Below, in pieces: positions 1 to 64,000 of a stretch of DNA of 64,000 nt; position 1 is the first letter of the stretch, and each line of letters begins with the position of its first letter. Source of the DNA: Antedon mediterranea (taxonomy: Eukaryota > Echinodermata > Crinoidea > Comatulida > Antedonidae). The position numbers and the translations under genes are program-made. The DNA is taken from assembly GCF_964355755.1 (NCBI RefSeq), contig NC_092671.1:11295001-11359000 (forward strand), read 5' to 3'. The notes beneath the pieces were generated by a model. It was given only the letters and a program-made list of their open reading frames with translations, searched no databases and had not been told where the DNA came from.

Positions 1-211
1 GGCTCCTTATGGTTCCTAAACCAGGGGGCTAAGGTCTCTACGTTATGCCACTGGGTGAAATAGATTTTAAAGTGAATACATACAATTTGAGGTTGCAATT
101 TTTACAGTTATTACTTGAGTGAATTTCCAATTAATCAAAATAATATTTACTGTAATTAGAAAAATACAACAATTTACAGTATGATGAAAAGTAACCTTTA
201 TTTGTACTTAC

Positions 212-412
212 AGCATATTTTAATTTTTTAGATGTTTCTCCATCAATACTGATGTTGTGAAGTTCTATATTTTCTTCTCCTTCTCGTTTGTTAAACCTAG
301 TATATGTTCTCTTTTGCGTTACTGTGTCTGTGCTTGCGGCATAGTCATTCATTTTGTCGCAGATATCTTCAACTAGTTCAGTCATATGTACTTCAGATCC
401 TGCAAATGGTAC
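212..412 (-). CDS. cnpy: Canopy-family protein, coding exon 3 (gene runs off left edge)
   Basis: 201 bases (67 codons), acceptor TTGTAG/GTACC, donor GCT/GTAAGT, phase 0 at its 3' end. It encodes VPFAGSEVHMTELVEDICDK, which matches the VPYARSEAHLTELLEEICD block of CNPY2, and ends in KKLKYA, where the vertebrate protein continues with the next conserved cysteine. The last part of the protein (the remaining conserved cysteines and the usual C-terminal ER-retention signal) is not in positions 1-211 and must lie further left. Nothing recognisable is present at 1-130. Confidence 0.92.
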
Positions 413-780
413 CTACAACATGACAAGAAAAACGGTAAATAAACGCTAAAAGGTACAAACATAGATAGTCTTCTTTTGGTAACCAAGCACAATAATGAAT
501 ACATTTTCAATAGAAAAAAAGGATTTTTTTTAATTTTAAATTATATTTCATTTTTTGACTGGTATAAAACACTAAAAATAACCAAAGGTTGAAAAGAAGA
601 GTTTAGAATGACTAAACAATACTTAAACTAAACAATACTTAAACTAAACAATACAAACACGACAAATATAACAATAAACAACTAACATTATTATAAACAA
701 TTCATTTTCAACATTTTATTAAACAATTATCATTAAAATCCAGAAAATTTTTGTTTTTGTCTATTTAATGTTTTTCTTAC

Positions 781-896
781 CTTTTCCTGTGTCTGTGTTC
801 CATCTGGGTTTATTCGAAAACTTCCAACATCAATCATTTTGTGGGGTTTTACTTGCTTAATTGCATACTCTATCTCATCCACAAGAGCTTTACAGG
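781..896 (-). CDS. cnpy: Canopy-family protein, coding exon 2
   Basis: 116 bases, acceptor TTTCAAG/CC, donor AAAAG/GTAAGA. It encodes residues 31-69 and continues the saposin-like fold. It begins with the second cysteine of the YCGAC motif, followed by KALVDEIE, and ends in GSFRINPDGTQ. Both are near-exact signatures of canopy proteins (CxACxALVDE and GSFRxNPDG). The reading phase is preserved across both junctions, which supports the exon model. Confidence 0.92.
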
Positions 897-1116
897 CTTG
901 AAACAAAATTATTTAATATTATAGTGTTTGTAATGTTACATTTATAAAATTATGTTTATAATAAAACAAATAATCTGATATTTACTTATTTATTTTAAAT
1001 ATACGTACATACATAATAATAAAAAGTAACAGCAGTGAGTATTTGCCACAAAGTGAATGAACAATGAAAGTTTAGGTTTTGAGGAGGTGTAAGATTTTTG
1101 TGGTTGTTTTACTTAC

Positions 1117-1207
1117 CCCCACAATACAGTTCTTGATCACGTTTAGCTGCAGCATGCAGTACAGACAACAAAACCACACAACAGATATTCAAAAGACTTC
1201 TTGCCAT
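1117..1207 (-). CDS. cnpy: Canopy-family protein (CNPY1/2 type), coding exon 1
   Basis: First coding exon of a gene read leftwards; the exons shown here give 136 residues before the window ends. Canopy proteins are small ER-resident saposin-like proteins; CNPY1 and CNPY2 modulate FGF signalling and receptor maturation (family knowledge). This exon encodes a hydrophobic signal peptide (about residues 1-21, MARSLLN..VLHAAA), then KRDQELYCG, the start of the family's cysteine-rich YCGAC motif. The ATG at 1207 is chosen because it directly precedes the signal peptide. An AG acceptor sits 3 bases upstream of it, so a 5' untranslated exon is likely. The donor is GGGG/GTAAGT and leaves phase 1, which joins correctly to the next exon to make the alanine of YCGAC. 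Recognition is from memory of CNPY2 and is strong. The exact paralogue (1 or 2) cannot be decided here. Confidence 0.9.
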
Positions 1208-2554
1208 TCCTATTATTATAATTGAAATCAACATTAAAAGGTAAACGTGTAGAACTTTGATGCAGTCCAGTGAATATTTGTTGTAATTTTTCAAATTTAT
1301 ATTTAAATTCACCTAGGTAATACATATAATTAATTTAATAATTAAATAAATAATTATGGGTATAGCCTACTTACAAAGTCTAATTTGACCGAAAAAGTAT
1401 TGATGATTCAAGCCCCATAGTAAATTACTTAACGTTCTATTCCTTAGTTTCCAGGCAGTTTCGAACACCTGCCGGTGTTTACAGCCACGCTGGTGACTTT
1501 ATCATATCAATGCCTAAGTGTGTTGACTGTTACTCGTTAACTGAATAAATCCTACTCCTAATTGAACATTGTTATATAATCTCTTAAATATCTAAATAAC
1601 TTATCATAATTAAAATGGCAATATTAATAGCAAATAATAAAGTAAAATATTATTTAAAGTTACCTTAACCTCTACGACCGGCGTTTTTCGAAAAGCTACG
1701 TGTCACCACCAGGAAAGTACACGTCGGTAAACATTGACTAGCGCCACCTATTGACGAAAAACTTTACAAATCGTCGATACAATTTTGAAGTACTGTCGTG
1801 CCTATGTCTCTGTCACTGTTTCCTCTGTATATCAGTATATGCATTCAAAACTATTTTTTCATCATCATCATCATCAGCATTAGCTATTATCAAAGATCTT
1901 ATATACTAGTATATAAGATCTTTGCTATTATTCAGTTCAGTTGCCTTAAGTTGCCTTTGCCTTATTTCCATTATTTGTTAAATTACTCATTATTATTCCC
2001 ACTCCTCTCATTGGTAGACCTACCTACTAGCCTATTTCACTTTACTTTTCAGTTGATAAAAACAAATATGACAATACAGGGCATACATTCTACACCTTTT
2101 ATACAAGTTTAATTATTCAACGATTTTATGGGTATAATTGTATTTGTTTTCTTTTAATTTTTACCACCTATTACCAAAAAAGTAACAGTAATATGGCCAA
2201 ACTCTAGAACTTGATATAATGAATTACAGTGACATTTTATGCCGATGAAATCTATTTCTATTATATATATACATTTGAAAGACAGTTTGATTTTGCTTAT
2301 AAATAAAACATTATAAAAATTGTTTAGTGTTTGCACAAGTTAATTTACATATCGCCAATAAACGACATTACTTCTACAAAGAAAACAGTGAAGATAAAAA
2401 TAATGATAATAATCATAGATTTGTTGAAATAGCTTAAAACATGATGTGACCTGTAATAAAGGTCACAACGTTTGGCTATTACATTATGATCACCATGAAC
2501 AGGTGTTGATTATTGACAACGTTAATTTAAGTCTTTAAAATATTTAAAATCATT
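1208..2554. other. Intergenic: canopy upstream region to 3' end of the Msxlx-like gene
   Basis: No coding exon recognised. The stretch at 1660-1770 is locally richer in GC and holds a CTCF-like word (AGCGCCACCTATTG, 1740-1753), close enough to canopy to be part of its promoter region. A (CAT)n tract lies near 1863-1880, and a perfect 34 bp palindrome lies at 1891-1924. Open frames here are low-complexity hydrophobic chance frames. Confidence 0.6.
1891..1924. repeat. Perfect 34 bp palindrome
   Basis: The left arm CAAAGATCTTATATACT is followed with no spacer by its exact reverse complement. On either strand this could form a 17 bp hairpin with no unpaired loop. The flanks (at/gc) do not extend it. 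Confidence 0.95.
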
Positions 2555-2560
2555 TTTATT
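2555..2560 (-). promoter_or_regulatory. Putative polyadenylation signal of the Msxlx-like gene
   Basis: AATAAA on the minus strand, about 46 bases past the stop codon of the Msxlx-like gene at 2606. The motif is common in AT-rich DNA, so the call rests on its position. Confidence 0.45.
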
Positions 2561-2605
2561 GGAATGTTCAATTTCAAACTAATTATTGCATTCCACTTCC
2601 AGGAG

Positions 2606-2822
2606 TCACATATAATGAGCAAAAGGCTGTCTACACAATAGATCCATTCCGTGTAAGTTCGACGTCAATCCATTGTTGCAGTTTGGAGATGGAAACGGGG
2701 CGTAACTGGGTGGGTAAGTTGGTATGACTGTGTTGTACCAGGGAGACATGAACGGTGTTCCCCAGAGGCCTTGTCGCTGAGCTATCTTCAGACGAGCTGT
2801 AACTTGTTTTTTCCATTTCGTT
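2606..2822 (-). CDS. msxlx: Msxlx-like ANTP-class homeobox protein, coding exon 3
   Basis: 217 bases, acceptor TCTTCTAG/A, ending in a TGA stop at 2606. It completes Arg53 and gives the end of homeodomain helix 3 (TKWKKQ), followed by a conserved-looking extension, VTARLKIAQRQGLW, that I associate with Msxlx proteins, and a Pro/Tyr/Ser-rich tail (IPTYPPSYAPFPSP) ending AHYM. The open frame continues upstream into a GTCG/GTCT microsatellite, but that part (2823-2989) is intronic because the phase and the homeodomain both demand the acceptor at 2823-2824. Confidence 0.88.
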
Positions 2823-2870
2823 CTAGAAGATAAATCATTAATTAATGAAGTGGTGTTTCTCTGTATTTTT

Positions 2871-2943
2871 AGTCGCGTGGACGCGACTCTATAGTTCACT
2901 ATGTCGGTCGGTCGGTCTGTCGGTCTGTTGGTCTGTCGGTCTA
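2871..2943. repeat. Hairpin AGTCGCGT/ACGCGACT plus GTCG/GTCT microsatellite
   Basis: An 8 bp inverted repeat with a 2-base loop (2871-2888) sits 15 bases before a run of GTCGGTCG and GTCTGTCG tetramers (about 2903-2943). The whole lies in intron 2 of the Msxlx-like gene, 49 bases upstream of exon 3. It gives rise to a spurious Arg/Pro/Thr/Asp repeat peptide. Confidence 0.8.
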
Positions 2944-3732
2944 TCTGGCTGCTGGCCTTGTTTTTACATACTATAGAATATTCAGTCATTTACGATTAAC
3001 TTGACTTGGAGAAATAAGAATTTATCCAAGTCAGCAAAGCAAAGCTCCTCATTCACCTTTTTCTAAACCTAAAGATGACTATATAGGCCTATAACGCACA
3101 AGGTAAGAGCAGTGAGTTGCTAATTAACATCTTTGATGAGAGTAACTAAGTTTCGACTTTAAATTTGTTTAAATATCGATTTTTTCGAAAATACTTCAGC
3201 GGCCAACATCAAATAAGGCAACCGAAACAACAACATTATTCTCAATGTTTATATGACTATACTCAAAATTGACCTTTCAATCGTTTTAATTATAATCGAA
3301 TTAAACTAATCGGATTGAAAGCAGTACTAAATATAACAATTACAATGTACCTAACATCGAAACAAGCATTTAATGAGAATGTAAAAGGCGTTATTGTGTG
3401 ATAGAAACAGACCGCTAAGAGGAAATCGATATCCAGTAATAATTATAATTAAATAGTAGTAATATTTAAATCTTTAGCAATTAATTAAGATTAGATATTG
3501 ATACTTTATGTGTTGTCGCCGACAATTATTCAATATTTAAAGATCTTTCACAATCATTAACAGAATACTAACATACATTTACTATATAACAGTCAGCAAC
3601 AACAAAAGACAAATCTATACTTGTTAACCTCTGTCATGCCATATATATTTCTTAATGTCATAAGTTGTTTTTGGCAATAAAAGTTATAAACATAGACATT
3701 GTTTCGGATACAAACTGAATTAAAGTGTATTG

Positions 3733-3746
3733 CCCCCCCCCCCCCC
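3733..3746 (+). repeat. Poly-C run of 14
   Basis: Fourteen consecutive C, a rare homopolymer in AT-rich DNA and a potential G-quadruplex or i-motif seed on the complementary strands. It is also a likely spot for sequencing length error. Confidence 0.95.
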
Positions 3747-4087
3747 AAATAAAGATTTATAAAATCAGACTTTGAATAGGCCATTTTTATCAAAAACACC
3801 ATTGTCTGACAGATAATTTGACTATTTTTTGCTTTAAATTACAGTTTTTCAGGTAAATAATTTGTTTGCCGATGCAATTTTTGGTCAAAGTGAATAACTA
3901 TTATGTGACTGACATTAAATTGGTATTTATTCAAACAATGTTTTTTTTTCAGAGGGACTATATCTTTAAGTTGAATACATTTGTATTTTTCAAGTTCAGT
4001 AAGTATGTTTTTATTAGTGAAATTGAAACGCCATTTCTTAATTTATTAGGCGGTTTAAATTCAGAAATATTTCAAACAAAAGCAAAC

Positions 4088-4246
4088 TCGAAAAGAAGCC
4101 CATGGGCTTAAACTTCGAAAAGAAGCCCATCTCGAAAAGAAGCCCCCCTCTACAGTTTGCAAAAGTACTCTCGAAAAGAAGCCCATCTCGAAAAGAAGCC
4201 CATCCAAGAGCACTAAAAAACGAAGAAGCCCATGGGCTTCTTTTCG
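4088..4246. repeat. Cluster of TCGAAAAGAAGCCCAT repeats with palindromic ends
   Basis: Five direct copies of TCGAAAAGAAGCCCAT or close variants start at about 4088, 4115, 4132, 4172 and 4188. A terminal partial copy (about 4222) meets an inverted copy at 4231-4246. The palindromes AAGCCCATGGGCTT (near 4095) and GAAGCCCATGGGCTTC (near 4225) mark both ends. It is not a simple tandem array because spacer sequence separates some copies. Confidence 0.85.
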
Positions 4247-4981
4247 AGGTTTTACGGTATCGCAAGAGCAACGAACCTTACTTGATTTTAATCAATAAGC
4301 TAACACGTTCAATCATAATTATAGATTTCTCTGTTATGATAACAATGATACTCCACAGATAAAGTATAATCGCTTAACAAAATAACTTTATTAGCAAATG
4401 AACCGACTAATTGCTGTTGTTTTTATTGATTTAACTTTTTCCACTCCAGGTATTTGCCCACCTTAATTGCGGTTGGTTATTTTCATTGGGCCTAAGAATC
4501 CAATCGTAATAGGAATAGGTAAAGAAAGACTTTAAAGCTATATGGTGTCTAAAGTAGACTACGAATGATGATGATGAAAATTGTTATGCCAGAATAATGA
4601 TATAAAAAACAATAATTAAAAAAATAATATCTACAACAGTAGTAATGACTACAATTTTTATGTGTTTAAATTTTAAATGTAAATATGTATAATGTTTGTA
4701 TGATGTAGTATGTTTAAGCGGATATTAGCCCTTGATGGCATTTGCAACAATAAATAAATTTAATTGAAGAACCAGAATTCATAATTGGCAAAGTTTATAT
4801 TGAAATAATAATTTTATAAAATTATTATTCGAACGCTTTGTATAAACGATGGCCAGAAAGGTTGCAGACGTGTAGAATAATTCAACAAGAAACATGCAAA
4901 GGCAAACGGCAATATCAATTTCGTACAAAGTAATTTTGTGCTATATTAATATAATATGAAAAAAGTAAATAAAGTACACAC

Positions 4982-5180
4982 CTTCTGTTTTGGAACCATG
5001 TTTTGATTTGCGTTTCTGTGAGATCCAAATTCATTGATAACTCCAATCTCTTACTAACACTGAGATACTTGTCTGTTTTAAACTCTTCTTCAAGTCGTTC
5101 TAATTGTTTCGATGAGTAAGCCTGTCTTGGTTTACGATCAACCCCGGGCTTTCTTGGTCGCCTGCCTAGCTGTTTTTGAC
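4982..5180 (-). CDS. msxlx: Msxlx-like ANTP-class homeobox protein, coding exon 2 (homeodomain)
   Basis: 199 bases, acceptor ATTTTCAG/GT, donor AGAAG/GTGTGT. It encodes residues 162-228, starting with a basic segment GRRPRKPGVDRKPRQAY and continuing through most of the homeodomain. The homeodomain (residues 176-235) has Arg5, Tyr8 (usually Phe), Leu16, Phe20, Trp48, Phe49, Gln50 and Asn51. The intron splits the Arg53 codon and is completed exactly by exon 3. The segments KYLSVSKRLEL and TQIKTWFQNRRTKW are shared with Msxlx-type proteins as I recall them, and partly with BarH. Phe49 argues against BarH, which has Tyr there. The sequence differs clearly from Mnx, Gbx, Not and Msx proper. Confidence 0.9.
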
Positions 5181-5304
5181 CTGAAAATTAAACATTTTTG
5201 ATAACATTTTAGAAGAAGTAGAGAAGTAAAAATGTAGAAGCTCAGAAGAAATTACGAATGTTATAAAGTCTATTGTTTTATCTACAGTATAAACAAAAGA
5301 TTAC

Positions 5305-5788
5305 CTGCAAATGGATGTCGTGTTATGTCAGGTGCGTATAACCATTGCGGCCAGGTATTAATTTCAGAGCTTTTGAATCCACACGGAAAACTACCAGGTG
5401 GGGCGATTGATGGTGGAAACCTTGTAGGCATACCGAGACTTCCTGGTAAGCCCTCGATACAAGCAGTAGGTCGAACCAAAGATATCTCAAGCCCGTCAAC
5501 CTCGGGAAGGTTGTGTTCGTTAAATACTGCCCTTGGTAAGGCACTTCTGCCCTTGTGATTCCAGTCTTTCTCGTTTTTTGCATCACCTTTGGCAGGATTT
5601 AATGAACCTGCAGATGGTTTCTCCGTGTTTCCGCATACGTTAAGAATTCTATCTATCGAAAATGATGATTCAACATTACTAGACTGTTCAGCCTTTTTTG
5701 ATTGTCTTTTTGGAACGATGTTCATTTCTGTATCTTTGTTTTCGCTATTTGATGTGGTTGCCTCAGTCTTCGATCCAAAACTTTCCAT
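5305..5788 (-). CDS. msxlx: Msxlx-like ANTP-class homeobox protein, coding exon 1
   Basis: First coding exon of a complete three-exon gene (joined with 4982-5180 and 2606-2822) encoding about 299 residues of a homeodomain transcription factor. The exon gives residues 1-161. It contains an eh1 motif, FSIDRILN at residues 43-50, which recruits Groucho/TLE co-repressors in many ANTP-class proteins, so a repressor role is likely (family inference). The rest is low in secondary structure and ends with WPQWLYAPDITRHPFA before the donor GCAG/GTAATC (phase 1, matching exon 2). The ATG at 5788 is the only start that includes the whole frame. The gene is divergent from engrailed, with 18 kb between the two start codons. 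The homeobox assignment is certain; the family name Msxlx is from memory and moderately supported. Confidence 0.85.
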
Positions 5789-7277
5789 CTTAACGTAAGT
5801 TGAATATAACTCGTAACTCTTTTTTTTTTACTGTTTAGCAAACTGTCTTAAATTTTAAACACTAGATGACATCTTCAAAGTACCTTATCGTCCGTTTAAG
5901 AAGTTCAATCGAAGAAAATAGACGTATGAATTTAAAAACTCACACGCATACATTCACCATTCTGTGTTCCAAGTGGCTGACGTGTCGGCCCGTGTTGGTC
6001 TTTTTAAGTCTCTCGTACGATCGATAGGTCTTATCATCGTACTAATACACTCAAATCGAATCGCTTTCTTCAACTCTGAAACGCTAATTGTTTTCTAAAA
6101 TCTTGACAAATATTCAACGATGATCTAATTCCAGCCACTGTATCGTTATTCAAGCCATGTAATAACCTCTTATTAATTGATCATTATTTCTATAATTGTA
6201 TACGTTCGTTTACATTTGTTGTTTTTGTTTACTTACCGTACCTTATAACAAGACAACATTTTTGAGAAATATACTATTGTTTTAGGTCTCTGTTAATTAA
6301 ATGTTCTGTTTGATTATCTAAACGTAGGTTCTATTTTTGTTATGTCGTTTTGGTCTAGTATACACATTTCTTTTTATTTTCTAGAATAATGCATAAAATC
6401 GTTGAATTTTGTTGAACATTTATTTATAATTTATAGCTACTAAAACAAAACATTATGCCTTTTAATTTGTCTTAAAACACCTAGTCAATCCATCAAATAA
6501 ACTTCAATTCCTCGTAAGCCTACGCAAACACTTTTAGTCAAGTCCGCGAAGACATGACCGTCGCGTAGACACGCGTTCAAACACTAACGACACCTGGTTA
6601 AACTCGTCAAACGAACAATCTCCATTTATGATTACAATATCGACGAATAGTAAGTATCGGTTTTGTTCTAAATTATTGATTTTGGTGAATATTCGGTAGT
6701 GAAATGGTAAACATAATGTTTGAAATCACTTAAATTAAAATTAGTGTATTTTGGTGTTTTAAATTATCAAACAAGTTCCACATTAAACTTTAAAACCATG
6801 AGATTTTATGTTTATTCAACTAATATCGTCTCGGAATTCTATTTGTTATATGTTAAGTGGAACTGTACTTTGTGGTTAATGTGCTTGCCTTACCAATCGC
6901 AATTGGGCTTATCTTCATCATCATCTTTCTTCATTGTGCATACACCTCATTTCAATATAGTCCGTACATGGGTTGGTAGAATTTTATGCAACTGGGCTTA
7001 CATTTTGTATTCCACACACGTTTCATTTTTTATTTATTTATTTATTTTGGTTGAACATTTTATCTACGTGTTATCCTTCTTTTAGTAAAGATAATTTCAG
7101 ATTTCAACATTTCATCATAAGTTTCATCCTGACCTGTATCACTCCATCCCCAAGTATCAAACGAGACTTACTTTATAAGCACAATATAGAAATGTATCCA
7201 TCATGAATTTTCGAGTTGGATAAAAATAAAGACACATAAGATAATAGAGAACATTATAACACATAAACAGTGAATAG

Positions 7278-7475
7278 AGTCGAGTGGCAGGAAAGCTGCA
7301 AACCGTACTAGCAATAAATTCGGCACAGGACCAAGCCTATTTTCGATCATGTTCTGGTAATAGAACAAGTCTTCTCGGATAGGTCCAGTGTACATATCCA
7401 TGAATGTGCACTTTAAATAACCCAGCGCATCTTTTAGAAGAGTGTAGGGGGTACCCCGTTTTATCCTAATAGTCC
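7278..7475 (+). mobile_element. tRNA-derived SINE, diverged copy
   Basis: It matches the SINE at 52716-53060 (opposite strand) in several blocks in the same order: GGCAGGAAAGC..CCGTAC, AACAAGTCTTCTCGG, AGGTCCAGTGTACA, GTGCACTTTAAA and GTAGGGGG. The tRNA-like head is more decayed here. The long open frame on the minus strand of this segment is a by-product of the repeat. Confidence 0.7.
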
Positions 7476-9402
7476 ATATGTGGCTGTTGGTGGTCCACAG
7501 AGGACATAATGCCAATTTCCTCGACTTAAGGATGAACATTTCAAGTATCAAATACAAATATACATAATAGTACGATTTACTATTTTTACTTCAAATCGAA
7601 ATCGTAGTATAGTACCAATAAAGTACGATTAAAGACGAAGGGAAAATTAAATCGATTAAATAATGCAGTATTCGTATTATTTAATTGTATTAATGAATAT
7701 GAATATAATATATATCTCGTAACCACTCAGTTAGTTATCTTATAGTTAACCATAGACGTTTATAAGTGCATTAATGACTTCAATTACAATCTCAACAATT
7801 CCTAATCGAGTCTAATTACACACTCAGGAACATTGATTGTCTGCCAAATATTAATAAACCATGCTCCGGGCGAATTTATTCACCTGATAATTGATTCATG
7901 AGATCGTGTAGTTCCACATGAAATCCATATTTTCCTCAGGCTAGACACGGTGAAGCTGAGATCTCCACTCACTCCTGGAAAGCCTGAATCATTTTGGCGC
8001 TATAATAATGGACCACGGACAGTTTGTGTATTGATTTGTTTTAAGGGTGTTCGGATATATTTCAGAACGATGTATTAATGGTGATTTAGTTTTCTGCTCG
8101 ATTGAAGCATATAATTCGACGATTCGACTTCTAATCGTCGTGTTTGATTTTTAACTCCTTTCTTCCAGATTTATATTTTTCAAAAACAATAAGAAACCTA
8201 TTTTCCGCTTAATAAGCTGCTATAATCATTTAAATACTTAGGAAAATGCTAAAACCGAAAGAGTGCGTTATTATGGTATATTGATGCTACAACAGTTTTT
8301 ACTTTAATTACATTTTTAAGTTTTGTGACGTCATCAATAATTATATAGATTTTCGTTCTACCATACAAAGACTTACTAAATTATATTGCACTATGTCCGT
8401 TGTATAGTCACATAAATGGAAATTTAAATACAATTAACGCGTATTTCTTCCATTTAAATACAGTTTTTGCCAGTTAAAATTAACGCTGTTTTACGAAAAA
8501 CGCGCGTCGGTGTTATATTAGGAAGACATCAAGAAAAAGAATCAATTCTTCACAGGTACCAAATGGATTTCAAATATCTACGATCGGGTTACAAATAATT
8601 ACCTGTTTTTGAAGATAATAAATTGTGTACATAGTGGAGCTAAATTTCCCTTTACTGCCCAACAGTCAATTACTGAAAGCAAATTCTAGCCCCGCTCTTG
8701 GTTAAGTAACGATTTACAGCTAATCAAATGTTGATACATGATCAGATGTACGTTCAATCAGTTAATTTCAAACACACTTTCCAAAGAAATAAGTTTTCCT
8801 TTTTGACAATTTAAAACCTTGTATCGAATGCGTTCTTTAATTAGAGTATATCGTCAATGGAGAAGATGCGGGGACAACTCTTACTAATCAGTGGGAAAAA
8901 GCTGTGTAAATAGGCGTATTGATTTCCAACGTTGTGCTGCTGGTTGGGGACATTGATGACAGAATCAATTGCTGTTATGTCGTTGTTTCGCACACCATTT
9001 TTCAGGAAAAAAAATAAAATTAGGATAAAAAAGAAAGTAATTATAAAACATGTATAACTGAATATGTTTTAAAATTTAGAATGACTTTAATGTACAATCG
9101 ATAAAAACTTCTGTGTTTCTATCCACTCTTCTCTACCCGGGTAATGTGAACGATTGTTAAGCCACGACGAATTTGATAGAATTCATATCATTTCTTTTTA
9201 GTTTTGCTTATCTTATAATTTTTTTGTATTGAAAAAATGATGAATCTTTATTTGAAGTCAAATCGTCAATACGTCAATACCTAATCTTATTAGCCCTTGT
9301 TAACGTAACTACGTTACGTATACACATCCAATCATACGCAAGATGTTTATATACCGTGACGTCATGACAAACAATTGAAGTTTGTTAAAATGTAACACAT
9401 CA

Positions 9403-9418
9403 TACTAGAGGGCAGTGT
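9403..9418 (+). promoter_or_regulatory. CTCF-like motif
   Basis: TACTAGAGGGCAGTGT closely matches the core bilaterian CTCF consensus (CCNNYAGRKGGCRS). An inverted related word, GTGCGCCCTCTTTT, lies at 9490-9503, and a GGGGGCGCTG-type word lies in reverse near 10583. This is motif evidence only. Confidence 0.35.
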
Positions 9419-9950
9419 GCTGTTTACAATGTTAAAACAGAATATTTATCTTCGTGCTGCACTTGAAAAATCCTGCCACACTAACATACGTGCGCCCTCT
9501 TTTATCCGAACTTTTAACGGAACGCTTCGGAACGTTATCTCGGACTATATCACATCATGTCTTTCTATATTCAATTAAAGTATTTGGAGCTTTTATAACC
9601 AAGAGAGTGCATTTTTTGTTGTTGATAGTTTGATACTAGTAATAGGCCTATGAGTAATAATTAGTAAAATAAAACATTCTTGTAATCCAGTCATATTATA
9701 TTTGTGCGTTAATTAAATCGTATCCACATAATCTATATATAAATGCACATAATCGTTATAAAATAACATTCAATTTCCTAATTTACAAATTAAATAATCT
9801 ATAATAACAAATGATATTAATTTTCCCTTTAGATAATGAGCTATGTCTATATTTTAATCTTTTCTAATCCGTAAATAATCCATAGAATATGTGTCATAGA
9901 ACACTTGAAGGATGGGTCTACTATCGTTATTATACACGGTAAACCTCTAT

Positions 9951-10169
9951 GCTTGTTTCCCACTAGCGACGCAAAGTAACGCAATCTACGCAACGAAAGA
10001 AAATGCCTATCCGATAACTGTGTTTGCTACCGCCTGCGTGAAATCGATGCGATGTTTTCAGCACTGATGCGTCGTCGGTTCCCACTTCTTGTGATTGTGC
10101 AATACAGCACTTTGTGTCAATACGTTGTAGCGTTGCGTTACGTTGCGTTTCTAGTGTAAATCACGCTTT
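9951..10169. mobile_element. Foldback (inverted-repeat) element
   Basis: The ends are inverted repeats: GCTTGTTTCCCACTAG..ACGCAA at the left and TTGCGTTTCTAGTG..ACGC at the right. The interior is rich in ACGCAA/TTGCGT words and fits the same family as 58850-59004 and 12597-12693. No coding capacity. Confidence 0.65.
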
Positions 10170-12596
10170 ATGTTCGCTGTATATCCATCGCAATGCGCTT
10201 GCCGTCGACCATCAATAATTATTAATAATAAATAAATATTTTGATCTCAAATGTATGTGATAATGTAATTATGACATAATTTGATGAATAATCATTATTT
10301 CATCATTAGAAAAAATGTGCAATATAAAAAAAGAAGAAAAAACAGTAACAGATTTATACCCATCATTAGGACAATTTTAAATCGGGACAGCCATAACTAT
10401 TTAAACTATTGTCTTAGTATTGGTGGAAATTAGATCCAAAAAAGATAACAATCAAAAATGTGATATTTGCAAATAGATATAGATACATTACATAACATAC
10501 ACTTAATTAAAGATAATATAAACTTAATTCAGATTCAATCTATTAGCTTAAGTAAGACGATAGCCAAAATGCTATAAAACAGCGCCCCCATAAATTTGTC
10601 TAATAAAACTTTGTTTACTTTAGCTTAATGGAATTTCACAAATAGCGACAACAATTCTCATAATGGCCATTAACAGTAAATTAAAATGATAAGATTTACT
10701 TAAATTCTATTCAGTTAGAACATTAACAAAAGAAATATCGTTGAATCGTAGTGTGTGAATTTCTCGCAGTTAAGGAATAACGTTTATATGAAGTTGTCAT
10801 TAATTCCATTAAAATCCAATAAAATAATGTTCAATTTGCCAAATGTTAATACTGAATGTAAAATAAAAGAGAAATCTATTAGGTTCAAATTAAACTAAAA
10901 GTGTCCCTTGACAAAAGCGTTAAATAGCTAGTTAACAATGCGAGTGCCTAAGGGTAGCTATCATATGGCTGCGAGTTGTTACTGCTATTTACGAACAATG
11001 CATGATTCTAAAGATAAGGGTTTTGAGAACTAATTACCAATTGTTATCACCATCAAATAGTCTTTTCAATGCTTAATGGAGTTAAGATGCGCGTGGCTAC
11101 CCTTCTGCATCGACGTCAGATTAACAAGCGGCCTTCGAGCGTGAAAGAGCGGTCGCCGCGAATGTCTCGACGCATTCGCAAAGTAAAGTAAACGGCCTAG
11201 CCAACAGATGTTGCGTTCATTTTGTTTAGTTTTGTTTAAATGCAATGGTCAGTAGTTCATATAAACCTTATTTCAACGAATCATTTGAAACAACGGCTAT
11301 TATTTAAACAAACGCATCGATTTCTTAAGGCAGTAACATTAGCTTCAGTTTTTCAAAAGTCTTTTCCGCCACTGACAACAGATGTGTCAGACTTAGCGGA
11401 CCTGTCCGTAGCCTTGGACCTCTCATAATTCTCGCCTGTCCGTCATATTTTTCTAATGATTAATACTGAATCAGTCCCTGGTGAATAATTAAGCTAATTA
11501 ATAAGTTTATATATTAAAATTTGATCTATATAGTAAATGTATTTTTATTCTTTGTACATTTATTTATTAAATAAAAATTGATAAATATAGAACACAGCTA
11601 ACCTACATAATTAAATGGTCTTTTTAATTTCTTGACAAGTTTTCATGATTCCGTACTCTTTCAACTCGACACCAGATGGTATCCATACTTTGCACAAAAC
11701 TAAAGGCTACGTATACAGAAGCCTATGTCTGTAAATTTGTCCCGGGCTTTTATTTTGGCGATTTCGGCCTCAAGTATTTTAAAGTTATACCGTACTGAGG
11801 CCTATTCTATTCCTAATGTTTAGTTTTACATACTTCGTCAGTTTCTTCATTCATTACAAATGATGTAAGTACAAAATGTTTTCTTCAAGAAGAGGAAACT
11901 CGCAATAGACCATTCTTACGTTTGTGTGAAAGGAAATGGGAGTTGTTTCGCGAAGTCCATACATACTCCATGTCTACCACTCACATCTAATCAAATAAAG
12001 TCATTATTCCAAGGTATATATCCACGGTCATGAACTATCGGAATCAATCCTCGTGATTTTAATCTGATTATTCAATTTACAAAAGATTTCAAACAAGTAA
12101 ATATTATTTATTATTTCAGATGCATTTTGACATGATTCCCACTGTGTAAGCGGTAATAGTTACACCTTCATTTGGGATCAAACTAGCCGCAGCGCATCAC
12201 GACAATTACTTCGCAGGCAGACGTCCAGAACGCGTCGGTAAACCAATCGCTCCCTATTTTGTAAGAGTACTTTCCAGGCTAAATATACCATTAACGATTG
12301 GTTTTCTTCAAAATTCTTTCATCATTCTAAATGAACGAAAGAATATAATTATGGAGTTTAGTCAAAATTACACTCTGTAAACGCAGAACCTACTTAGGAT
12401 AAATTGATGGCACTGACTAAATTAAACAGGTGTTGGCCTAGATCTACTAGCTGCTGCCATGTGTACATTGTTTAAGTCCTCAGTTTTAAAAAGTCGTTTC
12501 ACAAACTAAATCAAGTTGAAGAAAGTGTCTTTATCTAAGCTCTTAAAGATTTATTTCATTTCAGTATAAATGCAGTACATGTACTTTCCAAACTTG

Positions 12597-12693
12597 GACG
12601 AAACGCAACGACTTTAAGCGCAACGCAACCAATCTCAAGCGACAACTCACTTGCATTTCTTCTGTCGTTGCGTCCACCAAGAGGGAACCAAGC
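12597..12693. mobile_element. Foldback element, degraded copy
   Basis: GGACGAAACGCAACGAC at the left is mirrored by GTCGTTGCGTCC at the right, followed by AGGGAACCAAGC, the family's terminus. The central part is ACGCAA-rich. Confidence 0.6.
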
Positions 12694-13023
12694 CATGTCT
12701 AAAACATGTGTTTCCAAAACATCACATTTGTCTGACGGTCAGTATAATTATCCGATTTATCGTAAATTGTTCAATTTGGGTGTACTTTTTAATTTTAACT
12801 AGTGTAATCTTTAAACCTAATAATCATATTAGATATTACTTATTATTTAAGCCCTCCGTTCCCACCCAGGAAATGAAATAGCAGTTCAATTTATGACGAA
12901 TTGAGTGTTTTGCTTGTAAAAAAAGTTGTTAATAATTGAATGACGTGTAGACTTGATAAGGATCAATATCCTGATGAATATTGAAACAAATAAAACTTAT
13001 GTTTAATAGAATCATTTTTCTTA

Positions 13024-13170
13024 AAGCCCTGTTTACACTATCAAACTAGTTTGACCAAAAAAGTGCCCAAATATGGTAGTGATATGCTTCAATATGGTAA
13101 TGATATGACATCATCATGTCCAAATGCACGTCGCATTTTTTTGTCATTTAAAGTTTGATAGTGTAGACAA
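13024..13170. mobile_element. MITE family copy 1 (TIR GTCTACACTATCAAACT)
   Basis: About 147 bp with terminal inverted repeats resembling AAGCTCTGTCTACACTATC and an interior with ATATGGTAGTGATATG and GACATCATCATG words. It has no coding capacity and is a non-autonomous DNA element. The left end is AAGCCCTG and the right end is degraded after GTGTAGACAA. Confidence 0.8.
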
Positions 13171-14699
13171 TATTTGTTCTTATGGGCCTAAGTAAACAAC
13201 TTTATTTATTAAACCAATTCCTGATCCTATGAAAAGGACTTCTTCATCTAACATTTAAGGAAAAACAAATTCGCCTAGGTTAAAAAAAAGTTTATTTTTA
13301 AGTTAAGATGATGTTTTACTAAGCACGATGGATAAATCTGACCATAATAATTCAATTCAAAATAAATTTATATCTCAAAATAAAAACATTGAAATCTTCA
13401 ATAATAATAATAACAACTAAGCTATTGAGAAAAGGCGGTGACTCATTATATATATGCCAATAACTAACATGAATTATGTTGAACCTAATCTATTTACTAA
13501 CATCCATTTTAATAAACTTGCTTAAAATAGTAGTATACAATAGGAATTGAATCAGTTATAATCAGCAACTTTATCGTTTACGCGAAAAGTAGCATTTTAC
13601 TTGATTTAATCTTGTGAACATGACGCAGTCGGAACGGTTATCCGACAGTGTTTTATAACGGCTGGTTAATTTTAAGCACAGTCAAAAGTCATCGGTGGTT
13701 ATAGAGTGCTGAATCTAATAAAGATATCATAGTTAAGTAAACTAATAGATATTGATGTTATGTATGTTACGTATTTATAAAATCTGAAATCTATCCGCAT
13801 TGAGGGGGTGAAATATTAATTTTTGGAATAAGGTTGGTGTTTATAAAATACATACAACGCCTATGAAGCCACACTTTCCTTAAATAACACTAGAATTTAA
13901 TTATAATAAAGGCTATTTTTACGCACACATGTTCGTGTAATCAGGGTATGGTAGTCTTTACAGTAGGTTTAGATTTAGAAATGACAATAGATTTTAAATT
14001 TTAAAATGTGCTGTTAGTGAATAAAGTAGAATTTCCTCATTAATTAATCGATATCATAATCAAAGAAACGTCAAAATATTTTATTATATCATTATTTCAA
14101 GATTTATATTATTGTATGTTAAACATTTAAATATAATGATATACAGAAGTCAAAAGTTAGTATGATATGCAATATATAACTATTATGTATGAAATGAGAA
14201 TATTAAATGTAGATTGGATACCCACAACAAATAATGTATGTTACTGTAGAGAGAACGCCATTTCCTAATTTCAATATGTTCTGAATTTTAGTTTGTAGAA
14301 ACAGTTTTACAATACCTTAAATAGAAAATAAATGCAAGTATGGATCATCGGGACGTGGTAGTGTAATCATACAGGCATATTTGTCATCGAACTTGGGATT
14401 TAATAGCCTTGTGTTCGTTAGCCAAGATTAAATCATCCACTGAATACAATTTGCTAAACCATCTTAAATCCTTCAGGATATTCCAAATGATCCCTAAAGG
14501 TTCAATGTTTTGATACAAATTCACAAATTGCCACAAAGTATCACGATCAGTCGTTACATGAGTGTGTGCATCAACACTTTACCTTTGGAAAATAATTTAA
14601 GGGTTTTTTTTTTTCTATTCATGAGTTGTGATTATTGTTGAAAGGGTACGTAATTAATGAACAAATAATTTCATCTTTATTGGGAAGTATAAATATTAT

Positions 14700-14895
14700 A
14701 TAAACTCGTCATTCAAGGTTGAAGGCGCAAAAATATGGAATAACCTACCAACTGAAATTAAATATTGCTCAACAATTGCATTTTTTCCTGATTTGTTTGT
14801 ATTTAAGACAGAGCCACAATGCAAAACAGGTTTTCTTTTACCTGATTGTGCAATCCTGTATAAAGATGTTGTTAAATAAATAAATCAATAACCTA
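14700..14895 (+). pseudogene. 5'-truncated non-LTR retrotransposon (LINE) 3' end
   Basis: In frame from about 14712 the sequence reads FKVEGAKIWNNLPTEIK and stops at 14879. That is the recognisable extreme C-terminus of a LINE ORF2-type protein (GAKIWNxLPxEI), directly followed by an AAATAAATAAAT tail. The reverse transcriptase itself is absent, so this is a dead 3' fragment. Confidence 0.7.
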
Positions 14896-17800
14896 ATCGT
14901 AAAATGTATAGTATAATTTGATAACAATTAGGCCTATATGCCTATTTAGTTTTAGGTTTTTCTTTACTTTTATGATGGAAATCCCAAATTATATTGGTTT
15001 ACTTATTAGAAACTACGTTGTTACAAAACCAAATATTTAATATGAACTCAGTTGAAATCAGTATAAATATTATATTTCATATATAAAATAATTTAAAATA
15101 TAATATTTTACATTTTAACTGTGTTCATATTGCCGTTTAGGTATTTATTATTTTAGTTAACTATTTTCATTAACAAAAATCTTAATACGTTAGCATTTTA
15201 TAGATCTCTGACAAAAAACAGTTTTATGTTGTATAGTTAGTAAATAAGGAGACATTTGTATATAATAATTATTATGGAAAACAGCTTGACAAAAAATTAT
15301 GATGAAACTCGTTCGATTGCGTACTAAACTAAAATTTCGAAAGATCATTATTGAAATACCTAGAAATTAATTTAATCTAAAGAAAATGTTGATTCTGTTT
15401 GGTGCATTACAATTGGGCAATGGAAGTTGAGAATAAACTAAATCCAGATTCCTAAACAATCTTTCAAGAAAATCGTACGGTATCCAATCAAGTAGGTCTA
15501 GTACCCTGTTTAACAAACATTTTCCCATAATCATATTCTTTCTATTTGTATAGGAAACGATTAGGAACAAAACTGCAAAACACATTGACACATCCACTAT
15601 TAAGCTATGGCTTAGCGTAGCCCCTAGGCTGACAGATTTCGACAGAAGCAGCACGGCTCTTTATCGAGCCTCTATCAACAAGGCCTTTGGAGAGGTAACA
15701 GTTGCTCTTGTTTGTCGCAGTCTGGCTTCGTGGTGTCCATAGTTTGTATTATAATAATTCCAATTTAGATATGATTACTTGGTCAATTAATCATAACAAC
15801 TGTCACTCTGTTCTTCTAAATTATAACCAATATTAACAATATTATTACGTTTGCTATCCTAGTTTAGTTAAAAAACTCAATAAGTTAATTTAAATTCCAC
15901 CTAAGATTATACTCTACCAGAGTAAACTGTATAATTGTTATACAATATATAATATTATATAACATTTAGAATAATTTATACTGTATATAAACATTTAGAG
16001 GTCACATTATGCATTTACGGATTTACAAATAAGAGTTGTTAATTATTTTGTTATGAACTTGTGAAGTACATTGTGACACGGTTTCAACGAACCTGATCTC
16101 TAAATAGAAAATGACCTCCATTTCATTGTATGTACCTTATTAGTTTATGTGGTATGTTAACGGAAAACTGTTTGCTGATTTAGTTTTGTTTATGCTTAAT
16201 TCGATATTAATGCTTAATGGTTTGAATTTGTAAAGCGCAAAAACCAACTAAAAGTCTTGAATTGCCGTGATAAGAAGTGAACAATTTAACGAAAGAGAAA
16301 AGAGTGCGAGCACTCAAACCGAAATAGGGATACGGCCAGCGTTTACTTTCTTTTAGAAGTACATTCTCAATTGTTTACTAATTATTTATAATTAATTATA
16401 CTGTAATGAATAAAAGAACTACAGCATACCAAACACTAATTGAGTTATCGTACAAAACCGAAACATTCAGATTTCATATTCTTAACACTCGATTTAATAA
16501 CGTCAATTACACCCAACATGCTGAGAGTACTCGGGGCTAAAAATTATAATTCTGTAGACAGCAGGCACCTTGTAAATAATGCAATATTAGTTCACTTTTT
16601 ATTGTGTCTGTTGAAACATTTGGTGTTTGGAAGTAATGGATTATTACCCGTGGACATTTGGATTTAAAGATTGGTGCCCGAAGGCGTGTTCCAACAATGT
16701 TGATTATATCTACAGGAATGAAATACGTGGTACTGTTTTTGAAGGTTCAAGTTTAGATTAAGATTAAGACATTATTTTATTTATTTAAATGTATTAAAAA
16801 TTACTCCCTCTATCGGATAAAAAAAATATATACACAAATTTCATCACAGTAAATATGTACATCAAAATAAGTTAAAATACCCTCTCAATAAATCAATTGT
16901 ACATTTATCAAAATGAATGAAATACAAGTCTTCACGCTGAAGAAAAACATGACAGTAAAAACGTCTGGAATTGAAACTGTTAACAAGAATTTGGACACAA
17001 AATTAATTTCATTAAACAAGATAAGTCTTTGATAAATTGGTGTCGAATAAAAATATTTTGGAAACCTCAATGTCGCCCTTAATACTTTGCATATTGTCCA
17101 TTATGTGAAATTATTATAAAACAGTGTTCCAACACAACGTTTAACTTTGTTTGATCCCATGACTTCAGTACTTGATCTCTATGTAGCCTAGAAAACGTGG
17201 CCTTAGTAAAACAATACACTATTGTGGCCTACAAACTTTCAACTGTGTGGCATTCTTATCACTGAGGTTTTATTGTTGTCTAATTTATAAACCATATTTA
17301 TAATTGATAACAGTTTCATTAATGAGTAAATTTGTTATTAATAATTGTTATTGTTAAAATGTTTTGAACGAATTTTTTCCTAAAAAACTATTTTTGAAAT
17401 AATAGAAATATATTGTTACGTATTTTCTTGATTATTAAAACATGTTTATGATATAAGCGCATACTGATCTTTATTAAGTTACAACACTAACTACCGTACT
17501 ATAACAACATCATACATTTTGTACCATATAACATAATATGATATGCCAGACCATGTCAACTGATTATAGAATTATATAATTACCTCGGTATTTTAACTAT
17601 TTACTGTTTTGCTACAAATTATCACAAATGTATCCCAATATTGAGTTGTAATTCGCTTATTACACTGGTAATAAGTCAATGTTTGTGTTTTAATAATTCA
17701 CTTTCAACGTTGGTGTGCGGGATGTTTATAACTGAACAAGTGTTTAGCTACTAGGCTATCCGATGATAGAGTACTTTACTACAGTCTCTGGAACTCTTTT

Positions 17801-17974
17801 TTTGTTCAGCTTCTGTTGAAACAACACATATTGACGAACACTACCGGTATATTTAAATAAGCAACTTTAAATTAGGAGGAATATAGGCCTATACTACAAA
17901 AATGAATAATATTGAATTCTGCTTTAAAATAATTTTGTTATTGGATATAAACAATCATATGACAGATTTCCGAA

Positions 17975-18135
17975 GTTGGTTCACCCCACGAAAGCTAGTT
18001 GGCCGACCGATCAACACTCCACATCTGGGAGCGCAATTCGGATACCTCGGGGTAAAGAGAATTTTACCTTTCCCTGAATACCTAAGGGCACGTCTTAAAT
18101 GCAACGTATGTTCCCGAGAGGTGAAATATTTGAGA
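17975..18135. other. GC-richer island with open frames on both strands, unidentified
   Basis: A 160 bp patch notably richer in GC than its surroundings, open on the plus strand (17902-18138) and on the minus strand (17955-18182). The peptides contain no motif I recognise (minus strand: a Cys/Arg-rich stretch with FTPRYPNCAP). It may be part of a transposable element or a lone exon; I cannot assign it. Confidence 0.3.
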
Positions 18136-18714
18136 TAACTGTTTATTCCACAGAAGTAAAAGGAAATTGTATTCTTAGGCAATAAAACTAATCAATTTGC
18201 TACCGTATTCCCTTGGCCTTTAATGGTATAGATTGCCATGTCATTGGTATTTTTCTGAACTCAGTTAATTTTTAATCTGTAAAAAAAATCTTAAATCCAA
18301 AACATATAGTTTATATCAGAACTAATTGCCAATTACCAGACTAAAGGTCAGCTTTTTCATATCTTATATCTTATTAAATAATCTACAAAAATATGCTAAT
18401 TAATAATATTATTTTAAGCAATAGGCCAATTTTAAAAATTGTAATTTGTTACAATTTAAAATGTATAAATTTCGTTTCGTATGCGGTAAACGTGTAGTAT
18501 TCATTAATCAATTAATTTATACCATTTTACTAACATGACCATGGTGAGAAATAGTCAAAATAATCCTTATTTTTACGGTGTGACACAAACGTCGGGTGGT
18601 CTTAAAATCGTGTACATTTTACCAGTAGGCATATTCAAATTAGGAAACAAATCTGATTCTTCCAATAGAAAGTATTATCTTGTATTATACCAGTATTTAT
18701 TTTTAATGGTAATA

Positions 18715-18757
18715 ATTGATATTGATTGATTGATATTGATTGATTGATATTGATTGT
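18715..18757 (+). repeat. TGATATTGATTGAT microsatellite
   Basis: About three imperfect tandem units of TGATATTGATTGAT. Confidence 0.85.
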
Positions 18758-20039
18758 ATTAAATTAATTAAACAATAAATAAATAGAAACATCTATAGTT
18801 TGTTATATTACTTAGGCGTAGTTATAAAGTAACATAATGGTAAATATGATATTAATATTTTAATATTACTAAAATATCAATGTATAACAATTATCTTCAA
18901 CTTAGAATAAAAATACAAACTTTTAATCACTTGTCAAGAATTGTTATTTCTGTCTCATCCAAATAACGATTTACGTATAACATATACTTTATGAATCCGA
19001 TCGCTAAATAATCTATCATTCGTAGTGAAACCTAATTAAACGAGAGTTATTTCATAGCGTTGAATAGGTGTAAGACTGTCCGTGATTTATGTCGTGCGTA
19101 TAATACAAATATATATTGTAGATTCATTACATTGGGCCCCTGGGAATCTACGATTACCATCCAATCTCATGGGTAATCAAAAAAATGTAGTATATAGGAA
19201 GATCATATCATCATCGGCTTATTCCATTCCTTAGATATGTATTCATACTTGACAATGTATTAACTCAACATAGGCTTTTAGTTTGTGGAATTGTTTAACA
19301 GTCATTGACCAACTACCACTCATGAAATGACAGATGAAGTAATTTTATTTTATTTTATTTTTTATTTAAAAAAAAATTGTTACAATTATCCTCTTTTAAT
19401 TTTGGTTTCAAGTTTATTTAAATTAAACACCGTATGTAATTATTGTTTATAAAAAGTATTGTTTTACAATTATAGATTGTAAAAAAACATTTTTAACTTA
19501 TCATCAACTTGATTGTGATTTTGTTTCCTTATATTCTTCCCATTGGGACTTCTGAATGATGTGGAACATTTTTATCTAAATTTAATCAAAACCAATTTCC
19601 ATTAAAACAATTTTGATAGATTATAATAACATAGAATAATTAGATTAATCAATTGTGTGTATATTATGACTGATATAGGCATATCAGTGATCAGATCATT
19701 TGAAGCAAGCAATTAAAAGAATGCTATCGGGTTTTGCGAATGTAATATATTTATTGACTTTTCCTTTGTAAATATCAAGTGACTGTCACAGGTTCGTTCA
19801 TTTTAAAAAAGGAAGTCAAATTGTGTTAAAAATATATTAAATTTGTGACTTTAACAAAATAGATATAGGAGTTATTTTGGGTTTAAGACTACGTGTACTC
19901 ACATTATAAGTATTGGACATACTATTATACGCCTACATTTTTTAAAGCTATTGAATACAATTTAAAAACATACCGGTACTGTTATATCCTGTTATAACTT
20001 TGTTTTGTTTGTTTTTAATTAATTTGTACTACTTAGTTT

Positions 20040-20175
20040 TGTTAATTTTTATATTTTATAATAATGATGGAGTAAGAACAGTTTTCTGTTTGGGCTCATG
20101 CCTATTACTTGCTCCTGGCAAGATGACATGTAAAACGTACTTTTAAGAACTTTTGCCGAATAAATATTATTATTA
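20040..20175 (+). mobile_element. Possible LINE 3' untranslated tail
   Basis: The stretch GCTCCTGGCAAGATGACATG to CCGAATAAATATTATTATTA has the look of a LINE 3' end with an (ATT)n tail. No coding remnant is visible, so the call is weak. Confidence 0.3.
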
Positions 20176-20816
20176 ACGTTTTCCGAATATGATGCTTGCC
20201 ATTGGAGAATTCTATTTTGTTTATAAAACTGTAAAAAAAAACTGTTTAAGTTAAAAATTTACACCGCATCATGTTTTTTACCTTCTTCTATATCATCTGT
20301 ATATGTAGATAGGCACACACACAGTTAACGTCCTAATCGGCAATTCAAGTAAAATCAATGATATCGATCGATGGCAATGTGTTTAGCTAAATCTTTATAA
20401 AACGTATTATAATAAAGAAATCTCTTATAATGATATAGACTAATCAATGCTTACGAATAATATGCTGAATCAAGATGAAGAACTCTTAAAATAAATGTTA
20501 TAATGTTAACAAAAAATCATTTTATTTTTTAGTCTAAGTATGATGTGTAAAATTATAATTATACATAAAAGTCCCATTCAAATGAAATCTGTACATTTAA
20601 AAGAACTTCGTTAAAATACGAATAATTATGTGATTTACATAACAGTTTAGGTTTAATATGTGTAAACAACATTATTTTTATGTAATAAACTATATTATTC
20701 AATAAATTATTTTTCGAGCTAATTCATGAAAAAAAAAAAAAAAGTATTATACAATGATTATTATTTAATATAAATTTAAATATATATATATATATATTAA
20801 GATTTGTTCTTATATT

Positions 20817-20975
20817 AAGCTCTGTCTACACTACCAAATTAGTTTGACAAAAAAAGTATGATGTGCCCAAATATGGTAGTGATATGATTAAATATGGTAG
20901 TGAAATGACATCACCATGTCCATATAAGGGCACATCACATTTTTGTTGTCACATAGAGTTTGATAGTGTAGACGG
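20817..20975. mobile_element. MITE family copy 2
   Basis: Begins AAGCTCTGTCTACACTACC and ends TTTGATAGTGTAGAC, with the family interior (GTGCCCAAATATGGTAG, GGGCACATCACA). TTAA precedes the left end. Non-coding. Confidence 0.85.
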
Positions 20976-23768
20976 AATGTATATTTGTATAAAATCATAT
21001 TTAAAAAATCAGATAATCGGTAGTCAAGCTGCGCATGTACTATTCATTTTTTCCTTGCTTTCTAAATAAATCATTGGAAGATAATTTGATTGAAACACCA
21101 ATGTAACTTATCATCTACTATATTTATTATCGTTGGTAATCTATTCTTGGGAGAAAGTTATGTGTTTATCCTTTGATTACGTTTGATAATTAATAATACG
21201 TTCTGCAGTCCCTGTTCAATCACAGTAAATTGCATTTTCTAAATACGGGACAGTTTACGGCGTGTCAAACTCAAACAGAAAATGAATAAACATGAACGAG
21301 ATATCACTATCATAAGTCAGAATTGATGCGTATCTAACGATAGAATCTTTATGAAAACTAACGAACCGTAAAGAATAATAAGAGACGATTCATCAACGAG
21401 TTCTGATTGCACGTTGTTAATACGACTATTAATTAGATAAGAGATTAAATGAGGGAGACAAACGAGACTCCAGAGTGAAATTTGACTATATTAAGGCAAT
21501 CACTGAAACTCATTCATATTGTCAAACCTGGGTCTTTAGCACCAAAAGATAGTGATGAAACCAACTGGGACCAATCCAAGATGCGAAACGCTAGGATTGT
21601 CTATTGGACGAAACGCTGCACTAACACAGTGAGATGCAGTGATTTTTACTAAGTAATTCTCATGGGTTTTTAACGAGAACCCGAAGGTGTGTTAATTTCG
21701 CGCCTTCTCGCGGTGGTTATACCAACGTGCGAAAATAAAGAAAATTGAATTCATATACGCGTCATTTGATACGGACACACGGGTTATAAAAAATATATAT
21801 TAAGAATCACTTATTCCAAAGGAATGATCGAAATTGCAAAACAATCTTCACAAATAGACGATTAAGCCAGCGTATCTATTTCAATTTATTAACCGGCGAT
21901 CATTATACATATAAAACAAATTCTGCTACAATTCGATGCAAAACAAAAGCTATTACATCCAGATTTTTAAAATAATTAGCAAATTGCAGCATTAGAAAAT
22001 CACCATGCTTATTATTTTAATAATTTAAAATGGTTAAATTTATGAATAATCCATTTTTAGATAGACAATATTCTGATTTGTGTATAACATTGTTTGTAAG
22101 TTTAACCTTTTTTTCCCCCTTAAAATAAAAACTCATCTAACACCAAATTAACTGACAACTTTGAAATAAATTATATTTTCTAGTCACATAATCATGAGGT
22201 AAAAACAGGTAATTATTTTAAGAACAAAATTAATAAAAAATTAACAACTACACAATGATACACAAACTGATAAAAATGTCATTGTCATGTCATTAACCCT
22301 ACCTATTTTCTTGACTGATTTTTACATCTTACTATTAAGAAAATAAACGAAATATTTTCTTTAATCCATATAAAATAAAATGAATTATAACAAATGGCTA
22401 AATTTCTTTTCTAATTACTTCGCCGTAATAGAATTACCAGATATATTATTATTCGTTGAATGAAGCATGTTAAACTCCATGGTTTGAAGAACTATGATGT
22501 AAAATTCAAAGGTTGTGGTGACTTTTATGCGTGGAATGCATGCACACTTACGACTATAGCGACAAAAACATAATATGTATGCCTATTGTTAGAGAGAAAT
22601 TCAAACTAAAAAATGTATATTTTCATATTATTTTTATAAGTCAATTTAACTATCAAATGCCCATAAAACAAATAACTAACAAAGGCCTAACTCATTACTT
22701 TATCATTTGTGAATAGGAAGCAGAAATTAAAAACTGTTTTAAAAGTTATTCATTTTAAACATACTTCAAAATCTGAAATGATTCAGACTGTAATCATCTT
22801 TGGACATGCATTATCGATGAGCAAATAACATAGAAACTTACAAGGCTACTTTTTTAATGCTTTGGATTGACTAGGATTTCCTAGCGTTCGATGGTAATTT
22901 AAATTCAATTGCATTCCAAGTGATTTGTTACCACGTGTGTGACTTTATTATTCATCAACATTAATCCAAAGATAACTTGCAATATGAGCTCCTAGCGGAT
23001 AAGGGATGATCTGTTTGTCAATATTAATTATTTTAATTACCTTTAGTCTTAAGTCAGTCTTTTTAATTATCTCAATTTTGATAGTTATTCTAAGGACAAG
23101 TTCTATATCGTCCGGCAAGTATTAGCCTAGGCCTAGAAATTGCGCTGTAAGGTCAAGTAACTCACACCGGGACCCTATTTGTTTGGAAGGAACCCCCCGG
23201 AAATCCTTGCTAAATATATACCCGGATTATCTGCTGATTAGATTTAGCCTAAGTGGTCGGAGAAAACGAAATGGTCAAAATTGTATCGTATTTAATTAAA
23301 TTAACAAGTGTAGCAGAAGTTCATTGTGTATTCCGTGAAAAAAGTTCACGCGCATGCGTAGAAAAAAGAAACGTTTAAAAGTCTACGCCCCTTACTTATA
23401 TCGATAACACAGTAACGTTTTTATCATAATCTGTTATTGATTTATCATAATTATACATTATGATATCGTCATTCAAAGCGACAGTTCGTGTAGTAGTCCT
23501 AATTTAATAGCTTTCCATGACATGCTCTGTGTGCGCATGCGTCAACAGTGAAACGAAGTTATCGCGGGCTCTTATCTTGGGATGTTAACTATTTTCCAGT
23601 CATAACTTACACAGACCCGTGTTCAGTGGAAACAAATTACACTTTCTTGTATTGAAAGGTTCCTACTCAATTTAGTGAATTTAATTACGGCGAAAGAAGT
23701 TTGTAAAGGAGACATTTCGACAACCAAAAAAATTGTTCTTAGGGCAAGCCTCTGATATTTTCATAAAC

Positions 23769-24057
23769 ATGGATGAGAAGAGATCGCTACCAGCATTGAA
23801 CAGTGAAGTAAATGCACCTTGTGCTTTCGATCCTAATCTAAAATACACGAACTTCTTCATTGAGAATATTTTAAGTCCTGGATTCGGACGACTTGTACAT
23901 AGTCGCGAACCAAATAAGCTAAAAAACGATGATACGAACAGTTCGGTACAAAGTCAAGATTCAAAATCAAGTGATGGAGATGCAGACGCAACACTTAAAG
24001 CAAATTTATGGCCAGCTTGGGTTTATTGTACACGATATTCTGACCGACCAAGTTCAG
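23769..24057 (+). CDS. en: Engrailed homeobox protein, exon 1
   Basis: First of two coding exons (with 37153-37457) of a complete engrailed gene encoding 197 residues, a homeodomain repressor. Exon 1 (residues 1-97) carries the EH1 Groucho-binding motif FFIENILSPGFG (29-40) and the EH2 motif LWPAWVYCTRYSDRPSS (80-96), which binds Extradenticle/Pbx. Between them is a short Ser/Asp-rich linker. The ATG at 23769 is chosen over an in-frame non-ATG extension upstream. The donor is TTCAG/GTAAGG, phase 1, placing the intron between EH2 and EH3 as in vertebrate En1/En2. At 197 residues this is short for the family, which usually has long low-complexity spacers; here they are nearly absent. Divergent from the Msxlx-like gene and convergent with Dlx. 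Confidence 0.95.
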
Positions 24058-27000
24058 GTAAGGTTATTTATTTACACTAGTTGTATAATCATAATTGTTA
24101 ACCTGTTGTAGAGTGTAGGTCTGATGGTTACTGATTTAAAATCAGAACAAAATTACGATTTAATTTTCACATGTGTTTTTCTAATCTATTTAATATTGAC
24201 ATGAATAAAGTCGACCATAAAACTATACGATACGATATTATTTATTGTCATTTTAACAGCGAGGTACAAATGAAATTGGGTATATTAGGCCTAAATATAC
24301 CGATACTATTGTTTTTAAACAGAGTTATGTTTTACTGGGCGACATACGGCACAGTATAAGCAGAGTACCCAGTTAACTATTTTAAGTTGTTAACGGTGTA
24401 TACAACGTACGGTTCGTTGTTAAGCCTAACATTTTAAAACGGATCATACGTAGGTCGCTCGGTGGTCGCTCAGCGTGCGAAATACTCATGACGTGCATCC
24501 ATATTACCATCGTTCTTATTTTGAAAACAGATGTTTTTACGGTTAAACAATTAATAAGAACAACAACTTAATTTACACAGCTACGTCCATGTCACTTTGA
24601 TTTATCGATCAAACAATTTTTTTAATTAAATGTGTAGTTTGTTTTTATACTAGGCCTAAATTAATAATTCAAAATTTGGCGTTTTTCAAAATACCACTTT
24701 CATAACTTAGTAATAGGATCGATCTATTAATTCGCTGTTTAAAATGCTTAATAATTTGATCCCGTATTTAATTCATATACCGTATTGTAAGATTAAAGCA
24801 ATTATTACCTCATGTATTTATCATTTTTTATGTTTTTTATTTTCCTAAATTTAGTTACAGATCATATTTATAGTTTATTTCACCTATATGTTAGTCATTT
24901 TCATAGATCACGAATCAAACACCTTAACTATTTTGTAGACGTTTATTGCTAAAGTTATTCAGGTTAAATTCCTGATAATGATAATTGTATCTATCTTATG
25001 AACATAAATAGCAAATAATCATGTGGCTATTTATAAACGCGACAGATGTATATATAATGTTGGGTTTAACAATGTATTATGGCATATAAATTTAAGTTAT
25101 GTGGGCCTAAGTTATGATTGGTAACATCTTATATACTTTGTATCTTTTTTAACGAAATTAAAAATACATTGTCTCCATTGAAGAATATAGTTAAAATATA
25201 TCTTTGTTGAATATGCCATTTTAATGTCTCATAGTATTTGTTCACTTTGACCAAAAATTTGATTGAAAACAGATTATTTACATTAAAAATATAATTTAAA
25301 GCAAAAACATATTCAAATTGGTTAGATTTAACCATTAATTTTGTCTTTTTGTAAGTGAAATAATAATTTTTTTTTATCAAACTGCTAAATGGCCTTAATC
25401 TTCGTTTTACATGTTTTGGGGACAATACATCTTTAAAGTAAATTAGTGTCAAAATTTAAATAATTAATTGTTTCCTTACTGTGTTTAATATGATGTCATG
25501 TAACCTCCCATAGATAACAAATTAATTGAGCAATTGTAGGAAATTATTAATACTGTTATTAATAAAAGTATAATAACATTAGTTGATGTCATAAAAAATG
25601 AACAGAACTTTTACCATTTAAGAGATTTTTTTCAAAATGTTCGATGAATAAAATAATATAATATAATAACATTTAGATTGCGATTGCTTTAGGACTCGTT
25701 AAACCAATCATATGATACGAATTTTTCTTAGGAATTAAATAATGTTGTTACTTATGGCCGATTGCTTAATTCAATTAGTTTCAGTTACATAACTAAAATA
25801 AGACATAGTTACCTTTTCTCTCCTTCCTTTTTATCCATTATTTGAAAATGCTATCTTAAGGTTTTTATACATGTATCTTTAATATAAAATTGTAATGTTT
25901 GTATTCAAAAATAGAGTCTGGGATTAATCTGTGTAAGATAATGGGAATAATAGGATTTGTGGTCAAATAATTGGTAACGTATACTCCCCAGTACATTTGA
26001 CACTAAGTTTCAATGATATTTAGGCCCAACCATTTATACTCAAAAGTGACATATCGGTAAAACAATAACTGTTGTATATATATATATATATAATTTGGAA
26101 TTTGGTATAATAACTTAACAAATAGGATAAGTGAAATGGAGACCCTCGCAGCGGTTATTGTTAGTAAGGTATTTTTGTCATTTAAAACTTGTTTTATGTA
26201 AACAACATTTGAGACTATAGAATTGGGACAAAGATCTTGTAGAAAACGGCAAGATAGAATTACGTTGAATGATTTTAGCATTTGAAATTCAAACTTTATT
26301 TATTGTCAATATAAAACCAATTACTGTACTTGACAAAGAATGATAATCACATGACCAATATTGACATCAAATTACCAGCAACATCCTTTAGAATGCTTTC
26401 CTCTTCTTGTACATTTATTGTTTATTCATTCAGTGAGATACGAATTATATAAAATGTAAATTTATATAATTTAATATAATAAAAACTTTTAAATTTTAAT
26501 TACGGTACTGTATTTGTATTATATATAGATTATTATACATTCAATACATCTTAATATTGTCATCATTCTCTGCATGTCAATAATTGAACGAAGCTACTTT
26601 CATGAATTAACTAAACCGGCCGATATCATCAACAACAATAAAAAAAATAAATAAACAAGTATTACAACATCTATTATAGGCCTTTCTAATACCCAAGGTC
26701 TGTGGTTTCTGAGACAAACTGTAAATTATTTCAGACTATAATAAGCGTTGTTATGTGTACTACCGTTTTTTTCTTGATGGTCGTAAGCGCGTGAATACCG
26801 TCTGCCTAGGATAATCGCACCACTTAACAGACAATCAACTACAAATTAAACTCTATTTGAAAGTGATTCGTTCATGTGGAGAGTCAGCCCTAATTAACAA
26901 CTACTTTCTAAATTTTAAATGATACATGATAGCTGTTCATTGTATACTAAAATGGGGAAATATCAACATTTTGAAAATACTTAAACAATTAGGATTTTTT

Positions 27001-30000
27001 AAAATCAAATAGAAAATGACAATTATTATGTATTCTCTGATTAAATTAAATGAATAGGTTATATTATACTGTCTAACTAACAAAGTTACTACAGTACTAT
27101 CTAGTTGACTGATGTTCCTGTCTTTTTTATTTAATAACATACATCTGAAAGGAGCGAGAACACTCAAATGGCAATGCATTACATTTCGCCGGTTTATTAA
27201 TTTTAAAAGTTTCAAATAAAGCGCATATTGTGCATTAAGCATTTTTTTCTCTTTGTTTAATTATTATTGTATCTAAAAACATATCAGATAAAGATAAGTT
27301 CATCTGTTTTTATATAGTCCTATTTTTTAAACCAATATATATTAAACATTAATAAAAAGAATACTTTCATATAAAATAATATTATTATTACTGTAATGAA
27401 TTATTTTAAAAATGTATTTATATATATTATTTATTTTAAATTGTGTGTCGGCCTAATAATCACAATTCAAATGTAGTAATATTTTTCAAATACAATTCCT
27501 ATTATTTTTAAAAATCAAAAATTTCATAGTAACATATCGCGTTGTGGAAAAAAATATTCCATAAACAATAACGACATTTAGACTACGGTATCAACCAGAA
27601 TTAAAATGTTGCTAATTTTTGACAAGTCAAATTGTTCAAATAGTGTGATGATGTTATTATCTATAACCATCACAATCATAACAAGTTCATCAAAACAGAG
27701 ATATTGCGATATTAGTTAAATAAAGACTTGTTATAAACAAAAATCAGCATGAATAATAAGCTAAATATAATAAACCGCTGTTAATATTATTCAAAGGCAT
27801 GTATTTCATATCCCCCATCAGAATAATAAATTGTATGCTGATTTATGAGTTATCTTCAGCACGAACATTTTTATAGCCGTATGGTTATGCAGATCTCTCC
27901 ATTTTGCTGGCGATGATAAGTAAGCTCATTCCAATTGATAATTCGAATATCATGATATTCCCCCGAGAAATATATAATAAGTTTCTATTGATTGAAAATA
28001 TAATTATCGAAAATGAACATATCTTATTGGCTACTATTTGATCAGATGAGTCTTAGGACGAATAGGTTAGTTTGCGCTGCTGGCGAATCTTACGGCGGAG
28101 GAGAAAACTTTCAAACGGAGTGATAAGCAACTATTTGACATTATTATCTTATCTTCATTATTTGACATTATTCGTAATTAATGATCGTTGTAGACCTAAT
28201 GATTAACTCATAATTATCATTTTTATAGAGAGAGATTATAACTTTGCTTCATTATTTGACATTATTAGTAATTAATTATTTTTGTAGGCCTACCGGTATA
28301 TGATTAACTCATAGTTATAATTTTTTTTAGAAAGAGAGAGAGATTATTAACTTTTTTTATAACCTTTTAATGTTTAATAAAATACCGATGAGTAAAGATA
28401 ATCACTTGGTTATAATAGTAGTACGCCCGATTTGTACCTGGTTGTTTTAAACAAAAATCAGTCGTCTTTTTCTCTTTCTTGTCCGACGGTAATGTTGAGT
28501 TAGTTCATTTTCTTTAACTCACGCACAAGTGATATCATTATTATAATAATATTATTGATAATATTATTATTTGATTAACAATTATTTGATACTATAGTTC
28601 TTATGTGAAATTTAAGAAAGTTTTCTAATAAAATGGTATCTTATCGATGTTACAAAGCAAACGGTGGCACACAAACCACGTCGATGACATCATCATAACT
28701 TAACTATTACTTATTGATGGCTCTTATATTTTCAAAAATATATATAGGCCTAATTTTAAGTTTACTTTATTATTTTTATTCGTTTAATTAACACCTCTTT
28801 CTTTATATTATTTAGGCCAATGTTAAAAGTAATCCATGATGTATCATTTTTTAAAGATGATTTCATTTCAATTTATTCAAAGATGATTTCATAAAAATGT
28901 TTATTAAAAAAAGAACAAAATAAAGATACACTGTACATGACGATGTTAAAAGTATGGTGTCTAAAAGTGCAAGTTAAAGCTCACACAATGTAGGTCAAAA
29001 TAATTATCTAATATTATACTTGTTTTACCATCATAAACTATACGTTATCGATTGTATTTACATACTTCAAACTTTCAACATTGAGAAGTTTTAGGATATC
29101 CTTATTGGTATGGGGCCTGGCGATAGGAAATGAAATATTAACTTCCATCATTAAAATGCGTTAATATATATCATCAAAGAATTATGAGTTTTGATTTTAT
29201 AAAAAGTGTATCTGTATATCATACAATATTCAGCGTGAGAAAATAAAAACACTGCCGTTGTGAAGAGACTTAATAGTGAATAGAATATTAGACTAAAATT
29301 CTGTGTTGTTTAACGATAAGGAATATCCACATTATCAAATAATTTCATAAATGATTTTGTTATGTATAAAAATATATATTATTATGATTTTAATCATTAT
29401 AATCGTGTATAATTCATTAAAATTATCTTGGAAACTGTTTGTTAATTAATAATTATAAAAATGTACTGGTAATGTGAAATGATTAGGCATGATTGGTGCC
29501 TATAAACAAGGAGCAAGTCCTTAAACACTATTTTATGTATCATTGCCTTATTTACAGTTAAAATGTAACTGGGGAATAAAATATAAAATGACGAGAACTA
29601 AAAATCGGTCGAAAAAATGTTTGGACTCTTAAACTGTCCAATGTATCAGTCACTGGAAAATAATAAAAACTACAGTAAAACCTATAATGCTATAAATATT
29701 TGAGAAAGTATGTGTCATCGATTGTGCTCTGATATTGCTTAATGTTATCACATGCATTAGCATATCTTCTATCTATAACAAATGTAATTGATAATAACTA
29801 ATAAAGAAACAAACATCCCTTATTAGGAAAAGTTTAAAACTATACTCGTTATTATGCCAAACGAATGATACGTCTTCAATGTTGGTAAACAAACAAAAGT
29901 AATTTATATAAGAAACTAAACATCAACACACATTAGTAAAAGTCAATTGTTTGTTTGATCGTTATTTCAACAAGGCCTATTTCGTTGCAATCGGCATGTA

Positions 30001-31929
30001 AGCCAATAATTGAATTTGCATTTGGACACAATATCCCTGCGGGATAGACACACTAACAATTATGATTCATACAATTTTACAAATACTCTTATTTTGAAGG
30101 ATTATGAGTGTAATGCTAGGCCTGGATATTGGCTGGTTATTAAATTGGTCCTAACGCCCCGTAGTTCACATCGCCCTAAGCGATAAATCCAAGACAGCTC
30201 GTAATCCATATGATTGACATAATTGTAGGCTTTTTATTTTGGTTTCGGAATTACATTTTCCTGCACGTCTTATCAGCACCAAAAAACAAACTATATTTAT
30301 TCCGATGTTATAGTGTCCCGAGTTATACATTATAGTATTACGCATGCCATCTGAATTCCTTAATATTTATACTACAGGACATTTCTATAATAATTACAGG
30401 ATGAAAAGTGCATTTAATCACGATGGTATAACTTAAGTATAATTTTATCTTAAATTTAGTTGAATTAATTTTGTGTCTTATCGGCCTTAAGTGGGTGTGC
30501 CTTGAAACTAAGCATCATGATCAAGTTGAACTTTACGAGCTTTACAATGATTAATATCAAAGAGTAATAACACCACTGGTCACTCATTCAATTCAAAGGT
30601 AAAAATAAACGGAGAGTTTGGAAATAGCTGTAAATTACGTATCTTACAGCATCACAGTCTAATTTCTACAACCTTCTTTCCTGAATCTTACAATAATCTT
30701 AACGTATGCAGAATTAAGTATGTCACTTGTCTATACAAAGCTTAGCTTTTCTATCAACGCCTTGCTCAGTAAGTGAACAAACCACTGATGTATGCTAACA
30801 ATAATCACTTAAAAATATCAGACTAATTTTTATATAGCCAAGCCTATTATTACTAATACGTTTATTTTTTCCCTCAAATACTAAGAAGATGTATCCCTTT
30901 GGGTAACGATACAAGATAAGGTGTCATTAAACTCAAAGTTCTTTAATTCTTTCTAATACTTAAGAAAAATTAAAATATCAACATGTTAAGCCAATACTGT
31001 ACTATAAATAATTTGCGTTTTTATTATGAAATAGGAACTGTTAACAAGAAATAAATAGATGGCATACGTATGTGTTCTATAACATTTATTTAAGGCGTTA
31101 CGGTAAGTAAATGATGAAATGTCTTCACATAATTAAGGAACACTTTCCCATAAAATGATATGAATGAATAAATGAATGAAAATAAGAGGCAATCCCTGTT
31201 CAAGGGACATCTCTATTATGGGAACACTTTGTTGGGTCGCGTGGTTTTTACTTAATAGAAGTTATATTGAACCTAATAAAATAAAGAAAAGAAATATAAA
31301 AGTTATGGATGAGCTACAACGACAGCAAACTGGATGAAAACATGTTGCACCTTCTACATTTATATTACTTATTTTATAAAATACAACTTGTATTAAGTTT
31401 ATTATAAACGTTTCAACTAATCAATGCAGCTAACAATGATGCTTTGATTCTTCGTTGATAAATTATCTAGACCTATATTTAAATGTTGAAACTTTTAGAT
31501 ATTATTTTTTTTTTCCATTTAATGGTGTTTTTTTTTTCTCTCTACGTTGTACTCGTCTTAGATTAATCTTCTTCAGTCTGTCTTGGTACGGCACTGGGTA
31601 GGCAATTACTTGGGACAAAGCGAGACAGCTGTCGGCCTAAATAGTTATTCAATAAAACCACTTTGTTAAATTTAACCTGGTCAAATATCATTCATAATTT
31701 GATCAATATTAAATGACTTAGTATCCGGTAATTCCAGCTTGTCAAGTCAACAGGTAACTTAAGGTTGAGACTCTTTAAACAAGGGGAATTGTTTTAGTTT
31801 GTAGGATTAGTATCTTGCATTGTTCCGATAGGCTGGTGTTAACTAAATAACGATTATTATTGCAATATAAATAATCAATATCACCGATCACATTAGCAAT
31901 TTTTATAAATCTACAAACATTTTAAACTA

Positions 31930-32062
31930 AAGCTCTGTCTACACTATAAAACTAGTTTGACAAAAAAAGTGTGATTTGCCCAAATTTGGTATTGATATGA
32001 CATCATCATATTCATATATAGGCACATCACGTTTTTCAAATAAAGTTTGATGTGTAGAGCTT
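31930..32062. mobile_element. MITE family copy 3
   Basis: Starts AAGCTCTGTCTACACTATA and ends GTGTAGAGCTTT, about 133 bp with the family interior shortened. Lies in the engrailed intron. Confidence 0.85.
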
Positions 32063-33015
32063 TATATATTAGACCGAACATAAATTTACCGGTAACTATC
32101 AATTCAAATTCGTTGGTATAAGATTATAGGCATAATACTAATTGTATAAGCTTTTGCCTTATAATGTTTAATATTTTTATAATGAGATTAGAAAGTATGA
32201 CAATACCATTTATACACATTAAAGTATGATTTTGCGGTACACCGCGTACAGTACAGCTTTTAACCTCAACCATTAAAAATATCTAACAATTTTATAGATT
32301 AGATTATCTGTCATTCAGAGAGAATAAATGGCAATTTTATAAACGAAAATATAAACATAAAATACAATAACTTAGGTGCCAATTGACTCTCATTCATTGA
32401 CCTTTATAAAGAAACATCGTTATTTATTTTTTATACATGTTTTAACTACAGAATTATAGCTGTGCAGCTAAGCCATAATTCAACTTAAACCAATCGACGA
32501 AATAGCTAAAGAAATATATTCAATAGATTTATTTATTTGAGCAAATAACTACTTAAAATAATATTATATATCGTGCGATACACATTATTATTTAAGATTT
32601 CAATCGATACGATATTGTTATCGATCTTTTACGCGTATACTAGTTAATACTCTGTCTACATTTTGAACAAGCCTTATCCAATACAATATATATTTCTCAA
32701 CAAGAGAATGGTGAAAGTTAACTGTTGAATGCCGGGTATAGATGTGATTATTATTACTATGTGAAAGACGTGCAATACATTCTTCCCAAGACGAGTTACT
32801 CTCTAATTCCTATACTTCCCATGACTTTTAGATTTGGGTATATCTTTTACATTTACATTTTTCCTTTCGTTGTATCCAGAATATACATTATGAAGTATTA
32901 TAGTTTGAATATAGGATTTGTATTATTATTCAAAATATTTAAATTAGAAGAGTTGAATAGGATATATCGATATAATACAGTATTCAATTTGAATCTGATA
33001 GATTATTGAAACATA

Positions 33016-33318
33016 AATTAGGTTGTATCTAGGATACATTATTCAAATACCATTCAAAATAGGTTGAATCTATAATAAATATTCGAATAATATTCAAATT
33101 TGGTTGAGAATACTTTATTCAAATTAGGTTCAATCGATAATACTTTATTCAAATAATATACAAATTTTGTTGTATCTAGGATACATTATTCAAATAATAT
33201 TCAATCTGATTGAATCTATAATAAGTTATTCAAATAACATTTAAATTAGGTTGAATCTGGGAAAAATTATTCAAATAATATACAAATTAGGTTGAATCTT
33301 TCAGATAATATTCAAATA
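33016..33318. repeat. Minisatellite with ATTCAAATAATATTCAAAT / GGTTGAATCT units
   Basis: About 300 bp made of imperfect units of roughly 50 bp, each with a TTATTCAAATAATAT(T/A)CAAA segment, then TTAGGTTGAATCTATAATA. At least five units are recognisable, with substitutions and small deletions. Located in the engrailed intron. Confidence 0.85.
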
Positions 33319-34734
33319 AAAATGTATTCGTAATTTAGCTGTATCATTACATTCTTACCTAATCAATACAAGAGTCCAAGTATCACGGAGAAATAATATA
33401 TGTATGATTATATAACAATTCTGTATGAAAACCTTTTAATTAGCTCATGATACGAAATTAGATCTTTTTCTCTAAGGCAATATTGACTCCTCACTACACA
33501 CTCGATAAACCAGCAAACGATCATTGCAATGAATTAATCATAAGATGGCTACATTATTAATTAACACTTACAGTATGACGAATAGATTCGATTACAATAA
33601 TCATGTCATTCCTATGTAATTTTTTCATATCAATACTATATACACGGCAGGTATGGGAAAATTGGCACCACAACGTCAAATGATATATAATTGCAGATAG
33701 ATTAGATTTCCATGCTCGCGGCAACATTATCATTGATAAATACGCTAAACTAGCAACTAGTTTGGGGGGTTTATACGTTTTCTAAAGGTAGGTTCAATTA
33801 TCATTACTACTGTCAAGGGAAATTCCTCATGATTAAGTAGTTGCCACAACTAACCTACAGTTTATTAGATTGTTCTTTTCAGTTACCGGTATGTAGTGAT
33901 TGTAAAATAAAATTAAAGTCAATAACAAGGTATGGTATATTTTGCAACTCTCGCAGTGAACAAAAAAAGAAAAAGGAAATTATTAAAAGACAATTTAGAC
34001 TTAAGTCTATAGTAGAAAACATTTTGTTTGTGTTATCAATGCATCACATAGCTGTAAATCATTGGTACTTATATACATTTATTATAATACAACATCTTTG
34101 TTTATAAATTCAGTATGGTAAAATAATTGAAGCCAATCAAGTTAATACTAATAACATGTCAACAGAGAGCGCGTTAGCTTGTGAGTTTCAACGCTAACGA
34201 CTTCAAAATATTTGTTTTTTGTTGTAATCATACCTTGTATAGATAATTCAAATAGCCTATTAGCAACACTTCGGTTCATTCGAGTGCCTCTTTATAACAA
34301 AGTGCTTGTTAAAATAGCAGTGTGTAGCGGCCGATGTTAGTTAAAGTGGTATTAACCTTATTATTAGTTTGTCGCAGTTACAATAATGCACGTGTGTATT
34401 GCGAGTGAAATTCGTGGGGTTACATTCTCGAGTAACTAAATGTCTTATATATATATCATACATAAAAATATCAAGGGCTCGCCTTGCGCATGCATGCCGC
34501 ACGCGTGCCAGACGCATCAATGGTAGATGACTTGTTTACTAAAATGTACATTGCGAGTTAAGTTGCTATGTTGGTCAATCAATATTATTTATGGATAGTT
34601 GGATAGCTTGGTTAGTCTGTAAACTGAATGATTAGGTCTAATTACCGGTTTAAAATCAACTGATCTATATTACATGGTATGTCCTATTGATATTATGGAT
34701 GTTTATTGTCAGTCCAATACGAAAACAAATACAA

Positions 34735-34925
34735 TATAACCCCCCTTTTGGAACACTCGTATTTATGGAACACTTATGTTAAGTTGAAATATTTCCGTGA
34801 AACAAACGAGGGGAAATATGTATTAACACCTAATTTTCCTCTTCCCTGCTATAATCAACTTCTGTTCAGAGGAAAGAGGACACTCTTGAGTCCAGTGGTG
34901 TCCCCTTAACAAGGGCTCTTATACT
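34735..34925. repeat. Dispersed GGGGACAC-type repeat
   Basis: Contains GGAACACTCG, AGGAAAGAGGACACTC and GTGTCCCCTTAACAAGGGCTCTTATA. Related segments occur at about 31190-31250, 35568-35665, 47415-47590, 48545-49040 and 59010-59112, sharing words such as TATTCAGGGGACACCCAT, CACTACGGCCAAC and TTAATATGGGTTCTATTGTA. A non-coding interspersed family of unknown class. Confidence 0.55.
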
Positions 34926-35758
34926 TTATACAACAATTGTGTAGGCTATATAATATCTATAATCGTTCCGAATATAATTCACATTACGGTGATGAACTCA
35001 TTCCAACCGAACAAACCACATGAAGCGCAATAATACAAAGCTACATGATCCAGAGGACTGCTTGCTAAATTACCTATATCTATTCATATACATGATGATT
35101 GACATGTAGTCTACTCAAACTCATCCTTTCATGTATCTCTTCTTGTGTCAGCTTTTTAACAAGCCATCCGTTACCAATTACTTGTGCGATACATTACTGC
35201 AGGGACAACCCGCTCGCGCCCCAGGGACACTTAACATAATCCGTAGGCATGAACAACAACCCTCACCCCGGCCCTCCCTTGCAACATTGCAGTTTGGTTA
35301 ATGTATTGACAATTTTAGTTAGAGAATTTTAAAATAATACGTTTTTAATAGTTCAATTTTTTTATGGAGATATACAATTATGTTTGAGACAGTTACGTTG
35401 TTTTAATATTAATAGTAGGCTATATAGAAATACAAAACAAAAATAAGCGGGCGGATATATTGTGAATTAAAGTAATAAAAACTTTGCTAATGACACGATC
35501 AAACTTTGAAATACTACAATTAATTAATTACTGTAATTTAGTACTTTATAAACAAAACAGAATAGAACCCTTTCCGTGTGGCACTCATATATTAAGGGTT
35601 TAGCACTACGGCCAACCTCTATTCAGGGGACACCCATAATAACTTTGTTCGGGAATATCATCCTAAAATATTAATAAAGACTTTAATCAGAAACATTGTC
35701 ATTACCATTTTAATTTAATATTACAAAATATAATATTTAGTAAATTAAAATAGTTCAT

Positions 35759-35905
35759 AAGGCTCTGTCTACACTATCAAACTTTATATGACAACAAAAT
35801 GTGATGTCCCCATATATGGACATGATGATGTCATATCACTACCATATTTGGGCACATCACACATTTTTTTTGGGTCAAACTAGTCTGATAATGTAGACAG
35901 AGCTT
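35759..35905. mobile_element. MITE family copy 4 (interior inverted)
   Basis: Terminal repeats AAGGCTCTGTCTACAC and GTAGACAGAGCTT are both well preserved. Unlike copies 1-3 and 5, the interior reads in the opposite sense (CATATATGGACATGATGATGT first, then CTACCATATTTGGGCAC). Confidence 0.88.
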
Positions 35906-37152
35906 AAAACTGATTCAGCACATCAATTTCAGAGAGCTTCAAACAAGGTGATAATTAAAATTAATAATTAACGTCTTTATACTTTTGACGAATTAATCAT
36001 ACATGTTATAATCTACTCAAGGACGTTATTAAAACTATATATATTTTACTAATAAAAATAATATTGCTTCATTGAATATTAGTTATTATAATTAGGCTTT
36101 TTGATTTGGATTATGAGAATAATAAGAGATTATGAGGGAGATGTGATGTACCGGAGACGATAAGGATGAGGGAAGAAAAAGTAAAAATGTTTTTTTAAAT
36201 GTTTTGATGCTTCTAGTGTGATATTTATTTTATTAATATCTGACGGTTATTGATGTGAGTCTCCGTATGCTATTACCGTTACCGGTGTCACCAACACATA
36301 AACAACCGTACTCCAATTTTCGGCGCCACTGATTTTCAGAACATTTTCAATTAATGCATTTAATTAACAACATGCATTAAGTTAAACAATAGATGATCTC
36401 TGAAAGTATCTTCATAATTTTGGCGCAATGTTAGATAGACTGGAAATTCAAGCAATTAACAATGACACTAAAACCTCGTTTTGGTTTTAGTTGAGTCTCA
36501 CGCTTCGTCCCGATTCAACGCCTTTGCTAGATAAATTAACGCTTACAGTTCTTAGCAATAATGTGGCCACAGAACCGTGTCCGTAAGCACTGCAGCCGTG
36601 GCAAGAGAGAACGAGGGGGCTTAGAATATTTGATTAATAAAAGATAAGACTGTTCTCCTTTGTTCTATTTCCGATAAAAAATTATAAACGTCTCTCCTAT
36701 TTTTTTCATATACAATATTCAATGACATGTGTGATCAGTGACTTGATAATAGTGATCGTAATCAAGTTTTCAACTTTTTTAAATACTCATTTAAGAAACA
36801 AAATTATAAATCAATTAATATTTCTCTTATTTATAATATTCTCAACAGAGATCCATCTTTAACAATACTATTATTGAGTTTCTAGTCTTGCATTATACTT
36901 TGTTGTTATATGATATATCTATATCACAATAATGTGTTTACTAATTATATAAATTCAGATACGGTACTACCACGATATGTATTTTTGCAACAGTTTCATA
37001 AAACAAAACATTAAGGTACCTGAAGTACCGGTCGGTATTAATGAAAATAACATCATTGTCTTCTCATGTTATAGGCCAAGTTTGTTAAATATTGCCAAAT
37101 AAAAAGGCCTCTATTATTCCTATGTTAATATTTTTATTTTCATTCTTATCAG

Positions 37153-37457
37153 GTCCAAGAACAAGACGTTTGACACGAGACAAGCGAGAAGAAAAGAGGC
37201 CTAGAACGGCATTTACTGCCGAACAATTACAGCGACTGAAAGAGGAATTTCGCGTTAACCACTATCTAACGGAACAGCGCCGCCGTAGTTTAGCAGACGA
37301 TCTAAATTTAAACGAGTCTCAAATCAAGATTTGGTTCCAAAACAAGCGAGCAAAAATCAAGAAATCAAATGGTATTAGAAATGATTTAGCATCAGAACTT
37401 ATGGCCCAAGGACTGTATAATCATTCGACAGTACCTATAAAAGATGACTCCAGCTAA
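37153..37457 (+). CDS. en: Engrailed homeobox protein, exon 2 (homeodomain)
   Basis: 305 bases, acceptor TTCTTATCAG/GT, ending in TAA. It encodes the EH3 region ([12 protein letters not shown]), the homeodomain EH4 (residues 110-169, with Arg5, Phe8, Trp48, Gln50, Asn51 and the diagnostic [11 protein letters not shown]), and EH5 ([19 protein letters not shown], then TVP), which is unique to engrailed. The tail IKDDSS is very short. The phase joins exactly to exon 1. All five engrailed homology regions are therefore present and apparently intact. Confidence 0.97.
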
Positions 37458-38266
37458 AGACATTGTAATAATATAATAATTTTGTACAAGGATAGTTGCA
37501 TTATATCTTTGTGTGTATGTATGTATATATAAAAGTAAGATAAATATATATATAATATGCAATTATAGTTCATAAATCGTTTATGTTTTACAGTGTGAAT
37601 ACCGGTAATGTACCACCAGCACACATCTATTCAAAGAAATTCCCGTCCCTTGTTCCACTATCAGATGGAAATAGGCCCAACAAGTTAACTGCATTGCTGG
37701 TTTAAGAGGCCCAACAGATACCGTACTAACTTGTGTTCTTACGTTAAGATCATAGTTTGGTGGTATCATGTTAAACGCTTCTATATATCCATATTATTAA
37801 TGCATAATTCTTCTAAAGTGTTAATCACATTATAGGCTTGTTCATGCTTAGTTATTTTACCCGGTTCCTACTCACCTAAGTGTGCGATAATTGTGCACAT
37901 GAAACTAACTTGGTAACTGTAACTATAACTAAGTCTGAACGGGCCCTAAGTTCATAAATTTGTATAAGTAGAAATATTTAAAATACGAACGCAGCGTATT
38001 GCATTATCTTATATTTTAAATACAGGGCTAATAAGAATTGTTTACTGTTAGAAGGCAATGTTTAAATGATGCATTCGTATTACCTTTGCCGTTATTGATT
38101 AGTATTAAGTTAGCTACTTGATATCATTCTTTCTGGCAATATTAATGTTTATATCATAACTTGTCGTCACATTTCGATTTTTGTCCTCAAACATATCAAT
38201 TCATCTTTTACTCCTGTATATTATTGACTTATGTAATTTAACAACATAGTTTGGACATTTCGTTAG

Positions 38267-38277
38267 AATAAAATAAA
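38267..38277 (+). promoter_or_regulatory. Putative polyadenylation signals of engrailed
   Basis: Two overlapping AATAAA motifs about 810 bases after the engrailed stop codon, the first I find on this strand downstream of the gene. Assignment is by position only. Confidence 0.4.
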
Positions 38278-39083
38278 TTTCATGAAAGCATTGTAAAAAC
38301 TACACTTTTTGTGGTTTGTGGATCATTCTGGTGTCGGGTGAAAGCTCCTCAAGCGAGCAGAATACCAAGTCAAAGGTTAAAGAAGATCATATAAAAACTG
38401 CGTTGTTTTAATGAACAACTATGAATTAAAAGTATGCAATGTTTAAACAAAAATCATAGTAACTGTATATGAATGCCGTGTGCATTTTATGCAACAGGGT
38501 CATGTGTTAATATGTAGCGCCGATCACCGACGAGTGGCGTTAAATCCATTTTCTCATTCTATAGGCATTTGTCTTTCTTTGATAATGATGCATTTCATAA
38601 TTGAAACTGCACTAGCGCTAAATGAATAATTCAACATTTTGATAGACACTTATTTCATTAAAATGTAAATAATCTGTGTTCCGGGACATAGGCGACTTAG
38701 TTGCAAAGTGACACGTGAGTCACACGTATATCTGATTTTTAAAATAATATGAGGTCATGTGTTGGTAATAATGATAATATGTATATATTCTGATATTGTA
38801 AATAACTGTATTCTAGTTCCACATATGCCTGTACAAGCGTACAGTATATACATTAAGCTAAGTTGAGTAAGGTAAAACTTCAGGGGTGATTTTAAAAATA
38901 TAAAGTAAAGACACTTATGTTTAACATAACACATTTTTTGAAAACAATAAATAATTGCTACTGATTTAAGCTATCCTCAAATAAAGTATGTAAATATATC
39001 AAATTTATATCGTATTGTGTTTTATTCGGACACCTTCTCTCTCACAGAGGCTTCATGGCCTCATTGATGACGTCACGAAGTTA

Positions 39084-39099
39084 GCGCCACCAGGAGGTA
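39084..39099. promoter_or_regulatory. CTCF-like motif
   Basis: TAGCGCCACCAGGAGG combines the AGCGCCACC word known from arthropod CTCF sites with the vertebrate CCACCAGGRGG core. The same AGCGCCACC word occurs at 1740. Motif evidence only. Confidence 0.3.
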
Positions 39100-42000
39100 T
39101 CTGCGATAATAAACTTTTCAATTGGACCACATACTCATTACATAGTCCATCGTACTAATTCAGCACCCTTTATTTCCCCGGTTGCATACACCTAATTGAT
39201 GCAATTATATATTGTGTGTTGATGACACCTAAACCCTTAGTGGTGGATTTTAGCTATAGGAAATACTTAAAGATACTAAATTGATTTAAGAAAGCAGTAC
39301 TCGTTTACAGATAACGCGATTACGGACAGCTGTAGGCTATTGTGAATCACTTGGGACTGGACTAGGCCTCTGTGATGTGACCCAGAAAGCCACGTCCTTG
39401 GCCGACACTTAGCTCACCTGTGTACGGTATAAGATAGGCTTAAATTGCCACGAGCCTTGTGGTGATTCACCTGAACAAACTCATATTGTAACCTGTTTCC
39501 TCCGCCTGCAGTTCTGTAATCCAGTCTAGATTATATTCAACCCTTTATCTACTTGTTTCATCTCGATCCAAGCGAATACAAGGGATTTTGATACAATATG
39601 GGGGGTGTGGTTTACAACTTAGATCATTTCCAATACATTACTCAAGGTGAAATCCAACTGACATAACTAGGATTTTTTTTATCCATAATAGAACAGGAAC
39701 CCGTGTATTAAAAATACTGATTGAATAAACGTTTAATTTACAATAGGCTTGGCAACCCGTCACCTTGGGATTTCTACCCTGATGTGTAGCGGGTTTGACA
39801 AGTCTTAGAAATAATATAAGTATTATACAAATAATTATAAACTAATTCTACGTACCTTGATTTAATCTATCTGCCTTTCATTTTTTGGCCATAACATCCA
39901 ATTTGTATATCATCATTCTTGCCTTTGTAAAAGTCCAGACAATGATAATAATATACTTTCCAATTAGGCTTATGAATCATCGAGTCATTTACTTCACTGT
40001 AGCGTGGTTACCTTGATTACGGTACATTGTGTAGGGTTCAAATCCAATCTTTCTTTTTTTTAAGACAAACATTCACCAAATGTATTCAAGTTTTTAGTGT
40101 GAGTTTTTCTTTTTTGCTGGCTGCAAGGAAGAAAGATTGTTTTTCAAATGTATAGTTTATACATACACACACATAACAATAATGATAATAATAACTAGAT
40201 TTTAATTCGTCATTTTGACGCTAAAATTGTCTGCTGATTAGATAAAAATCAAAAGCCATAAAAGAATGATATGCCTTATCACAGTGAACTTAAACCTTAA
40301 TATATGTTGACAGATGAAATCAATATATAACCGATGGTTAAAATGTATCTATTAATATTTTCCTACCCGAATGAATATAAAGGCATACACTATACATAAT
40401 ATCAGATATATTATGTATGTCAAGGTTAATATTGAAATTGAAATTAATTTGAAGTAATAATCGAAGAGGCTGTTCGTGTCGAGACACAAAATTCGGCACA
40501 TCTCAATTAAGAATGTATCTATGTTGTTCTTTAATTTTCTAGCCTGTGGGCATATTATAAAATAACGCAACAGTTTAATGTTTACAAGAATGACAAACTG
40601 GCACGATTACAGGTGCACTCATTAGCGACCCGCAGGTTCATAAATTGCGATCGCAGCTGTGTAACTAATGATTGTGTAACTAGCTATCTGTAACTGCCAA
40701 CAGGAACAACATACTCAGTGACTTACATTTTTCGGTTGCTTCGCATAAATGTATATTGTAATTGTACATAATTGATCAATTATCATTCATGTTCAGTGTT
40801 TTACTGAACCTCATACCGAATAGATCATGACCCAATTTCACATTGTGTGCCACAGAGGAATTATAATTGTGTACACTGCTATTAAACTATAGGACACATA
40901 ATTGTGAAGGACACATAATGAGACAATAAGGATCCAGCCGTGTTCAAGTAGGCCTAGCTAATCACCTCAATATAAACTCTTGAAAAAGAATTTGAAATGA
41001 GCATGTACAGTTTTTTTTTATTTCACGTCTGCTCCCCTTCTTTCTTTTCATACACAGATATTACATCGTAAACAATATCAATAAATCAAATAATTATTTT
41101 TTTCACTGGTAAACGCTTCTGGAGGCTGTTAAAACTTAAAATGTCTTCATCCTACACTATAATGCATGGAGGGTTTGGAAGATGTATTGTTATAGGCCCA
41201 GTTAGTTCCTCCTTGATTGTTGAATAGGCAGGCCTCACACTATTTCTGTTTCTATCTTATTCTTACCATACTCAAGTCAGGTTACCTGTATGATATTCTT
41301 TCCTTTCTATGTTACTATACTACTTAGATCGAGAATACCTATTAATGCCGACAAAATGTTAATTGTATATTCCTAGACTGCGCAGCAGATAGACACGATT
41401 GGCTCCAGTTTTAATCATCAACATCTATTCAATTATAGTTTATGAAGCGCAACAATACTAGTACGCTCATAATGTTTATTATACACGTGTTTAGCATAAT
41501 TACTACTTACTATTTTAGTTTAATGTGTTTGAACTCGTATCTCAGTTGAAAACTATGTAATCGTCAATTTTTTTTTAGAACACTGCCCTCTTCTTGTTAA
41601 GGTACTAGACTTACTAATTACGCTATTCATAAATGAAGTATTCATAAAAATGACAACAAAATTGTATTCACAAACTAGATGCAATTTTCTTGCGAATATG
41701 AAGTGATTATTGAATGAATAAAAGTGGTAGCAATCTACAAACGAAAAAAACAATGTTTATACAGTAGATGTATTGGTCTGCATCACTTATTTACACAAAT
41801 TCATGATAAATTTTGCCGTGGACCTATAAGTAGAGATTTATTTATATAAGGTCCATGATCGAACGAATACTGGCGCGTATTAAACAAAAATAAAGTAAAA
41901 TATGAGCACATTTTGCTTCTGTATCATCATGTAGGCTACTTATAGGCATACATGGATAAGTTTAGCTAAATTAATTTCTCCATTATCCGACGATTAGAAA

Positions 42001-43684
42001 TTTTGCCACTTTTGATTTAAATGTTTTGAATGTCGCCCTCTTTTGTTCAAAAACTTTTCTGTTAGAAAGAAACCTGGAGAAAGTCCCAGAAAATATTTAT
42101 TGAGATTGTGTTGTGATTATAGAGGGCGTCAAACATGTTCATGTTGCACAAAATAAAAGAGTCTTCTTCATTTAAGTGTAAACTGTATTACTAAATATAA
42201 CTAAAGTTCAGTTTAATGTAAACATTTTACAACTTAATTCAGACTGACAAGCACCCGCTTCTTTTGATGACAACTGTATGTTGTATCTATGAGTTATAAT
42301 TATATTATATTATATTAATCAATACGTTATTCTTTAACATGGTCTGAAGATCCAAATATCCTCATCAAAATCCATCTACTATAAAACTATAAAATAAGCA
42401 TCATACTGCAAACATTGCCAAGCGCCAACAAGTCTGATACACTAACAATCGCTTGAATAAAAGGTTTGTGTGAATGACTCCAAACTGAACAGAAGGGTGA
42501 ACGATTCTACCTCATATCTATTCTAGCCCAATCGAGCGTGGGGGAATTCGGCAAAACGTGTTCTAAACAGGAATTGTACCCATTATTTTTAGATGCATTA
42601 TACTTTCAATGTCAATGCCATCCTAACATGTTTTTGTTATTGTGATATTATCTAAAAACTTTAAATAACGTGTTGGGTTATCTACTATTATTAAAACCAG
42701 TTTATTGATCTACTTACTATAGTCTATTGTTGAATTTGACCCTGAAATTGTGTTCTTCAGTTTTTGTTTTTTACTGTTTTATGAAACGTTTCCGAGTATG
42801 TTATATTTTATTTTTGACTCGACAACGATGAAAAGATTTGTCAAAATATCCTATGTACATTTTGACAATCCATTATGTAATCTTGGAGTTTGGAATATAC
42901 CAGTAATTAATTGTAAAAGCAGTAAAAATTAAATCATCTTTTTTCACGTTATTAGAGCTATATGTATTAAAGCAGGTCAGCAAGACAGTTTTAAAGCGAC
43001 AGTTCTTCAATTCACATAATGAACATAAAATCTCTGATAAATGCGACCAAAATGTAGAATCGTTCCATCTTAAATTGCACTCTAATAACCATAATAAATG
43101 TAACAACAAACTACATGCGATTTTACAGATAAACTTTGTCAATTTATTTATTCGTTATGTACATAATAATATTAACAATAGCTATAACACAACATTCTTA
43201 TCAATTACAATCTATTTTGTTTTACATTTCTAGTTTATTTACACATTATGAGAAGGATTGTTTTTGGTTGGTACATACCCGATAGAGACTTTTCTGACAA
43301 ATAAGCCAATACAGACACTCCTATTGGAAGAAAATACCAAGTAGAAGAGAAAAATAATAACAAAATACTCCCGTTATGTCATTCATTGAAGCATTTGGGC
43401 TAGGTTTGTACCGTGGTGGTTAAATGATGGATTCACATCTACTGTATTGTTTGGGAAACTTACTATAGATCTAAAGGATCCAGTTATTTAAAACACAGAT
43501 TGGAAAATGAAAGGGAAAAAAGATTTTTTAACCAATTTTTTTTTCTATAAAGATCCTTGTCATGTTCTTTAACAACCGTCTGTTAGTATAGACTTTTAGT
43601 AGGAGAGCCATTAGATAACCGACTTCGAATGTGTATTTGGAGCAGCTTTATACTGTACCAAACTTCTGTTTTCATATAAATTAT

Positions 43685-43690
43685 TTTATT
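43685..43690 (-). promoter_or_regulatory. Putative polyadenylation signal of Dlx
   Basis: AATAAA on the minus strand, 31 bases past the Dlx stop codon. If used, the 3' untranslated region would be very short. Confidence 0.4.
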
Positions 43691-43721
43691 CAATATAGGC
43701 CTATTTGTTTTGTTATTGGTG

Positions 43722-44066
43722 TTAAATAGCTTGTTGCACTTGACTCAGTGTCATATGATGACCGTTGTTAACGTGTTGGTGGTAGTTCTGTTGAGGTGAC
43801 ACTTCAGTCTGCTGTGGGTACCAGCCGTATTGCTGTTGGTGAGGCCCATATGAACTCTGCGAATGCTTTAAGTTGGCTCTCATTTCCCATGTGTCGGGTG
43901 ATGCTCGTTCTTCGTCGAGTTGTGTCGTTGAGTGTGCTTTATGAGGTGAGCCTAGGGGTGGAATCTGCTGCTGTGTTGTCGATGGACTCTGTTTGCTGTG
44001 CGTTATTTGTTGATGACGAAGCACTTTCTTGTATTTTGATCTTCGGTTTTGAAACCAAATTTTAAC
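43722..44066 (-). CDS. dlx: Distal-less (Dlx) homeobox protein, exon 3
   Basis: 345 bases, acceptor TTCTTTACAG/GT, ending in TAA. It completes the homeodomain from position 45 (VKIWFQNRRSKYKK), so the intron falls between residues 44 and 45 of the homeodomain, the site used in vertebrate Dlx genes. The rest (residues about 183-280) is a Gln/His/Ser-rich tail, with PHQQQYGWYPQQ and HMTLSQVQQAI at the end, as expected for a Dlx activation region. The frame is open through the acceptor from upstream; the true reading starts with Val at 44066, not at an internal start. Confidence 0.95.
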   Translation of the reverse strand, partial: VKIWFQNRRSKYKKVLRHQQITHSKQSPSTTQQQIPPLGSPHKAHSTTQLDEERASPDTWEMRANLKHSQSSYGPHQQQYGWYPQQTEVSPQQNYHQHVNNGHHMTLSQVQQAI

Positions 44067-47000
44067 CTGTAAAGAAAGAAAAATAAATGAAACATTAAGA
44101 AATCAAGACTTTAAGTTTAAAAAATAAGTTTAAAATATAAAGGCACTTGGTTGTTTATGCTATTATAAATAGTGTACATTTTTTTGCTTTCTATATTTAG
44201 TTTTAGCATTTTAGTTATAAATGTATTTTTACAAATAATGGTTAATAGTTTTAAATTTGTATAGCGCAAATTACAAATAGTCTCTATGCGCAATATTTCG
44301 TTTCTTTGGATGCTGTACTTTTAGCAGGTTATTATTACTATCAATTAATATCTGGCGACCTTGACGCGTGAAGCTAATACACTATTTGGTTTTGTTCAGA
44401 AACACGTTTTTATTAAAAGAAAATAACATAGAACAGCAACAACCTAGAGTTCATTGTATACCAAAATTCTAAGCATGTTGAATAGATTCTATAGAAAGAA
44501 CACAGAAATAGGAACAATGATCATATCGTGCGCTTCCTCAAGGATGCGAAAGCTACGTTCTCATGACTGACCATGCGATAATAGATACAAGCTACCTTCA
44601 CGCATATTGTCAGCCCCTAGCAAGGTTTAAGGCCAGGGCAATATACCCTGATAGGGTTCAGTAAGAATAATAAAGGGTGCTAAAGTGATTGCTTTTCTTT
44701 TTCTAATCCACGCGTTCTTTGAATGATACATATTAAGTTAAATTGTTACGAAGTAATTATTGATAAAACAATTAATGTAATAATAGATAACATTATGATA
44801 TAATTATATATTGACAACAATAATTGTATACGTTAATTATATTTCAATACTGTATTATTAATATATAATTACCAGTACTTGTATTCATTTTATCGATACT
44901 GTAACGAGAACACTTTTTAGATTAATAAATACTATCAATGATAGCCTATACTTTTTTAAATGTTGTCAGTTATATTGAAAGTGTAACTTTTACTTTCAGA
45001 TTTTTAAGTAAATTAATGACGAATGTGTTTGTATAGCTATTATTGATTATACTGTTTGATTAAATTGCCTAATTTTGACATTAAACCACAGATATGGACA
45101 AAAGTATACAATATTGTAGGCGGATTTGGATTTTGTTTCCTCAGCTTAGGCCTATTACTGTACCTCTAAAAAGGCAGCAGTCCTAACTCTCTGCGCAGCT
45201 GAAGATAACACTAAAGCAGTGAGCAGATTATATCATACGCGTGTCTCATTAATTAACGCATTTCAATAAGTCAAGTAATTAGCCAATTCATTACTTGATT
45301 CGGTCTTTCTCATTAACATTTCAGTCGCTTTGTGCTGCCTCTTGAGTCGGTAAATGACTCCAATCCGAAGAGCAACAGGTGGTCACCTGATCGTTCTAGG
45401 CTTCTTATGAAGCCCCGCGATGCAATGTTTTCAGAAGTGGCGTGAAGCACGGTTAAGCATTACATCAAGCGTGTATGTGACGTCTGCCGCACCACGCATT
45501 ACGTAATGTCTCCTTTCTTTTCAATGAAGAGAAGGATGCTTAATTTAGCCTATGATACTTAGCGTGTATCTAACAAAATGAATCAGTATCTCAAGGGTTT
45601 TTAAGTCTTTGATTTGTCTAGTAGTAATTAAACGATGATGTTTGAATTTAACAAATATTTGTCAAATTAATTACAATTAATTGGAATTTCGTTATCTTTA
45701 CAAATAGGGCAAATTTAAGTGAGTGTTTATAGGTTATATAAGAAAGTAACATACTAATATCGTATAACTAACCAATTGAATTTTGTATTTGTGTTGTGGA
45801 GTAAAAATATTATAAACACAAATAATAGTTATCCAGCATAGAATACAATGGTTTTCTTTAAGCAGAATTCAATTCTTAAGATAGACACGTTTCTTCCGAT
45901 GGAGTTGAAAATACTCTAAATGTATTGTTTAACAAAAGACGGAAAGGTTCATTGTCCGATATAAAATAAGTAGGACAACGACGTCGCCTTGCAATAATTT
46001 TGTTCTCATTGTTTAGGCCTAAACGAGGTAAATATGTTCTATTGTATAACTTTTTTTTATTATTAAACTTTGTTTAATTATGAGACAATAGTTAGAAAAA
46101 CATTATTAAAAATTGTCGTATCATAATTATCAAAATGTATAATAAACACTCCAATAATTGATACAAAAATAAACATTGAAAATGAATGCAATGAGCTCAG
46201 CGAAGAGATTCAAAGTATATGCGCGTGTATCGTAGCGTTTTATCAGCATTTTAAGGCGCGCGTACACAACCCGTAACGATCCATCTGAATTTTAACACGC
46301 GTGTGTTGCATCAATTCATGGTGCGGCCGACATCAACTGATGTGGATATTTGTTATGCCCGTGTTGGTGTTAGCGAATAATTGTGGCAATTGTAGTCCCG
46401 TTAGTGTGGAAACTGGTGATTATTGGACCGGTAGTGACCCACTGGAAATGTCGTTACTTGTGTCGTAGTCAGTACCGTGCGGAGTGTTATTGGTAAAGAT
46501 TATTACTGCAAATTATTGGAGTCAGGTCCTTTGTAGGAGGCTGGGTGCTTACTTTTATTGGTACCGGGAGTGGAATGTTGTCGATGCTTGTGGTATAGTG
46601 CTATGACTGTGGCAGTTGATGTTGTATACGGTGCCGGGTACTGGTACAGTAAATTATTGGAGTCAATGACATCGAAAAGCTGTGTCGCGTGCTGTCTGAT
46701 TTACTTTTACTTTAAGAACATAGGATACAATCAAAGCTGCCAGCGGCAGAGAGACGTTCTGTCTTAAGCATTAGACTACATAGACTTGTTTACATAATGA
46801 AATACACAATTCCATTTGTTTCATTAAGTCATACTAAGAACTGCTGTGATCTCTGTCAAGACGAGTACAAAGCGTATTATCCAAGACTAAAGCATTGTAA
46901 TAATGAATTCAATTAAATTGGTTACCAGTAGGCCTACTTGTTACCCTCATTGTTAAATTTCAACTAACAGAATGTAGCATGTCCTTATTTTTTTTTTGCC

Positions 47001-47739
47001 CTAATTTTTTAATAATAGTTGAATTGTCTTCGAATTTATTCGGATTCAATTTGATTTTGATCACATTTAAGTGTGTTGTATTGCAGCGTCAGAATATCAT
47101 TTATATATTAATCCCATCAATTGATATTATTACTATTATTGAATGTATGAGTTTTGATCTTTTCTTTTTAAAAATAATTATACATGTAGTATTTTTTTAT
47201 TCTATTTGTTGTGAAATATATTGTAAAGAAAATTACAAGATATATTTAAAATGTCAACATATTTCAATAAGTTAGGCAGATGTTTTATCCATAAGAAAAC
47301 AGTGTTAAAATAAAGAACAATTAAACCAGTGGGCTTTATCCGATCAAATCAACAGAGAAAATGCACATGTTACATAGTCGTTAACAATAATTAAAAATAG
47401 TAACAGCAATCATAGGGGTTGGGTGGGAATTATGTTAAATGGGGAACGAACAAAGTGTCCCTTTATAAGTGGTATCCCCCGTGGCGGCATGTGTTAAAAC
47501 ATATTGCCCTTTGTTCGTCTGTCACGGGAAGTGTATACCCTTCATTTAATAGGTGTCCCAAAAATGGTTCTAATGTATATTCATGGCCCTATAATTATTA
47601 ATTAAAGTAGCATTGTTCGTTATGATTTTTTGGAGACATCAAATAAAATGAATATACAGTTCGAATTAGATCGATTCAACTCGTTAAAGTTCTATGAACT
47701 TGTTTCCTTAGGTCTGTATGACGTTTACACCATGGAGGA

Positions 47740-48150
47740 TTTATTATTATTATTTATTGCCAAAAACAAGTTACAAACACACAGAAACTAAGGGAGTAGG
47801 CAGGAACCTAAAAGTGAACCTAATCACTATAACAAGAGTTCAGGTTCCGTACTCCCAAAGTAACAACTATGATATATAATAAACTATATAAAAATATTTA
47901 TATTACAAATAGACCAATCAACAGTGTCAATATAAACTTATATAAAGCTCAATTAAAACGGAGACTAACACTTGACATTCTCATGACATCAGCTATTTCA
48001 TTTCATTGAAAAAATAGACACGCCTGGTCAAAAAAGGAATGTTTGAAATGATGGATAGCAAACGGAAAAAGAAACAAATAGATACAAAATCAATATAAAA
48101 TATCGGAATTCACAATGTAAGGAAATTAAGTACAGAAACTGTAAAAAAAA
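47740..48150 (-). mobile_element. Probable LINE 3' fragment
   Basis: Read on the minus strand it ends in GGCAATAAATAATAATAATAAA, a typical LINE 3' tail, and is preceded by non-coding sequence with a GAGTACGG/GGAACCTG-type inverted pair. No coding remnant was identified. Confidence 0.4.
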
Positions 48151-48544
48151 ATCTTCTGTTGTTGAACGATTTTTGTCGTTTTGTATAACAAAAGAGAGCA
48201 ATGTTACCGGTAGGTTTAATTAATTCATTAATTAAAACTGTAGGTCTAAATGTACAACAGGTGCCGCGTCGGTATTCCGTGACAGACGATGATTTGAATT
48301 GTTACTGCTGCAATATCTGTCGCACTATTTACTACCTGGTATTGTCCGTAAATTAATTCGTTTTCTAATTTTACATATTTTAAATAAACATTGTATGTTT
48401 GTATTGTTATTTGGAATAAACTATGCATTTCACCTCATAGCATGTTGTAATAAACATGTTTAGTTTTAGCAATTTGAATCACCAATCGAAAGTGTTTTGT
48501 TATAATTCGTGTCATATACTAGGTTTTTAGAATATACAGCACAA

Positions 48545-49040
48545 CTCACCTATTCAGGGGACATCCATAAAAGGAATGTATGTTTTTATACACAGTGTAC
48601 ATCCCTTAAATAGACAGTTTTCCTTGAAACGAATTAAGCATATTGTGTGTCTTAACATTACGACCAACCACTATTTTCACGGGACACCCACATTAGGAGG
48701 ACGACTTGTTTGGTTCCGAAATTGTCCCCTTAATATGGGTTCTATTGTATTGTCAAAATTGCATCGCCAAGGTATTGGCCTATTACTGGTACAAAGCTAT
48801 TCAGGGGAAATCCTATTGAGGAAACATTCGGGCGGTGTGTTTTAACACTAAAACCAACCCCTCTATTTTTTATGAGACTTCGTTCCAAAGATGTACTCTT
48901 AATAGGGTTCGAAGTCAATCTACTAATTTCTTTCAAACAGTAAACGAACGATATTAGTACTATACAGAGAACCCCAATACCTTCGTTAACCAAGTTCCCC
49001 CTTATTATGGATATCTTTTGAAGTGCGTGCCCCAAAAAAA
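48545..49040. repeat. Dispersed GGGGACAC-type repeat, longest block
   Basis: Contains CTATTCAGGGGACATCC, CACGGGACACCCACATTAGG, TTGTCCCCTTAATATGGGTTC and, further on, CTCTTAATAGGGTTCGAAG. Several units of the same family as 34735-34925 appear to be nested or arranged in tandem here. Confidence 0.5.
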
Positions 49041-49058
49041 GATTGTAATGTCAATCTA

Positions 49059-49206
49059 ATACCGCCCTTTCACACCAAAAACAAAACTCCGGTGTTTTGG
49101 TGTGAAAGGCACAATCAAACAACTCCGGAGTTCAAAACATTGGGGATTGAACAGCTGAACATGTTCTCTGGAGATCACAGCGGAGTTTTGGTGTGAAAGG
49201 GGTATA
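49059..49206. mobile_element. MITE with TIR CCTTTCACACCAAAA, beside Dlx exon 2
   Basis: About 148 bp. The left end ATACCGCCCTTTCACACCAA and the right end TTGGTGTGAAAGGGGTAT are inverted repeats that extend inwards through AACTCCG and CGGAGTT. Additional CTCCGGAG words lie inside. Non-coding; a different family from the GTCTACAC elements. Confidence 0.85.
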
Positions 49207-49241
49207 AGCATTAAAGTAACTTTACAAAATAATTTGTTTAC

Positions 49242-49429
49242 CTGTGTTTGTGTAAGACCTAAGGATGCCGCTAATTCTGCTCGTTCTGGTAGGGCTAAAT
49301 ACTGTGTTAGTTGGAACCGTTGGTTTAATTGCTGCAATTGGATATTGCTGTAAATAGTTCGAGGTTTTCGTATCTTCTTTCCTTTGTGATTTAACTTTCC
49401 CTTTAATTCAGTTTTATCATCAGGACATA
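49242..49429 (-). CDS. dlx: Distal-less (Dlx) homeobox protein, exon 2
   Basis: 188 bases, acceptor TTTCATACAG/TA, donor ACACAG/GTAAAC. It encodes residues 104-166, including most of the homeodomain (HD residues 1-44 of 123-182): [17 protein letters not shown], then the highly diagnostic [19 protein letters not shown] and QTQ. These are near-identical to Dlx proteins across animals. Phases at both ends match exons 1 and 3. Confidence 0.97.
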
Positions 49430-49851
49430 CTGTATGAAAATACATCATATTAAAGGATATAAGAATATTCAGAAATACAATATTGATATTTTTTATTTTA
49501 AAAATGTTACGAATACGATCACAACTATATACAATTTATAAACCATAAACTAAATGACTTTTATTTAAAATTGGAAAAATTGATCACAGAATAAATATGT
49601 GTAGGCCTAATGATGAAAAATTAATTATTCAAGAAACCTCATTATAAAACAAATTTCAAGTCAGTCAAGTCAAGTAAATTTATTGTCATTTGTAAACATA
49701 TAAAAAACATTTACATTGAAATGAATTTGAACGGTTTCGGCTAACACCAAATAAATAGAACTTACATGGTGAAACTATCTCCCGCCGGACACCATACACA
49801 ATACATGCTTAGGCCTAAATTAGTTTTAAATTAATTATTATAATCTCTTAC
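49430..49851 (-). other. Dlx intron 1 with a retroposon tail
   Basis: 422 bases. The piece at about 49660-49745, with CAAGTCAAGTAAATTTATTGTCATTTG and ATTGAAATGAATTTG-type words, resembles the 3' ends of short retroposons. Two TAGGCCTA words also occur here (49602, 49810). Confidence 0.55.
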
Positions 49852-50161
49852 CGTCAGTTGTAGGACTTGGTATCGGACAAACGTTCGGATAAGTATGATG
49901 GCGGTGAGAATTCATTGGATTCATTGAAAACGGATAACCTATGGAACGCGGGTGTTGCATAGAAGCAGCCGAAGGGTACGGATGACCCTCGTGATGAGAC
50001 TGCGGTGGTCCAGTTGCGCACCTCATACCGGGTGGGGGTATATACTGATGCGGGTTACCTGACCCATACGGTAGCTGCGGTGATTGCATCTGTTGAATTT
50101 CCATGAACGCTGATTTTGGGCAAAATGAATGTTCGTAGCTGTCTGCCATAATGTTCATCAT
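49852..50161 (-). CDS. dlx: Distal-less (Dlx) homeobox protein, exon 1
   Basis: First of three coding exons (with 49242-49429 and 43722-44066) of a complete Dlx gene of about 280 residues. Dlx proteins are homeodomain activators used in appendage, neural and ectodermal patterning (family knowledge). The exon gives residues 1-103, a Pro/His/Ser/Met-rich region (QSHHEGHPYPSA, MNSHRHHTYPNV), ending PSPTTD before the donor GACG/GTAAGA. Possible starts are the tandem ATGs at 50161 and 50158 and the ATG at 50149 (MADSYEHSF). I give the longest. The gene converges on engrailed. Confidence 0.93.
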
Positions 50162-50364
50162 TGTGATCCGATGGTGTGGTGATCCTGATGTTTCACTGTA
50201 AACTGATATAACGATTCTAAAATCACATAAAGGCCCCTACAACACACATAAAATCTCTGTTTTGTGGTCTGAACCGGTAGACTATTTGTTTGTATCTTCA
50301 TTGACAGCAAAAGTGCATTTGCTTTTTGTACTCTCGACAACAATCCGTCTATTCTTTTTGTCAT
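50158..50364 (-). other. Upstream open reading frame overlapping the Dlx start
   Basis: A 68-codon frame that begins with ATGACAAAAAGA and stops in the TGA of CAATGATGA, so its stop overlaps the first Dlx ATG. It would act as an upstream open frame only if transcription starts to its right (beyond 50368). A second, 27-codon frame starts 4 bases earlier. The peptide has no recognisable domain. Confidence 0.35.
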
Positions 50365-50395
50365 TCATTGTGTTAGCCCGTTGATTGACATCAAA

Positions 50396-50405
50396 GCTCC
50401 GCCCC
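50396..50405 (-). promoter_or_regulatory. GC box upstream of Dlx
   Basis: GGGGCGGAGC on the minus strand, about 235 bases upstream of the Dlx ATG, matches the Sp/KLF binding consensus and is notable in such AT-rich DNA. No TATA box is evident. Confidence 0.4.
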
Positions 50406-52581
50406 TTGTCTAACAATCAGCAAATCAAATTCGTTGTTACTCAATATCAGTTTTAACAAACAAATGTATTATCGTAGAATTTCAATGATATTATTTTAGT
50501 ACATTATTTAATATTTTAAAAAGCTGGATTATGATACTATTTGGCCATGATCTATTCCTTGAACCATAAAATTTTACTTTTCAAACTTAATTATGGTTGT
50601 ACTGTACACATATTGTTATATTAGAACCTTATTTCCGATGTCAATCAATCCCAGCATTTTCAAATATTGATTGATGAGAATGAAATATAATTATTGATAA
50701 AAAAAATATGTAACCATGTTATTTATTAAGATATACAAATAATATCCGACAGTACATAAGTATCAATAACAAAACACTGATAATCAATAACCATTTTCGA
50801 TATCAATAAATCATTGTACAGTTTTGTTTTTTTTATATGGATTTATATGAATCAGTTTTAGTTATTGATAAAACAAATATTTTTTAATTCCTAGAAATAT
50901 CTGAAATGTACATAAGAATGAATAGAAATAATAATCAATACAATCATTTAAATAAAGGGGTCCGGTGATGGGCTTAAATATTATGTATTGTTTCCCCCAC
51001 CCTCAACACATGTTCTGTTTGATTTTGAGCATTCTGAAAAACCGTCTTTTTTAGGATTTAATTTTATTTTCTAATCAATTATATTTATTTCAACTAAATA
51101 GCAATAATAATTATTCGACGGTATTATTATCGATTCCCCCACATTGGTTTAATAATTCTTTTATTTACAAATTTGCAAAAAAGTACACACATTTAAAGAA
51201 ATTTTTGGACAAAGATATTCAGAAAGATGTTCTGTTCTTTTTATAAAAGGGATTAAGAGAAGAATACAATATAGCCTAAGCGATAGACTCGAAGAATAGA
51301 CTCGGTAAAATCTAACTAAAGTTAAGTGTTGTAAATCTGACGGCGCCAGGTAATAATGGGGTGTTCGCGAGCCACAACCTGATGACGTCACATTGAACAT
51401 TAAAAAAAATAAATCAACATTGTTGTTTTATTTTTATGAGCTTTCAAAATAAATATGGGTTTCTTGAGAATGTATCCAATGTTTACGATCATTTTCTTAG
51501 AGCATAAAGAATTATTATCTTCCGAACAAACATAAAAAAAGAAGATTTTGAGACTTAAACCGAAAAACAATAAGCAGAATAAGTTGTATGTTTATTATGC
51601 TAAGAACAAAGGTTCGAATATCATCAAGTTTGGCACCTGGTGTATTGAAAAGGGCGTGGTTTAATGGGTACCCGTTTAATTAATGGTACGCTTTGTGACA
51701 TAACTTTAGGTGTGTATTTACTTTCTTCTGAATTTCATCAGTAAAATTGTCAGAGGGGCGTTGGGAGGTGACCAGGTGTCTTTTCTCGTGTCGGGTCCCG
51801 TCCACAAATATGGTGAGGTACCATGGTGATCGATGTACTACATTTTGGCTACGATTGGATGAGGATCACTTTCCCATAGTCTATACTATATTTATAGGTA
51901 TACATTACTAATCGTATTTTTGTCCATGTTGACACCAAATGTTAATTGCATTTTTAATTAATGCATTGAAAATCAATGATGAACTCTTATGACCTATCAT
52001 TATACCTACTTGATTAAATCGGTGGCTATGTAGCCTTTGTTGAAAAAGTAGTTTAATATTAAGTGGGATCATTACAAAGATAGGCCTAGATTTGTCTAGC
52101 CGTCCGGCTACTTGTCGATAACGGCTTTTGATTCTATGCAAACCCCATTTTAACCACACAGTTTAATGTTTAGATGTATTGTTTTAGATGGGTAGTCAAA
52201 TTGGTGCCACTTGGATCGTTGGATATTGTAAATACCCTTGTCGGCCGGTTGGTCTTTTAGTAGCCCTAATCATCTATTGTGTTATATGATCGATATCACT
52301 TAACTTTCTTAACGTTACCCGACATGCAATCCTAAACCCCCTTCCTCTTAGAACACTTTGAAATCCAGCGGTGGATTAACATTTTGATCGGTCCATTGAT
52401 GAATTAGATATATCTAAATTGTTGTCTTCGCAGGTATTGTTAGATAATGTCTATACAGTACCAACAGTGTGCCTAGTATACTTGTTTTAAGATAAGCTCC
52501 TATTTAATCACCGATAATTCATTGTTAATTGACAAACTTTACAGAAACATTTACAATAATTATCAACAATCAGTTGACTTT

Positions 52582-52676
52582 AGCTCTTTGTTATAAAATA
52601 TCGCGAATGTGTTCTATAATTACATAACAGTTTAAATGTTACCTCATTAATATTACTCTCCAGGTAAACACCAACT
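52582..52676 (+). repeat. Direct repeat, left copy
   Basis: About 95 bp from GCTCTTTGTTATAAAATATC to CAGGTAAACACCAACT, closely similar to 53056-53146. The pair flank the SINE at 52716-53060. Confidence 0.88.
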
Positions 52677-52715
52677 GATTTTATACGGCAGTACATAAGT
52701 TTAAATGTATCATTT

Positions 52716-53060
52716 TATTATTTATTTATTTTATTTTATTTCTTTAGGCAATGTGGCCAAGGATTACCAATAGTAAATGTATCACTGTCCTATCAGATAG
52801 GCCTGATACAGGGGCTATTTTGTGAACCAGTTCCCCAGCGTAACCCCCTACTCTTTTCGAATAATGAACTGGGTTCTTTAAAGTGCACACAGGTTATAAC
52901 TGTGTACACTGGACCTACGGTTTATAGTCCTTACCCGAGAAGACTTGTTCCTCCACCAGAACTAGGAGCGAGTCGGCCTCGAACTCTTACCGATGTTGTT
53001 GGCTCTTTAGGTACGGTAAACGGCTCCCCTGCCTTAACCGCTCGGCCATTTGACTCGCTC
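52716..53060 (-). mobile_element. tRNA-derived SINE
   Basis: Read on the minus strand, it starts with a tRNA-Leu/Ser-like head: TGGCCGAGCGGTTAAGG is an A-box type sequence, and AAGAGTTCGAGGCC about 45 bases on is a decayed B box. A body follows with GAACAAGTCTTCTCGG, GGTCCAGTGTACACAG and GTGCACTTTAAAGAACCC, and the element ends in an AT-rich tail. It is not a functional tRNA: acceptor and T stems do not pair in register. A diverged copy lies at 7278-7475. Confidence 0.75.
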
Positions 53061-53146
53061 TTTGTTATTATATATCGCTAATGTGTTCTATAATTAAAAG
53101 TTTAATGTTACCTCATTCAATATTACTGTCCAGGTGAACACCAACT
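53056..53146 (+). repeat. Direct repeat, right copy
   Basis: Copy of 52582-52676 with scattered substitutions and a short deletion, ending CAGGTGAACACCAACTT. Confidence 0.88.
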
Positions 53147-54374
53147 TTTGGTTCAAAATATAATGTACATAATGTATCTTTATACCAATACAAAGACAAA
53201 AGCATTCTCACTGATTTCCTCATTTTCATCGTGTATAAATACATTTTAATTTCCAATGTTGTCACCAGGCAGTAATTTCTAATTCATATGTTTATTTTCA
53301 ATTACATTACATGAAACTGGACTAGGCCAATACTCACTATTCAGTGAGGCATTCTGAAATAATAGGTCTCATTTTCAATTTTACTAAATATATTTATAGT
53401 ACATATACGGTACTTACAATAGATGAATAATAATGAGAAGAATAATTCATTAATATTAACACCTACTCTAATTGGTAGACTCTAATTATAAATAAATACT
53501 CGTTATTTTTTAATTACTACAATATCCTTCTGGCCTGTACATCGGAACAATTCAAATTGATTTAAATAAACCAATTCCTACGGCGAGCACACTGCCATTG
53601 ACTTCAATCAAGTTTTAGTGGCGACGAAGATTGTCCCAATAACGATGACCTAAAGAGAGACATCTTGAGCAACTTTAGTTTAGAAGTGTTAAATCTGTAT
53701 AAAGGCCTAGACAACTACAGGTATATCATAAATTCAACGGAAATAAGATTTACCATCTATATAAGCGGTCGAGTAAGATGACAAACGGAAGTAGGAAGAT
53801 GATATTATGTACAGTAATACAACATTATATAGGGCTAACACTATTGTATTAATGTTTCTGTTAACAGAGCCCATGACAAAACAAAACACCGAACTGATGG
53901 AAAATGTAATTGTTATAACTAAATAATGTAAAGTAATAAAGGGGGAGCCACTTTATACAAATAGATTATGGCATTGATATTACATCTAAAACACATTATT
54001 TTATGACGTGATGAAAAGGCTTCCCCAGCCGAAAATGTTTTCTTATTATATTGTAACATAGGCATATTTCCTCTATGGTAGGCCAATGTTTTCAAACTAA
54101 ATAGCCCAAGTTACGAGTGCGTGGGTTTCTATGAAACAGTGCTGGGTGTTTGGTAAAACGACCACAATGAAGGCGATAAGTTTTGTTTCATTTCATCCTT
54201 CATTTACTGAAACAATGAATGATTGGTATGAATGGAGAATCAGAGAATAAAGGAAGGTGTGATTAAAACAATATATAACGGAAGAAACTAAATAAAGAGT
54301 TACAGAAAAATGATGATGCCGATAATAATATTAATGTTGATAATGATTATAATAATGATGATTTGTTTGTCTTG

Positions 54375-54534
54375 AGCTCTGTCTACACTATCAAACTAGT
54401 TTGACAAAAAAAAGTGTGATGTGCCCAAATATGGTAGTTATATACCCAAATATGGTAATGATAAGGCATCACCATGTCCATATATGGGCACATCACATGA
54501 TTTTGTCAAAGTTTGATAGTGTAGACAAGGCTTT
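54375..54534. mobile_element. MITE family copy 5
   Basis: The left end GAGCTCTGTCTACACTATC and the right end GATAGTGTAGACAAGGCTTT form the terminal inverted repeat; the interior is the fullest version (GTGCCCAAATATGGTAG twice, then CATGTCCATATATGGGCAC). About 160 bp. Confidence 0.9.
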
Positions 54535-57500
54535 ATAAAATCTAACGCAGACGATCATCATATTATCACGGAATTATTATTACTAGATGGTTCTCGAATA
54601 CACAGTAATTTCAGCGTAAAAAATGTACGTACAGCAGGACTATAGTACATTGTCATTTACAGAAACGAATCAATAGACATGATGATTTATGTAAAATTAA
54701 CACCCTGGGAATTAGGCCTTGTCTTAAAAATGAGTCCAATTTTTTTATCTGAACTCATTTAAACAAACCCAATTTGTGTTTTGTATATAACATTAGAGTT
54801 GAGGGATGGGGAAGAAGATGGGAAGAACAATTTTTAAATATATTCTCTATCCACTCAGTAACGAAATATTGTTTAAAATGTTTTATAGGCCTATTAATAA
54901 TATACCACTAAACACAGTAAAACATTTACGATTTATAATGCTTTTTTAAAACTTTCCGTGTTATACGGTAGTCGACCGAAATAGTAAAGTACATAACGAT
55001 ACACTACTACGACGTTTATATTTTTTATAATTATTAATTACTACAAACGTTGAGAAGCAACTGTCAGTAATCTACCCACAATCACAGTAATAAATGTTCT
55101 TTGTATATTTTGTTTATATATCTAACAGTAACCACATTCACAGTAAGACAGTTTAGATTCAAATGGCGAACAAAAATGGTTAATACGTACAGTATTCACA
55201 ATATTGTCAAAGTATTGCAATACTATATATAAGTTTTATTCTCCACGGGCCCATAAATTTACCTTCCTGTTGTTAAACCAATGGCTCATAAATTTACCTA
55301 CAAACTGGGAGTCTGAGAGATTGGAATGTTCCATTCATCGCAAATCAATACATTTGTTTAAACGTATATTAAATCTATCAAAATAGTATTTTTTTAAAGA
55401 AAATCGGCCTGTCTTCAACATTATACTGTACTCGAGCTGTTCAACCGGTTTTCAGCTATTAAAAACAATTATCGTAGGAGGAGATAGGAAAATGCGAAGT
55501 ATCCTCGTATTATTGTGTGCAGGTATTTTTCATGAGGACATCCATTAGAACCTAAATTCGTTTTAATCGTCAATAACTAATTATCTAACTAAATTTAATT
55601 AGTAAACAGGGTTACATCAGGTGGTTAAAATCAGTACCGAGATTCTAACCAACTTTATACACCATCGAGTAAACATTCTAGAAATAACGCGCGATTTACC
55701 GAATGTTGCCCTTACGTAAATTTATATATAGATTATATTATTGTTGTATAAATTGTATTTTTAAATAGTACTTTTATAGACTGTAGTGATTGTCAATAAT
55801 AAAAAGTATTTATTTGGTAAATTACACAAACCAACAGTGGTGTTGGTAGTCTATGAGTGCTGCTTACCTGGATAAACCGACAATATAGCCTCTCTCTCCG
55901 AAGAGAGGATACAATTTACGAAAAACAAAAATCCGTATATATAACATTTTAACATTATCATAAACGGTTGTTCATCCTTAAACAGTATGAAACAAAGAAT
56001 GATAACCCAATTATTCATTAAAATAATTTTATAATAATTGTATTGTGTGAAAACACAGAATAATCGTATTATTTAGTAGGGCCTATAATAACTATAATAG
56101 TAGTGTTTATATATTTAACCGCAGCCACGTCAATTCTGTGCTAGCATGATGCACAATTTACTACTATATAGAATTAATATAGTAATAACTACTGAGGCTG
56201 AATTAAACGCGGACGCTGACTGAGTGTATCGCGTAAAAATATCGTCACGACGTATTTTTTTTAATATTATGTAAACATTGCATTTATTATACAGTTTTCA
56301 TTCCATTAAGCACACTCGTAATTGGCGTAATTATCATCTTAACATAGTCTTCGTATATAGTGGAAAAGTCTGCTATATGTTTGCACCACATAGACATTCG
56401 TTTTAGGCCCATGGTCAATTCAATTATCCATGTTAAACTGCTAGGACTAAGTACATCAGCGGTTGTTTAAGAGTTCCATTTTCTGATTTTACTCAACGCG
56501 TTGTCTTTTAAACAAATGAAAATAATTGTTCATAATTGGGTAATCTTGGGGTGTCTTTCGTTTTAGTAAGTAAATGGATTTAGCGTAAGAATACCATGCA
56601 CTTCAGATAGAAAAAAATAATACGTTAGAATGTATGATAACCTCCCGACTATTTTCTTCTTGTTTTATTAGAGTACTGTAGTATCAAATAGTCAATATGG
56701 TTGTGCAAATCGTCTTAGGGTATATATCGCATGTTTTTATGTTAGACATGACATGACACCTGCGTAAAAAAGACACAGTGAGCTATGACATTTTTGTACC
56801 ATTATTTGTGTTATGTTATGGGTAAAATAGCAGGCCTGAATAACATACCTCGGCCAAAACAGTTAGTTAAGTTAACAAAGTTTCTGATTGGCCAGTCGTG
56901 TAATAAATAATCACTGTATTCGCACGCGTATGTCTAAATGTAAAATCTAAGGATCGCTTTACTAATTGACTTAACTTAGCTGTGTTTTACACGATCTCCC
57001 GACGGCGAGGTCTTAACAATACAAACATTTTCTACCATTACGTAATCGACGAATCACATCTATTATCATTTTAATGGTTTCTGTTTAAACATGAGTCGCT
57101 TATATTAAGGAAGAATTGTGTATTTCATAGGAATAGCTTTGTTTTTCATTTCAATACCATGTGGTCTTAGTTGAGGCCTATAGAAATATCAATGGATTAT
57201 CGCGTATACGTCTTAGTTAACATATTTCTTTTAAGAAGGAAAATAGGTTGGTTAACTCATTTTGAGATTTTAACAATTAAAAAAATCGATAAATGATTTT
57301 TTGTTGTGTTATGTCATATGTAGGCCTACAGATACGACTGTTCTCAAGATACTGTGTTACCCGTTCATTCTACACATGCGAGGGAAGGCCTCACATGAAT
57401 CTTTAATCCTCCCATGCATTTGACCTATCGGTAATTATGTATGTGTTGAAGAGTCCCTATCCAATCGAATTTGGACATCTGCATATCTCTTTCTCTGATA

Positions 57501-58394
57501 TTGAAAGGCTCCCTCCCCATACCCATCACAATGAGAAATAAAGGGCATTAGGCCTATGGAAAATACACATCTGAAATTGTCTCTTGTCGATCAATGCATT
57601 GCTGTTCATGTGTATCACCCTCTCTAAACCTCCATCAGATTGAGTCTAATCAACTTAAAACAGTATGTAATGCACTTAGGCCTACAACTTACCGTCGACT
57701 TGACTCAAAAACTCTGATTGACTACCCACCGCTAACTACCTCCTCAGCTTTTCTTCTCGAATCCGTATTGCATTTTTAATAACTATCATGCAAATTAAGC
57801 CTTTGTTTGTTGGTGCATATTGGCGGTGCACTACCCGGTGAGGTTGTATTTATTCTCGTCCCCATAAACAGACTACTGTATTATTAAGTTACGCCATATT
57901 ACATTTACCATTAATTAATTACCAAATCATAGCATGTTTATAAATTGTATCCTCATCCTCAGTAACTTTTTTGCGCATGGTTTATGAAATTTTACACAAA
58001 GCTTGAATTTGGTGAAAAGGGTTTCATCTGGAATTAGTTAACTATAATCATACATGGAACACATCACATAACGAAATGTCATTTTTATTTACAAATATTT
58101 GAATGATATCAGCACAATCATTGTATCTGAAGCAACAACAACGAACAATATTTTATGTTCAAATATCAAGAATGTACAAAAGTTAATCATTTGAACAATA
58201 TAATAATGATAATTTATCAATGAAAATAATAATAGTCACTAGCCGTTGTATACGTACATTGACTTGACAAAGTCAACCCCCTTAAACTAAAGCATTGTAG
58301 GCTATACATTAATAAATAAATTGTTGCATGTGCAAAGGTGTGTATTAGCTTGTATGAAATAAACTTTTGTTATCAGTTTGGTTATTCGATTTGA

Positions 58395-58499
58395 CCAATC
58401 CGCCGCACAAGCGATGGATTATTCGGACTGTGATGATATCGCTTGTTATTGGTCAACTCGCTTGCGTTTTGTTTAAGTCCTAGTGGGAACCAAGCTTTT
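58395..58499. mobile_element. Foldback element, partial copy
   Basis: Ends GTCCTAGTGGGAACCAAGCTTT like the element at 58850-59004, but its interior (AAGCGATGGATTATT, TTGGTCAACTCGCTTGCG) is the reverse complement of that element's interior. The left terminus is missing. Confidence 0.65.
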
Positions 58500-58849
58500 A
58501 GCAAGAGAACGTGGCTGTGTATATTTGAACTAAGCACTATTAATGTGTTGGAGACCGACTACTTGTTCCGAACGGTGACGGAACTTGTCGAAGCCACGGT
58601 GAATTCCGACGATATCCGAATTGTCCGTTGTATCCACAATTTGGTTTTGCGTCTTGCATGAACTGCGCATGTCCATTTACTTGGTCTTTTGAGTGGCCAG
58701 CTACGAAGGATATAAAGAAAGATTTCGTAATATTATTTTTACTGGAAGGAATGTATGATGTACTTTTATAGAACTTTTATAGTTAGGACGTTAACAGTAC
58801 TGTATTATTATTGTTATAGTATGAGACTTTAAGCCCAAGTGTCCCACAT

Positions 58850-59004
58850 AAAGCTTGGTTCGCACTAGGCAACGAAAGGACGTAAGAGCAACGCAAGAGA
58901 GTTGACCAATGACACTGATAGTTCAAAATAATCCATCGCTTGCCATTGATCAAATTACTTTGCGCTTACGTCCTTGCGCTACGTCCTAGTGGGAACCAAG
59001 CTTT
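58850..59004. mobile_element. Foldback element, complete copy
   Basis: About 155 bp bounded by AAAGCTTGGTTCGCACTAGG and CCTAGTGGGAACCAAGCTTT, an inverted pair. The interior contains GGACGTAAG/GCTTACGTCC, which would also pair. Non-coding. Confidence 0.85.
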
Positions 59005-59208
59005 ATTTGGACACACCTACGGGACAATACGAACGAGGGAAAGTATGTTTTAACACTACGGTCAATAGGCCTACCTATCAATCGGGTGGCTCAATACCGG
59101 GGTTCTTCTGTATATAAATATTGTTGTTATAATAATAAATTGAAGAATGATGGTGCATTGGTGGCATTTATATTGTTAAAAATGTGATGGCGAGGACGAT
59201 GACGTCAT

Positions 59209-59334
59209 TTAAAATAATAATTTACCTTTGGCAGAATTGGGGGCGTCGTTTCTTGCGTGGAGGTATTTGTAGCCAGCGCCCGATTCGATGAACCTATCAA
59301 TGACGGGACCGTCGATCGAACACCCACCTTTGCT
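59209..59334 (-). CDS. ERICH3-motif small protein B, exon 2
   Basis: Probable last exon of the gene starting at 60361. The acceptor is TTTTCAG/AGC, phase 0. It reads SKGGCSIDGPVIDRF and continues to KYLHARNDAPNSAKGKLLF, with a TAA at 59209. A possible donor (AAAG/GTAAAT at 59225-59226) could instead lead to another exon to the left, which I did not find. Confidence 0.6.
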   Translation of the reverse strand, partial: SKGGCSIDGPVIDRFIESGAGYKYLHARNDAPNSAKGKLLF

Positions 59335-60109
59335 CTGAAAACAAATAAAAATATTATTTAAACAAAATATAAAAAAAAAACAATTATATAATTATTCTAC
59401 AGATATCTATGCCCTTCTTGTCATACGTATTAATATTTGTTTGTCTTCATTCATTAGAATAAAACTGAAATAAATGAAAAATGGTACTAGAGCAATAATG
59501 AAGACCAAGAAAATACAATACATAATTATTCATAGCCTCGTAGCTTAATGATATTATTAAGGACTAAATTATTATTTTATCATGTGGACAAGTGGTGTGA
59601 TACATTAACCTTACTGTTCATACAATAATCGTATATAGATTGCTATAGCAAATAGCAACAAGATCTGTAATCTAAGTATTGGAATATAATAATATACTTT
59701 CTCTATGTCGATATTTTCTCGCTGTACCACTGTTTTACATAAATAGCTCTATCCAGGATTTAAAATGCAAAAGGGGAGGGGGTGTATGAGGCGTGCAAAA
59801 CAATTTGGTTGTTGAACAGACTTTCAAGAATCCACCCATTTTTAATCGTTATGATAGTACTTAAAACACATACTATACGGACTGGTAGATCGTAGAAAAA
59901 AAAATCTAACTAATGTAAGTTAAATTTATGACTAAAGCATCTTAATAACATGTAATGTACTTGAACATTTTATATCATAAAACCCTACCAGGTACACTAC
60001 CATGCGATACCGGGCCCCTACCTGGGGATACCGGGTACTACCGGGCGAAGATTTAGCATGACCGAACATAACAGCATCTATTCTAAGTATTCGTCTCGTT
60101 CTGACCTAC
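59335..60109 (-). other. Intron of small protein gene B
   Basis: 775 bases, AT-rich. The only unusual part is a GC-rich patch at 59990-60055 built from repeated TACC(G/T)GG words (GATACCGGGCCCCTACC, GGATACCGGGTACTACCGGG), which lies just downstream of exon 1. Confidence 0.55.
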
Positions 60110-60361
60110 CTGACCAGTTTTTTGAAGTACCTCTGGCACTTTTTCCCGATGAAAATACATTTGAACGTGTTTGTCTTTTTGAGAATTATAAGGAGGAATA
60201 GCTGGCCCGAGTTTAGGTTGGGCCATAGCATAGTCATTTGATATACTGCTAACAGCTATACAATCCAATAAAAACTCCTTTTCCTTCTGTTCCATTTCTT
60301 CGATAGTTGGCGATGGCGGTCCTCTGTGAGACTTCTTCTTGATTTCTGCTTGATTCGGCAT
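60110..60361 (-). CDS. ERICH3-motif small protein B, exon 1
   Basis: 84 codons from ATG (60361) to the donor GGTCAG/GTAGGT; with 59209-59334 the protein is about 125 residues. I cannot name the family. It has a basic Pro-rich start (KKKSHRGPPSPT), a short helical stretch (EEMEQKEKEFLLDCIAV), then IPPYNSQKDKHVQMYF and VLQKTG. The YNSxxDKHxxxYF..LxxxG pattern is shared with the N-terminus of ERICH3, a protein of cilia, as I recall it. The same layout (acidic helix ending LDC or VDS, spacer, [IV]PxY[ND][SA]xxD) recurs in the neighbouring gene at 61110-62143, so the two genes are tandem relatives. No signal peptide or membrane segment. Confidence 0.65.
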
Positions 60362-61109
60362 TGTTTATTGTATTTACAGTATATTCAATTATTAATTAGA
60401 AATTAAAAGCCTTCCAATATATCTTCAAATTGGTAACTTACTGGCGTGAACAACAAACACACGCGAATGTTAAGTTGAATGCTAAACCTGGTGAGGTGTC
60501 AACAACACAGCTTGTTGCTATGCAAGAGTCCCAAGAGTAAACATTGAAACGGAAAGAGAGTTCGTAACCAGCTTACAAGAGGTTCACCCTTTGTACTTTG
60601 CTACTTTAAATCGTAAACCATTGTAATGGAAACAATCAAACGAACAATCGCGTCATCTTAGGAGATTATAACTATCTTCACTTTGCCACAGTCAAACACA
60701 TATTCTGTTAACCCACTAACTAGGCATTTTCATTCTTATTTGAGGGTGTACCATGCGTGCAAAATCTATCCTATGCCATGTATATTAATATATTACAGCA
60801 TTAAAAATAATCAGCATAATCATGCTATAATTTTACAGTGCCTGTTACCAGTAGTAGCCTACAGTTCATTTGTTTCGTTACCGTAAGTTTTAGTAAAATA
60901 ACATGAAGATGCATTTAGATCATTCTTGTTACAAACTATAAAATCTTTATAATTTTATATAAGCCTACTAATTAAAGGTCATTAAAATAAGTTAGAATTT
61001 TAATTTGTCCGAATGTTGTTAGACCTTGACCTTATAGATGAATCCATTTTTCTAATAATTTATCGATATATTAATTATACATGTACTGAAGACGAATGAA
61101 ACAGGCCTA

Positions 61110-61448
61110 TTAAGCTAATAATGTACGTTCAGACTTTACTACGAACCTTTGCATTCTGAACATCGCCCCCGACGGTAACTCTTCTGGTATTGTTCTCGAC
61201 ATCACACTATGTACTCCTTTTTTACGCAGGTAGCCCATCGTGTGTGAATCCTTCAATGAGTTATACGTAGGTACCAAAGGTCTGAATGGATACTTTGTAA
61301 CAGCATTTGTGGCAACGACGCTATCTACGATGAACTCGTGCCGTTTTTCCTGAAGCTGGACGGCAGTCGGTGGTCGTGGAAGTCGACGTCGACCAGAAAG
61401 GGTGTTACTCCAACGGGCTTGGGATTCATCATCTTTTGTGTTCCTTTT
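61110..61448 (-). CDS. ERICH3-motif protein C, exon 2 (second motif unit)
   Basis: A 113-codon open exon without a suitable ATG start, so it is easy to miss. Acceptor TTTTCTACTTCTAG/AAA, phase 0; stop TAA at 61110. It reads KRNTKDDESQARWSNTLSGR and later RPPTAVQLQEKRHEFIVDSV, VPTYNSLKDSHTMGYLRKKG and SVMSRT. This parallels gene B (PPSPTIEEMEQKEKEFLLDC, IPPYNSQKDKH, VLQKT) almost motif for motif. It can be joined to exon 1 (61853-62131) if the GTGCGT donor at 61852 is used, giving a protein of about 205 residues with two motif units. A separate gene remains possible. Confidence 0.6.
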   Translation of the reverse strand, partial: KRNTKDDESQARWSNTLSGRRRLPRPPTAVQLQEKRHEFIVDSVVATNAVTKYPFRPLVPTYNSLKDSHTMGYLRKKGVHSVMSRTIPEELPSGAMFRMQRFVVKSERTLLA

Positions 61449-61514
61449 CTAGAAGTAGAAAATAAATCACTGATTTGGACATTTTATTTTGGTTCTAGTT
61501 GGTTCATATTTTTA

Positions 61515-61674
61515 AAGCTCGGTCTACACTTTAACTTTATATGAAAAATGCGATGTGCCCATATATGAACATGATGATGTCACATCACTACCATATTTTG
61601 GTAAATCACCACCATATTTGGGCACATCACATTTTTTTGTCAAACTAGTTTGATAGGTAGCGTAGACAGAGCTT
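61515..61674. mobile_element. MITE family copy 6 (interior inverted)
   Basis: Begins AAGCTCGGTCTACACTTT and ends GCGTAGACAGAGCTT; the interior is in the same inverted sense as copy 4 and has a duplicated TCACTACCATATTTTGG/TCACCACCATATTTGGG. Lies between the two exons of protein C. TTAA occurs at both outer edges. Confidence 0.88.
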
Positions 61675-61852
61675 AAGAATACTAAAGATTGTGTTATTTA
61701 ATAAACCAAATGCGCTCCATTCCGTTTGTAATTTTCAGCATCCCCAATCTTAAATTACGTCATATAGGCCTAAAACAAACAATTAAACATGTATTGTTCC
61801 AATACATAGGCTATAATTAGTTTGATTTGAAATGTAAATATTTACAACGCAC

Positions 61853-62131
61853 CCCTTCAGCATAAACAGTTTTCTTGAGGACACGTTGTACCAAAGGCGA
61901 TAAAAAGTACGCACGCGCGTAGTGATCACGAAGAGCGTCATATTTCGGTATGATGTCAGGACTCCATTTGTAACGCCTCTTTTCAATGGAGATGCAGTCA
62001 AGGATAAACAGATCCTCAAGCTCTTTGACTTGGTCTGGTGTTGGCTCAGGTGTTGATAAATTCTTAATAGAATCTTTGCGCCACAATGGGCTGTTAAACA
62101 TAACTCGACCACTCACTGTGGATGGTGACAT
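61853..62131 (-). CDS. ERICH3-motif protein C, exon 1
   Basis: Starts at ATG 62131 (MSPSTVSGRVMF), 12 bases after an acceptor (AATTACAG/AGC at 62143-62144), so a 5' untranslated exon is likely further right. It contains PEPTPDQVKELEDLFILDCI, then DIIPKYDALRDHYARAYF and VQRVLKKT, the same motif order as gene B. At the 3' end either a weak donor (GAAGGG/GTGCGT at 61852, phase 0) leads to 61110-61448, or the frame reads on to a stop at 61817 after KYLHFKSN. The ending KYLH resembles KYLHARND in gene B, which favours the unspliced form; the phase-0 acceptor in 61110-61448 favours the spliced form. I leave both open. Function unknown; a cilium-related role is a guess from the ERICH3 resemblance. 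Confidence 0.65.
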
Positions 62132-62143
62132 TCTCGAAGTGCT

Positions 62144-64000
62144 CTGTAATTTGTAAAAAAAGCAATTATGATTCTTTATAAATGAAAATTAATCAAAGTT
62201 GTGTAAATAATAAGTCGCCTTGCTTAAGTTGCAATACCAAACAGAAATTCAAGTAGAAATAATGTTATTTAATTATTTGAAAGATTTGTTTTAAGTTATA
62301 ATTTACCGCTCGTAAAGTTTACGATATAATACTTATTGTTAAATGATAAAAAGGTTAGAAACAATGCTAAAAAATGAATTTTGTAAATACTAATAAGTCT
62401 TTATTGTGTGCGTGTAAGGAATGCTAAGAAAAATTTAATGAGAGACCAGTTTTATATTATCATTATGAATCGTGTCCCTGCAGTATTACCAAAACACACC
62501 ACGGGCCTAAATGAGTAGAGGTCCAATGATAAAAGATAATTTTATATCAATAATAAGACTACAAACATTTATAAACTATTTCTATGATTTCTTACCTAAA
62601 CTTTGCGAAGATAAATAATATCCCTAATAGTAATAAGCTCTGAAATCGCAGACACGAACTTTTCAAGACTAAACAGCAACTACCGTAAGTTAAAGTTAAC
62701 ATTTGCTCATATACTTATCATCAATCAGTTTCTATAGTTACAAGTAATTTGAACTTTCATAATGTTTGTATCGACTTTTTTTTATTAAGAATAATATCGA
62801 GTGTTCATTACAAGAAGAACAAAGCTTTCCAGTAGGGTCACCCCGTTAAAACCAAAAACTGTTGTCAGCAGTCAGCAATTAGGAGACAGTGAATAGACCT
62901 AGGGTTGATTGACGCGGGTTGATGTATATTGTATAAAAAGACCCGCGGAGACCACGATAAACAACTTTCTTGTCTTTTATTCATTTCTACTCATTATTAA
63001 ATCTCCAGAAGTTGTACGGAAATTTTGTTGTCACTGTGTCAATCATAATAAAAATAGTACCACGTTTAATTAAATGACAAATAACGATTGAAATTAAATA
63101 ACATAAGAATAAATAATCATATAACAATTGCATTTATTTTTATTTGTTAATAATAACAGTAGGCCTATAATAAAAGTAATTACCAATTATATTTTTAATA
63201 ATAATAATAATAGTATTGACAACAACAATAATTATAATACATAGATAATAACATTAACTCTATCATAAAGGTTAAGTATTGCTCTGTCAATAATTATTTT
63301 GTGTTTTTGACTATTTCATTTTATTTCATATAACTTGTATAATTCGCTTCTTATTTAAATGTTGTTTTTGATACCTTTCTTTTTGTTATTTTGCCTTGTA
63401 AATAAAAAATCTTATAAACGTGTGCAGCTGTTTCAAAAGCGTTTGTTCATATCAATAAATATGGAAACAGTCTTGTTCTGACTTAGTGATTCGAAAGTTG
63501 TGTGCGAAACTTATAGATTTCGATAAAGTAATGCGCGTCCATATCTTATTGTTTGTTTTAACCTTTTATTTTATATCTGGTAAAAGATAGTGAACAATTC
63601 AGTATTTTAAATTTAGCTTGGGGTGCGACGACGACGTCCACTGTGAAGTTCAATACGCCCTCAACTTGTTGTAATTCTATGCGATTGGTACAATTTATAC
63701 CCAATGACAAAGCACCGCATTAACTATTACCATAATAAAGGAAAGCGGTAGCAATATAGTTAAGGTTTATTATTCGGGTTAGGCTAAGCGTAAAGAGTAA
63801 TAACACAAGGAATATTCACGTCTGAAATGATGCGTGATAGGCGTTCTTTTCATTGCACAAAATAACAATAGTAAATTGACCCTGATCTGACTAAGCGCAA
63901 GATTTTTTATAGAACACACCCTTGACATAACTGACAATTTCATCGTGTATTGTAGATCTGTCTTAAATACAAAACTGGGGGACCCTGTCAGTTGTTTTGA
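62144..64000. other. Upstream region of protein C to right edge
   Basis: No coding exon recognised on either strand. Mostly AT-rich, with (AAT)n near 63190-63210. A TATAAAAAG word at 62932-62940 is followed by a GC-rich stretch (ACCCGCGGAGACCACG), which could be a plus-strand core promoter for a gene to the right, but nothing confirms it. Confidence 0.5.

Follow-up and report, generated by a model that had tools for sequence, protein, structure and literature searches.

A SuperHox linkage group was reportedly described by Butts et al. in 2008. Two SuperHox lists (PMC9976460, PMC10726417) and a set of Hox-linked genes from millipedes (PMC7523956), in the parts of these sources used here, include Dlx/Dll, En, Nedx and Ro together with Gbx/Unpg, Mnx/Exex and Meox/Btn, and the members are described as usually dispersed along the chromosome (PMC9976460). 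Small groups appear in excerpts from accounts of the oyster (En1-En2-Gbx; PMC5322547), the centipede (BtnN-En and Exex-Nedx-BtnA; PMC4244043) and spiders (En-Mnx and Gbx-Nedx; PMC10726417). Likewise from excerpts, human EN2 is flanked by CNPY1 (PMC3919719), and the published order of the pharyngeal/NK2 cluster is Xrn2-Nkx2.1-Nkx2.2-msx (PMC11175523). A literature phrase search returned no mention of En-Dlx, Nedx-Dlx or En-Nedx pairs, and a search for CNPY, EN2, engrailed and Dlx as a microsynteny or regulatory block gave nothing relevant. Support for a contiguous SuperHox array has so far come from scattered linkages in few phyla. The window analyzed here, i.e., the whole stretch of 64 kb, contains engrailed (En), Dlx and a third homeobox gene (gene 1), a trio that is a tight group inside the already known SuperHox linkage.

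Gene models and the identity of En and Dlx

A span of 47.6 kb in the window contains three complete ANTP-class homeobox genes, in the strand order minus (gene 1), plus (En), minus (Dlx). All of their introns are GT..AG, each joined frame closes with a single stop and the 64 kb contain zero Ns, which bears out the three complete genes of the initial annotation at the coordinates in the table. En encodes 197 aa in two exons and Dlx 280 aa in three, and the homeodomain of gene 1 is interrupted at codon 53 by a phase-2 intron. Gene 1 and En stand head to head, 17,980 bp apart, and En and Dlx tail to tail, 6,264 bp apart. The window holds 43 stop-to-stop ORFs of at least 80 aa, of which 42 were scanned with Pfam, the remaining one containing gene 1 exon 3. 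From 2.6 to 50.2 kb, no Pfam family other than the homeodomain and the engrailed signature exceeded its curated cut-off in ORFs of this size, in agreement with the earlier claim that no other recognizable gene lies in between, and Rfam gave no match at gathering scores. The trio is flanked by a canopy (CNPY) gene, separated from the start codon of En by approximately 23 kb, and by SPMAP1-like sequence; one short exon of each surfaced only in genome searches and not in the ORF scan.

Features of the window and SuperHox-type genes on the same chromosome (window nucleotides unless Mb on C2 are given)
Feature	Position	Strand	Remarks
CNPY gene	209..900	-	PF11938; two exons seen (209-412, 772-900); flank of gene 1
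Gene 1	2606..5788	-	ANTP-class homeobox, probable Nedx; 299 aa, three exons
Gene 1 exon 1	5305..5788	-	ATG to GTAATC donor
Gene 1 exon 2	4982..5180	-	homeodomain as far as codon 53
Gene 1 exon 3	2606..2822	-	homeodomain end and C-terminus (TARLKIAQRQGLWG)
En exon 1	23769..24057	+	FFIENILSPGFG, LWPAWVYCTRYSDRPSSG, phase-1 donor
En exon 2	37153..37457	+	homeodomain and engrailed C-terminal signature
Dlx exon 1	49852..50161	-	without Pfam match
Dlx exon 2	49242..49429	-	homeodomain, first part
Dlx exon 3	43722..44066	-	remaining homeodomain and C-terminus
SPMAP1-like gene(s)	58570..62014	-	PF15075; all three search matches here; right border of trio
Meox	6.56 Mb
Evx	7.79 Mb
Hox	7.83-8.21 Mb
Ro	9.37 Mb
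Trio	11.30-11.35 Mb
Gbx	20.77 Mb
Mnx	39.41 Mb

The assignments of En and Dlx are certain. The En homeodomain scores 80 bits with PF00046, its best PDB matches are engrailed and EN2, and it groups with EN2 with a tree support of 100/96. The C-terminal signature scores 54.7 bits with PF10525 against a cut-off of 22.5, and this is the single match to the family in the genome. En exon 1 also carries motifs of the types that we take to be EH1 and WPAW. The joined Dlx homeodomain finds its best PDB matches in DLX-5 (9.4e-29) and DLX-3 and groups with DLX5 with a support of 100/99; because exon 1 gave no Pfam match, Dlx was assigned from the homeodomain alone.

Gene 1 and En have in common an EH1-like motif and the motif WPxW[VL]Y, equally spaced from a phase-1 intron. 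In a motif test that, like the chance tests below, was devised post hoc, after the pattern had been noticed, this agreement in spacing and phase was the best non-self match among 1,992 donor-like sites and was equalled in 0 of 200,000 shuffles. Such a common arrangement is expected of old tandem copies. EH1-like motifs serve Groucho-type co-repression and WPxW motifs the binding of Pbx/Exd-type partners, and the motifs suggest that both gene 1 and En may act in these ways.

The identity of gene 1

The gene 1 homeodomain scores 70.9 bits with PF00046, and its best single-domain PDB relative is BarH-like 2. The homeodomain closest to it in the genome is of NK1 type (L029, 35/56 identical residues), and it shares 28/56 residues with Msx of the same genome, which is not below its identity to En or Dlx. 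Exon 1 encodes the EH1-like motif SSFSIDRIL, and NTWPQWLY stands ahead of intron 1 (phase 1). These comparisons draw on a genome search with PF00046 that returned at least 104 matches (150 of 163 candidates scored), of which 98 homeodomains were inspected, i.e., three in the window and 95 of the 97 in the other stretches retrieved; those left out are L060 (C6:22.49 Mb), L032 (second C4:28.0 kb fragment) and four that share a 3,044-aa frame on C8. The homeodomain tree combines 36 homeodomains of this genome with 18 references and omits nine of the 12 Hox genes in the cluster as well as other homeodomains. Family labels beyond those in the tree are putative, and several of the Hox genes are presumably of posterior type. 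In the tree, gene 1, with a long branch and flagged as unsure, falls outside the Msx clade and joins neither En nor Dlx.

Gene 1 is most likely Nedx, a conclusion reached by elimination. Partial accounts of lms/Nedx report an affinity to NK genes and an EH1 motif close to the N-terminus; the N-terminal EH1-like motif of gene 1 matches the feature reported for lms, which is not specific to Nedx, and gene 1 shows the SuperHox linkage expected of Nedx, being on the Hox chromosome and adjoining En and Dlx. Literature text gave no match to peptide strings of gene 1 and variants of them. Gene 1 could instead be Abox, a family that vertebrates have lost and that some authors count as Super-Hox, according to partial sources. 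Excerpts place Abox among the Hox-linked genes of millipedes (PMC7523956) and on the Super-Hox list of the spider paper (PMC10726417). However, gene 1 fits the EH1 motif and NK affinity reported for Nedx/lms, neither being specific, and we consider Abox improbable; the account of the trio's origin given below would otherwise stand. Bari was rejected as well. A better candidate, which we take to be Bari, is L034 (C4:32.51 Mb), which lies beside the Barhl-type gene L035 and falls into the Bar-type group of the tree.

The Msxlx-like label of the initial annotation is probably wrong, as gene 1 is absent from both the Msx clade and the Nkx2.1-Nkx2.2 block. This block, on C10, comprises an Xrn-type, an Nkx2.1-type and an Nkx2.2-type gene and L056 (C10:15.32 Mb), which lies within the Msx clade (99/86) of a tree without an Msxlx reference, with a long branch and flagged as unsure. 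L056 is probably a better Msxlx candidate than gene 1. A relocation of Msxlx, as gene 1, out of the NK2/pharyngeal block and onto the Hox chromosome would be compatible with a homeodomain no less similar to Msx than to En or Dlx, with a comparison that included no Msxlx reference and with the unsure grouping of L056. Against this, L056 occupies the place of msx in the published order, and gene 1, outside the Msx clade, is identical to L056 at 15/42 residues, making such a relocation very improbable. With gene 1 as a SuperHox-type neighbor rather than Msxlx, the trio becomes more coherent than the initial annotation supposed, and dropping the name removes the implied join of two different ancestral linkage groups. 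Cnga did not provide an additional anchor for this block on C10, as the single CLZ match lies on C5. C10 has one Pax match, at a distance of 3.7 Mb from the Nkx2.1-type gene, as well as forkhead matches; Pax1/9 and FoxA identities were not assigned.

Chromosomal setting and origin of the trio

The window maps to the Hox chromosome (C2), which also carries Meox, Evx, a cluster of 12 Hox genes, Ro, Gbx and Mnx; these other SuperHox members are 1.9 to 28 Mb from the trio. The initial annotation had assigned En and Dlx to an ancestral homeobox megacluster and proposed Hox, Evx, Mnx and Gbx as neighbors to look for; all of these are on C2, and the presence of En and Dlx there alongside Meox, Evx, Ro, Gbx and Mnx upholds the assignment. 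Exceptions are Hhex on C4 and Dbx on C7, each named in one SuperHox list. The three genes are closer together than random placement predicts: in tests set up only after the pattern had been seen, any three of seven SuperHox genes placed randomly on C2 fall inside this span with P = 1.4e-4, and for the genome as a whole a triple as tight as this one arises among 40, 60 or 100 random loci with P = 3.8e-4, 1.7e-3 or 9.4e-3, respectively. In the same series, the presence on the Hox chromosome of at least six of seven families (Hhex as a miss) has P = 1.5e-5, and that of at least six of eight (Hhex and Dbx as misses) P = 5.5e-5.

On balance we favor, with moderate confidence, the view that a fragment of the ancestral SuperHox array survives in these 48 kb, where En, Dlx and a further gene of SuperHox type (most likely Nedx) have been adjacent ever since. 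En, Dlx and gene 1 would then have stayed together while Ro, Hox-Evx, Meox, Gbx and Mnx came to lie far away on C2. Each of the three genes encodes a sequence-specific transcription factor, and the group may have persisted owing to control elements that serve more than one gene, putatively located in the 18 kb between gene 1 and En, the 13 kb intron of En and the 6 kb between En and Dlx. An intact En and Dlx, the SuperHox company on C2, the better Msxlx candidate on another chromosome, the low probability of the adjacency, the agreement of gene 1 and En in motif spacing and phase and the CNPY flank, as at human EN2, all speak for a relic. The mixed strands, the separation of gene 1 from En and Dlx in the tree, the other reported SuperHox groups (oyster, centipede and spiders, as excerpted) that come without En-Dlx, Hhex and Dbx off C2 and INSIG on C1 speak against it.

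Some of these points would fit a secondary reassociation, in which the three genes originally occupied separate places on the Hox chromosome and were joined by lineage-specific intrachromosomal inversions, through chance or selection. Besides the mixed strands and the lack of an En-Dlx pair in the excerpted oyster, spider and centipede accounts, the scattering of the other C2 SuperHox genes over 33 Mb indicates that rearrangement on C2 is common. Random placement, however, rarely brings three of seven genes within 47.6 kb (P = 1.4e-4), and the gene 1-En agreement and the CNPY neighbor argue in the same direction, so that reassociation appears possible but the less likely course. An assembly error fusing unlinked loci between En and Dlx is hardly credible, given the absence of Ns in the 64 kb, a GC content that stays at 0.27-0.37 per 2 kb and shows no step at 37-44 kb, and the expected membership of En and Dlx in one linkage group. 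Building on the ancestral adjacency, we would tentatively go further, at the price of a rather doubtful claim: gene 1 and En might be sister tandem duplicates, CNPY-gene 1-En-Dlx an undisrupted SuperHox core dating back at least to the deuterostome ancestor and held by shared control elements, and the vertebrate EN2-CNPY1 pair a remnant after the loss of gene 1 and the departure of Dlx. The En-Dlx-plus-one group with its CNPY neighbor provides a definite gene order to seek in other genomes and, being compact, a place to test joint regulation of engrailed and Distal-less.

Comparison with described linkage groups

Like the SuperHox linkage group, this genome carries Hox, Evx, Meox, Ro, En, Dlx, Gbx, Mnx and probably Nedx on one chromosome; it differs in having three members packed into 48 kb and in the positions of Hhex (C4) and Dbx (C7). 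For the millipede Hox-Eve linkage (PMC7523956), the part of the account used here gives linkage without distances or adjacency. The centipede and oyster fragments (PMC4244043, PMC5322547) resemble the trio as small surviving SuperHox groups, but have other partners, with no En-Dlx pair in the excerpts. The pharyngeal/NK2 cluster, as excerpted (PMC11175523), has its counterpart on C10, a chromosome other than that of the window, which indicates the likely location of Msxlx.

INSIG, a neighbor of EN2 in human, is on C1 here and is thereby ruled out as a neighbor of En. C2 carries a Hedgehog gene, though at 3.27 Mb, SHH being a neighbor of EN2 in human. In the excerpted description of the human region, CNPY1 lies beside EN2 (PMC3919719); here a CNPY gene adjoins gene 1, with this third homeobox gene standing between CNPY and En.

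Gene models and linkage on the Hox chromosome

We rebuilt the models of the three homeobox genes; all have GT..AG introns and open joined frames, so the window holds three complete homeobox genes, as the initial annotation had claimed. Pfam shows in the En protein both a homeodomain and the C-terminal signature of engrailed, of which this is the single match found genome-wide; in the PDB comparison the protein is best matched by engrailed/EN2. The Dlx homeodomain is best matched by DLX-5 (PDB comparison); because exon 1 gave no match in the Pfam scan, the label is homeodomain-based. The homeodomain of gene 1 is clear-cut (70.9 bits, Pfam) and has BarH-like 2 as its closest single-domain PDB relative, a double engrailed chain being higher by summed score. 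The Pfam scan took in 42 of the 43 window ORFs of at least 80 aa, and between 2.6 and 50.2 kb only the homeodomain and the engrailed signature passed the cut-off, in agreement, for ORFs of this size, with the earlier claim of no other recognisable gene inside the trio. Rfam at gathering scores gave no match in the window, and no Ns were found there. A 41-bp minisatellite of about 8 copies lies in the En intron (33015-33319).

Locations of the homeobox genes and their neighbours (positions without a contig are window positions)
Feature	Location	Strand	Remark
Canopy gene (PF11938)	exons 209-412, 772-900		left neighbour of gene 1, 1.7 kb past the gene 1 stop
Gene 1	exons 5305-5788, 4982-5180, 2606-2822	-	299 aa
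En	exons 23769-24057, 37153-37457	+	197 aa
Dlx	exons 49852-50161, 49242-49429, 43722-44066	-	280 aa
Meox	C2 6.56 Mb
Evx	C2 7.79 Mb
Clustered Hox genes (n=12)	C2 7.83-8.21 Mb	11/12 on +	one posterior-type gene inverted
L015, posterior-type Hox homeodomain	C2:8,834,273-8,834,410		outside Hox cluster, 0.63 Mb beyond Hox1
Ro	C2 9.37 Mb
Trio	C2 11.30-11.35 Mb
Gbx	C2 20.77 Mb
Mnx	C2 39.41 Mb
Xrn-type exons	C10:15.08 Mb
Nkx2.1-type gene	C10:15.15 Mb		joins NKX2-1 in homeodomain tree
Nkx2.2-type gene	C10:15.21 Mb		joins NKX2-1 in homeodomain tree
L056, further homeodomain	C10:15.32 Mb

The window occupies C2:11,295,001-11,359,000. The genome comprises 354 Mb in 18 contigs, with 99.7% of the total in C1-C11. 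These 11 chromosomes and the several posterior-type genes of the Hox cluster, one of them reversed, would point to a crinoid echinoderm; for hemichordates, 1N = 23 is given in PMC11175523. Hox, Evx, Mnx and Gbx all share C2 with the trio, and the presence there of both En and Dlx, together with Hox, Evx and Meox, supports their proposed derivation from an ancestral Hox-linked array. In the homeodomain tree Meox, Evx, Ro, Gbx, Mnx, En and Dlx each pair with family references. Against SuperHox lists that include them, Hhex (label backed by the tree) is on C4 and Dbx, as we take that homeodomain to be, on C7. In post hoc chance tests, random placement gave P = 1.5e-5 for at least six of seven families (Meox, Ro, En, Dlx, Gbx, Mnx, Hhex) on the Hox chromosome, P = 5.5e-5 for at least six of eight (with Dbx), P = 1.4e-4 for three of seven C2 genes falling inside 47.6 kb, and P = 3.8e-4, 1.7e-3 and 9.4e-3 for a homeobox triple in the trio span with 40, 60 and 100 random loci genome-wide.

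Evx and the 12 Hox homeoboxes (L002-L014) form a compact cluster (C2:7.79-8.21 Mb), several members of which are presumably posterior-type, as are, by our assignment, L015 and L057; the latter homeodomain (C8:11,079,703-11,079,834) is on another chromosome than the cluster. Three homeoboxes within about 95 kb (L036-L038, C5:29.97-30.07 Mb) we take to be Cdx-, Xlox/Pdx- and Gsx-type, hence a ParaHox cluster. Five divergent homeodomains (L041, L042, L047, L051, L052) at C9:12.37-17.93 Mb, two NK2-like and three without clear family, are perhaps lineage-specific duplicates. Crinoid linkage data would test whether Hox11/13d, e had already detached in the echinoderm ancestor (PMC6307216).

Identity and possible origin of gene 1

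Gene 1 is probably not Msxlx, and its earlier label, Msxlx-like, is probably wrong: the homeodomain tree places L056, on C10, inside the Msx clade (99/86) and gene 1 outside, both being long branches whose placement is marked as unsure. Gene 1 shares 28/56 homeodomain positions with Msx and 15/42 with L056. Published lists group Msxlx with Nkx2.1 and Nkx2.2 (PMC9976460, PMC10726417), and the first four members of the C10 block follow the deuterostome order xrn2, nkx2.1, nkx2.2, msx (PMC11175523). Cnga was not found in this block, and Pax has its C10 match 3.7 Mb away from the Nkx2.1-type gene; the block is therefore at best partly intact.

ANTP families described as lost in vertebrates include Abox, Bari, Msxlx, Nedx, NK7 and Rough. 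Ro, NK7, Bari and Msxlx were set aside, each having a better candidate elsewhere in the genome (the NK7 and Bari labels of those loci are our assumption), and therefore Nedx and Abox remain. We prefer Nedx, by elimination and because it is in both SuperHox lists (PMC9976460, PMC10726417) and Abox in one (PMC10726417); in millipedes both are Hox-linked (PMC7523956). A divergent homeodomain about 50 kb from an NK1-type gene (L030, C4:5,098,447-5,098,587) is possibly Abox or another NK-linked family.

The residues before intron 1, NTWPQWLYAPDITRHPFAG in gene 1 and NLWPAWVYCTRYSDRPSSG in En, are of equal length to the phase-1 junction and share 7/19 identities. Of the 1,992 phase-1 donor-like sites that a 144 kb stretch contains, the gene 1 site is the best non-self match to En (score 40 versus 18 for the next), and 0/200,000 shuffles reached this score, for a segment picked after the likeness was noticed. 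An EH1-like motif is likewise common to the two proteins. From sequence, we hypothesise that gene 1 and En are sister tandem copies, with reserve since W-motifs ahead of an intron are common across ANTP genes, the tree gives gene 1 no firm placement and its closest homeodomain in the genome is the NK1-type L029 (35/56).

Arrangement, flanking genes and known systems

An 18 kb interval separates the divergent pair gene 1 and En, a 6 kb interval the convergent pair En and Dlx, and the En intron measures 13 kb. The three transcription-factor genes occupy a single gene-poor territory, in which putative shared or interleaved enhancers would oppose their separation; the sequence fits equally well with an old tandem array that survived passively.

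Leftward of the canopy gene lie an HD-domain gene, presumably resembling HDDC3, and a rhodopsin-type receptor. Right of Dlx, SPMAP1-like matches span 58.6-62.0 kb, all three matches of the genome search falling there; further right (L106-L108, C2:11.377-11.398 Mb), a reverse-transcriptase-like frame and repeated transporter-like exons were seen by eye. SHH, which we take to be a human EN2 neighbour, was the reason for a Hedgehog search, and the genome search placed a Hedgehog gene on C2 at 3.27 Mb. Other CNPY-type matches, at family level, are on C1 and C9.

Human EN2 has five flanking genes, HTR5A, INSIG1 and CANOPY1 among them (PMC3919719). The trio likewise adjoins a CNPY-type gene, a family-level likeness, compared post hoc after that gene had been noticed; unlike in the human region, INSIG is not near the trio but on C1 (genome search). 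The SuperHox concept is already established. A phrase search of the literature, with subscription papers mostly outside its scope, did not find an adjacent En-Dlx pair; the arrangement may still have been published. Surviving SuperHox groups vary by lineage and, as far as the available text of these papers goes, none has the adjacent En and Dlx present here (PMC5322547, PMC10726417, PMC4244043, PMC7523956).
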